NCBI RefSeq assembly: GCF_001874145.1
Contig: NZ_MPCX01000012.1
Location: 1 to 64,000 of the forward strand
Source of the DNA: Lacinutrix sp. MedPE-SW
GTDB lineage: Bacteria; Bacteroidota; Bacteroidia; Flavobacteriales; Flavobacteriaceae
Direction: 5' to 3'
DNA: 64,000 nucleotides
Of this stretch, positions 1 to 64,000 are shown piece after piece (within the stretch, counting starts at the first letter, position 1; each line of letters begins with the position of its first letter). A program made the position numbers and the translations under genes. The notes under the pieces are model-generated. The model saw only the letters and a list, made by a program, of their open reading frames with translations, searched no databases and was not told the DNA's origin.

Positions 1-85
1 TCTGGTTATAAGTTATTTTAAACTTACAGATATTTGCAATATCTTACAGTTCAAAACAACTCATAACCCTCGTCGGGTTGGCAAC
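1..85. repeat. Partial attC-like repeat left of cassette 1
   Basis: This gene-free start of the window holds two small hairpins: GATAT/ATATC around 39-53 and AACCC/GGGTT around 66-80. It ends in GTTGGCAAC just before the first ORF. That end pairs with GTTGCCAAC after the ORF. The position matches that of the better-defined shared repeats further right, but the left part lies outside the window, so membership in the family is inferred from position and layout. Confidence 0.35.
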
Positions 86-97
86 AAGCTGAAAAAA

Positions 98-529
98 ATG
101 AACGCAATAACAAAAAATCTTGACTTTAGCGGAGGAGAAAATAGTTGGTTTGACTTTTGGCATACACATATCGACTGGAATGGTGAAGGAAACAAAAATT
201 GGATTTTAAGAGAAAAATTTCTCGAAAAACTACTGACTGAATTTGAAAACGTGAAATCTGAACTCAAAAAATTCCCGAATGAATACCAAACGTGGATTTT
301 TATTGACGAAAATGACAGCGGAGAAGATGGAATTTATATACATACAAAAAATCCGAATTCAGAAAATTTTCCATTAAAAATCAAAATGGAAAATAATATC
401 AAGTGTGAAAATCAAAATCTATCTGATTTTATGAACAAAACTGGATTAAAGATATTCGGATTTGAGCACGAGGACGGAAATTATTACTATTTGACTGACG
501 AAAACTACGGATTAAGTTTAACCGAATGA
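98..529 (+). CDS. Hypothetical protein of cassette 1
   Basis: A 143-residue soluble, acidic protein with no signal peptide or membrane segment. It is rich in Trp, Asn, Glu and Lys, and I do not recognise a domain. The ATG follows the left repeat closely and is directly flanked by a private inverted repeat (GTTGGCAAC at about 78-86, GTTGCCAAC at about 538-546). This is the same arrangement as the next three genes, which points to a mobile single-gene unit. Small acidic proteins in such places are sometimes immunity or defence factors, but nothing here proves that. Confidence 0.6.
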   Translation: MNAITKNLDFSGGENSWFDFWHTHIDWNGEGNKNWILREKFLEKLLTEFENVKSELKKFPNEYQTWIFIDENDSGEDGIYIHTKNPNSENFPLKIKMENNIKCENQNLSDFMNKTGLKIFGFEHEDGNYYYLTDENYGLSLTE

Positions 530-573
530 AAAGCCAGTTGCCAACAAAGAACTGAGTTAAAAAACAAGCAATT

Positions 574-960
574 TTAAGCTAATTTTGAAACAAAGTTTTC
601 ATCATAAGGCAATCCACTTTTTGCAATAGCAAAGGCTTGTTTTAATAGTTTATTTGCCACAGCTATTAATGCTAGTTTTTTACTCTTTCCTTTGGCTAGT
701 TTCATCTGGATAAAGCGTTTTACTAATAAAGGATTTACTACAGAAACTAACACGTCGTTTTTATACAAAAATTGTGCTAACCTGTAATGATAATAGCCTG
801 TTGCTTCCATAACTACCAATGCTTCTTTTGGTAAACTTGTTAAAAGCTTTTTAAATCCAGATTCATCATTTTTTAATTGAACATGACCTTTTGCTTTACT
901 GTATATATCAAATACAGATTTACTAATGTCAATACCATAAATTTTTCTATCTTTAGTCAT
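574..960 (-). pseudogene. IS110-family transposase remnant with internal deletion
   Basis: The likely start is the Met at 960, before YGIDISK, rather than the upstream Met at 996. The first 90 or so residues look like the N-terminal DEDD part of an IS110 recombinase, with YGIDISKSVFD, VVMEATGYYH and VSVVNPLLVKRF. The sequence then jumps to a short C-terminal tail (KKLALIAVANKLLKQAFAIAK) that belongs at the far end of the family. About 128 residues remain out of roughly 320, and the catalytic Ser-containing Transposase_20 region is gone. The protein should be inactive. The element lies between cassette 1 and the next shared repeat. Confidence 0.8.
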
Positions 961-1165
961 AAGAACTGAATTTTGGAAAGAACAAATGCTACTCACATTT
1001 CAACAACTTAAAATCGAGATCTAGGTCTCACAGAACTGAACGAAGTTTAAGTAGTAAAAGAGAGCGGATTATCAATGTTGTCGAAGTCTAAAGCTTCACC
1101 GTGTATAGTAACCTTAATGCTCTCTTTTGTTCTTTCTAATTAATATTTAAATTTAGTGAATTACA
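961..1165 (-). other. Non-coding end of the IS110 remnant
   Basis: About 200 bases upstream of the recombinase start contain no ORF of note and end where the shared repeat begins. In IS110 elements the non-coding end next to the recombinase start encodes the bridge RNA that guides target choice (established for the family). The length fits, but I could not demonstrate the fold by eye. An inexact pair of motifs (AAAAGAGAGC at about 1057-1066 and GCTCTCTTTT at about 1120-1129) forms a visible inverted repeat that would enclose the segment. Confidence 0.4.
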
Positions 1166-1170
1166 AACTT

Positions 1171-1299
1171 AAGCCGTATAAAATTAATTGCTAGTTCTAG
1201 CTTACTTACGAAAGTCCTCGCGGACTTTCTATTTGTGGTTTATTTGCTAACTTTAGTGCTTAAACCACGCAACAAACCATATACAAGACCGTTAGCACC
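1171..1299 (+). repeat. attC-like repeat A1
   Basis: An imperfect palindrome with a perfect central hairpin: GAAAGTCC at 1210-1217, loop TCGC, GGACTTTC at 1222-1229. The outer parts pair weakly (GTATA near 1176 with TATAC near 1280; TTGC with GCAA). The right end ACCGTTAGCACCA leads straight into the next gene, and GTTAGCACC pairs with GGTGCTAAC after that gene. The tail from about 1261 to 1285 recurs almost unchanged at 60,923-60,947. Confidence 0.65.
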
Positions 1300-1303
1300 A
1301 ATT

Positions 1304-2080
1304 ATGAAAAAAATCCTGCTTACCATATTATTTATTGCAATTTCAAGCAAATTGTTGGCTTGCACTTGCATGTCTCAAAGACTTTTGGACAGATATGCGA
1401 AATCTGAATTTGTTGCAACTTTGAGTGTATTAAGTGTAGATTCTGAAACCGATGATGACTACTTACTTCTCGACATTGAAATAATTGAACTTTATAAAGG
1501 AAATAAAACTAATCTTTTGAAAATACGAAAATCAAAAGGTAGTGGTTGTCCAATGTATTCACCTGAAAATACCAAGTGGTTAATTTTCGCATCTAAAGAC
1601 CAGAATGGTAATTTGATTTTTGGTAAGTGCTCTGGACCAAAACAATTGGACCGAACTTTTGACAAAGAAAGATTTCCGAATGCAGAGTTTAACTATTCTA
1701 AAAGTTTAGAACGGAAACTTGAATTACTCGAAACTTTGAAAGAGGAAAAAATTGAGCCGATTAATACTTATGACTTATATACTTCCTTTAAAGAGGAATC
1801 ATTAGAAAAATTGAAAGGGCACGAAATTGAAAATGGAAATAATGCGTTTTACGAAATAATAGTTAATGAGGATTTGAGTTTAAAAGATATCCGAATTCTT
1901 AAGGAATTTAATAATGAGCAATTGTCTAATGAATTAATTGACTTTATTAAAAAGAATATTTACATAGGTAGAATTGGAAAATTAAAAACAATTCCAGAAG
2001 AAACAAAAATAATTCTTGGACTACATTATTATTCGGCCGAAAACGAACGGAAAAGCCTAATACTACCTTATGCATTTTAA
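1304..2080 (+). CDS. Exported TIMP/NTR-like protein of cassette 2
   Basis: A 258-residue exported protein. An earlier in-frame start at 1235 lies inside the shared repeat, so the MKK start at 1304 is chosen. The signal segment covers residues 1-19 and ends KLLA, followed by CTC. A mature N-terminus of the form CxC, with further Cys in GSGCPM and GKCSGP, is typical of TIMP-like netrin (NTR) domains of Bacteroidota. The same LLAC could be a lipobox. The C-terminal half is charged and unrecognised. The private inverted repeat is about 15 bp (GTTAGCACCAATTAT at 1291-1305, ATAACTGGTGCTAAC at 2082-2096). No promoter of its own is visible. Confidence 0.65.
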   Translation: MKKILLTILFIAISSKLLACTCMSQRLLDRYAKSEFVATLSVLSVDSETDDDYLLLDIEIIELYKGNKTNLLKIRKSKGSGCPMYSPENTKWLIFASKDQNGNLIFGKCSGPKQLDRTFDKERFPNAEFNYSKSLERKLELLETLKEEKIEPINTYDLYTSFKEESLEKLKGHEIENGNNAFYEIIVNEDLSLKDIRILKEFNNEQLSNELIDFIKKNIYIGRIGKLKTIPEETKIILGLHYYSAENERKSLILPYAF

Positions 2081-2081
2081 A

Positions 2082-2226
2082 ATAACTGGTGCTAACAACG
2101 TATAACCGCAATTACGGCGGATTCGACTACGTCCGAATCCACTCGGAATTGCTAACGCCTGTGCCAAACCGAAAATAAATGCTAATTTAACCCGTAACTG
2201 ACGGTTTTACGAAACCGTTACCCAAC
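2082..2226 (+). repeat. attC-like repeat A2
   Basis: Starts GGTGCTAACAACGTATAACC and ends CGGTTTTACGAAACCGTTAC, so the two ends pair. Inside is a long hairpin: GCAATT at 2108-2113 pairs with AATTGC at 2147-2152, and GGATTCG at 2119-2125 pairs with CGAATCC at 2134-2140. The central 75 or so bases match repeat A3 with only two differences seen. The last bases (GTTACCCAAC) belong to the private inverted repeat of the next gene. Confidence 0.7.
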
Positions 2227-2249
2227 ATTTGAATAAAATCGAGAATTTA

Positions 2250-2666
2250 ATGAAAAAAACACTTGGAATCGGAATTTTATTTTTTTTACTCATTTCTTGC
2301 GGATATTTATTCCAACTTGAAAACGATGAAAAATTGGCGAAAAAAATTGAAACGGAACTGAACTCGGAAAATGGAACGATTGATTTTGTAAAACTGACCG
2401 ATTTTGATTGGGACAGTTTAATAATTCTCGGACCATACACTACGATAGAAAATATGGAAGATAAATTTAACTTAAACCTTGCGAATATTAGACAAAACGG
2501 AATTCACTATTCTGATTATTATAATTTAGTCGTTTTTCTGAAAGATAAAAAATCGGTCAAAATTATTGAACTTAATAGAACACTAAGTTCACAACAAAAA
2601 ATTATTAAAAAAGAAAAAAGTAAATTTAAAACTGGAGAGCACGGAATAATAAATCTGACCGAATAA
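2250..2666 (+). CDS. Small lipoprotein of cassette 3
   Basis: A 138-residue predicted lipoprotein. A TTG at 2229 is an alternative start, but the ATG at 2250 gives a clean signal peptide MKKTLGIGILFFLLISC with the lipobox Cys at residue 17. The rest is a single mixed alpha/beta segment with Lys/Glu-rich stretches. I do not recognise a family. It is flanked by the private inverted repeat GTTACCCAAC (about 2217-2226) and GTTGGGTAAC (about 2671-2680). The unit has no visible promoter and ends 4 bases before the right arm. Confidence 0.6.
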   Translation: MKKTLGIGILFFLLISCGYLFQLENDEKLAKKIETELNSENGTIDFVKLTDFDWDSLIILGPYTTIENMEDKFNLNLANIRQNGIHYSDYYNLVVFLKDKKSVKIIELNRTLSSQQKIIKKEKSKFKTGEHGIINLTE

Positions 2667-2670
2667 AAAC

Positions 2671-2808
2671 GTTGGGTAACAATGTATAACCGCAATTACG
2701 GCGGATTCGACTACGTCCGAATCCACTCGGAATTGCTAACGTCTGTGCCAAACCGCAAATTAGTAAATTTAAACCCGTAACTGACGGTTATACGAGACCG
2801 TTACCTGT
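2671..2808 (+). repeat. attC-like repeat A3
   Basis: A near-identical copy of A2 in its central part, with the same GGATTCG/CGAATCC hairpin, while the A/T-rich spacer before the right end differs. It starts GTTGGGTAACAATGTATAAC and ends CGGTTATACGAGACCGTTAC, so the ends pair (GTATAACCG with CGGTTATAC). The outermost bases change with the neighbouring gene, as expected if the recombination points are at the ends. Confidence 0.7.
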
Positions 2809-2823
2809 AATTTACCCAAACCA

Positions 2824-3726
2824 ATGAACAGAATTTTAATATCAATATTTTTCTTCCTTTTTTTAAGTTTTGGATTTGCTCAAAACGGAAAATTACTCTC
2901 AAAAAGATTAGTTGATATTTCAAAAACGCCAATTTGGGAAAGAATTTCTCAAAACAATGAATTACACTCGGATTTTGAGCATTTAAAAAAATTGGATTTC
3001 TATTTTATTACTTATCAAAGTGACAGTTTAAAAGTTGAAGGAATAATTGTTGAGCCAAAAGCAAGTGGAAAATATCCAGTCGTAATTTTCAATCGTGGTG
3101 GAAATAGAGATTTTGCAGAATTAAACATTGGAACTTTAATAATGTATGCATCCAAATTAGCTGAACAAGGTTATGTAATAATTGGAAGCAACTATCGTGA
3201 AAAAGACGAATTTGGAGGTGCGGAAATTAATGATGTTTTGAATTTGACAGAAACTGTAAAAGAAATTGAAAAAGCAGACTCGAATTGTATTGGAATGTTT
3301 GGTTGGTCAAGAGGTGGAATGATGACATATTTAGCTCTTCAGAAATCTAACAAAATAAAAACTGCTATTGTTGGGAATGGAGCTTCTGATTTATTTGACA
3401 CAGCCAAGTTTAGACCAAAAATGGAAACGAAAGTCTTTGCTGAATGTATTCCTGATTATTGGAATAACCGAGAGCCTGAATTAAAGAAACGTTCTGCAAT
3501 TTATTGGGCAGACGAATTAGACAAAAATAGCAGTCTTTTAATTTTATGCGGAACAAACGATAAAAGAGTAAACCCCGAACAAGCGGACAAAATAGCTTAT
3601 AAGTTAAAAGAAATTAATTACGACTTTGAATTAAGGAAATTTGAGACAGATCATTTCTTTTCTGAATATAAAACGGAATTGAACGAATTGGTAATAGAAT
3701 GGTTTGACAAACATTTAAAAAAATAA
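2824..3726 (+). CDS. Secreted alpha/beta-hydrolase (S9-like) of cassette 4
   Basis: A 300-residue exported hydrolase. The signal peptide MNRILISIFFFLFLSFGFA is followed by an N-terminal segment and an alpha/beta-hydrolase domain from about residue 60. The nucleophile elbow is GWSRGG (Ser162). Asp in GTNDKRV and His in DHFF complete a plausible triad. The fold resembles prolyl-oligopeptidase-family peptidases and acyl hydrolases; the substrate is unknown. It is flanked by the private inverted repeat TTACCTGTA (about 2801-2809) and TACAGGTAA (about 3732-3740). A full metabolic enzyme in such a unit is unlike the small ORFs next door. Confidence 0.75.
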   Translation: MNRILISIFFFLFLSFGFAQNGKLLSKRLVDISKTPIWERISQNNELHSDFEHLKKLDFYFITYQSDSLKVEGIIVEPKASGKYPVVIFNRGGNRDFAELNIGTLIMYASKLAEQGYVIIGSNYREKDEFGGAEINDVLNLTETVKEIEKADSNCIGMFGWSRGGMMTYLALQKSNKIKTAIVGNGASDLFDTAKFRPKMETKVFAECIPDYWNNREPELKKRSAIYWADELDKNSSLLILCGTNDKRVNPEQADKIAYKLKEINYDFELRKFETDHFFSEYKTELNELVIEWFDKHLKK

Positions 3727-3730
3727 AAAA

Positions 3731-3855
3731 CTACAGGTAAAACCGCATATAATCCATTGCTAGTTCTAGCCTACTTTCATAAATCCTCGTAGATTTTCTA
3801 TTCGGTTTGTATTTGCTTATTTAGTTGCTTAACTACACGCAAAACCGTAAGCAAA
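3731..3855 (+). repeat. attC-like repeat A4, right end of the array
   Basis: Begins CTACAGGTAAAACCGCATAT and ends CGCAAAACCGTAAGC. It shares TTGCTAGTTCTAGC with A1 (about 3757-3770 and 1188-1201). The central hairpin has a different sequence but the same place: AAATC at 3781-3785, GATTT at 3792-3796. No gene follows with a matching private repeat, so this appears to be the boundary of the array. Confidence 0.6.
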
Positions 3856-3908
3856 AAAGAAGTAAAAAGATTAACTTCTATTTTTTATAAATATGATTAC
3901 CAAAAAAA

Positions 3909-3951
3909 TGATATTAGTCATTTTTGCAAACGCCTTAAGATTGTAAATTGC
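3909..3951 (+). promoter_or_regulatory. Crp/Fnr-type promoter, site 1
   Basis: Palindrome TGATATTAGTCA at 3909-3920, then TAAATTGC at 3944-3951 as a weak -7 box. Centre-to-centre distance is 33 bp. It drives the stress protein gene at 3968. Confidence 0.6.
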
Positions 3952-3967
3952 TTAAAATTTTTAAGCG

Positions 3968-4792
3968 ATGAAAAACATATTACTACCTACAGATTTTTCT
4001 GAAAACTCTAAAAATGCTATAGATTACGCATTGGCTTTATACAAAAACGAATCTTGTAATTTTTATGTTTTAAATGTACAGAAACAATCTGATTTTTTAT
4101 TAGATGATTTAATGGCAAGTACTGCAAATTCTACTTTGCACAATGATATAATTGAGGACAATAAAAGTGAGTTATATACTTTTATAGACCGTTTAAAAAT
4201 GGAGAATGATTCTCTCAACTTCTATCCGCTTTTTGATTTTGATAGCCTTACTAATGCCATAAACCAAACGGTTGTTGCTAACGGTATTGACTTAATTGTA
4301 ATGGGTACAAATGGCGCTACTAGCGCTAAAGAAGTTATTTTTGGAAGTAATACACTTAATACTATTAGAAAAGTAAACTGCCCAATTATTATTGTACCAG
4401 AAGATTTTAAATTTAACGGTTTAAATTCTATTTTATTTTCAACAGAAGACTGTAAGTCTATAAACAAAGAAAAGGCTCTACCTCTTTTTAAAATTTTAGA
4501 TTTATACGGTGCTAAATTAAGTGCTTTAAATATTGATGAAAACCATAGTAATACTAGTATTGATGCGAAACTTTGTTTAGAACAATTGTTTAACTCTTAT
4601 AGTTTTAACTTTTATAATGTTTCTCTTGTACCAAGTGCAATGGCTATTAGCTCGTGTATACAATTACAAAACCACGATTTGCATACTTTATTTATTGAAC
4701 CAAAGTCTATTATAGAGCGATTATTTCAAGGTTCTAATACAAATGAGATAACCTATAGAACACGAATTCCTATTTTAATTTTACGTAAATAA
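3968..4792 (+). CDS. Universal stress protein, tandem domains
   Basis: A 274-residue cytoplasmic protein with two UspA-like halves. The first half opens with ILLPTDFSENSKNAIDYAL. It carries the ATP-binding pattern GxxG, nine residues, G(S/T): GTNG then GSN, about residues 114-130. The second half is degenerate. Usp proteins bind ATP or AMP and act in energy or oxygen stress; the specific role is unknown. It is monocistronic, follows site 1, and runs towards the minus-strand gene ending at 4,806. Confidence 0.9.
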   Translation: MKNILLPTDFSENSKNAIDYALALYKNESCNFYVLNVQKQSDFLLDDLMASTANSTLHNDIIEDNKSELYTFIDRLKMENDSLNFYPLFDFDSLTNAINQTVVANGIDLIVMGTNGATSAKEVIFGSNTLNTIRKVNCPIIIVPEDFKFNGLNSILFSTEDCKSINKEKALPLFKILDLYGAKLSALNIDENHSNTSIDAKLCLEQLFNSYSFNFYNVSLVPSAMAISSCIQLQNHDLHTLFIEPKSIIERLFQGSNTNEITYRTRIPILILRK

Positions 4793-4805
4793 TATTTGTG
4801 TAATA

Positions 4806-5435
4806 TTAAAATATAAGCAGTTTATTTTCTTTTAAATTATAGTATAATGTTTTAGTATAATCACTAATATTTTTTTGAGTGTTTTTAGTTTTTGCAACCT
4901 CTATATTTGCTTGCCACAATAACTCCCGTTCTTTATCTGGACAAATACAATACAATGTCGTTTGTGTTGAATAAACTATATAAACTTCTGGATCTTTATT
5001 TTGACAAATATTTTGATTTTTGTAATAGTAATCTTCAAAGGTTTTAAATTTATCTTCAATATTTTTATAGTAATCACCAAATGCTACTTTTTCTTGTTTA
5101 CCTGTAACCTTTGTTAAAATAATAGCATCGAAACCTGCGGTTAATAATTGTGTTTCTATTGCGTTTAACTCTTCTATTGTTTTTGCATTATCTACAAAAG
5201 ATTGCTCGAAAAAATCTATGCTTTTTACTGCAATTACATTATTGTTTTCTAACATTTTAGATACTTTTTTTTCGAATTCACGTCTTAAATCTACATCTGC
5301 CGTCATGCCTATAACCAAAATTTTATTTGTGTAAAATGTCTCGGTTTCTGGGTTTTTAAATGATTTTACTGTTTTACTTGTTGAGCAATTAAAACACATA
5401 CTCAACAATAAAATTAATAGTACTAAATTTTTCAT
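4806..5435 (-). CDS. Lipoprotein of unknown function
   Basis: A 209-residue predicted lipoprotein with signal peptide [17 protein letters not shown] and lipobox Cys at about 17. The N-terminal half (KILVIGMTADVDLRREFE, GFDAIILTKVTG) looks like an alpha/beta fold found in Bacteroidota lipoproteins that sit at the inner face of the outer membrane. I cannot name the family. It is second in a two-gene unit, 10 bases after the helical protein at 5446-5880, and so falls under site 2. Confidence 0.75.
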   Translation of the reverse strand: MKNLVLLILLLSMCFNCSTSKTVKSFKNPETETFYTNKILVIGMTADVDLRREFEKKVSKMLENNNVIAVKSIDFFEQSFVDNAKTIEELNAIETQLLTAGFDAIILTKVTGKQEKVAFGDYYKNIEDKFKTFEDYYYKNQNICQNKDPEVYIVYSTQTTLYCICPDKERELLWQANIEVAKTKNTQKNISDYTKTLYYNLKENKLLIF

Positions 5436-5445
5436 ATCAATATCT

Positions 5446-5880
5446 TTAAGCTATTTTTTTATTTTCTTTTAAAATTTGTTTTACATTTTTATAAATCAAT
5501 TTTTTTAAACTTTTAAACAAAGTGTTTGTTGCAACAGCTTTAAACATAAGTTTATAATGTTCTTCTTTATAAACACTTAATTCGTTTGGTGTTTCTATAT
5601 CATCTAATAATACTTGAAGGTTGTTTTGATGAGTTTGCAGATTTAAAATTAGCACGTTGAAATTTTCCTCTAAACCTAGAATACTAACATACTTCTTTGC
5701 ATTTTCCTTATGGCATTTATTTAAAACGCTTTCTAATGCATATGCTTTTACTAGAGTTTTTAAGAATTTTAACTCGTCGTTTTTAAATTTCATTTCTAAA
5801 ACACAAGCTTTTGTTTCTTCATGTAATTCTTCTGGTTTTTTATATTTTATAAATTTTAAGTGTGATTTAACTGTTTCCAT
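5446..5880 (-). CDS. Helical protein, paralogue of 20245-20691
   Basis: A 144-residue, Lys/Glu-rich, all-helical soluble protein. It shares with the gene at 20245-20691 the pattern ExxHExxKxxxxExKFxxDE near residues 17-38 and a basic C-terminal helix. Both copies lie in operons with stress proteins and both are preceded by a TGAYN4RTCA promoter. No catalytic motif is visible. A role as a small helical scaffold or sensor is a guess; I do not recognise the family. Confidence 0.75.
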   Translation of the reverse strand: METVKSHLKFIKYKKPEELHEETKACVLEMKFKNDELKFLKTLVKAYALESVLNKCHKENAKKYVSILGLEENFNVLILNLQTHQNNLQVLLDDIETPNELSVYKEEHYKLMFKAVATNTLFKSLKKLIYKNVKQILKENKKIA

Positions 5881-5907
5881 ATCTAATAATTAGTTTAATA
5901 ATTAATA

Positions 5908-5950
5908 TAAATTTACTGTTAACACACGCTTATTAAAATGATAAAAGTCA
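5908..5950 (-). promoter_or_regulatory. Crp/Fnr-type promoter, site 2
   Basis: On the minus strand the palindrome is TGACTTTTATCA (5939-5950) and the -7 box TAAATTTA (5908-5915), 33 bp apart. It serves the genes at 5880 to 4806. Confidence 0.65.
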
Positions 5951-5967
5951 GTTTTACTTAAGCGATA

Positions 5968-7338
5968 TCAAACTTCTAAGCGAATAACTTCATTTAGCTT
6001 TGGCACAACTACTTGCCATTGGTAAGCGCTTTCTATTTTCTGTTTTAAAACTTGTATGGGCAAAGCTTCACCATGTACTAAAAAGGTTTTTGTTGGCTTA
6101 TTTTCTACAGCAGATAACCAGGCTAATAATTCTGCTTGATCTGCATGAGCTGATAAACTTTCTATATGTTCAACTTTTGCTTTTACCTCATGCCATTTAC
6201 CAAAAAATTTTACACTTTTTTCTCCGTCTAATAATTGTCTACCACGAGTGCCTTGCGCTTGATAACCAACCAATAATATGGTTGTATTAACATTACCTAT
6301 TAATTGTTTTAGGTATGTTAATACACGTCCACCAGTTACCATACCACTTCCTGCAATTACTATTTTTGGCCTTGGGTCGTCAATAGTTTTCCAGGTATCA
6401 CCATACGATGTAATAATTGTCATTCTATTTTGCATCGCTTTAAATTCGTGAAGTGGTATTTTATGCCATTTAGGAAACCGCTCGAAAAGAGAGAGCACAT
6501 TATTTCCCATAGGACTATCTATAAATATTGGAATATTAGGTATTTTATTTTTTTTATAAAGCTTCCAAAGTATATACATTAAAGTCTGTAATCGCTCTAC
6601 TGCAAAAGATGGTATTATTAAATTACCTCTATTATTTATAGTTTGGTATACCAGAGAAACAAGTTTTTTTGAAACACTCTCACTTGAGTGCAACGTATCA
6701 CCATAGGTGCTTTCTAAAAAAAGATAATCTGCTTTTTGCGGTTTATTTGGTGATTTTAATAAAAAATCATGGGTTCTACCAACATCTCCAGAAAACACAA
6801 AAACCTTACTATTTATAACTATTTCTATAAATGTTGCTCCTAAAATATGCCCATTGTAATTAAATTTATATTTTATGCTATTATTTACAAAATACCATTG
6901 GTCGCATGGTGACGAAACCATTTGCTTAATAGTTGTTTCTGCATCTTTTACTGTATAAAAAGGCTTTGCTGGATTATGTTGTGTAAACTCTTCTTTATTG
7001 GCTCTTTCGGCATCTTCTTCATTTATTTTACCACTATCTCTTAAAATTATTTTGGCAATTTCTAATGTTGGTTCGGTACTAATAATTTTACCCTTAAAAC
7101 CTTGTTTTACAATTCTAGGCAAATAACCAACATGATCTAAATGCCCATGTGTTAGCAAAATAACATCTATGCTTTCTACATTAAAAGGTAAGTTTTCCCA
7201 GTTTAATGCCCTTAATTCTTTTTGACCTTGAAACATACCACAATCTATCATGATATTATGGTTAGCGGTTTCTATTATATATTTTGAGCCTGTTACCGTA
7301 CCTGAAGCTCCTAAAAAATGAACATTTACGCTTTTCAT
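5968..7338 (-). CDS. Beta-CASP metallo-beta-lactamase hydrolase (RNase-like)
   Basis: A 456-residue protein of the CPSF73-like/RNase J-like class. The N-terminal metallo-beta-lactamase domain has HLGASGTVTGS and the metal motif LTHGHLDHVG. A beta-CASP insert follows with SFAVERLQTL and SGMVTGGRVL. The RMMBL tail is SLSAHADQAELLAWL ... FLVHGE. Such proteins cleave RNA in bacteria and archaea, so an RNA-processing role is likely. Its ATG overlaps the stop of the ATP-cone nuclease by 4 bases, so the two are translationally coupled. It is the last gene of the stress operon starting at 9931. Confidence 0.85.
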   Translation of the reverse strand: MKSVNVHFLGASGTVTGSKYIIETANHNIMIDCGMFQGQKELRALNWENLPFNVESIDVILLTHGHLDHVGYLPRIVKQGFKGKIISTEPTLEIAKIILRDSGKINEEDAERANKEEFTQHNPAKPFYTVKDAETTIKQMVSSPCDQWYFVNNSIKYKFNYNGHILGATFIEIVINSKVFVFSGDVGRTHDFLLKSPNKPQKADYLFLESTYGDTLHSSESVSKKLVSLVYQTINNRGNLIIPSFAVERLQTLMYILWKLYKKNKIPNIPIFIDSPMGNNVLSLFERFPKWHKIPLHEFKAMQNRMTIITSYGDTWKTIDDPRPKIVIAGSGMVTGGRVLTYLKQLIGNVNTTILLVGYQAQGTRGRQLLDGEKSVKFFGKWHEVKAKVEHIESLSAHADQAELLAWLSAVENKPTKTFLVHGEALPIQVLKQKIESAYQWQVVVPKLNEVIRLEV

Positions 7339-8183
7339 TTTTGTATGTATTTAGAGCAAAGTTCACTAATTTCGGTAATAATTTTTTGCTTTCTTTTTTC
7401 TGAAACTCCTAGATGATCTAAGTAAAACTTATCTTTAATAAGTTGTCTGCACAACACAACATCTCTACTTAGCAAAAACTGTTTTTCTCTACTAGTTAAT
7501 AATGTAGAAACTGTGATTGGGTATAATGCTAAACGATCTATTTTATCTTTAAGCGCATTGTTTTCTGGATAATCCCAACTTAACAATTGCAAACCAATAC
7601 ATTTACCATAAGCAATAGCATCTTTAGTAAATTGCGTATTTGTAACTACCCAACCTTGATTTGGGCAATTGGGTTTTCCTTTATAATTTGCAATAATATC
7701 TTGGTATCTTGACTGTATATACAAAGGTATTTTTACATCACATTTGTTTTTTCTTTCACTATGAAATTTACATTCTGCTATTATATTTAAGTTATTTTTT
7801 TTAGCTATTACATCGACTTCATGTGTTACACATTTACCTTGTAAAATTATACCAACTTTAATATCGCTATATCCTGAGTATTCTAGAATAGATGCTATAA
7901 ACCTTTCAAAAGGAAAACCTGTTGGACCTAGCTCGTAAATGGCTTTTTTTAATTTATATTTTGAAGCATATATATTCTTGCTTTTTTTTAATAAAGCAAA
8001 TGCTCTATTGTAAATTTCTTTTGTTGAAATACCTTGGTATAATTCACCTTTAACACTATTTATTATTTGAGAAATTGTAGCATTATCTGCACCACTTTTA
8101 TGCAAAGAACTCTTTAATTTTTCAGTTGAAAATTTAACGTGTTCTCCCGAAGCTTTTATAATATCTATATTATTATTTTCCAT
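7335..8183 (-). CDS. ATP-cone / Mrr-like nuclease fusion
   Basis: A 282-residue protein. Residues 5-90 form an ATP-cone: IIKASGEHVKFSTEKLKSSL with a helical remainder. This nucleotide-sensing module is known from NrdR and ribonucleotide reductase. Residues 95-215 resemble Mrr-type PD-(D/E)xK endonucleases, with GPTGFPFERFIASILEYSGY, then EVDVIAKKNN and IAECKFH supplying Asp and ExK. The fusion suggests a nuclease gated by ATP or dATP level (inference). It lies 40 bases after a stress protein gene and overlaps the beta-CASP hydrolase gene, so the two nucleases are probably made together. Confidence 0.8.
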   Translation of the reverse strand: MENNNIDIIKASGEHVKFSTEKLKSSLHKSGADNATISQIINSVKGELYQGISTKEIYNRAFALLKKSKNIYASKYKLKKAIYELGPTGFPFERFIASILEYSGYSDIKVGIILQGKCVTHEVDVIAKKNNLNIIAECKFHSERKNKCDVKIPLYIQSRYQDIIANYKGKPNCPNQGWVVTNTQFTKDAIAYGKCIGLQLLSWDYPENNALKDKIDRLALYPITVSTLLTSREKQFLLSRDVVLCRQLIKDKFYLDHLGVSEKRKQKIITEISELCSKYIQK

Positions 8184-8223
8184 TGATAAATTATAAGGTT
8201 GTGTAACTTTATTTTTTGAACGC

Positions 8224-9081
8224 TTACATTTTTTCCATTTTTTCTTTAGATGGTAAAACTAAAAATGGTACTTGTGTATGGTATACCATTTTGTTTATTA
8301 CTGGCCTAAATAATAGGTTTTCTAACATGGTGTGTTTATTATGTATCATTACTAGAAAATCAATTTTATTTTTATGTTGAAATGCTTCAATTATTTGAAC
8401 TAAATCTTCGTCTTTTTCAATATGAAATTGATGCGTATTGTCTATAAAAAAGATATCTAAAAATACTTTTGCTCTTTTTTGCTTTTCTTCTAATGGACTA
8501 CTATAATGTGCATTTAAAAAATGTAATTTAGAGCTGTGTAAATTGCATATATCTCTAAGTAACTCTAAATAAATATTAGATTTTTCAAGTTTATAATCTG
8601 TAGGGAACAAAACTTCTTTAGGTCGCTTAAAGTTATAGCTTTCAGGCACTGCTAGTACTGGGCATTTTAATTTTTTAATAGCATGCATAGTATGTGTACC
8701 AATAAAAACTTCTTTTGCTCCAGTTGCGCCTTTTGTACCCATTACCACTAAATCTATAGCTTCATTTTTTATTAGGCTTTTCATTTCTGGAATTAGCATA
8801 TTATAAGCAGATACAGCAATAAATTTATGCTTTGTATTATTAAATTGTTTTTGTAGTTTTTGCTCTAATTCTTTTAAATTTAAGTTTACTGCATTTTGCT
8901 CTATCTCGAAAATATTAGCTGTAACATTAGTATCTATTACGCCATCAAAATTATGTGCAGCTGGTGTGAATGTATGTAACAAGTAAAACTCACAAGTAAC
9001 TTTTTGAAATAATTTTATAGCGTACGTTATAGCATTAAAAGCATTATCTGAAAAATCTGTTGGTAATAGTATACGTTTCAT
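8224..9081 (-). CDS. Universal stress protein, tandem domains
   Basis: A 285-residue protein with two Usp halves. The first starts ILLPTDFSDNAFNAITYAI and has the nucleotide motif GTKG, nine residues, GTH (about residues 118-132). The second half starts EVLFPTDYKLEKSNIYLEL and lacks the motif. It is the second gene in the unit that begins at 9931, with 4 bases between the two stress genes. Close spacing and a single upstream palindrome indicate co-transcription down to 5968. Confidence 0.9.
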   Translation of the reverse strand: MKRILLPTDFSDNAFNAITYAIKLFQKVTCEFYLLHTFTPAAHNFDGVIDTNVTANIFEIEQNAVNLNLKELEQKLQKQFNNTKHKFIAVSAYNMLIPEMKSLIKNEAIDLVVMGTKGATGAKEVFIGTHTMHAIKKLKCPVLAVPESYNFKRPKEVLFPTDYKLEKSNIYLELLRDICNLHSSKLHFLNAHYSSPLEEKQKRAKVFLDIFFIDNTHQFHIEKDEDLVQIIEAFQHKNKIDFLVMIHNKHTMLENLLFRPVINKMVYHTQVPFLVLPSKEKMEKM

Positions 9082-9085
9082 GTTG

Positions 9086-9931
9086 TTAGCGGTTTAAATT
9101 TTGAAAAACTAAAAATGGAATTTTAATAGTTAATCCTATTTTTTCTATTGTAGAATGATATAACAAGTTTTCTAAATACGAATGCCTTTGGTTTACCATA
9201 ACAAGTAAATCTATAGCTTGTTCGTTAATGGTTTTATTAATAGTTTCTGTTACATTATCATCATGAACTTGCAAGAAGTTTACTTTGTTACTTGTAAAAG
9301 ATTCTTGCAAAAATTGTTGATTATCTTCTTGCCTATGCGTTATTTTTTTAGACTTTGAAACATAAAGTACATCTATATTAGATACAAAACTTACCGCAAG
9401 ACTACTTAGTAATTTTAATTCTCTACGCTTATACGGTATTAAATAATCTGTAGGAAATAAAATATTTTCTGGGTGTAAATCATGAAATGTATTTGGCACA
9501 ACAAGAACAGGGCACTGTGAATATTTCATCACTTTTATAGCATTACTACCAAAGGTTAGAAATGGGTTATTTGTTTGCCCTTTTGTACCCATTACAATGA
9601 CATCTATATTGTGCTCGTTTACAAACTCATCTATGACATCTATTAAGCTACCAAATTGTGATTTGTAATTATATTTATGCCTTGGGTTTGGAGACAACTC
9701 AAGCATTTCTTCAATTTCATTTTTAAGTTTTTTATCTACGTTATGCTTAACTCTATTTTTATAGTCTTGAAAAACATCTCGAGGTTTATTTGTTGTATTC
9801 TCATAAACCTCATCTGCATACGTATGTAAAATTGTTATTTCACTTTTATCGTATTTAAAAAGTTCTAGAGCGTACTTTACAGCGTTTATTGCTGTAGCAG
9901 AAAAATCTGTTGGTATAAGAATCTTTTTCAT
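9086..9931 (-). CDS. Universal stress protein, tandem domains
   Basis: A 281-residue tandem Usp. An in-frame Met exists at 9958, but the -7 box TAGCTTTG occupies 9956-9963, so transcription should begin inside that extension. The MKKILIPTDFS start at 9931 is therefore preferred and matches its paralogues. The motif GTKG, nine residues, GSN marks nucleotide binding in the first half. It is the first gene of a four-gene unit: Usp, Usp, ATP-cone nuclease, beta-CASP hydrolase. Confidence 0.9.
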   Translation of the reverse strand: MKKILIPTDFSATAINAVKYALELFKYDKSEITILHTYADEVYENTTNKPRDVFQDYKNRVKHNVDKKLKNEIEEMLELSPNPRHKYNYKSQFGSLIDVIDEFVNEHNIDVIVMGTKGQTNNPFLTFGSNAIKVMKYSQCPVLVVPNTFHDLHPENILFPTDYLIPYKRRELKLLSSLAVSFVSNIDVLYVSKSKKITHRQEDNQQFLQESFTSNKVNFLQVHDDNVTETINKTINEQAIDLLVMVNQRHSYLENLLYHSTIEKIGLTIKIPFLVFQNLNR

Positions 9932-9955
9932 AGTATTAAAGTAATTGTTATACTT

Positions 9956-9998
9956 CAAAGCTATGACAGTTGCTAGTAAACTAAAATGACAATTATCA
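9956..9998 (-). promoter_or_regulatory. Crp/Fnr-type promoter, site 3
   Basis: Minus strand: palindrome TGATAATTGTCA (9987-9998), perfect -7 box TAGCTTTG (9956-9963), 33 bp centre to centre. It controls the operon 9931 to 5968 and decides the start of its first gene. Confidence 0.75.
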
Positions 9999-10013
9999 GT
10001 TAAAAAAAGTATT

Positions 10014-10850
10014 TTACTCGTGTAAAACTAAAAATGGTACTTGTGTATGGTAGCTCATTTTTACAACTGTTGGTTTAAATAATAAGGTTTCGAAAAAATT
10101 TAAATTTTTTGCAATAATTGCTACCATATCTATTTTCATAGAACTTATAAACGCTTGTAAACCTTGCTGAAAATCTATATGGTTTACTCTATGAAAACTA
10201 CTTGCGGTATTTTTGAAATAATCTTTTAAATAGCTTCTATTTTTTTCTTGAAATAGTGTTAAGGCAAGTTTAGGGTTTACAATTCTAATTACCTTGATGC
10301 TAGAGTTATGTAAAGCACTAATTTTAGATAGTGTATTTAAAACTTTATTTTTATAGATAAAATTATAGTCTGTTGGAAACGCTATATTTACAGGTATTGT
10401 AAACTTTGCCAAAGTTGGTATTATTAAAACTGGACATTTAATTTTGGTTATTATTTGTTGCGCATGTTGACCTACTATTTTATTTTTATTTGCTGATAAG
10501 CCTTGTGTACCACAAACAATTAAGTCTATATTATACTTAGTCACAAAATGCTTTATACCTTGAGTAAAATTAGACTCTAATGTTTCGGTTTTTATTTTTG
10601 AAGCCTCAACATTTGAAACTTTTAGCATTGCTTCCTTCTTTTTATTTAAAGCTACTTCTACTCTATGTGTTTCTAATATTTCGCCAGAAATATAATGACT
10701 TAGAGTTTCGAAAGCTGGAGGTAAAATTTCTGGATGCTCTATATGGACTAAAATAAAATTAACTTTATAATTTTTAAAATACTCTAGTGCGTAAACCGTC
10801 GCATTCCATGCGTTGTTTGAAAAGTCTGTTGGTATTAATACATTTTTCAT
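10014..10850 (-). CDS. Universal stress protein with altered nucleotide motif
   Basis: A 278-residue tandem Usp starting MKNVLIPTDFSNNAWNATVY. The usual GxxG, nine residues, G(S/T) pattern reads GTQG then GQH, so the phosphate-contacting Ser/Thr is replaced by Gln. This copy may not bind ATP as the others do. The second half begins NIAFPTDYNFIYKNKVL. The gene is alone between site 4 upstream and site 3 downstream, and is a separate transcript. Confidence 0.88.
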   Translation of the reverse strand: MKNVLIPTDFSNNAWNATVYALEYFKNYKVNFILVHIEHPEILPPAFETLSHYISGEILETHRVEVALNKKKEAMLKVSNVEASKIKTETLESNFTQGIKHFVTKYNIDLIVCGTQGLSANKNKIVGQHAQQIITKIKCPVLIIPTLAKFTIPVNIAFPTDYNFIYKNKVLNTLSKISALHNSSIKVIRIVNPKLALTLFQEKNRSYLKDYFKNTASSFHRVNHIDFQQGLQAFISSMKIDMVAIIAKNLNFFETLLFKPTVVKMSYHTQVPFLVLHE

Positions 10851-10889
10851 TTTAAATACTTATTGTTTCATATTTTAATATGACAAAAA

Positions 10890-10932
10890 CAAAAGTATTA
10901 AGTTGATGGTACTTAAATTATGACAAATATCA
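10890..10932 (-). promoter_or_regulatory. Crp/Fnr-type promoter, site 4
   Basis: Minus strand: palindrome TGATATTTGTCA (10921-10932), perfect -7 box TACTTTTG (10890-10897), 33 bp apart. It drives the stress protein at 10850. Confidence 0.75.
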
Positions 10933-10941
10933 GTTACTATA

Positions 10942-11997
10942 TTAATCTATAGCTTCTAAGGCTTCTAAATCTAAAATTTTTATGTTTCGACCTTCAATTT
11001 CTATAAGGTTATTTTTTTTAAATCCAGAAAGTGTTCTTATTAAACTCTCTGTTGCAATACCGGCAACGCTTGCTAAATCGTAACGCGAAATTTTTATAGC
11101 TTCGTCTGGTTTTTTATCAAGTATTTTTGCAAACTGAAGTATGGTTTGCGCTGTTTTTTTTCTTACAGAACTATAAGCCATTTGTAGTAATTGTTGTTTT
11201 ATGTTAGATATATTATCTGTTAAAACATTCATTAATTCTATAGACACATTTTGACTTTTACCTAAAACATCTTTTAAATTTTGTTTAGATATGCTTACTA
11301 AAACCACATTTTCTACTGCTGTTGCAGATTCTAAGTAAGGCATATTATCTACAAAAGATGTAAAACCTAAAAAATCGTCTGGTTTATGTAAAGCCGTTAT
11401 TAGCTCTTTTCCACTTTGGTCCATTTTATGGCTTTTTACAATACCTTTTAAAATTAAATATACATTGTTTGAGTGTGCGCCTTCTGTATATATACTTTCT
11501 CCTTTAGAAAATGCTTGCTCAACTCCATTATCATCGAAAAAGTTTTTTAACTCGTTAAGGCTTCTTAGATTGCCTTCTTCGTTATCTTCTTTTTTTTTTG
11601 AATTTTGAGCGATAGCTTGCGATAATATTTGTGATTTTGCCAACCTACTTTCTACGGCACTTAAAAGCTCTTCTTCCTCAAAAGGTTTTGTAAGATAATC
11701 GTCTGCACCTAAATCCATTCCTTTTCTAATTTCTTTATGTTCTGTTTTTGCAGATAGAAAAATAAAAGGAATATGCATGGTTTTTTCGTTTGATGACAAA
11801 GCCTCTAGTACACCATAGCCATCTACCTCTGGCATCATTATATCACAAATAATAAGATTAGGCTTGTGTTTTAAAGCTTGTTCTATACCTATTTTACCGT
11901 TTGAAGCTGTTACTATATTATAGTCGCTTAGTTCTAACAGTTCGGCTGTATTTTCTCTTAATGCTAAATCGTCTTCGATTAATAATATAGTGTACAT
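10942..11997 (-). CDS. Response regulator fused to Crp/Fnr DNA-binding module
   Basis: A 351-residue transcription factor. Residues 1-120 are a receiver domain with acidic pocket Asp9/Asp10, phospho-acceptor Asp52, Ser82 and Lys104. Residues about 150-250 form a cNMP-binding fold (ILKGIVKSHKMDQSGKELI). Residues about 280-350 are an HTH_Crp domain whose recognition helix TESLIRTL keeps the Glu and Arg spacing (ExxxR) that reads TGA half-sites in Fnr and Crp. It lies 11 bases after the kinase gene at 12009, in one operon. Its position among 14 TGAYN4RTCA sites makes it the leading candidate for their activator (inference). Confidence 0.9.
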   Translation of the reverse strand: MYTILLIEDDLALRENTAELLELSDYNIVTASNGKIGIEQALKHKPNLIICDIMMPEVDGYGVLEALSSNEKTMHIPFIFLSAKTEHKEIRKGMDLGADDYLTKPFEEEELLSAVESRLAKSQILSQAIAQNSKKKEDNEEGNLRSLNELKNFFDDNGVEQAFSKGESIYTEGAHSNNVYLILKGIVKSHKMDQSGKELITALHKPDDFLGFTSFVDNMPYLESATAVENVVLVSISKQNLKDVLGKSQNVSIELMNVLTDNISNIKQQLLQMAYSSVRKKTAQTILQFAKILDKKPDEAIKISRYDLASVAGIATESLIRTLSGFKKNNLIEIEGRNIKILDLEALEAID

Positions 11998-12008
11998 ATA
12001 ATTATATT

Positions 12009-13511
12009 TTATTCTTGTGGTATTATTACGGTAAATACGCTACCTTTTTCTTCGCTACTTATAAAGTTAATGGTACCTCCTAGGTTTTCTAAGTGGCTCT
12101 TTACAATATTTAAACCTATTCCTGTTCCTTGCGTTAGTAAAGCATTTTCTGCTCTAAAATACCTATTAAATAAAAACTTTTGCTCTTTTTTAGGTATACC
12201 TATACCTTGATCTTTTACGGTGATTTTTAATCCAGAATTATTAAATTCTGCGCTTACATCAATGGTTGTATATTCTGGAGAATATTTAATAGCATTGTTT
12301 ATTAGGTTTGTAAGTATTAGTTCTAATATTTTTTCATCAAAATTTAGCACAATATTTTCTATACCATCTGGATAACTAATATTTTGCCCTTCTTTTAATA
12401 GCATGTTTGCATCGTAAATAACTTCATTTATAACTTTGCTTAAAGAAAATTTAGAAAACTTATAATTTACTTTACCACTTTCTAAACGTTCAATTGATAA
12501 AAAATCGTTTATAATGTTATTTAGGTATTTTACCTTACTTTGAATTGTTTTTATGTGTTTATCTCTTTTTTCTTGCTGTTCTGTATTAGTGTATTTACCA
12601 ATTAATGTAGAAGAGGTTAAAATACCACTTAAAGGTGTTTTAAATTCGTGAGATACTAATGATAAAAATTTGGTTTTAAGCTCATTTAGTTCTTTTTCTT
12701 TATGTAAGGCTTCTTGTAGTCTTTGCGTTCTTTCTTCTACTGTTTTTTCTAATTTTGCTGTATAATTTACACGTTCTGTAATGTCTAAAATAATAGCTAC
12801 GAGTGTTTCACCTTCACTTGAAAAAGAGCGTTGTAAATGGACTTCTACAGGATAAGTAGTTCCGTTTTTTCTTTCGTGTACGGTAATAAAACTAATTTTT
12901 GCTTCTGTACCATTTAATAAGGGTTTAATACTCTCTCTAAATTGTTCTTCAGTATATTCTGGTTTAATATCTATAGGAGTCATTTTTTTTAATTCTTCTA
13001 AACTGTATCCTATATTATTTTGTGCACCAGTATTAACATTTAAAAAATTAAGATGCTTTGCATCGAAAATAAAAATCTCGTTTAAAGATTCGTGAAAAAT
13101 ATTTGCCCAATGTTTTAATTCTTCTTCGGCTTTTTTTCTAACTGTAATGTCTATAACCAATGCCATTACATAATTGTTGCCATAAATATTAAAAGGGTTT
13201 AAACCTGCTTCTACAGGAAATGTTGTACCATCTTTTCTTAGTCCATACAAGTCTCTACCATGGCCCATTTTTCGTTTATCGCTATGCTTTAAAAAAGAAT
13301 CGACATGGCTCGAGTGGTTATGATGGTATTTTTGCGGAATAAGGGTTTCTAAAGGTTTTCCAATTAATTCATCTTCATTATAACCAAATAAAACATTAGA
13401 TGCTTGATTTGTAGCAACTATAATTTGTTTGGTATTTACTACTACAATGCCTTCTGAAACTGCATTTGATAATAACTTTAAAACCTTATTGGTTTTTTCA
13501 AATATTTCCAT
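12009..13511 (-). CDS. Soluble PAS-PAS sensor histidine kinase
   Basis: A 500-residue kinase without membrane segments. PAS1 spans about 8-125 and PAS2 about 130-250. A coiled coil (YTAKLEKTVEERTQRLQEAL) leads to the DHp domain with His288 in SLVSHEFKTPL, then the ATPase domain with NNAIKYS, DQGIGIP and GTGIGLNIV. Met at 13511 is preferred over the in-frame Met at 13559, because the palindrome of site 5 lies over the upstream start. Cytoplasmic PAS domains suggest sensing of oxygen, redox or a small molecule; the ligand is not readable. It probably phosphorylates the regulator encoded next. Confidence 0.88.
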   Translation of the reverse strand: MEIFEKTNKVLKLLSNAVSEGIVVVNTKQIIVATNQASNVLFGYNEDELIGKPLETLIPQKYHHNHSSHVDSFLKHSDKRKMGHGRDLYGLRKDGTTFPVEAGLNPFNIYGNNYVMALVIDITVRKKAEEELKHWANIFHESLNEIFIFDAKHLNFLNVNTGAQNNIGYSLEELKKMTPIDIKPEYTEEQFRESIKPLLNGTEAKISFITVHERKNGTTYPVEVHLQRSFSSEGETLVAIILDITERVNYTAKLEKTVEERTQRLQEALHKEKELNELKTKFLSLVSHEFKTPLSGILTSSTLIGKYTNTEQQEKRDKHIKTIQSKVKYLNNIINDFLSIERLESGKVNYKFSKFSLSKVINEVIYDANMLLKEGQNISYPDGIENIVLNFDEKILELILTNLINNAIKYSPEYTTIDVSAEFNNSGLKITVKDQGIGIPKKEQKFLFNRYFRAENALLTQGTGIGLNIVKSHLENLGGTINFISSEEKGSVFTVIIPQE

Positions 13512-13514
13512 AAT

Positions 13515-13589
13515 CAAAGTTAGTGAAATTTGATTTTGTTTAAGACTGATATTTATCATTTTATAACTCTACTAATGCATTTAGTTTTA
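13515..13589. promoter_or_regulatory. Divergent Crp/Fnr-type promoter, site 5
   Basis: Palindrome TGATATTTATCA at 13547-13558. On the plus strand the -7 box TAGTTTTA (13582-13589) is 33 bp away and serves the gene at 13609. On the minus strand TAACTTTG (13515-13522) is 34 bp away and would place the start of transcription at or within a few bases of the kinase ATG. Confidence 0.6.
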
Positions 13590-13608
13590 CACTATAAAAA
13601 CTTATACA

Positions 13609-14025
13609 ATGACAAATACCGAAAAACCTGATATTATTTTTTATCAAAGCCTAGGTGAATTGTTTTATGCAGTTGCCGCGGCAGATAGAACTGTTAAGCC
13701 AGAAGAATATGATGCGCTATTAAAAATGGTTATGGACGAATGGAAAGTTTATGAAGATGTAAAGGATTACTATGATGAATCTGTAGGCTACCAAATGGAA
13801 TTTGTATTTAATTGGTTTGATTACGAACATATGGATGCATACGATTGTTTTAAAAACTTTAGTGCGTATGCAAAATCTCATGCCAACTTATTTACAACAG
13901 AAAAAAAACAACTTATACTAAAAACGGCTTATAAAATAGCCAATGCGTTTTCCGGAAAAAACAAAAGCGAACTTATTATACTAAAAAAACTAGAGCTGTT
14001 ATTTAAAAACATTACTCAAGTATGA
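13609..14025 (+). CDS. TerB-like helical protein
   Basis: A 138-residue soluble, all-helical protein. The start ELFYAVAAADRTVKPEEYDALLKMV resembles the acidic metal-binding helix pair of TerB-like domains. It is short and has no other domain. Known TerB-fold proteins act in membrane stress or as helper modules; a specific role here is not shown. It is divergent from the kinase-regulator operon and shares site 5 with it. Its TGA stop codon is the first half-site of site 6. Confidence 0.7.
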   Translation: MTNTEKPDIIFYQSLGELFYAVAAADRTVKPEEYDALLKMVMDEWKVYEDVKDYYDESVGYQMEFVFNWFDYEHMDAYDCFKNFSAYAKSHANLFTTEKKQLILKTAYKIANAFSGKNKSELIILKKLELLFKNITQV

Positions 14026-14065
14026 CAAATGTCATTTTATATTTTTTAGTTCCAAAATAATTTTG
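14023..14065 (+). promoter_or_regulatory. Crp/Fnr-type promoter, site 6
   Basis: Palindrome TGACAAATGTCA (14023-14034), whose first three bases are the stop codon of the preceding gene. A perfect -7 box TAATTTTG (14058-14065) lies 33 bp away. It drives the gene at 14089. Confidence 0.75.
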
Positions 14066-14088
14066 CCCATAACAAAACCACAAGTATT

Positions 14089-14373
14089 ATGACTTTATAT
14101 CAAAAAATGAATACCGAATTTACAAAAGATTTTTTAGGCTACTCTGTATTAGCAATTATAGCATCAACCTGTGTAGGATCTGTAGCAGTAATGCTTTCAC
14201 TATCTCATGGCAACGGCTTTTTTCAAATGTTTTTAGTGTTTTTAACTGTTATAGTTTGTAGTGCACATAATGCAGCAATATTATCTGTACAAAAACCTAA
14301 ATTAGTGTTAGATTTATTAATACTAAGTTTAGTTTTAAATGTATTAATTATAATAGGAAACTTATTAGTTTAA
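14089..14373 (+). CDS. Small membrane protein
   Basis: A 94-residue protein with about three hydrophobic helices (residues 18-38, 43-65 and 73-93). A second Met at residue 7 is an alternative start. I do not recognise the family. It is a single-gene unit between promoter site 6 and a strong terminator at 14395-14430, so it belongs to the regulon as a separate transcript. Confidence 0.7.
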   Translation: MTLYQKMNTEFTKDFLGYSVLAIIASTCVGSVAVMLSLSHGNGFFQMFLVFLTVIVCSAHNAAILSVQKPKLVLDLLILSLVLNVLIIIGNLLV

Positions 14374-14394
14374 TAACTAAAAAAACAGCTTTTA

Positions 14395-14430
14395 AAGAGA
14401 CATTTATTATTTAAATGTCTCTTTTTTTTT
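14395..14430 (+). terminator. Rho-independent terminator
   Basis: Stem AAGAGACATTTA / TAAATGTCTCTT (14395-14406 and 14412-14423) followed by a T run, directly after the 94-residue membrane protein. Confidence 0.85.
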
Positions 14431-14432
14431 AA

Positions 14433-14475
14433 TGACTTTTATCATTTTTTCAACTTTAACTTTACTCTATTTTTA
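14433..14475 (+). promoter_or_regulatory. Crp/Fnr-type promoter, site 7
   Basis: Palindrome TGACTTTTATCA (14433-14444) and -7 box TATTTTTA (14468-14475), 33 bp apart. It drives the gene run 14500 to 17661. Confidence 0.65.
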
Positions 14476-14499
14476 CCTAACACTAATAGCAAAAAAACC

Positions 14500-15381
14500 A
14501 TGAAATACTATTTAACTTTAATTATAATACTTTTCTTTTTAAGCTGTAAAAATGAGAAGCGTGAAAATACAATACAAACAAATCAAGACCCTCAAGAACA
14601 GCCTATAGATACCTTAGAAAAAAGTATAGATACATTTAAAAACGCTAAAGATTTAGAAGAAAACAAAGCGATTTCTATAGAAATAAAACAGAAAAATTTA
14701 ATAGATAAAAAAGATGAAAAACTTGAATTAAAAGATTTAATAATTGAAAAGAGATTTATAAAACAAAAAGAAGATTATACTATACACTTTATATATCCAC
14801 AACTTAACGAGAGTATTAATAGAAAATTTGAAAACTTTAATAACTATATAAACAAATATTATGTAAACATTGCTGGTACCGAAGCAGAAATACTAAAAAA
14901 CAAAGCGCTTTGCGATAGTATAGCACTAATAGAATTTAAGGAATCAAGATTTATAGATTATAAAATATATAATGTTAATGATAATTTTATAAGTGTTGTG
15001 TTTTACAAAGAGAACTATTACTCTGGAACATTACATCCAAGCTATAGTTTTAACTGTATGAACTTCGATTTAAATAGAGGTGTTTTTATGACTTATGAAG
15101 ACTTCTTTTTACAAGGGTCTGAAGAAGAACTTACAAGTTTAATAAATGAAGAAATTAACTTAAAAATAAACAAAGGCGAACTGTATTACGATTGTTGGGA
15201 AATATCTCAAGACGATTTTTTTAATAATAAAAATAACCTTGTAATAAATGAAACCTACATTGAGTATTATTTTGATGATTGTATTATGTGTCCATCTTAC
15301 ACTGGTAGTTACTCTGTAAAAATACCGTTAACCAAATTATTATCTGTAATAAAAAAACACCATACAAACCCTTTAATATGA
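14500..15381 (+). CDS. DUF3298-type lipoprotein
   Basis: A 293-residue lipoprotein with signal MKYYLTLIIILFFLSC. Residues about 25-85 are a Lys/Glu/Asp-rich linker. The C-terminal part matches the DUF3298/RsiV-like layout (YSGTLHPSYSFNCMNFDLNRG, MTYEDFF, SLINEEI, YYFDD). Such domains occur in anti-sigma factors and periplasmic lysozyme-binding proteins, but no binding role is shown here. It opens a five-gene run and overlaps the next ORF by 4 bases. Confidence 0.75.
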   Translation: MKYYLTLIIILFFLSCKNEKRENTIQTNQDPQEQPIDTLEKSIDTFKNAKDLEENKAISIEIKQKNLIDKKDEKLELKDLIIEKRFIKQKEDYTIHFIYPQLNESINRKFENFNNYINKYYVNIAGTEAEILKNKALCDSIALIEFKESRFIDYKIYNVNDNFISVVFYKENYYSGTLHPSYSFNCMNFDLNRGVFMTYEDFFLQGSEEELTSLINEEINLKINKGELYYDCWEISQDDFFNNKNNLVINETYIEYYFDDCIMCPSYTGSYSVKIPLTKLLSVIKKHHTNPLI

Positions 15382-15962
15382 GACTATTTGGTACAATTTA
15401 CGCATTAATATATTTTTTATTTTTAGTAGTAATGTATGTACTGCCTTTTTTTTCTTTTAGTGAATATTCTTTAATAGAAAACACTGTAACAGAACTAGGT
15501 AGCCAAAACGTACCTGGAAATTGGATTGCAAATAGTAGTATTATATTATTAGGTGTAGCAACTTTTTTTCTTGGCTTAATAACATTAAAAACAAACGTAA
15601 TTCAAAATATAGCACTATTCTTTTTTAGCTTTTCGTTTATATTAACCGGTGTATTTGAAATGGCTGGACCTTACTACAACCAACAAAATTACAACTACAT
15701 TCAAGATGGTTTTCATTCTTTATTTTCGACTATTACAGGTTTTGCTTTTTGCTTTTTTTGTGCTTTATTATTAATGGTTTTAAAAACAAAAAAAGATAAA
15801 ATACAAACCTTAACAATGTTAGGTTTTGCAATTTCTGCAACCTTCCTTATTATAACTTTTCCAGAATATAAAGGTATTATACAACGCATACTATTTACAG
15901 CTGCATTTAGTTGGTTATTTTTTGCATTAGTAAGTTTTAAAAGAAAAGAAGACCATATTTAA
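15378..15962 (+). CDS. DUF998 membrane protein
   Basis: A 194-residue integral membrane protein with about six helices. The pattern ENTVTELGSQNVPGNWIANSS after helix 1 is typical of DUF998. The function is unknown. The ATGA overlap with the preceding lipoprotein gene suggests coupled translation. The next gene, thioredoxin, starts 42 bases later without an obvious promoter or terminator between. Confidence 0.8.
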   Translation: MRLFGTIYALIYFLFLVVMYVLPFFSFSEYSLIENTVTELGSQNVPGNWIANSSIILLGVATFFLGLITLKTNVIQNIALFFFSFSFILTGVFEMAGPYYNQQNYNYIQDGFHSLFSTITGFAFCFFCALLLMVLKTKKDKIQTLTMLGFAISATFLIITFPEYKGIIQRILFTAAFSWLFFALVSFKRKEDHI

Positions 15963-16004
15963 TGCTTATATTAAGTATATTAAAACACATTTAAATTTAG
16001 TATT

Positions 16005-16304
16005 ATGAAAAATAGTTTTAACACCATTATAGATTCTGAAACACCAGTATTAGTAGATTTCTATGCAAATTGGTGCGGACCATGCAAAACCTTATCACCT
16101 ATTTTAAAGCAAGTAAAAGACAGCTTAGGAGACGCCATAAAAATTGTAAAAATAGATGTAGATAAAAATCAACCTTTAGCAGCTAAATACAATGTTAGAG
16201 GTGTACCAACTTTATTACTCTTTAAAAACGGCAAACAAGTTTGGAGACAATCTGGTGTGTTACAAAAAGCAGAGCTAATTTCAATAATTAACAATCACAA
16301 CTAA
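16005..16304 (+). CDS. trxA: Thioredoxin
   Basis: A 99-residue classical thioredoxin with active site WCGPC (Cys24, Cys27) and the cis-Pro in GVPTLLLF. It reduces disulfides in the cytoplasm. The last base of its stop codon is the first base of the deoC start, so the genes are coupled. This copy sits in a stress operon and is probably not the only housekeeping thioredoxin of the cell (inference). Confidence 0.92.
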   Translation: MKNSFNTIIDSETPVLVDFYANWCGPCKTLSPILKQVKDSLGDAIKIVKIDVDKNQPLAAKYNVRGVPTLLLFKNGKQVWRQSGVLQKAELISIINNHN

Positions 16305-16966
16305 TGAAAGAAATTAATAAATATATAGATCATACTCTATTAAAACCAACAGCTACACGCCAGGATATTTTAAGCCTATGCAAAGAAGCCAGCGATTATA
16401 ATTTTTTTTCGGTTTGCGTAAATAGTTATTGGGTAACCTGCGCTGTAAATGCACTAAAAAACACCAATGTAAAAATCTGTGCTACTGTAGGTTTTCCACT
16501 TGGAGCTAATTCTACTAAAGCTAAAGTTGAAGAAGCAAAAAAAGCTGTAGCAGATGGAGCAAGTGAAATAGATATGGTAATGAATATTGGTTTATTTAAA
16601 TCACAATTAACCAAAGAAGTTAGAGCAGATATTAGCGCTGTAAAAAAAGCCATTGGTAATACCATTTTAAAAGTCATTATAGAAACTTGTTATTTAAATA
16701 AAAGTGAAATTAAATTGGCTTGTGAAATTTGTGAAATAGCGGGAGCAGATTTTATTAAAACCTCAACAGGATTTGGTAATGATGGCGCACAATTAAAAGA
16801 CATACAAATAATAAAATCTGCCATTGGAAAACATAACAAAATTAAAGCCTCTGGAGGCATAGCAAACATAGAACAAGCTGTTGCTTTTATTCATGCCGGT
16901 GCTAATAGAATTGGCACCTCTAAAGGTGTAGAAATAATTTATTCAGCTAAAGAAAAAGAATTATGA
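16304..16966 (+). CDS. deoC: Deoxyribose-phosphate aldolase
   Basis: A 220-residue enzyme that splits 2-deoxyribose 5-phosphate into glyceraldehyde 3-phosphate and acetaldehyde. Seen are IDHTLLKPTAT at the N-terminus, GFPLGA, the acidic EIDMVMNIG, and the Schiff-base Lys in FIKTSTGFG. Length is normal. It overlaps the thioredoxin stop by 1 base and the next gene by 4. With the phosphorylase downstream it would let the cell burn the sugar of deoxynucleosides. Confidence 0.95.
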   Translation: MKEINKYIDHTLLKPTATRQDILSLCKEASDYNFFSVCVNSYWVTCAVNALKNTNVKICATVGFPLGANSTKAKVEEAKKAVADGASEIDMVMNIGLFKSQLTKEVRADISAVKKAIGNTILKVIIETCYLNKSEIKLACEICEIAGADFIKTSTGFGNDGAQLKDIQIIKSAIGKHNKIKASGGIANIEQAVAFIHAGANRIGTSKGVEIIYSAKEKEL

Positions 16967-17661
16967 GTATACATATACAAGCAAAAAAAGGAGATATTGC
17001 AGAACATGTTTTACTTCCAGGAGATCCTTTAAGAGCAAAATGGATTGCACAAACTTTTTTAAAAGATGCTAAATGCTATAATAAAGTTCGTGGTATGTAT
17101 GGTTATACTGGAACTTATAATGGCAAACCTGTTTCGGTACAAGGTACCGGAATGGGTATACCATCGGCTTTAATTTATTGTCATGAATTGATAAATGATT
17201 ATGGTGTAAAAAATTTAATTCGGGTAGGAAGCACTGGTTCTTACCAAAAAGACATTAAACTTAGAGATATTGTTATTGCAATGGCTGCATCTTCTACTTC
17301 TGGCATAAATAACTCAAGGTTTATAAATGCAGACTTCTCTCCTACCGCTAATTTTGAATTATTTTTTAAAGCAGCCACCTATGCCAAAAAAAATAATATA
17401 AATATTAAAGCTGGAAATGTTTTATCTAGTGATGAGTTTTATGAAGATGATTTTAACTCTTATAAAAAATGGGCCGATTTTGGAGTACTCTGTGTAGAAA
17501 TGGAAACTGCAGGCTTATATACAATTGCGGCAAAACATAATGTAAATGCTTTAGCCATTCTTACCGTATCAGACTCTTTAGTAACCGGAGAAACTACAAC
17601 TGCTAAAGACCGAGAAACCTCTTTTAATACTATGATAGAGATTGCTTTAAATTGTGTTTAA
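16963..17661 (+). CDS. deoD: Purine-nucleoside phosphorylase
   Basis: A 232-residue enzyme of the hexameric DeoD type. It carries LLPGDPLRAKWIA for phosphate binding, VRGMYGYTG, GMGIPSALIYCHEL and VEMETAGLYTIA. It releases a purine base and (deoxy)ribose 1-phosphate. It is translationally coupled to deoC and is the last gene before site 8. Confidence 0.95.
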   Translation: MSIHIQAKKGDIAEHVLLPGDPLRAKWIAQTFLKDAKCYNKVRGMYGYTGTYNGKPVSVQGTGMGIPSALIYCHELINDYGVKNLIRVGSTGSYQKDIKLRDIVIAMAASSTSGINNSRFINADFSPTANFELFFKAATYAKKNNINIKAGNVLSSDEFYEDDFNSYKKWADFGVLCVEMETAGLYTIAAKHNVNALAILTVSDSLVTGETTTAKDRETSFNTMIEIALNCV

Positions 17662-17687
17662 TAATTTAAACAAACCTATTTTAGGTA

Positions 17688-17730
17688 TGACTTTTATCAT
17701 TTTTTAAACCTAGTATTGGTAGTAATTTTA
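17688..17730 (+). promoter_or_regulatory. Crp/Fnr-type promoter, site 8
   Basis: Palindrome TGACTTTTATCA (17688-17699) and -7 box TAATTTTA (17723-17730), 33 bp apart. It drives 17754 to 19195. Confidence 0.65.
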
Positions 17731-17753
17731 AATTATTAAAATTTAAAATTACT

Positions 17754-18266
17754 ATGAGTGTGTATAAAAAAAAGAGGCTTGTTATATATTTAATAGTAGT
17801 AGCAACCCTTATACTTACTTTTTTGGCGTGGTACCAAGACACTTACACGATGGATAAAGCTTCTAGTTTTGAAATTAATACTACGCATTTTAATAAAAAA
17901 CTTGTTATTGCGACACAAGGCAGCGCCTTTAAAAACGCAATAACTTCCAATATAATTAATCACTATAAAAACGATTCTATTTATATAAAAGTTATAGATA
18001 TAGATGGCCTACATGATATAAAGCCAAAAAAATTCGATGCAATAGTAATTTTACATACATGGGAAAGCTGGCAACCACCACAAAGTGTTAAGCTTTTTTT
18101 AAACAGAACACGATTATACTATAATAAAATTATTGTGTTTACAACCTCAGGATCTGGAAATTCTAAAATGGAAGATATTGATGCAGTTACCGGCGAATCA
18201 AACTTAAATAACACTAAAAAATATAGTGATATTATTATTAACAAACTTAGACCACTCTTAAAATAA
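17754..18266 (+). CDS. Membrane-anchored flavodoxin-like protein
   Basis: A 170-residue protein with one N-terminal membrane helix (residues 9-27). The remaining domain of about 120 residues has a flavodoxin-like order: KLVIATQGSAFKNAITSNI, FDAIVILHTWESWQPP, KIIVFTTSGSG. The phosphate loop ATQGSAF only loosely matches flavodoxins, so FMN binding is uncertain. It is first of a three-gene run with a flavin-binding-type protein and a DinB protein. Confidence 0.65.
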   Translation: MSVYKKKRLVIYLIVVATLILTFLAWYQDTYTMDKASSFEINTTHFNKKLVIATQGSAFKNAITSNIINHYKNDSIYIKVIDIDGLHDIKPKKFDAIVILHTWESWQPPQSVKLFLNRTRLYYNKIIVFTTSGSGNSKMEDIDAVTGESNLNNTKKYSDIIINKLRPLLK

Positions 18267-18273
18267 AACAATT

Positions 18274-18729
18274 ATGATTTCGACTTTAGAATTAAAACAA
18301 AAACAATTTATTTTAAAAAATAATTACATTGGTTATCTAGCCTACATCTATAAAAATGAACCATTTATTGCTCCAATAACTTATTTTTTTGATGAGCAAA
18401 AAAACCATATAATTTGCTACTCTGCAAATGGCCATAAAATAAATGCTTTACGAAAAAACAATGCTACTTCACTTTGTGTTACTACTATAGATACGGTTAC
18501 AGACTGGAAATCTATTTTAGTTCAAGGTACATTTAAACAACATTTTGGTAGTGAGGCAAAAGCACTACTTCATGAGTTTTCTCTGGGAATTAAAGATTTA
18601 ATATTAAAAAAAGAAAATCGTGATTTAGATTTTATAAATCAGTTTTCAAGTAAAATATATAAAGATGAAATTCCTGTAGTATTCACTATAAAGATTGAAG
18701 AAATTTCTGGTAGAAAAAGAAAATTTTAA
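18274..18729 (+). CDS. Pyridoxamine 5'-phosphate oxidase-like flavoprotein
   Basis: A 151-residue split-barrel protein of the PNPOx-like / NimA-like group. NNYIGYLAYIYKNEPFIAPITYFFD and GHKINALRKN fit the flavin-binding strand and loop. Length is right for the NimA-like group rather than true PdxH. A role in reducing or binding a small oxidant is likely but unproven. It lies 7 bases after the flavodoxin-like gene. Confidence 0.8.
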   Translation: MISTLELKQKQFILKNNYIGYLAYIYKNEPFIAPITYFFDEQKNHIICYSANGHKINALRKNNATSLCVTTIDTVTDWKSILVQGTFKQHFGSEAKALLHEFSLGIKDLILKKENRDLDFINQFSSKIYKDEIPVVFTIKIEEISGRKRKF

Positions 18730-18739
18730 TTAAAAAAAT

Positions 18740-19195
18740 ATGCTTTCAAAAACAGAAACTTTACAGAGCCTTTGGGTAGAAGCCAGAACGAGATTTACTA
18801 ATATTTTAAAAGATATCTCTACTGAAGATTTAACCAAAACGCTGGAACCCTCGCAAAATAGTATTGGCTTTTTAATAAGGCATATTGGTGATGTAGAATT
18901 GCTATTTGCTAAAAATGTTTTTAAATTGACAACTACTAAAGTAATTGCTAAAACAATTATAGCTAAAAAGGATACTGGAGAATGGACAAATTATAACCAG
19001 TTAATTGACTATGCTGCACATGCGTTTAAAACGCTTAATTCAATAATTACACAGCAAACAAATAGTGATTGGGAAGCTATAATTGAAACAAAAGAATTTG
19101 GCAAAAAGACTAAAGCCGAAGCTTTTGGCCGTATTATTTCGCATACAACTTATCATGCTGGACAAATTGCTTTAATAAAAAAATACGGCAAGTAA
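18740..19195 (+). CDS. DinB-family protein
   Basis: A 151-residue four-helix DinB-like protein. The likely metal-ligand His residues are in LIRHIGDVE and in HTTYHAGQIAL. The family includes metal-dependent thiol transferases, but most members are uncharacterised. It is 10 bases downstream of the flavoprotein gene, last of the unit, and faces the dehydrogenase gene ending at 19214. Confidence 0.85.
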   Translation: MLSKTETLQSLWVEARTRFTNILKDISTEDLTKTLEPSQNSIGFLIRHIGDVELLFAKNVFKLTTTKVIAKTIIAKKDTGEWTNYNQLIDYAAHAFKTLNSIITQQTNSDWEAIIETKEFGKKTKAEAFGRIISHTTYHAGQIALIKKYGK

Positions 19196-19213
19196 AATAA
19201 GTTGTATAATAAA

Positions 19214-20224
19214 TTATTCTGTTACGGCTTCTAAACTATACAGTTCGTTTTTAGATGCTTTATCTTCACTCCAACAGTCTAAATTATAGATTGTAGTTTC
19301 AGCTATATTCGTTAATGCTTCATCTGTTAAAAAAGCGTGATGTCCTGTTATTAAAACATTTGGCATTGCATTTAATGTTACAAACATATCGTCTATAGGT
19401 ATTTGAGTAGATCGATCTTTAAAAAACAGATTCTTTTCATTTTCATAAACATCCATTGCTAAACCTCCAATAGTTTTATTTTGTAAGCCATTAATTATAT
19501 GTTCTGTATTAATAACCATACCACGAGCTGTATTAATTATTATTACTCCAGGTTTCATTTTTTCAACACAATTTTCATCAATTAAATATTGAGAATCTGC
19601 GTTTAATGGTACATGCAACGATATAATATCTGCCTTTTCACATAGGGTTTCTAAATCAACATATTCCATGCCAAAATTGGCTACTAAAGTTTTGTTTTCT
19701 CCTCTATCAAAACCTAATAATTTACAGCCAAAACCATTCATTATTTTAGTAAAAACAGAACCTATTTTTCCTGTTCCAATTACACCAACTGTTTTTTCGT
19801 TTAAATCGAAACCAATTAAATTATTTAAATTAAAATTATGGTTTTTAACTCGTGTATTTGAAACATTAATTTTTCTATTTAGTGCTAAAAGTAATGCAAC
19901 AGCATGTTCTGCAATTGCATGTGGAGAATATTCAGGAACATTAGCTACTTTAATATTTAATCTTGATGCCGCATTTATATTTGCATTATCGTAACCTGTA
20001 GATCTTAGCGTTATGTATTTTATATTAAACTCTTTAAGTTTTTCTATAACCATAAAATTTGCATCGTCTGATGAAAATATGGATATAGCGTCAAATCCTA
20101 CTGCTTTAATTGCTGTTTTAGAGTTTAGAGACTCTGGAATAAATGTGAGTTTGTGCTTACCATTATTTGCTGCTGTTAAATATGGAATTTCAAATTCTTT
20201 TGCACTATATACTAATACTTTCAT
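19214..20224 (-). CDS. D-2-hydroxyacid dehydrogenase (D-lactate type)
   Basis: A 336-residue NAD-dependent enzyme. The Rossmann motif is GVIGTGKIGSVF. RSTGYDN, LHVPLNAD, INTARG and the catalytic His in TGHHAFLTDEA are in place. The closest class is fermentative D-lactate dehydrogenase (LdhA-like), which would recycle NADH when respiration fails. It is last in the operon Usp, helical protein, dehydrogenase, under site 9. This supports an oxygen or energy limitation theme. Confidence 0.88.
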   Translation of the reverse strand: MKVLVYSAKEFEIPYLTAANNGKHKLTFIPESLNSKTAIKAVGFDAISIFSSDDANFMVIEKLKEFNIKYITLRSTGYDNANINAASRLNIKVANVPEYSPHAIAEHAVALLLALNRKINVSNTRVKNHNFNLNNLIGFDLNEKTVGVIGTGKIGSVFTKIMNGFGCKLLGFDRGENKTLVANFGMEYVDLETLCEKADIISLHVPLNADSQYLIDENCVEKMKPGVIIINTARGMVINTEHIINGLQNKTIGGLAMDVYENEKNLFFKDRSTQIPIDDMFVTLNAMPNVLITGHHAFLTDEALTNIAETTIYNLDCWSEDKASKNELYSLEAVTE

Positions 20225-20244
20225 TTTTTTAGGTTTTAATATTA

Positions 20245-20691
20245 TTAACTAGATAGCAGTTGTTGCTGCTTTTCTTTTTTTAAAACTGCTGTTATAATTT
20301 TAAAAAAACTGGTTTTCAACTTTTTATATTTTGAAAAATAATATCCCATAACCTCAATAATTTCGGCATGTTCTTTTTTATAAGCTTTTTCTTCTTCAAT
20401 TTGATTTTTATTGTCTACTATAAGTTCTAGATCTTTTTCATGATTTTTTATTACTTCTAATAATTGTACTGCTTGTTTTTTAGAGATTTGAAGTTCATCT
20501 ATTGTATTTTTTATGTTTAAAAAATTACTATCACCAATTAATTGTAGTGTATAGTTCTTTATTAAGTCTTCAAAAAAAGTATGTTCATCTTTAATAAATT
20601 TTAACTCCGACATCCATTTTTTAGAGCCTTCATGCATTTCGTCTGCGCTAAACCATTTAAGGTATTTTATTTTTTTATTTTGAGTTTCCAT
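20245..20691 (-). CDS. Helical protein, paralogue of 5446-5880
   Basis: A 148-residue, highly charged, all-helical protein. It shares the ExxHExxKxxxxExKFxxDE pattern with the copy at 5446-5880. It sits between a stress protein gene (25 bases upstream) and the dehydrogenase (20 bases downstream). The family is not recognised and there is no catalytic signature. Confidence 0.75.
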   Translation of the reverse strand: METQNKKIKYLKWFSADEMHEGSKKWMSELKFIKDEHTFFEDLIKNYTLQLIGDSNFLNIKNTIDELQISKKQAVQLLEVIKNHEKDLELIVDNKNQIEEEKAYKKEHAEIIEVMGYYFSKYKKLKTSFFKIITAVLKKEKQQQLLSS

Positions 20692-20716
20692 AATAATTAG
20701 TTTAAAAGTGTTTGTT

Positions 20717-21571
20717 TTAATTTTTTAAATCATGCATAACCATGATTGGTACATTTACTTGAAACGTAATATCTTTTACTAGTGGTTGAGTTAAAATACT
20801 ACCAAAAAACGCATGCTTTTTATTTATAAAAGCAACCATATCGCTTGCTCTACTTTCAACAAAAATGCTTATTGCTGTTTCAATATTAGTATTTTGTAAT
20901 TCATGGATTGTAAATTTTACGTCTTCAAAGCACTCTTCTAATAGCAACTTATTTTCTTCTTGGTTGTTATCTAACTTATTGCTTGTAGCAACTCGCAGTA
21001 CAGCAATATTTGCATTAAATTTTTTTGCCAAGTCTGTTAAATAGACCATTTCGCGTCTTTTAAAATTGGTATCGTAATTAGTAGGAAAAACAATTTCTTT
21101 TGGCATATTTAACTTTACATTTTCTGGCACAACAATAACTGGGCAATTTCTAACTTTTTCCATTACATAAATTGCGGTACTACCATACACAACTTTTCGC
21201 TCGTTAGATTTTCCTTTACTACCCATTACAATAATGTCTATATCTTTTTTATCTACAATTGTTTTTATTGCTTCTAAAGTGTTATTGAATTGGGAGATGG
21301 TTTTAAATGTGTGTTTTGTATTTGTTTTATCTTTTAGTATTAAACCATCTATAATTTTTTGTAAACCAATTTGAGAATTCTCTTTAGCTATTTCATAAAC
21401 ACCACTTCCTGGTTCTAGATGTATTAAACTATCTACTAAATGTCCTGTGGCATGAAATACATTTAACAAATAAAATTCACAGGCTTCATCTTTATAAAGT
21501 TCTAATGCATATTGAATAGCTTTACTTGCATTAGCAGAAAAGTCTGTTGGTAATAATATTTTACGTTTCAT
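20717..21571 (-). CDS. Universal stress protein, tandem domains
   Basis: A 284-residue tandem Usp beginning ILLPTDFSANASKAIQYAL. The motif GSKG, nine residues, GST indicates ATP binding in the first half. It heads a three-gene unit with the helical protein and the D-2-hydroxyacid dehydrogenase. Confidence 0.9.
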   Translation of the reverse strand: MKRKILLPTDFSANASKAIQYALELYKDEACEFYLLNVFHATGHLVDSLIHLEPGSGVYEIAKENSQIGLQKIIDGLILKDKTNTKHTFKTISQFNNTLEAIKTIVDKKDIDIIVMGSKGKSNERKVVYGSTAIYVMEKVRNCPVIVVPENVKLNMPKEIVFPTNYDTNFKRREMVYLTDLAKKFNANIAVLRVATSNKLDNNQEENKLLLEECFEDVKFTIHELQNTNIETAISIFVESRASDMVAFINKKHAFFGSILTQPLVKDITFQVNVPIMVMHDLKN

Positions 21572-21592
21572 AATTATTAATTTAAAGGTTTT

Positions 21593-21635
21593 TAAATGTA
21601 AGCGTTGTTTTAGAGGTTTAAAATGATATTAATCA
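21593..21635 (-). promoter_or_regulatory. Crp/Fnr-type promoter, site 9
   Basis: Minus strand: palindrome TGATTAATATCA (21624-21635), -7 box TACATTTA (21593-21600), 33 bp apart. It drives 21571 to 19214. Confidence 0.65.
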
Positions 21636-21637
21636 GC

Positions 21638-22465
21638 TTATTGAGGTATTACCAAAAAGGGAATTTTAATATGAAAACCAATTTTTTTAATTATGGGTTC
21701 TCTTAGTATTTTTTCAAAATAACTATGTTTATATTTTACCATTGTAAGCATATCGATTTCATAGTCTTCTACAAAACTTGAAATCTCTAATGCAACTTTT
21801 ACATAGCTTAATGCCCAATGAAAACTACTTTTACTTGTTTGTAAATGTTGTTTTAATAAAGCTTTATTATCTTTTTGTTTTTGTGATAATTTAGAGTTTT
21901 CTGCGACGTATAACACTTGAATTTTAGCACCAAATAAATTTGCTATTTTTACTATAGGTTTTAATTCTTTACTAGTATACGTTCGAGAATAATCTGTAGG
22001 AAATGCAATACTCTTAATGCTTTTATACGTGCAGTTTTCTGGGATGACTAAAACAGGACAAGTATTAATTGTATTTATAATTTTTACCGCATTACTACCC
22101 AAAACCAACTCCTTTATTCCTGTTGCACCTTTGGTACCCATAACAATTAAATCTATTGTATTTGCTTGTACAGCAAGTTCTATGGCACTAAACAAACTTT
22201 CTGAACTAAGGATTGTTTTAACTTGGTGTTTTGTGGGATTTAGCGATGCTTTTATTTTTTCTTTAAACTCTTGAAGTTGATCTTTATCTTTTTTATGAAT
22301 AGTTTGTACTAGTTTTTTAGACATACTTAAAGTAGAAGTCAACTTAAGTTCTGATGCATTTAATAAATAAAATACACATACTTCATTTTTATATAATTTA
22401 AGTACATAATTAATTGCAGTCCAAGAGTTTTTAGAAAAATCTGTAGGTAATAATATATTTTTCAT
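21638..22465 (-). CDS. Universal stress protein, tandem domains
   Basis: A 275-residue tandem Usp (ILLPTDFSKNSWTAINYVL) with GTKG, nine residues, GSN. The second half starts SIAFPTDYSRTYTSKEL. It is a single-gene unit. Its stop lies 3 bases from the palindrome of site 9, so the downstream promoter is packed against its end. Confidence 0.9.
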   Translation of the reverse strand: MKNILLPTDFSKNSWTAINYVLKLYKNEVCVFYLLNASELKLTSTLSMSKKLVQTIHKKDKDQLQEFKEKIKASLNPTKHQVKTILSSESLFSAIELAVQANTIDLIVMGTKGATGIKELVLGSNAVKIINTINTCPVLVIPENCTYKSIKSIAFPTDYSRTYTSKELKPIVKIANLFGAKIQVLYVAENSKLSQKQKDNKALLKQHLQTSKSSFHWALSYVKVALEISSFVEDYEIDMLTMVKYKHSYFEKILREPIIKKIGFHIKIPFLVIPQ

Positions 22466-22487
22466 CTAGAAATAATTTTAGTTTTGA

Positions 22488-22530
22488 TAAAATTACTGGG
22501 AAGCGTATTATTAAACTATGACTAAAATCA
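22488..22530 (-). promoter_or_regulatory. Crp/Fnr-type promoter, site 10
   Basis: Minus strand: palindrome TGATTTTAGTCA (22519-22530), -7 box TAATTTTA (22488-22495), 33 bp apart. It drives 22465 to 21638. Confidence 0.65.
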
Positions 22531-22539
22531 GGTGTTCTA

Positions 22540-22583
22540 AACCTAAAAAAGCAGGAAATTATGGTTTCCTGCTTTTTTAGGTT
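22540..22583. terminator. Strong symmetric terminator
   Basis: A stem of about 19 bp: the A-rich left arm 22540-22558, loop TTATGG, mirrored right arm 22565-22583 including GCAGGAAA/TTTCCTGC. Runs of A and T on both sides let it work in both directions. It ends the hibernation factor / stress protein unit and insulates site 10. Confidence 0.9.
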
Positions 22584-22597
22584 TTATAAATTATAAA

Positions 22598-23434
22598 TTA
22601 TATTTTAAATGTAACTATAGGCGTTTCGCTATGGTTAACAATAGATTCTCCAATTCTTTCTGAAAAGAAATGAGCTAAACCTCTTCTTCCATGTGTTGGT
22701 AATGCTATTACATCTGCCTGAAAATCATTTGCAAATGAAAACAAGCCACGCTCTAAAGTATAATCGTTATAATATACAACCTCATCTTCTTTACCGCTTA
22801 ACTCGTTAATTCCAGAATTTAAGAAAAACTTAAATGCTTTTTGTTTCATTTCTTGAGTGCTAATAAATCTATCTGGTAAATTTATATACACAATTTGAAA
22901 GTTTGCATCTATAGATTTGAAAAAGTGATATGCTTCTTTAAAAGGTTTTACAAAGTCTAAATTAAAATCGCAAGCAAAAACCACTTTTTTCATTTTAAAA
23001 TCTTGATCTTTATTTTTTACTACTAAAACTGGCGTTGTAGATGTACGCACAACTTTCTCTGTATTAGAGCCTACAAACACTTCTTTAACACCTGTAGCGC
23101 CATGAGATCCCATAACAATTAAACTTGCGTTAAATTGTTTTGCTATATTATCTATCTCGTTAAAGTGAATGTAATTTTGTACAGTAGTTTCAATTGTAAT
23201 ACCTTTTAAATACGACTTATCTAAAAAATCACTAAAACGTTTTTCTGCTAATTTTAAATAATAGATGCCTTCAAACATTTCTTGAGATTCATCTTTAGTT
23301 AATATTGCTTCAGATAAGCCTAACATGTGTAAGATTACAAGTTCACTATTATATTTTTTTGCTAATGTTGCTGCGGTTTGTAATGCGTATTCTGAGTGCT
23401 CAGAAAAATCAACTGGTACTAATATTTTTTTCAT
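22598..23434 (-). CDS. Universal stress protein, tandem domains
   Basis: A 278-residue tandem Usp that differs from the others. It starts ILVPVDFSEHSEYALQTAATL, closer to canonical UspA, and has GSHG, nine residues, GSN. Its second half also keeps a nucleotide-like loop (PTHGRRGL ... ERIGESI). It follows the hibernation factor gene by 10 bases and ends before the strong terminator. Confidence 0.9.
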   Translation of the reverse strand: MKKILVPVDFSEHSEYALQTAATLAKKYNSELVILHMLGLSEAILTKDESQEMFEGIYYLKLAEKRFSDFLDKSYLKGITIETTVQNYIHFNEIDNIAKQFNASLIVMGSHGATGVKEVFVGSNTEKVVRTSTTPVLVVKNKDQDFKMKKVVFACDFNLDFVKPFKEAYHFFKSIDANFQIVYINLPDRFISTQEMKQKAFKFFLNSGINELSGKEDEVVYYNDYTLERGLFSFANDFQADVIALPTHGRRGLAHFFSERIGESIVNHSETPIVTFKI

Positions 23435-23444
23435 TTTAATATAT

Positions 23445-23744
23445 TTAAAAGTTAGATAGTTTGGTCATTCTTTTTTCTAGCTGTTTTTCTAAATCTGAAA
23501 TGGTTTCTTTAACAGCCATTTCAAAATTTTTCTCATTAGATGATGCGAAAATTTTTGGTCCAGATATACTTAAATCTATTTCACATATTTTGCCATTTAA
23601 TGTTGCATTATTTTCTATTTTAAAATAGACTCTAGCAGTAATAATTCTATTAAACTTTTTATTAAGTTTCTCTAGTTGTTTCTCTGTGTAAGTAGATAGT
23701 GTATCGCTTGATTTTATATCTACATATTGAATTATAGTAGTCAT
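23445..23744 (-). CDS. hpf: Ribosome hibernation promoting factor (short type)
   Basis: About 99 residues from the Met at 23744; a Met at 23750 is an alternative. QYVDIKSSDTLSTYTEKQLEKLNKKF, ARVYFKIEN and the later strand KICEIDLSISG fit the HPF/RaiA fold. The C-terminal dimerisation domain of long HPF is absent. It binds idle 30S or 70S ribosomes to protect them. It heads a unit with a stress protein under site 11, which points to growth arrest. Confidence 0.88.
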   Translation of the reverse strand: MTTIIQYVDIKSSDTLSTYTEKQLEKLNKKFNRIITARVYFKIENNATLNGKICEIDLSISGPKIFASSNEKNFEMAVKETISDLEKQLEKRMTKLSNF

Positions 23745-23764
23745 ATACATGAGTTTTGTTTACA

Positions 23765-23807
23765 CAAAAGTAGCCCATAGATTAACTTTAAAATATGACA
23801 AATGTCA
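23765..23807 (-). promoter_or_regulatory. Crp/Fnr-type promoter, site 11
   Basis: Minus strand: palindrome TGACATTTGTCA (23796-23807), perfect -7 box TACTTTTG (23765-23772), 33 bp apart. It drives the hibernation factor operon. Confidence 0.75.
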
Positions 23808-23825
23808 TCCTGAAAAAAAATTATA

Positions 23826-23861
23826 CAACAAAAAAACAGGAGCAATATATTTGCTCCTGTT
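23826..23861 (-). terminator. Rho-independent terminator, minus strand
   Basis: Stem AACAGGAGCAA / TTGCTCCTGTT with loop ATATA, then a run of seven T on the minus strand. It lies just upstream of the hibernation factor promoter and separates it from whatever is transcribed from 24,076. Confidence 0.8.
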
Positions 23862-24076
23862 CCATATCGATTAATAGCGATTAGATTTAAAAAAAATAAT
23901 ATTTTGAGATTTATGACTAAAAAAAGTATTTAAAAAGCTTCTACTTTTCTTCAGGATTTTATTTATAAGTTATTATTAAACTAACTAAAAAAAAACGCTA
24001 TAAATAATATAATCCATCTCAATAATTAAATTTTTATTATTATTTACAAAACTACCCTTATACCTTGTAAATAATA
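23826..24076 (-). ncRNA. Predicted regulated small RNA
   Basis: The stretch 23,751-24,205 has no sizeable ORF. On the minus strand it begins after site 12. Near the expected 5' end is a 10-bp hairpin (TTATTTACAA at 24,040-24,049, TTGTAAATAA at 24,065-24,074). It ends at an 11-bp stem AACAGGAGCAA/TTGCTCCTGTT (23,835-23,861) with a T run in the minus direction. No minus-strand gene lies upstream that would need this terminator. The only ORFs inside are about ten codons. The RNA is inferred from promoter plus terminator; no family is recognised. Confidence 0.5.
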
Positions 24077-24079
24077 TTG

Positions 24080-24122
24080 CTAATTTAGATCACATATTTA
24101 ATTAAAAATATGACATTTATCA
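24080..24122 (-). promoter_or_regulatory. Crp/Fnr-type promoter, site 12
   Basis: Palindrome (minus strand TGATAAATGTCA) at 24111-24122. In the minus direction TAAATTAG (24080-24087) is 33 bp away and one base off TAnnTTTG. In the plus direction no box lies at 33 bp, but TAACTTTA at 24181-24188 is 68 bp away, so the site might also act at a distance on the patatin gene. Confidence 0.5.
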
Positions 24123-24205
24123 TGTTTCTATAATTATGTGTAATAATTAAAAAAACTTATTTTTTTGTATTTATTTTATATAACTTTAAGTCTTTAACAA
24201 GACAC

Positions 24206-24976
24206 ATGAGTATAGGATTAGTTTTATCTGGTGGAGGAAGTAGAGGCATTGCACATATTGGTGTTTTAAGAGCTTTAGAGGAATATAACATTAAAATATC
24301 TCACATTTCTGGTACAAGTTGTGGTGCTATAGTAGGTAGTTTATACGCCGCTGGACATTCATGGGAAGATATTTTTCATTTTTTTAAATCTGTACCCTTA
24401 TTTAGTTATAAAAAATATGCTATTAATAAACCCGGTTTTATAGATACATCTAAATTTTACAAAGAATTATTACCTTATTTTTCTCACGATAACTTTAATG
24501 CCTTACAATTAAAACTTTTTATAACTGCTACAAATCTTGTTACTGCTAAAGCGGAAACTTTTAGCTCTGGAGCACTTATAAACACCATATTAGCATCATC
24601 TGCAGTTCCTGGAATTTTTTCTCCTGTTATTATAGATAACAATCCATATACAGATGGCGGCATATTAAATAATTTTCCGGTAGAACCTATACTAAATAGC
24701 TGTTCTAAAATTATTGGTGTTTATGTAAACCCTATAGAAGACATAGATGCAAAACAATTAAAGCATTCTTACCAGGTTTTAAATAGAGCTTATCAAATTG
24801 GGTTTTTAAACCAATCGGTTTCTAAGTTTGATGCTTGTGATTTTGTAATTTATCCTAAAAAATTAAATAAGTATGGTCTTTTTAATCTTAAAAACATGGA
24901 AACCATATTAAAAATAGGGTATGAAGAAGCTATAAAAATTATTGAAGAAAATAAAAGTACTTTTTTAGCTAAATAA
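24206..24976 (+). CDS. Patatin-like phospholipase
   Basis: A 256-residue patatin-domain protein. It has the oxyanion loop GGGSRGIAHIGVL, the nucleophile GTSCG (Ser38) and the catalytic Asp in TDGGILNNFPV. It has no signal peptide or extra domain, like the short RssA/YchK type. It should hydrolyse acyl esters of lipids in the cytoplasm or at the inner membrane. It is convergent with the Mla-type operon, which also concerns lipids. Confidence 0.88.
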   Translation: MSIGLVLSGGGSRGIAHIGVLRALEEYNIKISHISGTSCGAIVGSLYAAGHSWEDIFHFFKSVPLFSYKKYAINKPGFIDTSKFYKELLPYFSHDNFNALQLKLFITATNLVTAKAETFSSGALINTILASSAVPGIFSPVIIDNNPYTDGGILNNFPVEPILNSCSKIIGVYVNPIEDIDAKQLKHSYQVLNRAYQIGFLNQSVSKFDACDFVIYPKKLNKYGLFNLKNMETILKIGYEEAIKIIEENKSTFLAK

Positions 24977-24986
24977 TATTACCCTA

Positions 24987-25970
24987 TTACTTTTTGTTTT
25001 CTAGCTTCTTTTTTAACCGTTCTTGTTTTTTAAAATACCCTTTAAAAAAGAAATTGTGTTTTAAGGCTTCCATATTTTCGTTTAATTTTTGAGATGCTTC
25101 TTTTATATTTAACATTGTAGAATCTAAAATTATTGGTAATGTTTCATTTTTTGTTAAATAATTTAATGTGCTTTTTTTAGTGCTAATATCTAAAATCATA
25201 GTATCTAAAACTTGGGTAATTTTTAATATTGATTGGCTTGATGCTTCTATATTTTTAAATGTTGTAGACAATTGATTTTTAGCAACTGTATCGCTTAGTA
25301 ATATACCTGCTGCACTATTTTTCACATCTATAGTAGATAAAATATTATTAATTTTTAAAACTGCTTGATTTGTACCTTGTGTAGTTTGTTTTAAATTATT
25401 TAACGTGGTTTTAATATCTCTTGTTAATAATGAATCTGTAATTAAAGCGCCTAAAGCGCCTTCACCATGTAATATTTGATTTGTAATTTTTAGCAAATCT
25501 GATGTAAGTAAAGCAGCATTTTCATTGGTAACGCTTAAGGTAGATAACATATCATCGGTTCCAATTTTAGAATATGATATTATTGTGTCTCCAGAAATAA
25601 TTGGGTAATTATTTTGTTTGCCTGGCGTTATATTTACAACCATACTACCTACTAAACCATCTGAACCAATTGTAGCAATAGCATCTTTTTTTATAAATGC
25701 TCCCGTTTTTTCTTCAATCATCATTTGTACAATAATTTTAGAGTTCTTTGTCATTTCTATACTACTAACTGTGCCAATATTAATTCCAGAATAGCGTACA
25801 TTATTTCCTAATTGTAAACCATTTACATTTTTAAAAACACTATAAACTTTCATGTTTCTAGTAAAAATGTGCTGTTTACTTCCTATAAAATATAAGGCAG
25901 CAACTAAAAAAATAGTTCCTACTACTACCATTATTCCTACTCTAACTTTTTGTGAAGATGATTTTTTCAT
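24987..25970 (-). CDS. MlaD-family substrate-binding protein
   Basis: A 327-residue protein with one N-terminal membrane helix and an MCE/MlaD domain (VYSVFKNVNGLQLGNNVRYSGINIGTVSSIEM). A long helical tail of repeats follows (SDLLKITNQIL, KINNIL, ILKITQVLDTM). It would form the periplasmic ring of a phospholipid or hydrophobic-substrate ABC transporter. It is last in the operon E-F-D, 8 bases after the ATPase. Confidence 0.88.
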   Translation of the reverse strand: MKKSSSQKVRVGIMVVVGTIFLVAALYFIGSKQHIFTRNMKVYSVFKNVNGLQLGNNVRYSGINIGTVSSIEMTKNSKIIVQMMIEEKTGAFIKKDAIATIGSDGLVGSMVVNITPGKQNNYPIISGDTIISYSKIGTDDMLSTLSVTNENAALLTSDLLKITNQILHGEGALGALITDSLLTRDIKTTLNNLKQTTQGTNQAVLKINNILSTIDVKNSAAGILLSDTVAKNQLSTTFKNIEASSQSILKITQVLDTMILDISTKKSTLNYLTKNETLPIILDSTMLNIKEASQKLNENMEALKHNFFFKGYFKKQERLKKKLENKK

Positions 25971-25978
25971 GACTATAA

Positions 25979-26731
25979 TTAATTTTTAAAAAAAGCTTTA
26001 ACCTTAGGATTTGTAGAGTTTGAAAGCTCACTATATGTACCTTCTATATAGTTTGTTCCATCGATAAGCAATAGTATTCTATTAGAGATAACGCGCGCGC
26101 AGTCTACGTCGTGAGTTATTATAATTGAAGAGGTTTTATATTGTGTTTGAATGTGTCGCATTAATTGAATTATTTCTTTAGCAGTAATAGGATCTAAACC
26201 TGTAGTAGGCTCATCGTAAAGCATAATTTTAGGTTTTAAAATTAATGCCCTAGCCAATGCTACACGTCGTTGCATACCTCCAGATAATTCTACCGGCATT
26301 AAATCTATAGCTTGGCTTAATCCAACATTTTTTAAAGCTTCTGCTACTAAAGCATCTGCATTTAAATCTTTTTTAGTTTTTAAATTATGTCTTCGTAAGG
26401 GAAACTCTAGATTTTCTCTTACCGTCATAGAATCGTATAATGCACTACCTTGAAATAAAAAACCAATTTCTGTTCTTAAAACATTTAATTCTTTATTGCC
26501 TAATGTTGTAATTTCAAAATCATGAATTTTTATGCTTCCGCTATCTGCTGCCATGAGTCCTACTAGACATTTTATCATTACAGATTTTCCTGAACCAGAT
26601 TTTCCCATAATGACTAAATTTTCTCCTTCTTGTAACTTTAAATTAAAATTTTTAAGTACGTGATTATCACCAAAACTTTTATTTAAGTTTTTTATTTCTA
26701 ATACTGTTTTTATATTTTTTTCTTGACTCAT
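25979..26731 (-). CDS. MlaF-family ABC ATPase
   Basis: A 250-residue ATPase. It has Walker A GKSGSGKSV, Q-loop FLFQGSALYDSMTV, signature LSGGMQRRVALARAL, Walker B IMLYDEPTTGLD and the His switch ITHDVD. The SALYDSMTVREN segment is characteristic of Mla-type ATPases. It is coupled to the permease (3-base gap) and the MCE protein. Confidence 0.93.
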   Translation of the reverse strand: MSQEKNIKTVLEIKNLNKSFGDNHVLKNFNLKLQEGENLVIMGKSGSGKSVMIKCLVGLMAADSGSIKIHDFEITTLGNKELNVLRTEIGFLFQGSALYDSMTVRENLEFPLRRHNLKTKKDLNADALVAEALKNVGLSQAIDLMPVELSGGMQRRVALARALILKPKIMLYDEPTTGLDPITAKEIIQLMRHIQTQYKTSSIIITHDVDCARVISNRILLLIDGTNYIEGTYSELSNSTNPKVKAFFKN

Positions 26732-26734
26732 AAT

Positions 26735-27517
26735 TTAAACTTCAAAAAATATATCTGTTATAAATACAGCTATAAAATCTATAATAAATAGTAGCATTGA
26801 TGTATAAACAACTGCAGCGTTTGATGCTTCTCCAACACCTACTGTTCCTTTTGCACAATTGTATCCTTTGTAACAACCTACCAGACCAATAGCAAACCCA
26901 AAATAGAAAGATTTTACTGTTGCAGGAATTATATCGCTAAATTGAAGAGCGTCAAATACTTTATTAAAATAGAGTAAAAAAGAAACGTCTCCTTTTAAGT
27001 ATTCAATAATTGCAGAACCTAATAAAGCTACTGCATCTCCAATTATTATTAATAAAGGCAACATTAATGTTGTAGCTAAAATTCTTGTTACTACTAAGTA
27101 TTTAAAAGGGTTAGTACCCGAAACCTCCATAGCATCAATTTGCTCTGTTACTTTCATAGAGCCCAATTCTGCACCAATACCAGAACCAATTCTTCCTGCA
27201 CAAATTAAAGCTATAATTACAGGCCCTATTTCTCTAACAATAGATATGCTTACCATTGATGGCATCCAGGATTCTGCACCAAACTCCATTAATGTAGGTC
27301 TAGATTGTAAAGTAAAAACTAGCCCTAAAATAAAACCGGTTACGCTAACCAATAAAATAGATTTGTTTCCTATATTATAGCATTGCCTAATAAGTTCTTT
27401 CCATTCAAATGGTTTTGTAAACACTTCTTTAAAAAAACGAATTGCAAAAAAAGAGATATCGCCTATTTGATTAAAAAAGGAAAACATTTTGTCTTGTATG
27501 GTTTTTGTAGCTATCAC
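26735..27517 (-). CDS. MlaE-family ABC permease
   Basis: A 260-residue permease of the MlaE type with about five membrane segments. It has LVSVTGFILGLVFTLQSRP, VREIGPVIIALICAGRIGSGIGAELG and MKVTEQIDAMEVSGTNPFKYLVVTR. The start at 27517 is GTG; the ATG at 27487 is a good alternative. It is first in the lipid transport operon, under site 13. Confidence 0.92.
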   Translation of the reverse strand: MIATKTIQDKMFSFFNQIGDISFFAIRFFKEVFTKPFEWKELIRQCYNIGNKSILLVSVTGFILGLVFTLQSRPTLMEFGAESWMPSMVSISIVREIGPVIIALICAGRIGSGIGAELGSMKVTEQIDAMEVSGTNPFKYLVVTRILATTLMLPLLIIIGDAVALLGSAIIEYLKGDVSFLLYFNKVFDALQFSDIIPATVKSFYFGFAIGLVGCYKGYNCAKGTVGVGEASNAAVVYTSMLLFIIDFIAVFITDIFFEV

Positions 27518-27536
27518 AATTTTTCGATTGAAAAGT

Positions 27537-27579
27537 CAAATATATAGGTCGATTAAGCATTTAAAAATGATATAAATCA
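27537..27579 (-). promoter_or_regulatory. Crp/Fnr-type promoter, site 13
   Basis: Minus strand: palindrome TGATTTATATCA (27568-27579), perfect -7 box TATATTTG (27537-27544), 33 bp apart. It drives the Mla-type operon. Confidence 0.75.
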
Positions 27580-27595
27580 TTACCACAAATAAGTT

Positions 27596-28321
27596 TTAAT
27601 TAAAAAACAAACTTGTAATACCTATAATTAAAATGAGTATTAATACTAAAAAACGAAATTGTTCTTGAGAGATTTTATTAAGAATAAGCTTACCAAGCCA
27701 TGTACCTAAAAGACTAATAACAACTAAAATAGGAATAAGATATAGTAAGTCTTTTCGCATATAACCGTTAAAATAATAAACAATCGTTCTACTAAAATCT
27801 ACACCTAAATCAATTACTGCCGAAGTAGCTATAAATTTGTTTTTATCCATTTTAAATGCAGAAAGAGTAATACCTCTAATCGCTCCTCCTGTTCCTAAAA
27901 CTCCTGCACTTAAACCTGAAAGTACTCCACCTGTTATTGTATTTGTAAGTGTTTCTTTTACTTTTAAGTTTTTAAAGACTAAAAAAACAAGACTCAATAG
28001 TATTAAAAAAACACCTAAAATATAGGTAAGCAATCTTGGGTTTATATATTTACTAAAAAAAGCACCGATAATAACAAAAATTACAGCAGGCAAACCCAAT
28101 TGTAGTATTACTTTTTTATCTAACCCTTTTCTAAACATTGCAATTTTACTAAGGTTACTCGCTAAATGAAATAAAGCTGTAATACCTAAAACAGATTGAA
28201 AATCTAAAAAAAAGTTTGCAATAGGAACAAAAAAAACTGAAGAACCGAAACCTCCAACAGTTCCTAAAATTTCTGCAATTAAAGTAAGTATTATAAAAAG
28301 TGGTAAATATCTTGAGAGCAT
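27596..28321 (-). CDS. TauE/SafE-type membrane transporter
   Basis: A 241-residue membrane protein with about seven to eight helices. It carries the repeated glycine-rich pattern of the family (GTVGGFGSSVFFVPI in half one, GGVLSGLSAGVLGTGGAIRG in half two). Members export or import sulfite, sulfonates or sulfoacetate; the substrate here is unknown. It is a single-gene unit under site 14. Confidence 0.85.
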   Translation of the reverse strand: MLSRYLPLFIILTLIAEILGTVGGFGSSVFFVPIANFFLDFQSVLGITALFHLASNLSKIAMFRKGLDKKVILQLGLPAVIFVIIGAFFSKYINPRLLTYILGVFLILLSLVFLVFKNLKVKETLTNTITGGVLSGLSAGVLGTGGAIRGITLSAFKMDKNKFIATSAVIDLGVDFSRTIVYYFNGYMRKDLLYLIPILVVISLLGTWLGKLILNKISQEQFRFLVLILILIIGITSLFFN

Positions 28322-28338
28322 AATTTTTAATTATACTT

Positions 28339-28381
28339 CAAAAATAGATGTAGATTTTAGTTTAGAATATGATATTTATCA
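28339..28381 (-). promoter_or_regulatory. Crp/Fnr-type promoter, site 14
   Basis: Minus strand: palindrome TGATAAATATCA (28370-28381), perfect -7 box TATTTTTG (28339-28346), 33 bp apart. It is the last such site seen before the alginate genes. Confidence 0.75.
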
Positions 28382-28421
28382 AGCTCATTAATAGTTTAAT
28401 ATTGTTGTTTAAAATTATAAA

Positions 28422-29252
28422 TCACTTTTTAGCTTTAATATTAAATACTAAACCAATTAATATTAAACTTATACCTAAAATGCTCCATAAGGTATAGGTT
28501 TCATTAATCCATACCACCCCAATTATCATTGTAAATATAACTTCTAAATACTTTAATGGAGCTACTTGATTGGTTTCGCCAACTTGCATTGCTTTAGTCA
28601 TATATAATTGGGCAAAATAACCAAAAACACCCAAACTTAATAAAATTATCCATTGCATACCGCTTGGTGCAATCCAGCCATTAATTGATAGTATCGCACC
28701 AATAATTGCAGAGATAATCATGAAATAATTTACTATTACAACAGGATGATCTTTGGCTCCAATTTTTCTAATTGTAATGTACACTAATCCAGCAAAAATG
28801 GCAGATAACAAGGCATAAATAATACCTTCTGTATTTAAATTATTTTCAAAACCTTTTAAAACTAAAACACCAATAAATGCGAGTAAAAAAAATAACCATT
28901 GTATATTTTTTATTGTTTCTTTTAAAAAGAATACTGCAAAAATAGCTGCAAAAATTGGAGCTATATATCTTATTGAAACAGCTGTTCCTGTAGGAATAAA
29001 TTTTAAAGAGAAAAAAAACAGTGTCATAGAAATTAAGCCAAACACACCTCTAGCTATTAATAATTTCTTTTGATTTCCAAGAATAGAGATTTTATTTTTT
29101 AATAAAAACGGTAAGGTAAAAAACAAAGAACCTAATGCTCTAAAAAAAACAATTTGATAGACACTAAAATCATGTAACGACTTTACAAAGACATTTAATA
29201 TGGTGAACGCAAAAGCACTCAACACCATATATTGTATTGCTTTTTTTAGCAT
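28422..29252 (-). CDS. EamA-type transporter (DMT superfamily)
   Basis: A 276-residue protein with ten membrane helices and two EamA halves (VFFRALGSLFFTLPFL, then GETNQVAPLKYLEVIFTM). The substrate is unknown. It begins 25 bases after the short LacI-like gene, so it could be read through from the alginate catabolic operon. That would make it a candidate exporter or importer linked to sugar acids, but this is only positional. Confidence 0.82.
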   Translation of the reverse strand: MLKKAIQYMVLSAFAFTILNVFVKSLHDFSVYQIVFFRALGSLFFTLPFLLKNKISILGNQKKLLIARGVFGLISMTLFFFSLKFIPTGTAVSIRYIAPIFAAIFAVFFLKETIKNIQWLFFLLAFIGVLVLKGFENNLNTEGIIYALLSAIFAGLVYITIRKIGAKDHPVVIVNYFMIISAIIGAILSINGWIAPSGMQWIILLSLGVFGYFAQLYMTKAMQVGETNQVAPLKYLEVIFTMIIGVVWINETYTLWSILGISLILIGLVFNIKAKK

Positions 29253-29277
29253 TAGTTGGTATTAAATTATAGCGAAG

Positions 29278-29787
29278 TTATGCTATATTTTTTAATAGTG
29301 AGTTAAAACAGTTTAAACAACTTTCTTGCAATTGTTCTTTAGATTGATTTTCGTTTATATCAATAACCTCTACTGGATAATTATACTCTAAAAGCTGTAG
29401 TTTATTCTTTGATAGTAATATTACACCATCCACACTACCATCACTACTAATTTTAATACATTCTTTTTCTTTTAAAGGCGACTCGAAAGATTGAAATAAT
29501 ACAATTTTATAACCTTTGTTAGATGCTATTTTTTCTATATTAAATAAAATCCAGCTATAAAAATTTGTGTTTACCTGAGGTAGGATTACTGCTAAAGCTT
29601 GTGTTCTTTTTTTTCTTAAACCTACAGCATACGTATTTGGAATGTAATTGTATTTTTTTGCAATATCATGAATACGTTTTTTAGTTTTTAAACTTATATC
29701 TAACTTATTATTTATTGCTTTGGAAACTGTAGAGACAGAATAGCCAGATAAACGAGCCAATTCTTTTAATGTAATTTTAGTTTCCAA
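29278..29787 (-). CDS. Short LacI-family protein, lacks most of the ligand domain
   Basis: A 169-residue protein. Residues 1-55 are a normal LacI HTH and hinge (TLKELARLSGYSVSTVSKAINN, YNYIPNTYAVGLRKKRTQ). About 75 residues of the periplasmic-binding fold follow (ALAVILPQVNTNFYSWIL, DGVILL). The rest, normally another 170 or so residues, is absent and the last 40 residues are off-pattern. It can probably bind DNA but not sense sugar in the usual way. It is last in the KDG kinase/KDPG aldolase run, 5 bases after the aldolase. It could be a degraded regulator or a real short form. Confidence 0.75.
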   Translation of the reverse strand: METKITLKELARLSGYSVSTVSKAINNKLDISLKTKKRIHDIAKKYNYIPNTYAVGLRKKRTQALAVILPQVNTNFYSWILFNIEKIASNKGYKIVLFQSFESPLKEKECIKISSDGSVDGVILLSKNKLQLLEYNYPVEVIDINENQSKEQLQESCLNCFNSLLKNIA

Positions 29788-29792
29788 AGTAA

Positions 29793-30461
29793 TTATGATT
29801 TAATACTATTTATTATTGCTATTGAAGACTTAGTAAGCGCTGCTATTTGGCTTAAATCGTAATTACCCTTAGTATCTTTAACTATAAGTTTTGAACCCAT
29901 TCCTACGCAAGTTGCACCAGCATTAAACCAACTCTCTAAATTTTCTTTTGTAGGAGTTACACCACCTGTAGGCATTATAGTTGTCCAAGGTTGAGGACCT
30001 TTTATTGCTTTTATAAAATTTGGTCCATATATTCCTCCTGGAAATAATTTAACTATTTCACAACCTAATTCTTCGGCTTTTGTAATTTCTGTTAGAGAAC
30101 CGCAACCTGGAGACCATAATACTTTTCTTCTATTGCAAACAATTGCTATATCTTCCCTTAGTACTGGCGTTACAATAAAGTTTGCTCCTAAAGCCATATA
30201 ATTTGATGCGGAAGCAGCATCTGTTACAGAGCCAACACCTAAAATCATTCCAGGTAAATTTTCTATTGCATACTTATTAAGTTTTGCAAAAATATCTTCT
30301 GCAAAATCTCCACGTGCTGTAAATTCTATTAAACGTGCTCCTGCCTTATAAAGTGTTTGCGCTATTTTTTTACAAGTTTCAAAATCATTGTCGTAAAATA
30401 AAGGGACTAAGCCTGTTTCACGCATTACTTTTACTACTTCAATTCTTGAATATTGTGCCAT
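29793..30461 (-). CDS. eda: KDPG/KHG aldolase
   Basis: A 222-residue class I aldolase that splits 2-keto-3-deoxy-6-phosphogluconate into pyruvate and glyceraldehyde 3-phosphate, the last step of alginate monomer breakdown. Seen are LIEFTARGDFAEDIF with the catalytic Glu region, GVGSVTDAA, the Schiff-base Lys in EIVKLFPGG, and PTGGVTPTKENLESW. It lies 9 bases after the KDG kinase. Confidence 0.93.
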   Translation of the reverse strand: MAQYSRIEVVKVMRETGLVPLFYDNDFETCKKIAQTLYKAGARLIEFTARGDFAEDIFAKLNKYAIENLPGMILGVGSVTDAASASNYMALGANFIVTPVLREDIAIVCNRRKVLWSPGCGSLTEITKAEELGCEIVKLFPGGIYGPNFIKAIKGPQPWTTIMPTGGVTPTKENLESWFNAGATCVGMGSKLIVKDTKGNYDLSQIAALTKSSIAIINSIKS

Positions 30462-30470
30462 TCTATTTTT

Positions 30471-31493
30471 TTATCTTGAAACTTTTCCTGATGAATCACC
30501 ACTAAGTAGTTTTTCTATTTCTTTAAGAGTAATTAAATTGTAATCTCCAGATACAGTATGTTTTAAACAACATGCCGCTACTGCAATATTTAATGCTCTT
30601 TGTTTATTATTTACATCGTCTATTAAACCGTAAATTAAACCACCCATAAATGCATCGCCACTACCAACTCTATCTACTACTGGTGTTACTTCTTTAATAT
30701 CTGCATTATAAACACTTTTACCATCATATAAAATACCTCCAATACGTTGATGAGATGCACTAACAGAATATCTTAAAGTTGTGGCCACAGTTTTTAAATT
30801 AGGACATAATTTAAAAAGTTGATCGTATAATACAGGTAATGATGTTTCATTTTGATAATTAGGGTTTACTTTATCTTTACCCAACATAAAAAATGCTGTA
30901 TCTATGTCTCCTAGAATTATATTACTATATTTTAATAGCTCTGGCATTACTTCATTTGGTTCTTTACCATATTGCCATAATTTAGACCTATAATTTAAAT
31001 CTGAAGAAATTGTAATTCCTAGCTTATGAGCAACTTTAATTGCTTCTAAACATTCTTGTGCAGCTGTATTTGATATTGCTGGTGTTATACCACTCCAATG
31101 AAACCAAGATGCTCCTTTAAACACAGCTTCCCAATCTATAGAACCTCTTTCTATGGTTGCCATAGAACTGTTTGCTCTGTCGTAAACTATATTACTTCCT
31201 CTGGTTCCTGCTCCTGTTTCTAAAAAATAAATTCCTAATCTATCTCCTCCGTAAATAACGTTTTTAGATACTATATTAAACTTACGCATTTCCTTTAGTG
31301 CACAAGCACCAATTTCGTTTTCTGGCAGTCTTGTTACAAATTCTGCAGGAAGACCATAATTGGCTAAAGAAACCGCTACATTAAATTCTCCACCACCATA
31401 AGAAGCAGCAAACTTTTTAGCTTGAGAAAACCTGAGATGACGCTCTGTTGAGAGTCTTAGCATTATTTCACCAAATGTGACAATTTTGTTCAT
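30471..31493 (-). CDS. kdgK: 2-keto-3-deoxygluconate kinase
   Basis: A 340-residue PfkB-family sugar kinase. FGEIMLRLS and YGGGEFNVAVSLANYG are at the N-terminus, and the catalytic motif RVGSGDAFMGGLIYG is near residue 275. It phosphorylates KDG to KDPG. Its genomic partners (DEHU-type reductase upstream, KDPG aldolase downstream) fix the substrate. A long hairpin fills the 123-base gap to the reductase gene. Confidence 0.92.
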   Translation of the reverse strand: MNKIVTFGEIMLRLSTERHLRFSQAKKFAASYGGGEFNVAVSLANYGLPAEFVTRLPENEIGACALKEMRKFNIVSKNVIYGGDRLGIYFLETGAGTRGSNIVYDRANSSMATIERGSIDWEAVFKGASWFHWSGITPAISNTAAQECLEAIKVAHKLGITISSDLNYRSKLWQYGKEPNEVMPELLKYSNIILGDIDTAFFMLGKDKVNPNYQNETSLPVLYDQLFKLCPNLKTVATTLRYSVSASHQRIGGILYDGKSVYNADIKEVTPVVDRVGSGDAFMGGLIYGLIDDVNNKQRALNIAVAACCLKHTVSGDYNLITLKEIEKLLSGDSSGKVSR

Positions 31494-31532
31494 TTTATAA
31501 ATTTAATTACTATTAAAATAGTATATAAAAGC

Positions 31533-31597
31533 CAAATAGTTCTATTCTTTTTAATATTCTTTTAAGTAAAAAAGAATATTAATTATAAAACTATTTG
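31533..31597. repeat. Long hairpin between reductase and KDG kinase genes
   Basis: Two nested stems: CAAATAGTT (31533-31541) with AACTATTTG (31589-31597), and AATATTCTTTT (31553-31563) with AAAAGAATATT (31570-31580). It lies inside what should be one operon, so it is more likely a partial terminator or mRNA-stability element than a full stop. Confidence 0.6.
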
Positions 31598-31616
31598 ACT
31601 TTATAATGTTTAGATT

Positions 31617-32381
31617 TTAAATACCTAGAGCTTGACCACCTCCAATTTGTATAGTCTCTGCTGTAATAAAAGAGGCATCTTTACTTGCTAAAAAAGAAAC
31701 TACTCCAGCAACATCTTCTGGCTGCCCTAACCTACCTAACATAATATTATTTGCCCATGACGCAAAAACTTCTGGTTTTGTAGCTTTAATTTGAGCATGA
31801 AATGGAGTATCAATTGTTCCTGGCGAAACGGCGTTAGATCTAATTCCATATTCTGCTAAATCTTTAGCTAAAGCTCTAGTAATTGCATGAACTCCAGCTT
31901 TTGATGTACCATAAATACCAGCTCCTGGTCCACCAGCGGTCCAACCTGCATTAGATGTATAGTTTATAATTGAAGGATGCTCGCCTTTTTTTAAATAAGG
32001 AATTGCAGCTCTTGAAGCAAAGAATACAGAGTCTAAATTTAAAGCCATAACATTTCTATAAAACTCAGTAGTCATTTCTTCAAATCTTGATCTACCACCT
32101 AAACCACCTGCATTATTTACAAGCACATCTATTCTGCCATATTTATCACCAATTTTGGTAATGTTTGTGGTAACTTGCTCTTCTTTTGTTACATCGAAAC
32201 CAAGATATTCTGCTGTTATACCTTGAGCTGTTAATTCTTTTATTCTTTCAGCTCCAGCGTCGTCATCTATACCATTTAATATTACGGTATAACCATCTTG
32301 ACCTAATCTTTTTGCAACTTCAAATCCAATACCTCCAGTAGCTCCTGTTACTACTGCAACTTTCCCTTTATTTTCACTCAT
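31617..32381 (-). CDS. DEHU reductase-type short-chain dehydrogenase
   Basis: A 254-residue SDR. The cofactor motif is VTGATGGIGFEV. NNAGG, INYTSNAG and YGTSKAG (catalytic Tyr and Lys) are present, and PGTIDTPFH follows. In alginate loci this enzyme reduces 4-deoxy-L-erythro-5-hexoseulose uronate to KDG, and the neighbours support that reading. It lies 58 bases after the MFS gene and upstream of the kinase. Confidence 0.9.
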   Translation of the reverse strand: MSENKGKVAVVTGATGGIGFEVAKRLGQDGYTVILNGIDDDAGAERIKELTAQGITAEYLGFDVTKEEQVTTNITKIGDKYGRIDVLVNNAGGLGGRSRFEEMTTEFYRNVMALNLDSVFFASRAAIPYLKKGEHPSIINYTSNAGWTAGGPGAGIYGTSKAGVHAITRALAKDLAEYGIRSNAVSPGTIDTPFHAQIKATKPEVFASWANNIMLGRLGQPEDVAGVVSFLASKDASFITAETIQIGGGQALGI

Positions 32382-32439
32382 TTTTATTTGTTTTAAATTT
32401 TTATATGTTTTTTAGGTTTAATTTTCCTTGATATATTCA

Positions 32440-33741
32440 TTATTGTTTTGGTTTTAGAGGCTCGATTTTAGGGCATAAAATCCATACTGCTAATAATGCT
32501 ATTGCTGCTAAAGCTCCACCAATTAAAAATGCGTAAGTATAATTGCCTCCCATAGTTAACATAGGTACTAAAATTGTAAGTCCAAAAGCTCCTAATTTTG
32601 CTGCTGTTCCTGAAAACCCAGATAAAGTACCAACTATTTTACCACTAAACATATCGCTTGGTAGTGTTTGTACATTACCTATTGCAGTTTGAAAACCAAA
32701 TAATAGTACTGCCATAATTATTACAGCTGTAAGTGCTGTTCCTGGAGCTTTCAATAAAAAGAAACATGGAATCATAATTAAACAACCTAAGGTTATAACC
32801 ATTTTACGTGTTTTATTAACACTCCATCCAGCAGATAATCTATTTTGTGCTAAAAGACCTCCAAACCAAGCGCCTAACATTGCACCTACATAAGGTACCC
32901 AAGCTGAAAAAGCAATTTCTTTTACATCTAAACCAAATACTTCATTAAGATATATTGGAATCCAAACTATAAACAACCACCAAATTGGGTCTATTGCAGC
33001 TGAAGCTAAAATAACTCCCCAACTTTCTTTACGTTTTAACAATTCGCTTGTGCTTGGAGCATAACCTTCATCGTAATTTCCATCTTCATCCAAATCTTGA
33101 TTTTTTTGACCTGATAAAATGTAATTTTTTTCTTCCTCAGATAGCCAAGGATGCTTTTTTGGTGATGATTTTACAATATAAAACCAAGGTAATAGCCATA
33201 AAAACCCTATTAAACCAACGCAAATAAATATGCCTTGCCATGATAAGTAAACAGATAAAAGGCCAATTATGGGATATGCAACTATTCCTCCAACAGCTGC
33301 GCCTGAATTAAATAAACCTTGAGCAAAAGCTCTTTCTTTAGTTGGAAACCACTCTGCATTTGCTTTTGCTGCTCCTGGCCAATTTCCAGCTTCTGCTATA
33401 CCTAAGATTGATCTAAATATTGAAAAGCTTATCATTCCCTTTGCAAAAGCATGAATCATAGTTGCTATAGACCAAATACCTATAGATAATGCAAAACCAA
33501 TTCTAGTACCTACCCAATCGAAAATTTTTCCAAATATTGTTTGACCTGCGGCATATGATAAGATAAAAACTGCAGATATAGTACCATAAATTGCTTTGGT
33601 ATCATCTGCTCCTAATTCTGGAAATAATTCTTTAGCTATATCTGGCCAAAGTGCTCCAAAGGCTTGCCTATCTATATAATTTATTACTGCTGCTAAAGCT
33701 ACTAAACCTACAACCCACCATCTTAATCCTTTAGATTTCAT
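32440..33741 (-). CDS. MFS transporter for uronates
   Basis: A 433-residue transporter with twelve predicted helices of the hexuronate (ExuT-like) group. It has WWVVGLVALAAVINYIDRQAF at the N-terminus, SFSIFRSILGIAEAGNWPGAAKA, and ERAFAQGLFNSGAAVGGI. It would import unsaturated uronate or DEHU across the inner membrane after lyases cut alginate. It lies 25 bases after the GntR regulator gene. Confidence 0.9.
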   Translation of the reverse strand: MKSKGLRWWVVGLVALAAVINYIDRQAFGALWPDIAKELFPELGADDTKAIYGTISAVFILSYAAGQTIFGKIFDWVGTRIGFALSIGIWSIATMIHAFAKGMISFSIFRSILGIAEAGNWPGAAKANAEWFPTKERAFAQGLFNSGAAVGGIVAYPIIGLLSVYLSWQGIFICVGLIGFLWLLPWFYIVKSSPKKHPWLSEEEKNYILSGQKNQDLDEDGNYDEGYAPSTSELLKRKESWGVILASAAIDPIWWLFIVWIPIYLNEVFGLDVKEIAFSAWVPYVGAMLGAWFGGLLAQNRLSAGWSVNKTRKMVITLGCLIMIPCFFLLKAPGTALTAVIIMAVLLFGFQTAIGNVQTLPSDMFSGKIVGTLSGFSGTAAKLGAFGLTILVPMLTMGGNYTYAFLIGGALAAIALLAVWILCPKIEPLKPKQ

Positions 33742-33766
33742 ATATATTTTATGAATTTATTTGTTA

Positions 33767-34468
33767 TTAAACATTATAGCAATACTTGTAAAGCTCGCTA
33801 AAATGTTCTTTCATTTTTTGTTTTGCCAATTTTGGGTTTTGTTTTTTTATTGCTGCAAAAATGGCTTCGTGTTCTTTTATACCTAGTTGAGCTAAGCCTT
33901 TATCGCAAACATGATGTGTTTCAAAGTTTGTAATTATCTCTGGAGTTATCATTAGCATTAGTGTATTAATAGTACTATTACCACTTGCTTTTGCTATTGC
34001 TAAATGAAAAAGTAAATCTTCTTGAACGGCATCTTTTCCTGCATTAACTTTTTCTGTATATGCTTCTAATGCTTCTTTCATTTTAATTAAATCTTCATCT
34101 GTTCTTCTTAAAGCTGCTAATTTCACAGTTTTAAGTTCTAAAAGAATTCTAGTTTCTACTAATGATTTAAAGTCTGGTTCTTCTAATCGCAAAATATCGT
34201 CTATCATACCATTTAAAGCAATTACACCTATATTTGCTACAAAAGTCCCACTTTGCGGAATAGATTTTAAAAGTCCATAAAATTCTAATTTTTGAATGGC
34301 TTCACGAATATTGTTTCTAGACACTTCTAACTTTTCTGAAAGGACACGCTCTGCAGGTAATTTATCTCCTGGCTCTAAATTTTTCTGATTTATTAAATCT
34401 CTAATTCCTGAAATTATAAATTTTTGAGTGTCTAGTTTTTCAATGTTTGTTAATATATCTAGTTTCAT
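33767..34468 (-). CDS. FadR-type GntR regulator
   Basis: A 233-residue regulator. Residues 10-80 form the winged helix (GDKLPAERVLSEKLEVSRNNIREAIQKLEFYGLLKS). Residues 95-225 are an FCD ligand domain (ETRILLELKTVKLAALRRT, FHLAIAKASGN, HEAIFAAIKKQN). FCD regulators commonly sense sugar acids, and KDG or KDPG is the obvious candidate. GntR/FadR proteins bind TGGT-spacer-ACCA sites, like the boxes in front of both lyase operons. It heads the catabolic run down to the LacI-like gene. Confidence 0.9.
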   Translation of the reverse strand: MKLDILTNIEKLDTQKFIISGIRDLINQKNLEPGDKLPAERVLSEKLEVSRNNIREAIQKLEFYGLLKSIPQSGTFVANIGVIALNGMIDDILRLEEPDFKSLVETRILLELKTVKLAALRRTDEDLIKMKEALEAYTEKVNAGKDAVQEDLLFHLAIAKASGNSTINTLMLMITPEIITNFETHHVCDKGLAQLGIKEHEAIFAAIKKQNPKLAKQKMKEHFSELYKYCYNV

Positions 34469-34502
34469 TCTTTCTGCTTTTTTTTAAATAAAAATTCTAC
34501 TT

Positions 34503-34533
34503 CAAAAATACTTTATTATTGTTAGAACAATAA
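34503..34533 (-). promoter_or_regulatory. Promoter and operator of the GntR regulator
   Basis: Minus strand -7 box TATTTTTG (34503-34510). Directly upstream is an 18-bp inverted repeat TTATTGTTAGAACAATAA (34516-34533) placed between the -35-like region and the -7 box. The core TTGTTAGAACAA matches the lyase operator TTGGTTTACCAA at 8 of 12 positions. Autoregulation is inferred. Confidence 0.55.
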
Positions 34534-34535
34534 GC

Positions 34536-34588
34536 TAAACTTTAAGGCCTCTACTAAGACCTTTAAAGTTTAACTATTAGGCGCCTAA
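34536..34588 (-). terminator. Hairpins after the PL7 gene
   Basis: Stem TAAACTTTAAGG (34536-34547) with CCTTTAAAGTTTA (34560-34572, one bulge), preceded in the minus direction by the perfect palindrome TTAGGCGCCTAA (34577-34588). There is no clear T run, so termination may be partial. Confidence 0.55.
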
Positions 34589-34604
34589 CAGACTAATTAT
34601 AATG

Positions 34605-35522
34605 CTAATGTTTCACCTCTAATTCGTAATATCTAACCTTAGCATACGCACCTTCATCTCGTGTTTGAAAATAATTTCCTGCTTTAAAATAGTTTTCAAA
34701 AATTCCCCATTTTTTTATATGAATACTTTCATATACTTTATATTCATTATTATTTAGAATAATTACCATTTTGCCATCTGAGACTTGAACTTCTAAGGTG
34801 AATTTTTTAAATCCAACTTCTTGTTTAAAATTAAATCCTTTATCATTCGCCCAAGCTTCTTCATGAAGTAACTCTTCATTTGAGGCATTTATATTTTTAA
34901 GAACTTTAGTTTTAACTCTTATTTTTCCTTTATCCCAATATATTTTAAGCATTGGTGGTGCATTATTATCTTTGGCACCAATTAAATCTCTTTGCTCGTT
35001 TGTTAACCTGCCATGAATTTGCATTATTATTATTCTATGGTGTTTTCCGTCTTTATCTTTTGTGACATCATCTATTGCCAACTTACCTTTCAATATACCT
35101 CCTTGCTTAAAGGTCCAGTTTACATTATTTTCTCCCGAGACCATTTGTTCTCTAAGCTCTGACCTCGAATATTTTGTATTTGCAGTTGTTGCTTTACTTG
35201 GAAATGCATGAAAAACTATCGCTCCTCTAGTAGAATCGTTATACATATAAGGTTTTAGTTTTTCGTTTGTGGCATAATTAAAGATTTCTGGTGGCGAAAC
35301 TTCTAAAGGTTTTTTACTATCTCCTGCAGGTGTAGTAACTTTCCAATGTGTTAAATCTATATTTGGAAGCTTAACTTTTTTCTTCTTTTTTTTTCTTTTC
35401 TTTTTTTTATTTTTTTTAATTTCTGTTTTATGTGATTCTTTTAAATTAATAGATTGGGCACTAATATTAAAGACTGAAGCAAATACTAATAATGTTAATA
35501 GGTATTTAAATTTTATAAGCAT
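34605..35522 (-). CDS. Alginate lyase, PL7
   Basis: A 305-residue secreted lyase. A signal peptide of about 22 residues is followed by a striking Lys-rich tract at residues 35-50 (KKNKKKKRKKKKKKVK), then the jelly-roll domain from about 53. PL7 motifs are complete: RSELREQ, MQIHG and YFKAGNYFQ. It cuts alginate by beta-elimination. It is last of the susC-susD-PKD-PL7 run. The polybasic tract is unusual and could bind the anionic polymer (inference). Confidence 0.92.
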   Translation of the reverse strand: MLIKFKYLLTLLVFASVFNISAQSINLKESHKTEIKKNKKKKRKKKKKKVKLPNIDLTHWKVTTPAGDSKKPLEVSPPEIFNYATNEKLKPYMYNDSTRGAIVFHAFPSKATTANTKYSRSELREQMVSGENNVNWTFKQGGILKGKLAIDDVTKDKDGKHHRIIIMQIHGRLTNEQRDLIGAKDNNAPPMLKIYWDKGKIRVKTKVLKNINASNEELLHEEAWANDKGFNFKQEVGFKKFTLEVQVSDGKMVIILNNNEYKVYESIHIKKWGIFENYFKAGNYFQTRDEGAYAKVRYYELEVKH

Positions 35523-35546
35523 ATGATTCAGTCTTTTATTAGTTTA

Positions 35547-36413
35547 TTAGTTAGCGGTTAAAGAAAAAGTGTCTACGCGAGCTTCTTCTCCTTGATTTGT
35601 TATTAATATTGATATTGTATTATTTGCTCCTGTATTAAATGGAATATTCGCTTGTACATAATCACTTGCACTTGTTTGGTCTGTACCTTCAAAATCTTCT
35701 ATTGTAGTTGCTAATGCGGCGTCTAAATCTGTGTGATCTCCGCCGGCAAGAACAGATACTGTAATAGATCCTGGGTTATTAGTTTTTAAAGTATAGTAAT
35801 ATGTTAAAGTGTAATCTGTATTTGGTGAAATTTCTAATTCTTGATATGCAATACGATCTCCTGCCGAAGGGAATTTAGCTGCTTGAGAACCACTATGCAC
35901 TGGACTTGATGTAATTTGAATTACTCCTCCTAAATCTGAATTTCTCCAAGAATCTCTACCATCACCTGTACCATCTGGTAAACTTAAATCTTCAAAACTT
36001 GATTCTAAAATATCTGGCAGTAAAGCCATTGGCTCTTCTGGCTCGATAACTTCTATAGTTTCAGTAAATGTGCTTGTTACTCCTAAATCATCTGAAGCAG
36101 TTAAGGTTACAGTATACATTCCTTCTCCAGGATATGTATTTACTGGATCTACTTCGGTTGATTGGTTTCCGTCTCCAAAATCCCATGCGTAAGATGTTGC
36201 ACTTACAGATCCATTTGCAAAACTATATACTTTCCATGATTCATCTCCACCTGTTCCTTGTGAATAAGAAAAGCTTGCTGTTGGAGGTGTTGCGTCTTCT
36301 ATTGAATTTGCTTCAGCTGGTTGAAATTTTTCTAAATCTTCGCAAGCATAAAATGTAATAGCAAAAACTATTGCAACTACAGCTTTAAAGCTATTTTTAA
36401 ATTTATTTTTCAT
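35547..36413 (-). CDS. PKD-domain surface lipoprotein (SusE/F position)
   Basis: A 288-residue lipoprotein. A Met at 36458 is in frame but overlaps the susD end, so the Met at 36413 with signal KNKFKNSFKAVVAIVF and lipobox Cys in FYAC is used. Residues about 32-110 form a PKD domain (WKVYSFANGS, YAWDFGDGN, YPGEGMYTVTLTASDD). The C-terminal part is a beta-sandwich resembling a carbohydrate-binding module (SSFEDLSLPDGTGDGRDSW). By place it is the glycan-binding partner of SusC/SusD, probably for alginate. Confidence 0.85.
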   Translation of the reverse strand: MKNKFKNSFKAVVAIVFAITFYACEDLEKFQPAEANSIEDATPPTASFSYSQGTGGDESWKVYSFANGSVSATSYAWDFGDGNQSTEVDPVNTYPGEGMYTVTLTASDDLGVTSTFTETIEVIEPEEPMALLPDILESSFEDLSLPDGTGDGRDSWRNSDLGGVIQITSSPVHSGSQAAKFPSAGDRIAYQELEISPNTDYTLTYYYTLKTNNPGSITVSVLAGGDHTDLDAALATTIEDFEGTDQTSASDYVQANIPFNTGANNTISILITNQGEEARVDTFSLTAN

Positions 36414-36429
36414 TTTATTTAAATTTTTA

Positions 36430-37863
36430 TTAGTAACCTGGGTTTTGTGATAAAGCACCGTTACTTAAGTTAATTTCTCTTTGTGGTATTGGTAATAATA
36501 AATCTGAAGCAGTAAAACTACCGCCATTAGCACTTGAGAATGCAGAAAGTACTGTTTGCGCTTCACCAAAACGAATTAAATCGAATAAACGGTGATTTTC
36601 GAAAGCTAATTCTACTCTTCTTTCATCCATTAATTCTTGTTTTGTTATTGTACCATCACTATCTCCAGATAAGCCTGCTCTTAATCTTACCTCTTCAAAA
36701 GAATCTAAAGCTGCCTGAGCTGATGTACTGTTTCCACCTGCCATGATTGCTTCTACGTGTAGTAATAAAACATCTGCATAACGTAATACAATCCAATCGT
36801 TTCCTGCTTTTGTAGGATCGCTTGATGTTGGAGCAATACCTAAAGATTCATCTCCGTCTGGAATATATTTTACAACTTGAAATTGTGTTGGTTGGTCTGT
36901 ATCTACACGGTAAGAAAATGGTGTTCTATCACCTCCTAACATATCTAACGCGTCTCTTACATCTTGTGTTGTATAATTTACTCCACTTGTACGTCCAACT
37001 GCGTTTAACCATTCAGCAGAAAAGTTTTGACTATCTACTCCATCTGGAGCATAACCTATTGCAAAAATAATTTCGTTATTTAATTCGTTAAAAAACACAT
37101 CTTTAAAGTTTGGCTCTAGTGAGTAACCACTCATCATTACTTCTTCGCATAAAAGTTGTGCTTGTAAGTAATTTGTACCTTGTGTTAAATATACTTTTGC
37201 TAATAGTGTTTGAGCTGCTGCTTTAGAAGCTCTCGTTTTGTAAGTATTATCTAAACCATCTACTGCTGTTTCTAAGTCGCTTACAATTAATTCGTAAATA
37301 CTAGATGGGTCTACACGTGTAAAAGAGATTTCTGTCTCTGCAGAAGAAATTATTCTGTCTACTAATGGAATTGCTCCATATAACCTTACTAGGTTGAAGT
37401 ATGCATATGCTCTAACAAATTTAGCTTCGGCTTCAATACTATCTCTATTTTCTGATGATGCAACGTCTAAATTTTCTAAAACTATATTTGCTCTAAAAAT
37501 TACGTTATAGTAACTTCTATAATAATCTTCTACAATACCATTTGTAGCTGTTATTGAGTAGTTTTCAAACTGTGCTGCTTCACCTTCACTACTTTTAGTT
37601 CTTGTGTTATCGCTTCGCATTTCAGTTAAATAAAACTCTTGTTGTAATGCGTGGTAATCGTTAGAACTTGTAGAGTTAATTCCTTGTATACCATCATACA
37701 TGTTTATTACTCCTGTTAGTAGTTCTTCTTCATTAGTATAATAAATTTCGGCATTAACTAAAGTTTCTAATTGTGGTGATAAATAATCTTCTTCACAAGA
37801 GGAAACTGAAATTCCTAATATAAACAAGAACATCATTTTTATTGTTTTCATAATATATTTCAT
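36430..37863 (-). CDS. susD: SusD-like alginate-binding lipoprotein
   Basis: A 477-residue SusD/RagB protein. The signal ends SVSSCEED with the lipobox Cys. A second Met at residue 5 is an alternative start. TPR-like helices include FVRAYAYFNLVRLYGAIPLV and AAQTLLAKVYLTQGTNYL. The C-terminal pattern RRVELAFENHRLFDLIRFG and LPIPQREINLS is diagnostic. It sits on the cell surface as a lid on the TonB-dependent channel and binds alginate oligomers. It follows susC by 15 bases. Confidence 0.93.
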   Translation of the reverse strand: MKYIMKTIKMMFLFILGISVSSCEEDYLSPQLETLVNAEIYYTNEEELLTGVINMYDGIQGINSTSSNDYHALQQEFYLTEMRSDNTRTKSSEGEAAQFENYSITATNGIVEDYYRSYYNVIFRANIVLENLDVASSENRDSIEAEAKFVRAYAYFNLVRLYGAIPLVDRIISSAETEISFTRVDPSSIYELIVSDLETAVDGLDNTYKTRASKAAAQTLLAKVYLTQGTNYLQAQLLCEEVMMSGYSLEPNFKDVFFNELNNEIIFAIGYAPDGVDSQNFSAEWLNAVGRTSGVNYTTQDVRDALDMLGGDRTPFSYRVDTDQPTQFQVVKYIPDGDESLGIAPTSSDPTKAGNDWIVLRYADVLLLHVEAIMAGGNSTSAQAALDSFEEVRLRAGLSGDSDGTITKQELMDERRVELAFENHRLFDLIRFGEAQTVLSAFSSANGGSFTASDLLLPIPQREINLSNGALSQNPGY

Positions 37864-37878
37864 TTTAGTTGTTGTTTA

Positions 37879-40800
37879 TTAAAATTCTATATTTAATCCA
37901 AAAGTTACTGTTTGTTGAATAGGAGAACCTGCTCTTTGGTAACCATAAGTTGTTGGACTTGTATCGTTAATTGATTCTGGATTAAAACCTGTGTAATCGC
38001 TTGCTGTGAAATACAATAAATTAGTTCCTGAAAGGTATAATCTTGCTTTAGACATTCTTAATTTATCTGCTAATTTACTAGGAATTGAGAAGCCTAAATT
38101 CACGTTTCGAAGTGTTACATATGATGCATCTTGAATGATATCGTTTGTAAAGATTTTTTCTTTAATAAATTCCTGGTTTGGTGTTGTTTCTGGGTTAAAA
38201 TCTTGAGAACTATTAAAATGGTTAAAAAGATATTGATCTCCCATATTTCTAATTTCGGCACCATGACTTCCTTGAAACATGAAGCTTAAATCAAACTGTC
38301 CTAGTTTAAAATCGTTTGTTATACTCCAAACTAAATCTGGATATGGATCTCCTAAAATTGTTTTATCATCATCATCAATTACACCATCACCATTTAAATC
38401 TTTAACGTAAACATCTTGTGCTTCGCCTCCTACTGGATGGTAAGGGTTGTTAATATACTCTAAAGGTATATCTCTATCTACTACCCAACCGTAGTATGAA
38501 GAAATTGGATTTCCTACTAAATTAATCCACTCTGCAGCACGTTTAGAATCTACATTTTGAATTTGCCCATTAGAATCTCCATAACTAATTAGCTCGTTTT
38601 TATTTTGAGACGCTAACATTGTAGTACTCCATCTAAACTTTTCTTTACTAATGTTTCTTGTTCTTAATTCTATTTCAAAACCACTATTTTGTACTTCACC
38701 TATATTTACTAATCCACTAGAAAAACCTGTTGTACTTGATACTGGATTATCTATTAATAATTGATCACTTCTCCTGTTATAATAATCGAAAGAACCTGAA
38801 ATTGCATTATTAAACAATCCAAAATCTAAACCTGGATTTATTTCTATTGAGCGTTCCCATTGTAAGTCTGGATTGGCAAGGTTTAATGAATTAAATCCTT
38901 GTACTAAAGATCCATCTATAACTGCTGTTGAAGGTTCTAATAATGATAAATAAGGAAAACTGTTAATTTGGTCATCTCCTACATCAAAAAATGGATTACC
39001 AGCAGTACCATAACTCATTCTAACCTTAAGATTATTTACAACATCACTTTCGTTTAAAAAATCTTCATTACTTACTATCCAACCTGCTGAAGCTGCTGGG
39101 AAATAACCGTATTTTGAATTTTCTCCAAAAGCAGAATAACCATCTGCTCTCATACTTACAGACACTAAATATTTGTTGTCGTAAGCATAATTAACTCTTC
39201 CTAAATACGATATTAAACGTCTTGGAAACTCATAAGATTCACCAACAACGGTTGTTGGGTCTGCTGCGCTTATTGTTTGCACTAAATCTGATGTATAACC
39301 AGCTCCTTGAATACTTTCAAAAGTATTATCCCATTTTTCTGCAGAGAAACCAGCAATTGCACTTAAATCATGATTACCAAAAGATTTATCGAATGATAAA
39401 ATATTATCTGTAACTATATGAATTTGATTTGCAGTTGATAAATCTAATTGTGCTGCACTTGCTCCATTTCTATTAGATTGTACTCCTTGCCAACGGTCTC
39501 TTTTTGTGTTTTGATAATCTCCAGATAAAGAGGTTTTAAAGCTAAAAGCATCAGAGATGTCATATTTAGCATAGAAACTTCCAAATAATTTAAATTTATA
39601 ATCGTTTCTATCACGCTCTAAAACTTTTGCTGCTGGATTTGTATTAGAGGTATTACTAATATCTGTTCCTCCAGATTCTACTGGCATCATTGTTTCTAAA
39701 TCGAAATCATCAAACATACGTTGTGTTGCATAATCTCCAATTTGCACATCTGCATAAGCTCCATTATCTCTAAGTTTATTAACAAACTGAATATTATTTT
39801 CGTCTATATATAACGGTAACCATGGTGTTTGACGTAAAATATCATGGGTTGAACCATCAAAACGTTGCCTATTAGTATAACTTGGAGAGACATTTAAACC
39901 TACAGAAAATTTATCGTTTAGTTTAGTATCTACTTTCGCTCTAATTGCATACTTTTTATAATCGTCTGTTAATAAAACACCTTCATCGTGCACATAATTT
40001 AAAGATGTACTAAACTTTGTGTTTTGACTTCCACCTCTTGCAGAAAATGAATGACTATTTATAGTACCACCATCAAAAATAACATCTTGCCAATCTCTAT
40101 CGACACCTATTAGCTGTTTTACTCTTGTTCTGTCTGACAAAGTTCCAGTTGCTGCAAGTTCTGCTGCTGCAGTTTCTGCAACTGTAAAGTAGTAATCATC
40201 ACTTTGTCTTGCTTCTTTAAAACCTGTAAAAGCATTATATGTAAATCTTGTTTTTCCTTCTTTACCACTTTTAGTAGTAATTAAAATAACTCCATTCGCT
40301 CCTCTTGCTCCATAAATAGCTGTTGAAGAAGCATCTTTTAAAACTTCAAAAGACGACACTTCGTTCATATCTAAAGATCCTAAAAAATCATCATCTACAA
40401 CTACACCATCTACAACAATTGTTGGTGATGATTTACCTGTAATAGACCCAACACCACGAACACGAATTGTTGGAGCAGATCCTGCTTCACCTTCTGTCGC
40501 AGCAACTGTAACACCAGATACTTGACCAACTAAAGCCTCATCTACCCTTGGTACTGCAATTTGATCTAAATCTTCATTGACTACCTTTGATATCGCAGTA
40601 GTTAATTGACTCTTTTTTTGCGTACCATATCCAATTACAACAACTTCATCAAGCTTATTAGCATCTTCAACTAAGGCTATATTTATTGTAGTATTTGTAG
40701 TTACAGGTATTAATTGAGTTATATATCCTACATAAGTAAATTGAAGTACATCTCCTTCTTTAGCATCTATCTCGTAATTACCATCAAAATTTGTACTTGT

Positions 40801-40959
40801 ACCATTGTTTGTTCCTGCAACAATAACGTTTACACCTGGCATTGGCATATTGTCTCCCGCATCAACGACTTGACCTTTTAAGGTTAAGCTTTCTTGTGCG
40901 AATGCAGAGACACAAATTAATAGCATTATAAAAAATGCCGAATTAGCTTTCAAATTCAT
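37879..40959 (-). CDS. susC: SusC-like TonB-dependent transporter
   Basis: A 1026-residue outer membrane transporter. It has a signal peptide of about 21 residues, a carboxypeptidase-like N-terminal domain (LKGQVVDAGDNMPMPGVNV), the TonB-box region LDEVVVIGYGTQKKSQL, the plug (DASSTAIYGARGANGVILITTK) and a 22-strand barrel ending VTFGLNIEF. It imports alginate oligosaccharides using TonB energy. It heads the run susC-susD-PKD-PL7 behind a leader of about 200 bases. Confidence 0.95.
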   Translation of the reverse strand: MNLKANSAFFIMLLICVSAFAQESLTLKGQVVDAGDNMPMPGVNVIVAGTNNGTSTNFDGNYEIDAKEGDVLQFTYVGYITQLIPVTTNTTINIALVEDANKLDEVVVIGYGTQKKSQLTTAISKVVNEDLDQIAVPRVDEALVGQVSGVTVAATEGEAGSAPTIRVRGVGSITGKSSPTIVVDGVVVDDDFLGSLDMNEVSSFEVLKDASSTAIYGARGANGVILITTKSGKEGKTRFTYNAFTGFKEARQSDDYYFTVAETAAAELAATGTLSDRTRVKQLIGVDRDWQDVIFDGGTINSHSFSARGGSQNTKFSTSLNYVHDEGVLLTDDYKKYAIRAKVDTKLNDKFSVGLNVSPSYTNRQRFDGSTHDILRQTPWLPLYIDENNIQFVNKLRDNGAYADVQIGDYATQRMFDDFDLETMMPVESGGTDISNTSNTNPAAKVLERDRNDYKFKLFGSFYAKYDISDAFSFKTSLSGDYQNTKRDRWQGVQSNRNGASAAQLDLSTANQIHIVTDNILSFDKSFGNHDLSAIAGFSAEKWDNTFESIQGAGYTSDLVQTISAADPTTVVGESYEFPRRLISYLGRVNYAYDNKYLVSVSMRADGYSAFGENSKYGYFPAASAGWIVSNEDFLNESDVVNNLKVRMSYGTAGNPFFDVGDDQINSFPYLSLLEPSTAVIDGSLVQGFNSLNLANPDLQWERSIEINPGLDFGLFNNAISGSFDYYNRRSDQLLIDNPVSSTTGFSSGLVNIGEVQNSGFEIELRTRNISKEKFRWSTTMLASQNKNELISYGDSNGQIQNVDSKRAAEWINLVGNPISSYYGWVVDRDIPLEYINNPYHPVGGEAQDVYVKDLNGDGVIDDDDKTILGDPYPDLVWSITNDFKLGQFDLSFMFQGSHGAEIRNMGDQYLFNHFNSSQDFNPETTPNQEFIKEKIFTNDIIQDASYVTLRNVNLGFSIPSKLADKLRMSKARLYLSGTNLLYFTASDYTGFNPESINDTSPTTYGYQRAGSPIQQTVTFGLNIEF

Positions 40960-41035
40960 AATTAATTTTAAAGTTTTAAGTTAGTTAATAATTGATTCTT
41001 AAAACACAATTGGTACAAGAGAACTATTAGTTTAT

Positions 41036-41119
41036 TATCTTTGTGATATTGTGTTTTACACATACTACTTCCGGTAAAGAAGTTTTAATTAGGATAGGCT
41101 GCAACCTATCCTTTTTTTT
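41036..41119 (+). ncRNA. Candidate antisense RNA over the susC leader
   Basis: On the plus strand, TATCTTTG (41036-41043) matches the -7 consensus. About 50 bases later there is a clean terminator: AGGATAGG (41091-41098), loop CTGCAA, CCTATCCT (41105-41112), T run. No plus-strand gene lies upstream to explain the terminator. The product would be about 70 bases and fully complementary to the susC leader. Antisense RNAs at susC leaders are known in Bacteroides. The -33 element is weak, so confidence is limited. Confidence 0.4.
41091..41119 (+). terminator. Rho-independent terminator, plus strand
   Basis: Perfect 8-bp stem with a six-base loop followed by eight T on the plus strand. On the minus strand the flank is AATTAAAAC, a poor U run, so susC read-through in that direction is possible. 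Confidence 0.75.
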
Positions 41120-41130
41120 ACCAAAAAAAA

Positions 41131-41196
41131 TTGGTAAACCAAATTGGTTATCCAAATTGGTTTACCAAATATATGTAAATATTTGTTAATTACAAC
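41131..41196 (-). promoter_or_regulatory. susC promoter with three phased operator boxes
   Basis: Minus strand: -33 GTTG (41193-41196), 19-bp gap, -7 TATATTTG (41166-41173). Three TTGGN4CCAA boxes start at 41131, 41144 and 41157, exactly 13 bp apart. The first overlaps the -7 box and covers the start of transcription. The lay-out fits repression, with relief by an alginate breakdown product. Confidence 0.7.
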
Positions 41197-41325
41197 GTTT
41201 TCGTTACTTTTAAATGTTAAAAAAATTAAGAATTTTATAAAAAAAAGGAAATTTTCACTAAAGTGGTAAGAATTTTACCACTATATGCAAAACACTTTTT
41301 CACCTAAACTAATTACTTCCTAATT

Positions 41326-41697
41326 TTATTTATCACTGAAATATGAAGGACCTTCTCCGGTTAAAAAGTCTTCTCTAACTGGACTAAACGTATCTATTAA
41401 TTGGCCTTCTTCTAAACAAACTGCACTGTGTAATAAGTTAGGCTCAATATAAACTCCATCTCCAGCTTCAACTATTTTTTTCTCTCCATCAATTTCGAAC
41501 TCAAATTTACCAGATACACAATAGGTTGCTTGCGTATGAAAATGTTGATGCGGTGCTCCTAAAGCACCTTTTTCAAATTTTACACTTACCATCATGATCT
41601 GATTGTCATAACCTAAAAATTTTCTAGAAACTCCACCTCCAAGTTGTTCCCATTCTAGGTCTTTTGCTACAATGTACTTTTTGCTAAATCTTTTCAT
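41326..41697 (-). CDS. kdgF: KdgF-type cupin
   Basis: A 123-residue single-domain cupin. Metal ligands are in APHQHFHTQATY and the second motif PNLLHSAV. VSGKFEFEIDGEK and GDGVYIEP complete the barrel. KdgF speeds the ring opening of unsaturated uronate monomers to the linear keto acid, just before the DEHU-type reductase step. It is last in the lyase run that starts at 48317. Confidence 0.9.
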   Translation of the reverse strand: MKRFSKKYIVAKDLEWEQLGGGVSRKFLGYDNQIMMVSVKFEKGALGAPHQHFHTQATYCVSGKFEFEIDGEKKIVEAGDGVYIEPNLLHSAVCLEEGQLIDTFSPVREDFLTGEGPSYFSDK

Positions 41698-41715
41698 TTT
41701 ATTATTTGTTTTATT

Positions 41716-43995
41716 TTATTTGAAATAATAAGAACCTGACCACTCATAGCTCTTACCGTTAATTGTTATGTTATGTTTTGTTTTTGTTGAAGCATTTGTA
41801 TTTACCGTAATAAATACCTTTACATTACCTTTTGTATTAGTAATTTCGATAGCTGTATAATCTTCCGAATCTAAAACAGTTTTGATTGATTTAATACTGC
41901 TTTTAGAGTTTACTGCAGACTCTGACACTGGACTATAACTTCCGTGTGCTTCAATTACTGAAACAAAAGTTCTGTTTTTTGAATTTTTAGCTCTCAATAT
42001 TAATGCAGGATCACGACGTAAATTAAAATTTGGATCGTTGGCTCCTATTCTAGCAAATAACAATTCGTCTTTAACTGAAGTTTCTGTAGTTAACGAATAA
42101 AACTTATTATTATTAAACCATGAAAACTTAGCATTGTCTTCTGATGCTTTTCCTGAGCCTTCTAAATATAAATGCTGATATCCATTTTTAGAACCTAACG
42201 GTTTTAATACTTCAGGTGAATTATATTCAAAATTTGTTTGTAATACTTGCCCAAAATAATAAAAAGGAAAATCATATTGATTCGCTGTAGCGGAAGTGAC
42301 TTTCATGATATCAAGCATGTATGGCTTTTCGAAATCTTCATCTTTTATAATAGCCATTGTGCGAAGCATTGTGGTTCCTGGATACGCATTTTTTTCAATT
42401 GCACTTACTACTTGTACCGTTTCATTTTCTGAAGAAAAATAATTTAAATCGGAATGATGTAAACTTCCTATATCATATTTACCAGTAAAATGAGACGTTT
42501 CATTCTGAGTTACTGTATTATGTGCAATAGTTTGCTTTGCCCAAGTTTTATTTTCTTTTAGGTAATTTCCACCTCCTTTTTGTTCGATATTTACAAAACG
42601 TGATAATCCATAATCTTGGATAACTTCTTCTCCATTTTCATATAACGAATATGACAATTTATCGTAATGTCCATGACTAGAACCTTGTGCTGCATATTTA
42701 AAAACCAATTCGATATCTTCATTTCTTAAAATACCAACACCACCTTGTTTTCCTTTTGGACCATCAGATAAATTGATAGATCTTTTAGTGAACGGTTTTT
42801 CTTTTCCATTTTTAATACCTAGAGCTACTGCCAAACCAGAATCGTCTAACAAGACTTTATCTTGTTCTTTAGCAATTGACAATAAACCAGGATCTTGATC
42901 TCCAAAATGATAAGATACATCTACAGCAGTTACTAGTGCATTTGTGTAATACGACATTCCTTTTTGACCATCGTTTAATGGAAAGAACTCACCATCTGCA
43001 TCAGATAAATTTAATAATGCATTTATAGACTTTAAAAGTACTCCTTCTTTGTATTCAAAAATTTTAAGCTCAGGTTTTACATTGTGCAATCCTTCAGCAA
43101 AAACTAAAAATGGATACATTGCGTAGCGTTGGTAATATGGTCCTTCATTATAATAACCATCTGGCGAAAAAGGCTCTTCTATGTTTGCTAAAAAACCTGC
43201 TTTTCCGTCTTTATTTAAAAATCCGCCATCGTCATCTTTTTTATTAGCATCTAATTTTAAATCTTTAATTCCGTATAATGCTCGATTGATTAATTCTTCG
43301 TCATCCATAACCAAACCAATCATTCCAACAGCTGCATTTCCCCAAGTACTATGGTTGTGCACGCGTTGGTAAAATTGCGGACTATCTACAGAAATGTGAT
43401 CTGCAAATGGTCTAAATAAATTTGTTTCTAGCTTGTTTCGTTCTTCTTCAGTTAAGTAATTATAGATACAATCGTAGGCTTGACTTACATATACTAACCA
43501 ATTAGAATCGTTTAAACATTGCCAAAATAATTTTCCTCTAGCATAAGACCTAGTTTTTGGATGTAATGGTAAGGTTTTATACAACGCTTCATATTCCATT
43601 AGCATGTCTTTTACATACTTAGCATATTTTTCGTCGTCTAAAATTTGATATAATAAACCAGCTTTTTGAAGCATAAACCAGTTTTTTTTATGCACAACAT
43701 GTGTGTAACCACCAGAATAATCTTTAGGAATTGGCACATCGATTCCTGCTTCAATTTCAGCATCAACTTCTTTTTTTACTGCTTCTAAAGATTTATCAAA
43801 AATTGGAATAGTTCCTAATTGTGCTCTAATATCTTTTACACCTTGAGCAGTTAAAATAAGTTTAGGATGTTGTTGATTTGTTACTGTTTTAGATGCAGTC
43901 TCATTAGTAGACGTATTTTCATTTTTACAAGAAAACAGTATTGTAATTAATACAAGCAACACTAATTTTATTGAGTTGTTTCTTATTTCTTTCAT
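41716..43995 (-). CDS. Oligoalginate lyase, PL17
   Basis: A 759-residue lipoprotein (lipobox in ITILFSCKNE). An alpha/alpha barrel domain occupies about residues 40-390 and carries NHSTWGN and GYYNEGPYYQRYA, which match the Asn-His and Tyr of PL17 active sites. A heparinase II/III-like beta domain follows with GSSHGHYDKLSYSLYENG. PL17 enzymes release unsaturated monomers from oligomers. It lies 18 bases before kdgF and 2 bases after the PL7-type gene, so the genes are coupled. Confidence 0.92.
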   Translation of the reverse strand: MKEIRNNSIKLVLLVLITILFSCKNENTSTNETASKTVTNQQHPKLILTAQGVKDIRAQLGTIPIFDKSLEAVKKEVDAEIEAGIDVPIPKDYSGGYTHVVHKKNWFMLQKAGLLYQILDDEKYAKYVKDMLMEYEALYKTLPLHPKTRSYARGKLFWQCLNDSNWLVYVSQAYDCIYNYLTEEERNKLETNLFRPFADHISVDSPQFYQRVHNHSTWGNAAVGMIGLVMDDEELINRALYGIKDLKLDANKKDDDGGFLNKDGKAGFLANIEEPFSPDGYYNEGPYYQRYAMYPFLVFAEGLHNVKPELKIFEYKEGVLLKSINALLNLSDADGEFFPLNDGQKGMSYYTNALVTAVDVSYHFGDQDPGLLSIAKEQDKVLLDDSGLAVALGIKNGKEKPFTKRSINLSDGPKGKQGGVGILRNEDIELVFKYAAQGSSHGHYDKLSYSLYENGEEVIQDYGLSRFVNIEQKGGGNYLKENKTWAKQTIAHNTVTQNETSHFTGKYDIGSLHHSDLNYFSSENETVQVVSAIEKNAYPGTTMLRTMAIIKDEDFEKPYMLDIMKVTSATANQYDFPFYYFGQVLQTNFEYNSPEVLKPLGSKNGYQHLYLEGSGKASEDNAKFSWFNNNKFYSLTTETSVKDELLFARIGANDPNFNLRRDPALILRAKNSKNRTFVSVIEAHGSYSPVSESAVNSKSSIKSIKTVLDSEDYTAIEITNTKGNVKVFITVNTNASTKTKHNITINGKSYEWSGSYYFK

Positions 43996-43997
43996 CT

Positions 43998-45023
43998 TTA
44001 TTGTTTTGGTGCTGTTGCTTCGCCTACGGTTGCAGATTTAAACCAAACCTCAGCATAGCTTCCGTTTTCGTATTGTTTAGCAATATCACCACCATAAATT
44101 TCAGACTTTGTAGACTTATAATTTGCTTGGTTATAAGCGCCTTGTTTAAAGTAATTAATTTCGCCAGCATAGGCAGTTTCTCTTTCAACGCCTCCACCTT
44201 TTTCTCTATTTGCATATACGCGTTTCACTTGTTCTGGCACAGCTTCTCTTGTTGCAAATTCGGATTTTATCAGGCTTTTAGTAAACGTTACCGTTTCGTG
44301 ACTTTCACTTTTAAAAGTTAAATACATGATACCCTTATAAACGTTTACCTCGTAACTAAATTCTTCATTTAAAGCAATACCATTTTCTGGTTCTTTAGGA
44401 TAAGTGGTTGCATCTTTACCAACTACAGAAAAATCGTGTCCCCAAACTGCTGTAGAATAATCGAATCTTCCAATATTATCTCCTTCTGTATTAATTTCAT
44501 AATTCCAAAATACAGAGCCTTTTGTGTGACCGGGAAATTTCTTGTAATAGATTTTTAGTGGTTCGTTTTCATGACCTTCGTCACTATGAATTTGTCCAAC
44601 AACAACCGAATATGACGAAGCTGCTGTAGCATCACCTGTAGTTGATACGTGTTTTACTTTTAAAGTTCCTGTTAGTTTTCCACCTTCTTCGGGAATCCAA
44701 TGTCTTTTTTCACCTAACTCTGTTCTTGTGTTGCTAGAGGTTCTTGAAGTTATACCAGAATTTGGTGTTTTATAAACTACCCAATCTGTATTATTTTCAG
44801 TTTCTACATAGAAAAAATCATCTTTTTGAAAACCTACTAAATCGTCAACATACGTTCCGTCTCCTAAAAGAATTTTCCATTTATCCATAAACGGAATGAC
44901 ATCGCTTGGGTATTTTATTTTAGCTTCAGATGTAACTTCTGTATCAGTTTCAGTCTTATTTGTTTCATTTTTACATGAAAACACTGTAAAAAATGTGATT
45001 ATTATGATTAGGGATTTTTTCAT
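43998..45023 (-). CDS. Alginate lyase, PL7-like (alginate_lyase2)
   Basis: A 341-residue lipoprotein (lipobox in FFTVFSCKNE). The single beta-jelly-roll lyase domain has the family motifs RTELGEKR, VGQIHSDEG and YFKQGAYNQ. It differs from the two other PL7 enzymes by longer loops and the RTELGE variant, so it probably belongs to another PL7 subfamily and may prefer a different block type. A compact hairpin lies just upstream of its start. Confidence 0.88.
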   Translation of the reverse strand: MKKSLIIIITFFTVFSCKNETNKTETDTEVTSEAKIKYPSDVIPFMDKWKILLGDGTYVDDLVGFQKDDFFYVETENNTDWVVYKTPNSGITSRTSSNTRTELGEKRHWIPEEGGKLTGTLKVKHVSTTGDATAASSYSVVVGQIHSDEGHENEPLKIYYKKFPGHTKGSVFWNYEINTEGDNIGRFDYSTAVWGHDFSVVGKDATTYPKEPENGIALNEEFSYEVNVYKGIMYLTFKSESHETVTFTKSLIKSEFATREAVPEQVKRVYANREKGGGVERETAYAGEINYFKQGAYNQANYKSTKSEIYGGDIAKQYENGSYAEVWFKSATVGEATAPKQ

Positions 45024-45051
45024 TTTATACTTTTTTACTCTTATTGATAAG

Positions 45052-45071
45052 ATTCCTGCCTTCGCAGGAAT
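45052..45071. repeat. REP-like hairpin between lyase genes
   Basis: ATTCCTGC (45052-45059), loop CTTC, GCAGGAAT (45064-45071): a perfect 8-bp stem directly after the PL6 stop. Copies of this hairpin type are frequent between genes in flavobacteria. It may protect or part-terminate the mRNA. Confidence 0.65.
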
Positions 45072-45075
45072 GGCA

Positions 45076-47379
45076 TTAATACATTAAGGTTTGCTTTAAG
45101 TTTTCTTCTGTTTTTATTTTACCAGAATTGATTAATGTATTGTTTGATTCTACATTGTTTTTTGCTCCCCAAAGAATTGAAACAAATTGTACTTTATTGT
45201 TTTTAAACGTGTTGTTATTAATATTTACATTTATAATTCCTCTGTGATTAAGCAACATTCCATTCTTTTCTGCTGCACCACAATTTATAAACGTACTATT
45301 TGTTACCAATAAGTTTCCGCCAATTGTAGACTCATCATATCCACCACGATAATAGTCAATCACGTTTTGTTTTACGTTCGTGAATTTGCAATTATCAACA
45401 GTTAAATATTCTGTGTTATAATCACCTCTGTCGTTTGTTTCTTCAGATAATTCTAAACCGTTTTCACAGTCTGAAATTGCTGTGTTTTTAAAGATGATTT
45501 CTTCAGAAAAAGATTGCTTGTACACTTTTAAAGCATAATTAAAATTGCTGATTTCTGAATCTAAAACTTCCAAACCGAAGTGATTAGACATGTTCTTTTT
45601 TAAACTCGCGAATGCTTGCTGAGAACCTGTTCCTTTTAACTTGATGTTTTTTACAGTTAGTTTTCCATAAGGATGCAATTCGATAGCTGGTGTATTTGCT
45701 GCACCTGCATAAACAATTTCAGCATTTCCTTTAGATTGAATCGTTATCGTTTTATTTACGATTAACGATTCTGAAATATTATAAACACCTTCATTTAAAC
45801 TTAAAACATCTCCACTTTCTGCTGCTTCAAGTTTACTAACCAATTCCGAAGCATTAGCAACGGTATGTGTTGTTGCTTCTTTTGCTTCTACTTCATTTGA
45901 AAACCAATCTGCTCCATATTTAGATTTATCTAACAAGTCTAAATTTATGTCTTCAGCTTTTGCAATTGCTCCTATTGTATTCGATTTTTCTCTAGAATTT
46001 CCTAATAAATCATTTGTAATTGTTTCAAAATCGTAGCCTTTGTAAACTTCTACGTCATCGAATCCTGAAGTTGGTACAGATAAGTTTGAACCTATATCTG
46101 TTAAGGTTAAATCTTTAGTAATTAAATCATGATTGTTTTTAACTTCTACGCCGTTATTGTCGATAATATTACTTGCAAATGTTACGCCATCTGCTTTATC
46201 GTGCTCGATAATTGGGTTTGGATCACCTTCAGAATTATAAATAATATTATTCACAACTTCGGTTCTTAAAGGTCTTGCAGATCTAATTTCTGACTTTGGC
46301 AAAACATCTGCTTGCGCAATATTTGTACCTACTCCAAATTGCCATGGCGAGCTAGAATCTACAAACGTATTGTAAGCTACCACAACATCTGTAACTTGAT
46401 TATAACGGTTTAATGGTGACTTCGGAATTCCGTTCATAATAGCAATCGGACTTCTAAAATTCTTACCTTTTATTTTGTAAAATAGGTTGTTGATTACCCA
46501 ATGACCTGTATTGATGATTCTAATGCCACCATATTGATCGTTTACGCCATCACCAATAAAATAATTCCCGTCAATAGTAACGTAGTTTCCGTGACGTGTA
46601 ACCACAGAACCTTCACTTTTATAAAACACATTATTTTTAATGATGTTGAAATTGGTTTTGCTTGAAATGATTTCTACTTCACCATTACATTCTTCAAATA
46701 AATTATTTGCAATTAATGTGTTACTAGGACTCATTGATGTAAAACTACTACCTAACTGAATCGTTTCACCTCTTGCACCACCTTTTCTTGGTCTTGGACC
46801 AAAGTGATTGTTGATGATTTTATGATAGTTTCGTATGCTTTGATTTCCTTTTAAATCTACTCTTAAGGTTGGACCACCATTTGTTTTACCAGCAAGATAA
46901 GAGTTGCTAAATTCGTTGTGTTTACCGTAAAGCTGTACCCAAAGATTGTCTTGATCGCGCTCTAAATTATTATAATCTAAAATTACACAGTTGGTAACTT
47001 TAGAGTGATTGGCAACTTCTTTAGGACTAGTTCTAAACGCGATAACGTTTGTTTTTGGTGAAAATCCATTTCTAAAAAACAAACCGCTTACTTCTATGTA
47101 ATTTCCACTAATTTCTAAACTAGAGGCACCTTCTATAAAAACTTTTCCAGGCGTTTCTGCTTTTAATGTAATTGGATTGCTTTCGGTTCCTTCACCAATA
47201 AGTTTGATTTCTACATCTTTGTATGTTCCGTTCGCTAAAATAATATTGTCTCCTGGTTCAACGCTAGAAATAGCATTTTGTAATTCGTCTACATTAGAAA
47301 CTGTTATACCTGATACTGTTTTCTCCTTACAAGAAAGGAAACATAGCAGTAAGCTGCATATTAAAAAGTATTTTTTCAT
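45076..47379 (-). CDS. Alginate lyase, PL6
   Basis: A 767-residue lipoprotein (lipobox in LLLCFLSC). The first half is a right-handed parallel beta-helix of the chondroitinase-B type (NGTYKDVEIKLIGEG, LEISGNYIEVSGLFFRNGF). The active-site stretch is NNHFGPRPRKGGARGETIQL with the conserved Arg. The second half (about 480-767) is another beta-helix. Two-domain PL6 enzymes act on poly-MG or poly-G alginate. The gene lies 23 bases after the leading PL7 gene. Confidence 0.92.
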   Translation of the reverse strand: MKKYFLICSLLLCFLSCKEKTVSGITVSNVDELQNAISSVEPGDNIILANGTYKDVEIKLIGEGTESNPITLKAETPGKVFIEGASSLEISGNYIEVSGLFFRNGFSPKTNVIAFRTSPKEVANHSKVTNCVILDYNNLERDQDNLWVQLYGKHNEFSNSYLAGKTNGGPTLRVDLKGNQSIRNYHKIINNHFGPRPRKGGARGETIQLGSSFTSMSPSNTLIANNLFEECNGEVEIISSKTNFNIIKNNVFYKSEGSVVTRHGNYVTIDGNYFIGDGVNDQYGGIRIINTGHWVINNLFYKIKGKNFRSPIAIMNGIPKSPLNRYNQVTDVVVAYNTFVDSSSPWQFGVGTNIAQADVLPKSEIRSARPLRTEVVNNIIYNSEGDPNPIIEHDKADGVTFASNIIDNNGVEVKNNHDLITKDLTLTDIGSNLSVPTSGFDDVEVYKGYDFETITNDLLGNSREKSNTIGAIAKAEDINLDLLDKSKYGADWFSNEVEAKEATTHTVANASELVSKLEAAESGDVLSLNEGVYNISESLIVNKTITIQSKGNAEIVYAGAANTPAIELHPYGKLTVKNIKLKGTGSQQAFASLKKNMSNHFGLEVLDSEISNFNYALKVYKQSFSEEIIFKNTAISDCENGLELSEETNDRGDYNTEYLTVDNCKFTNVKQNVIDYYRGGYDESTIGGNLLVTNSTFINCGAAEKNGMLLNHRGIINVNINNNTFKNNKVQFVSILWGAKNNVESNNTLINSGKIKTEENLKQTLMY

Positions 47380-47402
47380 TTAAAAATTATTGTTTTTTTT
47401 TA

Positions 47403-48317
47403 TTAATGAGTAACCTGTAAATTGTAATATTTCACGTAAGAAAAAGCATTAGAATTTGTTGAATTTAGATAATTACCTGCTTTAAAATAATTTTCAAAAG
47501 GCCATTTATCTAGACTTACATCTTGATAAACAAAAGCCTCGTTATTATTTAATTGCACCTCTACTCTAGCATCTGAAGCTGTTATTCTAAAAGAAAAGCT
47601 TTCGAAACCAACATAGCCTAAGTTTTCTTTAATATCATACCAAGTACTACTAGAAGTATCTAACAAATCGTCTCCAGAAGTAGTTTCATCTATAAGTGAC
47701 TTTTTATGAGACCAGATATAGCCATCTTTCCAATATATTTTAATTAATGGCGGACCATTATTAGATGAAAAATTATGTATATCCATATCTTCCTGAGATA
47801 TAATACCATGAATTTGCATGACTATAACTCTATGGTATTCATCGCTTGAGTCTGTATTTTGTGAGATAGAATCTATTTTTAATTGACCAGTCATCTCTCC
47901 ACCTTCTAATAAGGTCCAATTCTCTCTTGAGTTGCTAGGGTTAATAAGTTCTCTTAACTCAGTTCTAGAATAAGAACTGTTTGTGGTAGAAACACCTGGA
48001 TAGGTATAGAAGACCAATGAACTATCCTCTATATCATCATACATAAAAGGTATAACAGGCTCTAAGGTTTGATAACTAAAATTAATTAATTGAGCCGGTT
48101 GATACTCGTCTGGACCACCATTATTATTTTCATCTACAGGAAGCGTAACTTTCCAGTTTGAAAAATCTATTGGAGCATAAATAGGATTATTATCATCACC
48201 TGTTTCTCCTGAAGGTAAAGTTGGGTTTTGAGAGCTTTCTGGTCTATTATCAACTTCATTATTACTAGAACAATTAACAAAAAACACTATTGAAAAAACA
48301 AGTAAATACTTATACAT
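47403..48317 (-). CDS. Alginate lyase, PL7
   Basis: A 304-residue lipoprotein (lipobox in VFFVNCSS) with a 25-residue acidic linker and a PL7 jelly roll. SRTELRELI, MQIHGII and ENYFKAGNYLNS are the signature motifs. It lacks the poly-Lys tract of its paralogue at 34605. It is first of the run PL7, PL6, PL7-like, PL17, KdgF and follows an operator-bearing promoter. Confidence 0.92.
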   Translation of the reverse strand: MYKYLLVFSIVFFVNCSSNNEVDNRPESSQNPTLPSGETGDDNNPIYAPIDFSNWKVTLPVDENNNGGPDEYQPAQLINFSYQTLEPVIPFMYDDIEDSSLVFYTYPGVSTTNSSYSRTELRELINPSNSRENWTLLEGGEMTGQLKIDSISQNTDSSDEYHRVIVMQIHGIISQEDMDIHNFSSNNGPPLIKIYWKDGYIWSHKKSLIDETTSGDDLLDTSSSTWYDIKENLGYVGFESFSFRITASDARVEVQLNNNEAFVYQDVSLDKWPFENYFKAGNYLNSTNSNAFSYVKYYNLQVTH

Positions 48318-48357
48318 TTTATAAAGAATTAACAGCAGAATTAATTAAACAAATCAA

Positions 48358-48410
48358 CTGGTTTACCAGATTGGTTTACCAAATATAATGATATTTAACA
48401 GCTCTCCAAA
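48358..48410 (-). promoter_or_regulatory. Lyase operon promoter with two phased operator boxes
   Basis: Minus strand: -33 TTTG (48407-48410), 19-bp gap, -7 TATATTTG (48380-48387). Boxes CTGGTTTACCAG (48358-48369) and TTGGTTTACCAA (48371-48382) start 13 bp apart. The second overlaps the -7 element by the same three bases as in the susC promoter. Confidence 0.72.
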
Positions 48411-48545
48411 TTTTTAACTAGTAAAGTTTAATGTTAAATTTTAGAGAATATAATAAAATCACACCGCTTAAGATATCGATCTTTACAATTCTATTAACGT
48501 AAAGTAAATTCCTAATTATTTAAATTAGCAATTAAAACCCTTAAT

Positions 48546-49382
48546 ATGAAACTAAAATTATTTATTATACCTTTAGTATGCCTGCTATTTTTTAATTGCG
48601 CTTCAAGAAAAATTAAAGACATTACATACCTAACTAAAACAGAAAAAATAAATGATAATAAACCTACACTAAACGTATTTGAACCCAAAAAAACAACTAC
48701 AGATAAAAATGCTGTAGTTATTTTTGTTCATGGTGGTTACTGGAAAGATGGAGATAAAAAAACCTATGGCTTTTTAGGAAGAAACTTTGCTAAAAATGAT
48801 ATTGTAACTGTTATTCCTGGATATACTTTAAGCCCAAATGCTAACTATGATTTAATGGCTAAACAAATAGCCCAAGCCGTAGAGTGGACAAAAAACAACA
48901 TTGATAAATATAAAGGAGACCCAAACCAAATATATGTTATGGGACATAGTGCTGGTGGTCATTTAGTAGCACTAATAAGTACAAATCCTAAATATTTAAA
49001 AAACAAAAAAGATATTAAGGGTGTTATTTTAAACGATGCGGCAGGATTAGATATGAAAAGTTATTTAGAAGAAAATGCGCCAACTAGCAAATATCATTAT
49101 GATGTAACTTGGACTAAAAACCCTGAAAACTGGAAAGACGCTTCACCAATTTATTTTTTAAATGATGAAACGCCTCCTTTTTTAATTTATGTAGGGTCTA
49201 AAACTTATCCTTCTATTATGACATCTAATTCAGCTTTTGTTGAAGCTCTAAAACCTTATCAACCAAAATTAGAAAAAATTATTTTAGACAAAAAACATGT
49301 ACCTATGATGTCTCATTACTTTTTTCCTTGGGTAAAAAGGTATGATGAGATAGTAAATTTTATAAATAAAACTAAGATTTAA
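48546..49382 (+). CDS. Alpha/beta-hydrolase, esterase-like lipoprotein
   Basis: A 278-residue lipoprotein (lipobox in LLFFNCAS). It has the oxyanion motif FVHGGYW and the nucleophile in GHSAGG. A late His in KKHVPMMSH completes a likely triad. It resembles BD-FAE/carboxylesterase proteins. Being divergent from the lyase operon, it could remove acetyl groups from alginate or other glycans, but nothing proves that. Its 3' end overlaps the rhodanese gene on the other strand by 11 bases. Confidence 0.82.
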   Translation: MKLKLFIIPLVCLLFFNCASRKIKDITYLTKTEKINDNKPTLNVFEPKKTTTDKNAVVIFVHGGYWKDGDKKTYGFLGRNFAKNDIVTVIPGYTLSPNANYDLMAKQIAQAVEWTKNNIDKYKGDPNQIYVMGHSAGGHLVALISTNPKYLKNKKDIKGVILNDAAGLDMKSYLEENAPTSKYHYDVTWTKNPENWKDASPIYFLNDETPPFLIYVGSKTYPSIMTSNSAFVEALKPYQPKLEKIILDKKHVPMMSHYFFPWVKRYDEIVNFINKTKI

Positions 49383-49770
49383 CTTTTAAATCAAGAGCTT
49401 TAAACTGCCATTTAGAAAAACCTCCTTTTAAATCGTATATTTTTTTAAAACCTGCTTTTTGCATTTTCTCAGCACATTTAGCACTTCTACCACCACGTTG
49501 GCAGTATAATATTACTGGTTTCTCTTTATCTAAGCCAATAATATCTGTATCAAAAGTTGGTGAATTAAAGTCAATATTTTGAGATTTATTAATATGTCCT
49601 TTATCGTATTCGTCTTTTGTTCTAACGTCTATTAATTGCACATTCTCTAATGAAAGAAGCGTGTCCATTTCTTCAACAGAAACAACAGTAACAGGATTGT
49701 TTTTTTTATCTTCACAGTTTAGTAAAGTAAAACCTAAAAATAAAGCAAGTACAATTATTTTAGTTTTCAT
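49372..49770 (-). CDS. Rhodanese-like lipoprotein
   Basis: A 132-residue single rhodanese domain. A signal with lipobox Cys19 (FTLLNCED) anchors it outside the cytoplasm. The active-site Cys90 is in YCQRGGRS. Rhodaneses carry sulfur as a persulfide. It lies 22 bases after a cytoplasmic rhodanese, so the pair could handle sulfur on both sides of the membrane (inference). Confidence 0.88.
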   Translation of the reverse strand: MKTKIIVLALFLGFTLLNCEDKKNNPVTVVSVEEMDTLLSLENVQLIDVRTKDEYDKGHINKSQNIDFNSPTFDTDIIGLDKEKPVILYCQRGGRSAKCAEKMQKAGFKKIYDLKGGFSKWQFKALDLKVKS

Positions 49771-49792
49771 ATTATTATTAATTTAAATGTAG

Positions 49793-50131
49793 TTATTGTG
49801 TTTTTTCGCCAGTCCATTCTTGAAAACCACCAACTAGGTTATAAGCATTTTCAAAACCTAATTGATTCATTATAGAACAAGCTTGTCCACTTCTTCCTCC
49901 AGATTTACAGTACACGTAATAGTTTTTATTTTTGTCTAGTGCTTCTAACTCATATATAAAAGCTTGACCTTTAAAAATATTTATATTTTTAGCGTTTGGT
50001 ATGTAACCATCTGCAACTTCTTCTTCTGTTCTAACATCTAAAATAAAAGCATTATCGTCTGCTTCTAACTGTGCTTTCCATTGCTCTTGTGATAAATCTG
50101 CCATTTTAATTTTATTAGCTTTTTTTAGCAT
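49793..50131 (-). CDS. Cytoplasmic rhodanese-like protein
   Basis: A 112-residue single-domain rhodanese without a signal peptide. The active-site Cys75 is in YCKSGGRSGQA, and FILDVRTEEEVADGYIPNA marks the CH2A-like region. A later Met at residue 10 is an alternative start. It is first of the two-gene rhodanese unit. Confidence 0.88.
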   Translation of the reverse strand: MLKKANKIKMADLSQEQWKAQLEADDNAFILDVRTEEEVADGYIPNAKNINIFKGQAFIYELEALDKNKNYYVYCKSGGRSGQACSIMNQLGFENAYNLVGGFQEWTGEKTQ

Positions 50132-50171
50132 GTAAAGTTAATCAATTTAACGTTTTATTATGATATAGACG

Positions 50172-50200
50172 AAAAAAAACCTGAAGTGTTACACTTCAGG
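50172..50200 (-). terminator. Rho-independent terminator, minus strand
   Basis: Stem CCTGAAGTG/CACTTCAGG with a three-base loop and a run of eight T in the minus direction. It ends the redoxin transcript. Confidence 0.88.
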
Positions 50201-50224
50201 CTAAATAATATTATGTGAAGTTAA

Positions 50225-50833
50225 TTAAACCTTTATAGAACAGCCTATAGCTTTAGTTTCTTTAACTTCAATTTCTTTTCCATTTAACAATGCATTTACA
50301 GCATTTTCAACGTATTTAGTTTTTACTTTACTAGCATCTTGGTAATTATCGTCTATTGCTCCTATATATTTAACAACATTTCCTTTTTTGGTTTTTTCTA
50401 AAACGTATATATGAGGTGTTTTTGTTGCACCATATTGCGGATAAATTTCTTGATCTTTATCCATTAAATATGGAAATGTAAAACCTTTTTCTTTTGCTCT
50501 TTTTTGCATTGCAGCCATATTATCTCCAGGTTTAACATCTATATTATTAGGCATAATTGCAATTACAGGATAGCCTTTAGGAGCATACATTTTATTTAAT
50601 GCTTCAATTCTATCTTCATAAGCAACAGCGTATGGACATGTATTACATGTAAATGTTATTATAAATCCTTTAGCATCTTCAAAATTAGACATAGATACCA
50701 TTTTGCCATCTATATTCTCTAATTTAAAATCTGTTGCTATATCTCCAATTTTATAACCCTTATTGACACTTGTAAAAGCACTTGCTATAACTGCAATTAA
50801 TAATAAAGCACTCCATTTTTTAATAGTTTTCAT
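50225..50833 (-). CDS. Exported thioredoxin-like/redoxin protein
   Basis: A 202-residue protein of the AhpC/TSA-redoxin group. It has a signal segment (residues 1-22), FKLENIDGKMVSMSNF, and the redox site TCNTCPY (Cys63, Cys66). NTCPYAVAYEDRI is typical of the periplasmic thioredoxin-like proteins of this phylum. It lies 7 bases after the TlpA-like gene and is terminated by the hairpin at 50172. Confidence 0.88.
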   Translation of the reverse strand: MKTIKKWSALLLIAVIASAFTSVNKGYKIGDIATDFKLENIDGKMVSMSNFEDAKGFIITFTCNTCPYAVAYEDRIEALNKMYAPKGYPVIAIMPNNIDVKPGDNMAAMQKRAKEKGFTFPYLMDKDQEIYPQYGATKTPHIYVLEKTKKGNVVKYIGAIDDNYQDASKVKTKYVENAVNALLNGKEIEVKETKAIGCSIKV

Positions 50834-50840
50834 AATATAT

Positions 50841-51350
50841 TTATTTTAAAAATTTATTTACTTCTTCTTCTAACTCACTGTAATTAAAAGAACGCTCATA
50901 AAATGCTCTTTTTTCACTGCTATAAATAACTGTTGCTGGTATTGCTCCTGTCCAGTTTTTATCTATTTTCGGTATCCATGTATTTGAGTCTACATCATTT
51001 AGAGCTACTACTTTAGATTGTAATTTGTTTTTTTTTATATAAGGTTTTAATCGTTTTTCATATTGATTTGGAAAATCTAAACTTACTAAAATCACTTCAA
51101 CATTTTTAGACTTGTAATCTTCATTTAATTTTTCAAAATATGGTAATTCTTTAATACAAGGTGCACACCAAGTTGCCCAAAAGTTTACCACATAAACTTT
51201 ATCATCTTTTTTAGTTAAAAGTGGTTCTAACTCATCAAAATTATAAACTTCAAGTTTTACATTGTAATCTTCTGTTAGAAAATCTTGATTTTTTTTATCA
51301 GATTTACAACTGGAAAATAATATAACTAAAATTAAAAGGTATTTATTCAT
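50841..51350 (-). CDS. TlpA/ResA-like thiol-disulfide lipoprotein
   Basis: A 169-residue protein from the Met at 51350. The in-frame Met at 51383 adds a segment without signal character. The lipobox is ILFSSCKS. The thioredoxin fold has NFWATWCAPCIKELPYF (CxxC) and GAIPATVIY with the cis-Pro. It probably reduces periplasmic or extracytoplasmic disulfides. It is first of a two-gene unit with the redoxin. Confidence 0.88.
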   Translation of the reverse strand: MNKYLLILVILFSSCKSDKKNQDFLTEDYNVKLEVYNFDELEPLLTKKDDKVYVVNFWATWCAPCIKELPYFEKLNEDYKSKNVEVILVSLDFPNQYEKRLKPYIKKNKLQSKVVALNDVDSNTWIPKIDKNWTGAIPATVIYSSEKRAFYERSFNYSELEEEVNKFLK

Positions 51351-51415
51351 ACCATAAAAATAATAAGCAAAATGCATCTTCAATATTATTTAACAAATAT
51401 TTACGTTAAATTTTA

Positions 51416-51446
51416 TTTGCTAACAAAATATAGATTTATATATTTG
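51416..51446 (+). promoter_or_regulatory. trp operon promoter
   Basis: TTTG (51416-51419), 19-bp gap, TATATTTG (51439-51446): a full Bacteroidota consensus. Transcription should start near 51,453, about 30 bases before the leader peptide start. Confidence 0.75.
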
Positions 51447-51484
51447 AACTTTATAAAAAAGAATAGCTATTTAGCTTTAAATAA

Positions 51485-51544
51485 ATGAACTCAAAATTAA
51501 ATCATACTTGGTGGTGGACTTCTCGAAAAACAATTCGTGAATAA
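51485..51544 (+). CDS. trpL: trp leader peptide
   Basis: A 19-codon ORF, MNSKLNHTWWWTSRKTIRE. Three consecutive Trp codons lie at 51509-51517. It precedes trpE by about 120 bases and lies just before the first segment of the attenuator. Slow translation at the Trp codons would place the ribosome over segment 1. The ORF is too short for ordinary gene calling but its sense is clear from context. Confidence 0.88.
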   Translation: MNSKLNHTWWWTSRKTIRE

Positions 51545-51604
51545 ACTCCTACGTATATTTTATATAATATAAAAAAGGCTTGTCATTCACGACAAGCCTT
51601 TTTT
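51518..51604 (+). promoter_or_regulatory. trp transcription attenuator
   Basis: Four segments are visible. Segment 1 TTCTCGAA (51520-51527) pairs with segment 2 TTCGTGAA (51534-51541) with one mismatch. Segment 2 TCGTGAAT (51535-51542) can pair instead with segment 3 ATTCACGA (51585-51592). Segment 3 overlaps the loop and right arm of the terminator, a 14-bp stem at 51571-51584 and 51591-51604 that ends in a T run. When Trp is scarce, the stalled ribosome frees segment 2, and the 2:3 pairing blocks the terminator. Confidence 0.85.
51571..51604 (+). terminator. Attenuator terminator before trpE
   Basis: Stem AAAAAAGGCTTGTC / GACAAGCCTTTTTT with loop ATTCAC. Confidence 0.92.
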
Positions 51605-51665
51605 ATTGGTTTATTTTTATATTTAGAGAACAATCAAAATTAACACTGAGATAAATTCAGCACAC

Positions 51666-53060
51666 ATGAAAACTTTTAGTTTATATACACATTACAAAAA
51701 AATATTAGCCGATACTATTACACCTGTAAGTATCTATTTAAAGATACGCGATAAATTTCCAAACAGTATTTTATTAGAAAGTAGCGATTATCATGCAAAC
51801 GATAATAGTTTTTCTTACATCTGTTTTAATCCTATTGCCACTATAAAAGTTTCTGGAAACACTATAGAACAGAGTTTTCCAGATGGTAGTAAATTAAGAA
51901 ACCGTACTACAAATGTGCCTAAAATGATACATAAATTCACTAAACGTTTTAAAGTAGATTCTGCAGAAACGTTTAAATTTATTAATAATGGAATTTTTGG
52001 CTATACCGCTTATGATGCTGTTAAATATTTTGAAGATGTAGAAATTTCAAAAAAACCTAATTCTATAGACATACCTGATATTTACTATGCTGTTTACCAA
52101 AATATTATAGCAATAGATCATTTTAAAAACGAAGCCTATATTTTTGCGCATTGCCACGGAACAGAAAATAATATAGAAGAAGTTCTTCATCTTATACAGT
52201 CTACCAATTTTGCGTCTTACAAATTTAAATCTCAATCTAAAATTGAATCTAATTTAACAGATGACGAATATAAAGAACATGTAAAACTAGCCAAAAAACA
52301 TTGTGCTAGAGGTGATGTTTTTCAATTAGTATTATCAAAAAAATTCTCACAACAGTTTAAAGGCGATGAGTTTAACGTTTACCGTGCATTGCGCAGTATA
52401 AATCCATCACCATATTTATTTTATTTTGATTATGGTGATTTTAAAATATTTGGTAGTTCTCCAGAAGCACAGTTGGTAGTTAATAATGGAATGGCTGAAA
52501 TTCATCCAATTGCAGGTACTTTTAAACGCACAGGAAACGATAAAGAAGATGCAGAATTAGCAAAAAAACTTGCTAACGATGATAAAGAAAATGCAGAACA
52601 TGTAATGCTTGTAGATTTAGCTAGAAACGATTTAAGTAGACATGGTAGTAAAGTAAAAGTTGAAACTTATAAAGAAGCTCAGTTTTTTTCGCATGTTATA
52701 CATCTTGTAAGTAAAATTACTGGAGAAGTAAATAAAGAATCTTCTACAATGCAAGTTGTCGCAGACACTTTTCCTGCTGGAACTTTAAGTGGAGCACCAA
52801 AACACAATGCCATGCAACTTATTGAAAAATACGAAAAAACAAGCCGTGCTTTTTATGGTGGCGCCATTGGTTTTATGGATTTTAATGGCAATTATAACCA
52901 TGCCATAATGATTAGGACATTTTTAAGTAAAAACCATCAATTACATTGGCAGGCAGGAGCCGGAATAGTTTCAAAATCTAACCCAGAAAGCGAACTTCAA
53001 GAAGTTTATAATAAACTTGGAGCTCTAACAAATGCTATTGAATTAGCAAAAGAGATTTAA
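51666..53060 (+). CDS. trpE: Anthranilate synthase component I
   Basis: A 464-residue chorismate-using enzyme. The Trp feedback site is LLESSDY (residues about 32-38). The catalytic part has FGSSPEAQ, HPIAGTFKRTG, LVDLARNDLSR, FPAGTLSGAPKHNAM and AGAGIVSKSNPE. It makes anthranilate with TrpG. Length is at the short end for TrpE but no motif is missing. It heads the operon behind the attenuator. Confidence 0.96.
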   Translation: MKTFSLYTHYKKILADTITPVSIYLKIRDKFPNSILLESSDYHANDNSFSYICFNPIATIKVSGNTIEQSFPDGSKLRNRTTNVPKMIHKFTKRFKVDSAETFKFINNGIFGYTAYDAVKYFEDVEISKKPNSIDIPDIYYAVYQNIIAIDHFKNEAYIFAHCHGTENNIEEVLHLIQSTNFASYKFKSQSKIESNLTDDEYKEHVKLAKKHCARGDVFQLVLSKKFSQQFKGDEFNVYRALRSINPSPYLFYFDYGDFKIFGSSPEAQLVVNNGMAEIHPIAGTFKRTGNDKEDAELAKKLANDDKENAEHVMLVDLARNDLSRHGSKVKVETYKEAQFFSHVIHLVSKITGEVNKESSTMQVVADTFPAGTLSGAPKHNAMQLIEKYEKTSRAFYGGAIGFMDFNGNYNHAIMIRTFLSKNHQLHWQAGAGIVSKSNPESELQEVYNKLGALTNAIELAKEI

Positions 53061-53131
53061 ATAATACCCAAAGAAGATAATGTGTAAATAAACGCTTAAA
53101 GCCACAAGCTAAAAGCAAATAGCTAAAAAAA

Positions 53132-53695
53132 ATGAAAGTATTAGTAATAGATAATTACGACAGTTTTACCTACAACTTAGTCCATTACTTAGAAGACTTA
53201 AATTGTGAGGTAACTGTTAAAAGAAATGATAAGCTCACTTTAAAAGATGTAGAACCTTTTAAAAAAATAGTATTATCTCCAGGACCGGGAATTCCAGAAG
53301 AAGCAGGACTACTTAAAGCCATAATAGAAAAATATGCTCCAACAAAAAGTATTCTTGGTGTCTGTTTAGGTCAACAAGCCATTGGAGAAGTATTTGGAGG
53401 AAAATTAATTAACTTAGATACCGTTTTTCATGGTGTTTCAACCAAAGTAAACATTACAGTAGATAATGAACCACTTTTTTATAACATGGAAAAAACAATT
53501 GAAGTTGGTCGCTACCACTCTTGGGTTGTAGATACAGACTTACCAGATACATTAGAAGCTACCTCTTTTGATGAAAACGGCCAAATTATGTCACTTAGAC
53601 ATAAAATTTACGATGTTAAAGGCGTTCAATATCACCCAGAAAGTGTTTTAACACCAAATGGCAAACAAATGTTAGAAAACTGGATAAACAATTAA
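53132..53695 (+). CDS. trpG: Anthranilate synthase component II (glutamine amidotransferase)
   Basis: A 187-residue class I glutaminase. The catalytic Cys78 is in GVCLGQQAIGE, and the His and Glu are in QYHPESVL. It hands ammonia to TrpE. It is a separate gene, not fused to trpD. The 71-base gap from trpE has no hairpin that I can see. Confidence 0.95.
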   Translation: MKVLVIDNYDSFTYNLVHYLEDLNCEVTVKRNDKLTLKDVEPFKKIVLSPGPGIPEEAGLLKAIIEKYAPTKSILGVCLGQQAIGEVFGGKLINLDTVFHGVSTKVNITVDNEPLFYNMEKTIEVGRYHSWVVDTDLPDTLEATSFDENGQIMSLRHKIYDVKGVQYHPESVLTPNGKQMLENWINN

Positions 53696-53739
53696 AATAC
53701 AAAAAACCTTTTCAATTATAATAGAATCAATTTTTTTTA

Positions 53740-54732
53740 ATGAAAAATATACTTAATAGACTAATTAATCATGAACGCATATCAACAGAAGAAGCAAGAA
53801 ATGTTCTAATAAATATTTCTGTTGGTCAATACAACCAAAACCAAATTGCTTCTTTTCTTACCGTATTTATGATGCGAAGTATTACACTAAACGAACTTCA
53901 AGGTTTTCGCGATGCCCTTTTAGAGTTATGCATTCCAGTAGATTTATCAAATTTTAATGCCATAGATTTATGTGGAACTGGTGGTGACGGTAAAAATACC
54001 TTTAATATATCTACCTTATCATCATTTGTCACTGCAGGTGCCAATGTAAAAGTTGCAAAACATGGTAATTATGGTGTATCGTCTGCATCTGGATCCTCTA
54101 ATGTCATGGAAGCTCTAGGTGTAAAATTCACTAATGATATTGATACACTAAAAACACAAATAGACCAAGCTGGAATTTGTGTAATGCACGCACCACTATT
54201 CCATCCCGCTATGAAAAATGTTGCACCTATTAGAAAAGAATTAGGTGTAAAAACATTTTTTAATATGCTTGGCCCAATGGTAAATCCAGCATTTCCTAAA
54301 AACCAAATGGTAGGTGTTTTTAGTTTAGAATTACAACGATTATACGGTTACTTATACCAAAATACAAATACCAATTATAGTATTGTTCACGCATTAGACG
54401 GTTACGATGAAATTTCTTTAACTAGTAATACTAAAATTATTACCAATGCAAGCGAATCTATATTAAAACCATCAGATTTATGTATTGAACAAATAGAAGA
54501 GTCTGAAATTTTTGGTGGTGTTACAGTAAAAGAAGCAGCTAAAGTATTTAAAAATATTATTAACGGTAAAGGTACCCAAGCTCAAAACAATGTAGTCTGT
54601 GCTAATGCTGGTCTAGCAATCGCAACTGTTGATGGCATTTCACATAAAGAAGGATTTGAACGCGCAAAAGAAAGTTTAGAAAGCGGTAAAGCAAAACTAG
54701 CACTAGAAAAACTTATAGAATTAAGTAAATAA
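53740..54732 (+). CDS. trpD: Anthranilate phosphoribosyltransferase
   Basis: A 330-residue enzyme that joins anthranilate to PRPP. CGTGGDGKNTFNIST and KHGNYGVSSASGSSNVMEALG are the PRPP and substrate loops. FFNMLGPMVNP completes the family pattern. Position and motifs leave no doubt. Confidence 0.96.
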   Translation: MKNILNRLINHERISTEEARNVLINISVGQYNQNQIASFLTVFMMRSITLNELQGFRDALLELCIPVDLSNFNAIDLCGTGGDGKNTFNISTLSSFVTAGANVKVAKHGNYGVSSASGSSNVMEALGVKFTNDIDTLKTQIDQAGICVMHAPLFHPAMKNVAPIRKELGVKTFFNMLGPMVNPAFPKNQMVGVFSLELQRLYGYLYQNTNTNYSIVHALDGYDEISLTSNTKIITNASESILKPSDLCIEQIEESEIFGGVTVKEAAKVFKNIINGKGTQAQNNVVCANAGLAIATVDGISHKEGFERAKESLESGKAKLALEKLIELSK

Positions 54733-54770
54733 CTAAGTATTTTCTAACTTAAAAGTACAAGAAGTACATT

Positions 54771-55556
54771 ATGAATATTTTAGATAAAATAACCAGAGAC
54801 AAACGCATAGAAGTTAATCTTAGAAAGCAATTAATACCTATTAAACAATTAGAGCAATCTGTATTATTTAGCAAAACAGCAGTTTCTTTAGTTAACAATT
54901 TAAAAAATAGCACTTCTGGAATTATTGCAGAACATAAACGTCGTTCTCCATCAAAACAAGTTATAAATCACGACTTAAATGTTTTCGATGTTGCTAAAGG
55001 CTATGAAAATGCTGGTGTTTGTGGCATGTCGGTTTTAACAGATGGCAAATATTTTGGTGGTTCTTTAGACGATTTACTTACAGCAAGGTCAAATTGTAAC
55101 CTACCATTATTACGTAAAGAGTTCATTATTGATAGCTATCAAATTATTGAAGCAAAAGCTTACGGTGCAGATGTTATATTACTAATCGCAGCAATACTCA
55201 CTAAAAAAGAAATAAAGCAATTTTCAGAACTAGCAAAAAGTTTAAACTTAGAAGTGCTATTAGAAGTACATAATGAAGAAGAATTGCATAAGTCTATAAT
55301 GCCAAGTTTAGATCTATTAGGCGTTAATAATAGAAATTTAAAAACATTTGAAGTAAGCCTAGAAACAAGCAAACAATTAAGTGAACTTATACCTAACGAA
55401 TTTGTAAAAGTTTCAGAAAGTGGCATTAGTAGTGTTGAGGCTATAAAAACCTTAAAACCGTTTGGTTATAAAGGCTTTTTAATAGGAGAAAACTTTATGA
55501 AAACCAATAACGCAGGCGAAAGTGCAAAACAATTTATAAAACAAATAAACTTATAA
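54771..55556 (+). CDS. trpC: Indole-3-glycerol phosphate synthase
   Basis: A 261-residue TIM barrel that closes the indole ring. The motifs are IAEHKRRSPSK, SVLTDGKYFGG, LLRKEFIID, LGVNNRNLKTF and VSESGISS. It is not fused to trpF, which starts 4 bases after its stop. Confidence 0.96.
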   Translation: MNILDKITRDKRIEVNLRKQLIPIKQLEQSVLFSKTAVSLVNNLKNSTSGIIAEHKRRSPSKQVINHDLNVFDVAKGYENAGVCGMSVLTDGKYFGGSLDDLLTARSNCNLPLLRKEFIIDSYQIIEAKAYGADVILLIAAILTKKEIKQFSELAKSLNLEVLLEVHNEEELHKSIMPSLDLLGVNNRNLKTFEVSLETSKQLSELIPNEFVKVSESGISSVEAIKTLKPFGYKGFLIGENFMKTNNAGESAKQFIKQINL

Positions 55557-55560
55557 AATT

Positions 55561-56196
55561 ATGAAACTAAAAATATGTGGAATGAAAAATGAAAACAACA
55601 TTTTAGATGTTGCAGAGTTAAATCCAGGTTATATGGGTTTCATTTTTTATGAGAAATCACCAAGACATTTTAACACCACAATTCCAGAACTCCCAGAAAG
55701 TATAAAAAAAATTGGCGTTTTTGTTAATGCTACTTTCGATTTTATTCGAGGTAAAGTAGAAAAACACGATTTACAAGGTGTACAACTTCATGGTGATGAG
55801 ACTCCAGAACTTTGTAAAAGTTTAAAAGACTTAGGCATAATAGTAATTAAGGTGTTTTCTATAAAAAACCAATTTAATTTTAAAGTTTTAGAACCTTTTG
55901 AAGACGTTTGCGATTATTATTTATTCGATACTAAAGGCAAAGAACCAGGCGGAAATGGATACACGTTTAACTGGAACGTTTTAAAAAAATACCCATCAAT
56001 AAAACCCTATTTTTTAAGTGGTGGTATTGGACCAAAAGAAATGGATTCATTACTTCTATTTTTAAAAAGACCAGAATCTGAATTTTGCGCTGCGGTAGAT
56101 TTAAATAGCAAATTTGAAACTGCTGCTGGTTTAAAAAATACTGCTAAACTTAAAACATTTCAGCAAAAATTAATAGACACTAATTACCTACGATAA
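55561..56196 (+). CDS. trpF: Phosphoribosylanthranilate isomerase
   Basis: A 211-residue TIM barrel with the catalytic Cys in KICGM, VQLHGDE, FDTKGKEPGGNG and SGGIGPKE. It isomerises the product of TrpD. It is packed between trpC and trpB with gaps of 3-4 bases. Confidence 0.95.
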   Translation: MKLKICGMKNENNILDVAELNPGYMGFIFYEKSPRHFNTTIPELPESIKKIGVFVNATFDFIRGKVEKHDLQGVQLHGDETPELCKSLKDLGIIVIKVFSIKNQFNFKVLEPFEDVCDYYLFDTKGKEPGGNGYTFNWNVLKKYPSIKPYFLSGGIGPKEMDSLLLFLKRPESEFCAAVDLNSKFETAAGLKNTAKLKTFQQKLIDTNYLR

Positions 56197-56199
56197 ATT

Positions 56200-57381
56200 A
56201 TGACTTATAATATAGACGACAAAGGATATTACGGTGAATTTGGTGGTGCATACATTCCAGAAATGCTTTATCCAAATGTTGAAGAGTTACGCCAAAACTA
56301 CCTAAAAGTAATGGCAGAACCATCATTTAAAAAGGAATTTGATCAATTACTAAAAGATTACGTTGGGCGTCCATCACCACTGTATTTTGCAAAAAGATTA
56401 AGTGATAAGTACAAAACTAAAATCTATTTAAAAAGAGAAGATTTAAACCACACTGGTGCACATAAAGTAAACAATACAATCGGACAGATTTTAATGGCGC
56501 AACGTTTAGGTAAAAAACGCATAATTGCAGAAACTGGAGCAGGACAGCATGGTGTTGCAACTGCCACTGTTTGTGCGCTTATGGGCTTAGAATGTATAGT
56601 TTACATGGGAGAAATAGATATTGCTCGCCAAGCTCCAAATGTTGCAAGAATGAAAATGTTAGGCGCAACAGTAATACCTGCTACTTCTGGAAGTAAAACA
56701 TTAAAAGACGCAACAAACGAAGCGATAAGAGATTGGATTAATAATCCTGTAGATACACATTATATTATTGGTAGCGTTGTTGGTCCGCACCCATATCCAG
56801 ATATGGTTGCTCGTTTTCAAGCAGTAGTATCAGAAGAGATACAATGGCAATTAAAAGAAAAGGAAGGCAAAACAACACCAGATTATGTGATTGCCTGTGT
56901 TGGTGGTGGTAGCAACGCTGCTGGATCATACTATCATTATTTAGAAGATACTAATGTAAATTTAATAGCTGTTGAAGCTGCTGGTAAAGGTGTACATTCT
57001 GGTGAAAGCGCTGCAACTTCAGCACTTGGAAAAGAAGGTATTATTCACGGTAGTAAAACATTGTTAATGCAAACTGATGACGGGCAAATTACCGAGCCAT
57101 ATTCAATCTCAGCAGGATTAGATTATCCTGGTGTTGGACCAATGCATGCGCATCTATATAAATCTGGAAGAGCAGAATTTATCTCGGTCACAGATAATGA
57201 AGCAATGACATCTGGCTTAGAATTATGCAAATTAGAAGGTATTATTCCTGCCATAGAAAGTTCTCATGCCTTTGCAGTTTTAAATAAAAAAACATTTAAA
57301 GAGGACGATATTGTAGTAATTAATTTATCTGGTCGTGGTGACAAAGATTTAGATACCTACATAAAACATTTTGATCTGTAA
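56200..57381 (+). CDS. trpB: Tryptophan synthase beta chain
   Basis: A 393-residue PLP enzyme. The PLP lysine is in [27 protein letters not shown] (phosphate cup) and LSGRGDKD near the C-terminus are as in the standard TrpB1 type. It joins indole to serine. Length is typical. Confidence 0.97.
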
Positions 57382-57414
57382 TAAAAAAGAAACGCCTTTT
57401 ACTAATAAGCAAAC

Positions 57415-58179
57415 ATGAACAGAATAAATAAAAAACTAAAAGAAGATAAAAAGCTACTTAGCATTTACTTTACAGCTGGTTATCCTACATTAAATGATAC
57501 TGTTACCATTATTGAAAAGCTTGAAAAGAGCGGAACAGACATGATAGAAATAGGATTACCATTTAGCGATCCTTTAGCCGATGGACCAACAATACAAGCC
57601 AGTTCAACGCAAGCACTTAAAAATGGTATGACTACTAATGTACTTTTTAAACAATTAAAAGATATTAGACAAAGAGTTTCTATACCTTTAATAATTATGG
57701 GTTATTTTAATCCAATGTTGCAATATGGTGTAGAAGCATTTTGTAAAAAATGTCAAGATGTTGGTATAGATGGGTTAATTATTCCAGACTTGCCTGTAGA
57801 TGTTTATAACGAAAAATATAAAGCAGTATTTGAAAAATACGGTCTAATAAATGTGTTTTTAATAACACCACAAACAAGTGAAAAGCGAATTAATTTTATA
57901 GACTCTATTTCAAATGGATTTATATATATGGTAAGTAGCGCAAGTGTTACTGGAAGTAATTCTGGTTTTGGAGACGAGCAAACCAAATACTTTAAACGTA
58001 TTGCAAAAATGAATCTAAAAAACCCTCAAATTATTGGTTTTGGTATTTCAGATAACGAAACCTTTTCTCAAGCTACACAACATGCTAAAGGTGCAATAAT
58101 AGGCTCAGCTTTTATAAAAAATCTTACAAAAAGTGGTTTATCGAAAATTGACAATTTTATAAAATCTATTATAAATTAA
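57415..58179 (+). CDS. trpA: Tryptophan synthase alpha chain
   Basis: A 254-residue TIM barrel that releases indole from indole-3-glycerol phosphate. Catalytic Glu and Asp lie in MIEIGLPFSDPLADGP and in GLIIPDLP. GFGISDNE binds phosphate. It is the last recognisable trp gene; no terminator is obvious after it. Confidence 0.96.
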   Translation: MNRINKKLKEDKKLLSIYFTAGYPTLNDTVTIIEKLEKSGTDMIEIGLPFSDPLADGPTIQASSTQALKNGMTTNVLFKQLKDIRQRVSIPLIIMGYFNPMLQYGVEAFCKKCQDVGIDGLIIPDLPVDVYNEKYKAVFEKYGLINVFLITPQTSEKRINFIDSISNGFIYMVSSASVTGSNSGFGDEQTKYFKRIAKMNLKNPQIIGFGISDNETFSQATQHAKGAIIGSAFIKNLTKSGLSKIDNFIKSIIN

Positions 58180-58222
58180 TAGTTATATTGGTACATTATT
58201 AATCAACTAACAACCTTAATTT

Positions 58223-58639
58223 ATGGAATGGTATTTAAAAGTCGTAAGAGATAATTACGCAAATTTTGAAGGCAGAGCAAGACGTCAAGAATATTGGATG
58301 TTTACATTATTTAATTTTTTAATAATTATGGCACTAGCTATAGTAAGTGGCGTATTAGCAACTTCTTTAGATGCTCCAGCTTTTATGGCTATTTATTTTA
58401 TATATGCTTTAGCTGTAGTAATACCTAGCTTAGCTGTAGCGGTAAGAAGACTGCACGATACAGGTAAAAGTGGCTGGTATTATTTAATATCATTAATACC
58501 TTTAATTGGAGGAATTTGGTTAATTATTTTATTTGCTACAGAAGGCGATGTGGGACCAAACGAATATGGACCAGACCCAAAAAAACCTACTAATTTAGGA
58601 GCAGATACAGAGCGTAAAAACACGCATGTAATTAGTTAG
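58223..58639 (+). CDS. DUF805 membrane protein
   Basis: A 138-residue protein with three to four membrane helices. The N-terminal FEGRARRQEYWMFTLFN and the later VAVRRLHDTGKSGWYYLI are diagnostic of DUF805. The function is unknown. It starts 43 bases after trpA in the same direction and could be co-transcribed. Confidence 0.88.
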   Translation: MEWYLKVVRDNYANFEGRARRQEYWMFTLFNFLIIMALAIVSGVLATSLDAPAFMAIYFIYALAVVIPSLAVAVRRLHDTGKSGWYYLISLIPLIGGIWLIILFATEGDVGPNEYGPDPKKPTNLGADTERKNTHVIS

Positions 58640-58735
58640 TTTTAACGTTTCTACAACAAAACCTTATAATAGTTTTAATAGTTAAATAGCTTTATTTTAA
58701 TAACTTAGAGTAAATCTAAAAACTAAAAAAATATT

Positions 58736-58879
58736 ATGGGAACTATAGCAGATAAAAGAAAATTTAAAACAACAAAAACACAAACAAATCCTACAAACCC
58801 AACTGGGAATACAAATGTAGAGACTAATAAATTTGATATTGACGAGTCAACTATCAAAGATCAACAAAAAAAGAAATAA
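58736..58879 (+). CDS. Small hydrophilic protein
   Basis: A 47-codon ORF in the 310-base gap between DUF805 and trmL. It begins MGTIADKRKFKT, has an Asn/Thr/Pro-rich middle and ends DQQKKK. The composition is coding-like and a terminator follows after 24 bases, which supports a real gene. I do not recognise a family. Confidence 0.55.
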   Translation: MGTIADKRKFKTTKTQTNPTNPTGNTNVETNKFDIDESTIKDQQKKK

Positions 58880-58903
58880 TTTATTTTAAATTATTATTTT
58901 GTG

Positions 58904-58932
58904 AAGCCTAAGCTTAATTTAAGTTTAGGCTT
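58904..58932 (+). terminator. Rho-independent terminator
   Basis: Stem AAGCCTAAGCTTAA / TTAAGTTTAGGCTT (one G-T pair), followed by TACTTTTTAT. It lies between the 47-codon ORF and trmL. Confidence 0.75.
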
Positions 58933-58949
58933 TACTTTTTATACATTAT

Positions 58950-59408
58950 ATGGCTTTAAACATAGTATTAATAGAACCCGAAATACCTAATAACACTGGA
59001 AATATTGGCAGACTTGCTTTAGGCTCTGGTTCAACTTTACATTTAGTAAAACCTTTTGGTTTCGAAATTACCGATACCCGATTAAAACGTGCTGGTTTAG
59101 ATTATTGGCAACATTTAAACCTTCATTATTATGATAATATAGAAGACTTTTTAGAAAAAAATAAAACTAAAAAAATGGTTTTTCTTTCTAGTCATGGCAC
59201 AAAACAACATTGGGATATTAAATTTGAAGACGATTTATTTTTAGTCTTTGGAAAAGAATCAAAAGGCTTACCAAAATCATTAACATCTAAACACCAAGAT
59301 AAGTTGTTTAAAATACCACTTTACAGCGAACACATTCGCAGTTTAAATTTAGCAAATGCTGTTAGTATTGTTGTGTATGAAGGTTTAAAACAAATTAATA
59401 CCATTTAA
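58950..59408 (+). CDS. trmL: tRNA (cytidine/uridine-34 2'-O)-methyltransferase
   Basis: A 152-residue SPOUT enzyme of the TrmL (YibK/CspR) type: IVLIEPEIPNNTGNIGRLALG, then the knot motifs LVFGKESKGLP and IPLYSEHIRSLNLANAVSIV. It modifies the wobble base of certain leucine tRNAs. It follows the terminator and precedes the AlkD-like gene by 10 bases. Confidence 0.93.
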   Translation: MALNIVLIEPEIPNNTGNIGRLALGSGSTLHLVKPFGFEITDTRLKRAGLDYWQHLNLHYYDNIEDFLEKNKTKKMVFLSSHGTKQHWDIKFEDDLFLVFGKESKGLPKSLTSKHQDKLFKIPLYSEHIRSLNLANAVSIVVYEGLKQINTI

Positions 59409-59418
59409 AAAGTAACTT

Positions 59419-60087
59419 ATGCTAGATTTCATTTCGGTTTTAGAGGCTGAATTTGAAAAGAACTCAAATTTAGAATTAGCTATAAAGCAAGAAGCTTATA
59501 TGCGTAACCAATTTAAAACATTTGGTATTAAAACCGAAAACAGAAGACGCATACAAAAGCCCTTTTTAGTTAAAGCGTACTTACCTAAACAAGAAAATCT
59601 AGAAACCATTGTTAAAACACTTTGGAGTAAACCGCAGCGTGAATTTCAATATTTTGGCCAAGAATTAGCTTTTAAATATTTGAAAAATATTCAAGAAAAG
59701 GATATTGCATTATATGAGTTTATGGTAAGCAATAAATCTTGGTGGGATACTGTAGACTTTATTGCCATAAAATTAATAGGCAATTATTTTAAAGTATATC
59801 CAGAGTTACAAAAGCAATACATAGATAAATGGCTTAAATCTAATAATATGTGGCTACAACGCTCAGCATTATTATTTCAATTAAAATATAAAAAAGATTT
59901 AAATCCTGAATTAATGGCTTATACCATATCGCAATTACTAGGCTCTAAAACTTTTTTTATAAATAAAGCTATTGGTTGGATTTTAAGAGAATACAGTCGT
60001 ACAAATCCAGAATGGGTTTTAAATTTCACAAAAGAAACCGTTTTAAGTAATTTAAGCAAAAAAGAAGCTTTAAGGCTAATTAATTAA
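59419..60087 (+). CDS. AlkD-like DNA alkylation repair protein
   Basis: A 222-residue HEAT-like repeat protein. FGIKTENRRRIQKPF, REFQYFGQELAFKYL and NKSWWDTVDFIA (the Trp and Asp region of the active site) fit AlkD-type glycosylases that remove alkylated bases. It lies 10 bases after trmL and is likely co-transcribed with it. Confidence 0.85.
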   Translation: MLDFISVLEAEFEKNSNLELAIKQEAYMRNQFKTFGIKTENRRRIQKPFLVKAYLPKQENLETIVKTLWSKPQREFQYFGQELAFKYLKNIQEKDIALYEFMVSNKSWWDTVDFIAIKLIGNYFKVYPELQKQYIDKWLKSNNMWLQRSALLFQLKYKKDLNPELMAYTISQLLGSKTFFINKAIGWILREYSRTNPEWVLNFTKETVLSNLSKKEALRLIN

Positions 60088-60177
60088 ACTTCTGGCAATT
60101 ACTTGACAATCTTATTTTTTTAGTCTAACTTCGTTTAACACATGATATTAAACATTAAAACGGTTTGATATCATAAG

Positions 60178-60191
60178 CTATTGTAAAACAT
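60178..60191 (+). repeat. Left private repeat of the solitary cassette
   Basis: TATTGTAAAACATA just before the ATG pairs with TACGTTTTACAACA after the gene (60823-60836). Upstream at 60139-60171 there is an imperfect 11-bp hairpin TGATATTAAAC / GTTTGATATCA that takes the place of a shared repeat, but it does not match repeats A1-A4. Confidence 0.55.
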
Positions 60192-60821
60192 ATGAAAAAA
60201 ATCCTGCTAATAACAATAATCGGAATTTTAATTCACTCTTGCTCAGCTACTAAAACTGGAAAAGAAGGGACAAGATACTTCGATGAAAATAATATGGAAG
60301 TTAGCAAATCAACGTTCCATAAAATCCGTTTAACAAATAATTTATTAGATATTCCCGGAGATTCTACAAATCATAAAAAATTAACTTTAAGAGAAAAACG
60401 TGGAAAAATAACAAACAGAGCCTTATTGGAAACGTTACTTGAGAAAGAAATAAATCAAGAATTAGATTCTACAAAACCAATAGTTATAATTTATTATCCA
60501 GGAAAAGACCCTTGTAATTCAAGTGGTTCAGCTCCAATAGAATCAAGGAGAAATTGGTTCAGACAATTAGAAGATGGAATCAGTCAAGTTGCACAAACTA
60601 AACCAATTTATATTTATAAAGATAATGATGGCTTAAAAAAATATGATGGAATTTTGACTTGGCACAAAGACCCAGAAGGAACTATTGAAAGACTATTTTT
60701 TGAACATCATTATCCATGTAGTAGTTTTGTGGTTATTTCTAAAAATGGTGACTATATAAGTTACTTTGGAGAATTTGGAATAGAATATATTTGGGAAGCA
60801 ACTCAAATAATGAATAAATAA
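60192..60821 (+). CDS. Lipoprotein of the solitary cassette
   Basis: A 209-residue lipoprotein (lipobox in GILIHSCSA). The middle part IVIIYYPGKDPCNSSGSAP begins like a thioredoxin-fold strand-loop with a single Cys. The C-terminal half has ILTWHKDPEG, PCSSFVVISKNGDYISYFGEFG. I do not recognise the family. It is unrelated to its neighbours trmL/alkD and VF530, and is flanked by a private inverted repeat and a shared-type repeat. This supports insertion as a unit. Confidence 0.65.
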   Translation: MKKILLITIIGILIHSCSATKTGKEGTRYFDENNMEVSKSTFHKIRLTNNLLDIPGDSTNHKKLTLREKRGKITNRALLETLLEKEINQELDSTKPIVIIYYPGKDPCNSSGSAPIESRRNWFRQLEDGISQVAQTKPIYIYKDNDGLKKYDGILTWHKDPEGTIERLFFEHHYPCSSFVVISKNGDYISYFGEFGIEYIWEATQIMNK

Positions 60822-60822
60822 A

Positions 60823-60958
60823 TACGTTTTACAACAATGGCTATAAGTAATTGCTTGTTCTCGCCTACTTTGGAAATTCCTGCAGAATTTCCAATTTGGT
60901 GTGTACTTGTAAAGTTAAGTGATAAACCACGCAACAAACCATATACATACACGTTAAA
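60823..60958 (+). repeat. attC-like repeat A5
   Basis: Central perfect hairpin GGAAATTC (60872-60879), loop CTGCA, GAATTTCC (60885-60892). The right part (60923-60947) is the same as in A1, almost 60 kb away, and the left part TTGCTTGTTCTCGCCTACTT resembles A1 and A4. The hairpin arms differ from A1 and A4 in sequence but not in place. Confidence 0.65.
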
Positions 60959-60975
60959 CGAAAACGGATAATTAT

Positions 60976-61197
60976 TTAAGAATTCTTTTTTAAATATTCT
61001 AAATAAAAATCCTCAACTTTTTTTCGTGCCCAAGGTGTACGCCTCAAAAATTTTAAGCTAGATTTCACAGATGGATTATCATTAAAACAACGAATATTAA
61101 TATTATAGCCTAAATATTCCCAGCCATAATGCGCTTGCAACTCTGTTACAATTTGTTCTAATTTAATACCATGTAGAGGGTTATTAGGTTGAGACAT
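60976..61197 (-). CDS. VF530 family DNA-binding protein
   Basis: A 73-residue protein: [22 protein letters not shown], then [22 protein letters not shown]. This is the VF530 (DUF2132) pattern, a small helical fold with proposed DNA binding. It lies 1 base from the next gene upstream on the same strand, so the two are co-transcribed. Confidence 0.88.
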
Positions 61198-61198
61198 A

Positions 61199-61408
61199 TT
61201 AAGATAACATTTTTTTTATTTTTGTTGCTTTCTCAAAATGATCTAGTTGGTGGGTTTCTATCCACCATGTTGCAGCCTCCATTAACAACTTGGGATTATC
61301 GTTTTTGTTTTTAAAAAAGGCATAAAAAGACAAACCTACGGTATTACCTTTTTGAGCAATTTTTTTATCGCAAATTTCTATAATTTTGTCTCTTAGAGCT
61401 TCGGTCAT
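61199..61408 (-). CDS. DUF6500-like small protein
   Basis: Taken from the Met at 61408 (69 residues); an in-frame Met at 61432 adds eight residues. [28 protein letters not shown] and [17 protein letters not shown] resemble the DUF6500 family as I remember it. The function is unknown. It is coupled to the VF530 gene. Confidence 0.75.
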
Positions 61409-61454
61409 AATATCTTTAGCCTTTAAATACAAAAATACATATTACAATTTAAAC

Positions 61455-62789
61455 TTAATTTCTAGTCGTGTTTGAGCGTCTATCACTAGTTCGGCTTTTG
61501 TTTTTATTTCGGTTACGGTTTCTTCCACCATTACCAGAACTATTTCCGCTACTTTTAGCATTTCGCCTACCAGAATTAGAGCCTTGAGATTTTGCCTTAT
61601 TAGGATTTCTCTTTTGCCTATTTTGACCAGGTTTTATTGGCGCTGTAGAAGCATTTGGATCTGGTTCAAAACCTTCAAGAATTTCAACTTTAAGTTTTTC
61701 TCCTATTAGTTTTTCAATATCTCTTAAATATTGAGTTTCGTCTGCACTTACTAAAGAAATAGCTTCTCCTTTTGCTCCTGCTCTACCTGTTCTACCTATT
61801 CTGTGTACGTAATCTTCAGAAATATTTGGAATTTCAAAGTTAATAACGTGCGGTAATAGTGGTATGTCTAAACCACGAGCAGCAATATCTGTTGCAACCA
61901 TTACTCTAATAGTTCCGTCTTTAAAACCTTTTAGAGCTTTTGTTCTTGCTCCTTGACTTTTATTACCATGTATAGCTGCGGCTGTAATTCCAGAGCTAAT
62001 CATTTTTTTAGTTAACTTATTTGCTCCATGTTTAGTTCGAGTAAAAACTAAAACTTGTTTCCAATTACCATCACTAATTAGTTTAATTACTAATCCTGTT
62101 TTTAAACCTTTTGCTACACGATATACTTTTTGAGAAATTGCTTCAACAGCTGTATTCTCTGGTGTTGCTTCAACCTGTACTGGGTTTTTTAATATATTAA
62201 ATGCTAGTTTTTTAATGTCTTTAGAAAATGTTGCCGAAAACATTAAATTTTGTCTTTTATCTGGCATCAATTTCATTACACGTTCTATATCGCGTAAAAA
62301 ACCCATATCTAACATACGGTCTGCCTCATCTAAAACAAAAATTTCTACACGTTTTAAAGACAATAAACCTTGATTGTTTAAATCTATTAAACGACCAGGA
62401 GTAGCAACTAAAACATCAACTCCTTTTCTAATATTTGCAACTTGTGGTTTTTGGTTTACACCTCCAAAAATTACAGCACTTCGTAAATTTAAAAACTCGC
62501 TATATTCTTTTACATTAGCATAAACTTGTGCTGCTAATTCTCTTGTTGGTGTTAATACCAAAGCACGAATTGGCCTAAATTTTTCTTTTGGATTTTCACT
62601 AAGAATATGCAATAATGGCAAAGTAAAGCCAGCTGTTTTTCCTGTTCCTGTTTGGGCAGATGCTAATACATCGTATCCGTCTAAAACTGGAGGTATTGCT
62701 TTAGCTTGTATTGGTGATGGATTTTCGTATCCTTTTTTGCTAATAGCTTTTAATAAAGGCTCAGACAAGCCTAATTGTTTAAATGACAT
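61455..62789 (-). CDS. rhlE: DEAD-box RNA helicase
   Basis: A 444-residue RhlE-type helicase. It has a Q motif (GYENPSPIQ), motif [11 protein letters not shown], Ia PTRELAAQ, Ib [28 protein letters not shown] and [13 protein letters not shown] basic, Gly/Asn/Arg-rich tail from about residue 385 binds RNA. Such enzymes unwind structured RNA in ribosome assembly or cold. A -7-like box TACCTTTG lies upstream on the minus strand (62847-62854), without a clear -33 partner. Confidence 0.93.
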
Positions 62790-63006
62790 AAATAAAGTTT
62801 GTGAGATAAACTCTATTATGCAGGCTACCTCTTTTTAATTGAAAAGCAAAGGTAGTGCTTATTTATAGGTTAAGCCTATAATTGGGAAATGTTTGTGTTT
62901 TTGAATGTGATTTTATAAATTCTAAAAACATTTCATCTACAATTTACAACAGTTTAGAACCTTAATCTTTTAATTATTAAATAATTATACGAGTTTTGTA
63001 AACATT

Positions 63007-64000
63007 ATGAGTAAACAAAAAACCATTATTTTTAGAATTGTTTTATTAGTAGGTACAGTAACTTCGCTATTTTTTGTGCCTTGGTTATTAGTAAAAGCTT
63101 GGATATTGCCTTTACCAAATACCGTACAAAAACAAATGGATCAAGCTATTAATCATGGCTTTGATGGCATGATTGTATATATAGATCAAACCGATAAAAA
63201 ACCTCAATTTTTAGCTTCTGGCTGGCATAATAAAGAAACTAAAACACCTGCTAAACCAAAAGCTCTATTTAAAATTGCAAGTATTGGTAAATTGTACGAT
63301 GCTGTAACGGCTACAAAATTAGTAAGTGAAGGTAAGCTTTCTCTAAATAAAACATTAGCAGATTACCTACCCGAACTTATTGGTAGAATTGAAAATGCCG
63401 AAAAAATTACTTTAAAACACATGATACAACATAAAAGTGGTATCCCTAATTACTCTGATGCTCCAAATTTTTGGGCAAACCCAACTAAAACGTTTAAAGA
63501 AAGTCTTGATTTAATTATAGATAAACCTGCTAATTTTGAGCCTGGTGAAGATTACGAATATTGTAACACTAACTATCTATTATTAAACGAAATAATGAAT
63601 AACGTTTTGGGCTACGATAAATTTGTTTTTATTCAAGAAGAAATTTTAAAACCTCTAAACCTTAAAAACACTTTTAAATCGTTAGATGAAGTAGATATTA
63701 ATGCGGTTATGAGTGGTTACCATGTTGGTTACCCTTATAATTTGAGAGCAGATGAATATGGCATGCTTGCCACTGCAGAAGATGTTGGTATATTTTTAAG
63801 AGCATTAAATAACGGCTCTGTTTTTAAACCTGGCGAAAAAGAAATTTATACATCTATTTATAAATATGAACATTCTGGTTGGGTTCCAGGTTACCAAAGT
63901 TTTGCAAACTACTATGAAGATATTGATGCTGTTATAGTTGCTTTTTACAGCACAACCGATTCAAAATTATATAATTGGAACCTATCTGAAATAATAAACT
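63007..64000 (+). CDS. Serine hydrolase, class C beta-lactamase-like (cut by window end)
   Basis: An open ORF of at least 331 codons from the ATG at 63007, running off the right edge. There is one N-terminal membrane anchor or signal (residues 8-35). The active site is SIGK (Ser92, Lys95), the YxN motif is YCN (Tyr185), and HSG late in the sequence takes the place of KTG. Such proteins are usually D-alanyl-peptide or ester hydrolases rather than true resistance enzymes. The end is not visible. Confidence 0.85.
   Translation, partial: MSKQKTIIFRIVLLVGTVTSLFFVPWLLVKAWILPLPNTVQKQMDQAINHGFDGMIVYIDQTDKKPQFLASGWHNKETKTPAKPKALFKIASIGKLYDAVTATKLVSEGKLSLNKTLADYLPELIGRIENAEKITLKHMIQHKSGIPNYSDAPNFWANPTKTFKESLDLIIDKPANFEPGEDYEYCNTNYLLLNEIMNNVLGYDKFVFIQEEILKPLNLKNTFKSLDEVDINAVMSGYHVGYPYNLRADEYGMLATAEDVGIFLRALNNGSVFKPGEKEIYTSIYKYEHSGWVPGYQSFANYYEDIDAVIVAFYSTTDSKLYNWNLSEIIN

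Follow-up and report, generated by a model that had tools for sequence, protein, structure and literature searches.

In the class II promoters of the FNR/ANR/FixK type, known from Proteobacteria, a TGAY-N4-RTCA core is found at about -41.5, and the genes served are low-oxygen genes. In mycobacteria, the output domain of the regulator DosR is of the NarL type and its DNA motif is different; a hibernation factor belongs to the DosR targets. The available sections of PMC2914252 describe the DosS/DosR (DevR) dormancy regulon, and those of PMC7888657 the FixL-FixJ-FixK system of rhizobia and relatives. In Bacteroidota, transcription activation is poorly charted. Crp/Fnr proteins of Porphyromonas gingivalis are Bacteroidota members of the superfamily, according to the accessible portion of PMC12040651, and our literature search found for them no regulon of the promoter geometry described below.

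The locus analyzed here lies in a 64,000-nucleotide window of the genome of Lacinutrix sp. MedPE-SW. It resembles FixL-FixJ-FixK in a kinase predicted to be haem-PAS-like, in a DNA reader of the FNR/FixK type and in the presence of cbb3 oxidase among the targets. It differs in that stress proteins dominate the targets, and in that a FixJ-like receiver and a FixK-like DNA-binding module make up one protein, so that no intermediate fixK promoter is needed. With DosS/DosR it shares a two-component system set over several universal stress proteins (USPs), but the output domain is here of the Crp/Fnr type. The core of the proteobacterial class II promoters is also found. However, the half-site starts mostly with C or A and not T, the Bacteroidota -7 box TAnnTTTR serves as promoter element, and the Ser of the FNR helix is replaced by Ile (own Fnr compared with an FNR chain, and fusion compared with Fnr).

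Palindromes and -7 boxes at a fixed distance

A scan of the window recovered every one of the 14 TGAYN4RTCA palindromes claimed in an earlier note on this DNA, at the same coordinates. The note also placed an octamer 33 bp from the palindrome at every site and considered ten of them exact. We count 12 exact TAnnTTTR boxes, each facing a gene start, while those of sites 3909 and 24111 are imperfect.

On the forward strand, exact sites occupy 13547..13589 (palindrome 13547, box TAGTTTTA), before a 138-aa gene at 13609; 14023..14065 (palindrome 14023, box TAATTTTG), before a 94-aa gene at 14089; 14433..14475 (palindrome 14433, box TATTTTTA), before a 293-aa gene at 14500; and 17688..17730 (palindrome 17688, box TAATTTTA), before genes at 17754 (170 aa), 18274 (pyridoxamine-oxidase-like) and 18740 (DinB-like). 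Site 14433 probably also serves the DUF998, thioredoxin, DeoC and PNP genes up to 17661, as a putative operon. Palindrome 13547 is two-sided: in the opposite direction, a box TAACTTTG is found at 34 bp (13515..13558, reverse strand), before the kinase gene whose ATG is at 13511.

The remaining exact sites are on the reverse strand. Those at 5908..5950 (palindrome 5939, box TAAATTTA) and 10890..10932 (palindrome 10921, box TACTTTTG) precede, respectively, a 144-aa gene (5446-5880) and the USP gene at 10014. Site 9956..9998 (palindrome 9987, box TAGCTTTG) is followed by USP genes at 9086 and 8224 and by nuclease genes at 7335 (ATP-cone/Mrr) and 5968 (beta-CASP), a gene order that suggests a single operon. 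Three sites lie at 21593..21635 (palindrome 21624, box TACATTTA), before USP 20717, a 148-aa gene at 20245 and a 2-hydroxyacid dehydrogenase at 19214; at 22488..22530 (palindrome 22519, box TAATTTTA), before USP 21638; and at 23765..23807 (palindrome 23796, box TACTTTTG), before the hibernation factor at 23445 and USP 22598. The last two are found at 27537..27579 (palindrome 27568, box TATATTTG), before the MlaE-MlaF-MlaD lipid transport genes (27517-24987), and at 28339..28381 (palindrome 28370, box TATTTTTG), before a TauE/SafE-type permease gene at 27596.

Site 3909 (3909..3951, forward strand; palindrome TGATATTAGTCA), before the USP gene at 3968, has its box TAAATTGC (3944-3951) at 33 bp with two mismatches. 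It may instead use the published TAnnTTGY box, which is only weakly raised at a spacing of 23 bases (N23) in 80 related loci, with 6 counts at N23, 6 at N24 and 0-5 at other offsets between 5 and 49. The box of site 24111 (24080..24122, reverse strand; TAAATTAG, one mismatch) faces the hibernation-factor gene some 330 bp off, and the nearest gene, patatin (24206, forward strand), lies in the opposite direction, so that the wording "every site" was slightly overstated; towards patatin, no box is present at 33 bp from the palindrome.

The gene classes named in the note agree with Pfam. Site 24111 lacks a clear gene. USPs (PF00582) are encoded at 3968..4792 on the forward strand and at 8224-9081, 9086-9958, 10014-10850, 20717-21571, 21638-22465 and 22598-23434 on the reverse strand, which also carries the ribosome hibernation factor of the S30AE family (23445..23750, PF02482), the beta-CASP metallo-nuclease (5968-7338) and the ATP-cone/Mrr-type nuclease (7335-8183; ATP-cone match just below the cut-off).

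Chance clustering in AT-rich sequence could be invoked on two grounds. TAnnTTTR is frequent in the window (0.0037 per position and strand) because G+C content is 30%, and across the genome the palindrome shows no enrichment of its own, being rarer (102) than a reversed-pattern control (197), so that what stands out is only its local clustering and its pairing with the box. These two features are, however, strong. The window holds 16 palindromes, compared with a mean of 2.77 and a maximum of 8 in 100 dinucleotide shuffles; those beyond the 14, at 44572 and 55130, fall inside ORFs (43998-45023 and 54771-55556). Fourteen of the 102 genomic palindromes lie within 24.5 kb, where a uniform distribution would place 0.8. 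For the 14 palindromes of this stretch, offsets of 10 to 40 other than 33 yield one exact box each at 12, 24 and 38 and none elsewhere, and the probability of finding 12 of 14 boxes at a preset offset by chance is about 1e-22 to 1e-24. Nor was the distribution of distances flat on a wider scale: both the genome and the 80 related flavobacterial loci show a peak at 33 bp centre to centre, equivalent to 23 bases between palindrome and box. The genome contains 14 exact sites at this spacing (5 forward, 9 reverse) and 0-2 at others, and the 80 loci contain 289 boxes at 23 bases, whereas the other offsets between 0 and 52 hold 0-12 each. Of the 492 palindromes in these loci, 280 have a perfect box at 33 bp and 110 a box with one mismatch, while the six other offsets tested gave 1-7 perfect boxes each; five scrambles of the palindrome produced 1 full site from 434 palindromes. 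The offset peak, the probability calculated for the window and the scrambled-palindrome control led us to reject chance and AT-richness, whose probability we regard as negligible.

The start-site map of Flavobacterium psychrophilum, in the part of PMC9723704 available, locates the box at -12 to -5, and the palindrome centre is therefore at -41.5, the class II position of Crp/Fnr activators, with the start position borrowed from that relative. The class II reading proposed in the note thus holds up, given the conserved 33-bp spacing and two proteins of the Crp/Fnr family in this genome. The -33 element is weak, with only T-richness directly after the palindrome, and the box ends a median of 23 nt from the start codon (quartiles 19-26, 285 sites). 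Each site may be pictured as a class II activator site on which a Crp/Fnr-family dimer would bind [A/C]TGAYWWWWRTCAT and contact RNA polymerase over the degenerate -33 region, with the -7 box exactly 33 bp downstream. Activation is the presumed sign of control. Operators of a repressor overlapping the promoter would also be compatible with sequence data alone, which do not give the sign, and a dimer at -41.5 would also touch the -33 region. Yet a repressor could be expected to act over a range of distances, whereas the spacing here is constant; the weak -33 element fits activation; and oxygen limitation raises cbb3 oxidase and haem-biosynthesis enzymes in F. psychrophilum, as stated in the same available text (PMC9723704). 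We consider repression very improbable.

A candidate response regulator and its neighbour kinase

A likely regulator, missed by the earlier note together with a kinase, is encoded within the block itself. It is a 351-aa protein (10942-11997, reverse strand) in which Pfam detects a receiver (4-116), a cNMP-binding-like domain (161-246) and HTH_Crp_2 (283-350). Its receiver bears the residues of response regulators: an acidic pair and a phospho-acceptor Asp (D9, D10 and D52, in 79 of 80 aligned sequences, window included, with one gap), S82 (Ser in 79, Thr in 1) and K104 (80/80). Membership in the Crp/Fnr superfamily is indicated by PF00027 and PF13545 matches above cut-off, and all 50 matches listed in a fold search were Crp-family structures. 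E317, I320 and R321 are invariant in the 80 aligned sequences. The fusion lacks the FNR-type N-terminal cysteines for a 4Fe-4S cluster, its sole Cys being C51, in the receiver. It scores below cut-off against the NCBIfam models of Fnr (70 bits, cut-off 228) and FixK (66 bits, cut-off 300), and its output domain is HTH_Crp_2 and not the NarL/FixJ type. In a tree built from 46 Crp parts, one group holds the 17 fusions and another the 8 Fnr proteins (100/99).

The adjacent gene encodes a 500-aa PAS-PAS histidine kinase by Pfam (12009..13511, reverse strand), probably the cognate kinase. Its start is 13559 in the ORF list; the ATG at 13511 is favoured by the site and by alignment of relatives. In 78 of the 80 loci, the fusion has a kinase match directly upstream, and 29 of the 38 loci in which the kinase and the 138-aa gene are divergent carry a full site between them. 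When the first PAS domain was compared with the PDB, the best seven of 17 matches were FixL, and 13 of the 17 were PAS domains of FixL, DosP or EcDos; for the second PAS, the PDB yielded nothing with an E of 0.01 or below. The window kinase aligns with a His and an Arg that we take to be the proximal (haem-ligand) His and the distal Arg of FixL. Among 79 kinase sequences, the first position is His in 69, the His is absent from 10, and both residues occur together in 50; a proximal His is common among PAS domains of this type. The FixL equivalog model of NCBIfam gives the kinase 99 bits (cut-off 850). AlphaFold models of kinase and fusion (pTM 0.38 and 0.40) contributed little more than the limits of the domains.

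Motif, spacing, conservation, domain content and co-location are direct observations. From them we infer that the fusion would bind DNA and receive phosphate from the kinase, whose first PAS may bind haem and sense oxygen as a FixL-like sensor. The receiver-FNR fusion would most likely be the main activator of the block: low oxygen, or a linked redox or energy signal, would act through the kinase to turn it on, and the USPs, ribosome hibernation factor, nucleases and thiol and lipid-transport genes would be switched on as a survival programme. Our best reading is a regulon for survival of low oxygen or energy stress, DosR- or FixLJ-FixK-like in logic, with a code readable by two regulators.

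The stand-alone Fnr and the reach of the code

The fourteen sites proposed in the note are present, but the code is wider, as exact pairs occur in relatives and, on a different contig of this genome, precede the cbb3 and hemN genes. A stand-alone Fnr is encoded there (C1:456421-457128), beside cbb3 oxidase and hemN, and exact sites precede ccoS and hemN; in 15 of the 80 loci, cco genes lie no more than 10 kb from the fusion. The best PDB match of this Fnr is 2gau, presumably a P. gingivalis structure. Its recognition helix (AKEACIRTL) is similar to that of the fusion (ATESLIRTL), so both probably share the promoter code. A division of labour is probable, with Fnr acting mainly on respiration and the fusion mainly on the stress block.

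Might Fnr alone work all sites, those of the window included, while the fusion acts elsewhere or tunes Fnr? The similar helices allow it, cco/hemN and stress sites look alike, and two genomes with Fnr and no fusion match, G143 and G181 (helix ATESCIRLL), keep 23 and 16 exact sites, the same spacing peak and one USP gene with a site in each. The idea that the geometry is unique to fusion-bearing genomes was accordingly rejected, and the geometry does not prove a role of the fusion. Against Fnr alone, 12 of the 14 exact sites in the Lacinutrix genome sit in the neighbourhood of the fusion, and G102 and G167, which have the fusion but neither an Fnr match at 1e-30 nor a CcoN match, keep 10 and 16 exact sites, where the reversed control gives 1 and 0. 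The architecture is found on stress genes in the latter pair, where USPs are the largest class (8 of 23 distinct downstream genes), and on respiratory genes in G143 and G181 (USPs, 2 of 34; Fisher p 0.01), a small and imperfect comparison, as only four of the nine HTH_Crp_2 matches of G102 and G167 were aligned for helices, two of them fusions, and the "Fnr-only" G181 carries a second E--IR helix. Sites are also more numerous in 13 genomes with both regulators (median 17) than in 14 with Fnr only (median 9), with a p of 0.0003 that is optimistic because the genomes are related. Similar-motif Crp/Fnr regulons are hard to separate by computation only, as the part of PMC8510549 available points out. 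Altogether, Fnr acting alone seems unlikely. We think it probable that these are class II sites at which the fusion and the PAS kinase provide the main activator of the block, for a low-oxygen survival programme, with Fnr sharing the code.

A bolder proposal, to which we give somewhat less than even chances, is a collapsed FixL-FixJ-FixK of flavobacteria, in which a haem-PAS kinase would directly phosphorylate the receiver-FNR fusion, the rigid code of Fnr would be shared, and this one cis-code would combine a phosphorelay with direct sensing of oxygen and drive a DosR-like dormancy programme of marine bacteria. Should the fusion prove to be an FNR driven by phosphorylation, the locus offers a natural test of how two regulators that receive different inputs share one promoter code, and of whether dormancy-type USP regulons had independent origins in marine bacteria and mycobacteria. 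Palindrome, 33 bp and -7 box together make one testable rule, which predicts flavobacterial low-oxygen and stress regulons and indicates the regulator. Our literature search found no such regulon, receiver-Crp regulator in Bacteroidota or 33-bp spacing, a weak absence given thin coverage of subscription papers; term searches in the accessible text of PMC8510549, PMC12531629, PMC4999443 and PMC4558063 gave none either.

Some further comparisons deserve mention. G039, considered as a clean fusion-only genome, was dropped: it has no Fnr match, but it carries cbb3 and another E--IR helix. A motif difference between stress and respiration sites was sought at the -1 base, and none was found: in fusion-bearing loci (window and L102 included), cco/hemN sites show 13 C to 7 A and stress sites 121 C to 61 A (p = 1), and the motif therefore does not tell the two regulators apart. 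The A/C ratio at this base does differ between G143/G181 and fusion-bearing loci (p 3e-6, from counts converted from rounded percentages), which may be a lineage effect.

Palindrome and promoter box at a fixed distance

The 14 TGAYN4RTCA palindromes that the earlier note had described in block 3909-28381 were all recovered when the window was scanned, and two intragenic copies (44572 and 55130) were found besides them; 2.8 would be expected by chance. A -7-like octamer had been claimed 33 bp from the palindrome, centre to centre (23 intervening bases, N23), at every site. This is so at 12 of the 14, where an exact TAnnTTTR box faces the gene, while 3909 and 24111 have imperfect boxes. That of site 3909, TAAATTGC at 3944-3951, precedes a universal stress protein gene (3968). 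The same octamer matches the TAnnTTGY box of the F. psychrophilum promoter motif SM5, as given in the excerpts available from PMC9723704. At 24111-24122 no clear gene is served, and the box (TAAATTAG) points away from the nearest one; the palindrome may act on the hibernation-factor gene as its second upstream site, or belong to an unseen transcript.

Across the host genome, the palindrome by itself says little because it is rarer (102 copies) than the same pattern read backwards (197), here used as control. Exact pairs of palindrome and box number 14, against one for the reversed control; 12 lie in the block and two on contig C1. With 20-24 intervening bases allowed, three further pairs came up, one spaced by 22 bases and two by 24. 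The palindrome-box architecture is real.

Relatives were retrieved with the regulator encoded at 10942-11997 as query, and the best 80 of 546 loci (1.57 Mb in total) were used. Their records belong to flavobacterial genera, Olleya (O. marilimosa), Maribacter and Psychroserpens among them, or are labelled Flavobacteriaceae, Flavobacteriales or Bacteroidetes. These 80 loci contain 492 palindromes, compared with 68 for the reversed control, and the spacing distribution is anything but flat, in keeping with the rigid geometry proposed before: 289 boxes lie at N23 and 0-12 at each other offset from 0 to 52. A perfect box stands at N23 for 280 of the 492 palindromes, and a box with one mismatch for another 110; perfect boxes number only 1-7 at N13, 18, 22, 24, 28 and 33. 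At least one full site is present in 78 of the 80 loci, and five scrambled palindromes of equal make-up yielded one full site from 434 palindromes. A logo of 302 distinct sites from these loci, the window and a further related locus, L102 (one of 303 was left out for its short flank), reads [C/A]TGAY-WWWW-RTCA-T(97%)-W-T/G-T, with little signal from there to TAnnTTTR.

According to the same excerpts, the TAnnTTTG box of F. psychrophilum occupies -12 to -5 (PMC9723704). Transcription would therefore start five bases past the last base of the box, which places the palindrome centre at -41.5. Together with the constant spacing in relatives, this gives good support to the class II Crp/Fnr position suggested previously. 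An ORF begins within 300 nt of the box in 285 of the 299 sites with a downstream ORF (median 23 nt, quartiles 19-26), so that leaders of about 19 nt are predicted. The T after the proximal half-site and the T-rich stretch from about -35 to -30 would be compatible with a class II activator lying over a degenerate -33 element.

Genes behind the sites

The gene classes listed in the earlier note are indeed found among the window targets: seven universal stress proteins and a hibernation factor, beta-CASP and ATP-cone/Mrr nucleases, thioredoxin-DeoC-PNP, the MlaEFD lipid transport system, a TauE-type permease and small unknowns. Stress proteins make up 123 of the 285 downstream genes in the best 80 of 546 loci, the window and L102, followed by a 138-aa protein (28), the hibernation factor (23), ccoS (13) and hemN (7). 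The 138-aa protein (13609-14025 in the window), which has no match in Pfam (E to 0.001) or NCBIfam (E to 0.01), shares a divergent promoter with a histidine kinase gene and is preceded by a full site in 28 sources. With matches in 41 of the best 80 loci, it is a candidate new core member of the regulon.

In another related locus, L276 (G109:C1:3595000-3605500), five exact sites lie within some 7 kb, two of them arranged back to back, and one of the downstream genes looks NorC-like on visual inspection. Denitrification genes may hence share the promoter code.

Elsewhere in the window, the sole Rfam match above gathering score is a Bacteroid-trp leader RNA (RF01692; 51465-51584, + strand). A short IS110-type transposase ORF of 140 aa near the left edge (574-996, - strand) is perhaps a remnant. 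A LacI-type regulator (29278-29787, - strand) adjoins KDPG aldolase and a PfkB sugar kinase; it has 169 aa, and LacI proteins are usually longer.

Candidate readers and a possible oxygen link

The host genome has four HTH_Crp_2 matches. One, inside the block (10942-11997, - strand), is a fusion of receiver, cNMP-like domain and Crp HTH. Another is a stand-alone Fnr-like protein (C1:456421-457128) that adjoins a CcoI-like ATPase gene, with ccoNO and hemN near (gene names by reading of translations). Both have the recognition helix E-x-x-I-R; the other two do not. The receiver of the fusion is intact, with D9, D10 and D52 in 79 of 80 aligned sequences and K104 in all 80 (the alignment leaves out L083, which has a stop). 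As the sole Cys also lies in the receiver, phosphorylation is the likely switch, judging from sequence.

A kinase match is found directly upstream of the fusion in 78 of the best 80 loci. In the window it is a PAS-PAS histidine kinase (12009-13511, - strand), whose first PAS has 17 PDB matches: FixL sequences rank first to seventh, and FixL, DosP or the PAS of EcDos account for 13 in all, counting 1s66 ('yddU') and 1v9y, which we take to be EcDos. The FixL His is a haem ligand, and H66 of the window kinase aligns with it. Of 79 kinase sequences, 69 carry the His and 50 both His and Arg; three sequences lacked a PAS match. None of the NCBIfam equivalog or subfamily cut-offs for Fnr, FixK or FixL was reached. 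The working logic resembles that of FixLJ-FixK and of DosR, but the system fails defining tests of both and is therefore placed as a variant of Crp/Fnr regulation.

Indirect evidence points to oxygen as the signal: the FixL-like PAS, the sites at ccoS and hemN, cco genes near the fusion, and induction in F. psychrophilum. In 15 of the best 80 loci, cco genes are found no more than 10 kb from the fusion, a count that excludes L073 (no cco match above cut-off). Four loci (L026, L027, L036 and L089) have hemN and/or cbb3 genes near the fusion; in L089 about 1 kb separates its end from a following ccoI match, the position of fnr in the host genome. In F. psychrophilum, the cbb3 oxidase and haem-biosynthesis enzymes are induced under oxygen limitation, as the available excerpts report (PMC9723704).

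Fusion and Fnr across genomes

The probable regulator of the block is the fusion with its FixL-like kinase, sharing the promoter code with Fnr. Among 196 genomes of the order, the fusion occurs in 21 (E to 1e-40) and an Fnr match in 87 (E to 1e-30). In thirty genomes of the same family, exact sites total 476, where the reversed control gives 22. The median per genome is 17 in the 13 with both regulators (one of them, G072, with a weak Fnr match of 32% identity) and 9 in the 14 with Fnr only; three fusion-only genomes have 8, 10 and 16.

The spacing peak is kept without the fusion, with 23 of 68 hits at N23 in G143 and 16 of 56 in G181; G109, which has both regulators, has 42 of 71. G143 and G181 have 39 sites, and for 37 of these the downstream genes were examined. 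Among them are ccoS, hemN, copper nitrite reductase, the Fe-S repair protein RIC, CBS proteins and a NarK-type transporter (match under its cut-off), and stress proteins are 2 of 34 distinct genes. In the fusion-only genomes G102 and G167, where loci were examined for 22 of 26 sites and no CcoN match was found, stress proteins are 8 of 23. Genes with identical first 40 residues were counted once, rows lacking an ORF (3 of 37 and 2 of 33, respectively) were dropped, and 3 and 2 rows flagged inside an ORF were kept. Four of the nine HTH_Crp_2 matches of G102 and G167 were aligned, and E--IR was seen in the two fusions only. Stress-gene sites in this pair, as opposed to respiratory-type targets in G143 and G181, support a role for the fusion in reading the stress block. 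Three points count against this: kinship inflates the p values of these comparisons, a second E--IR protein occurs in G181, and the -1 base is alike in both target classes of the fusion-bearing set.

The fusion lies in two loci on different contigs in both Lutibacter flavus (L070, L097) and Lutibacter citreus (L081, L101), and G138 has two fusion matches.
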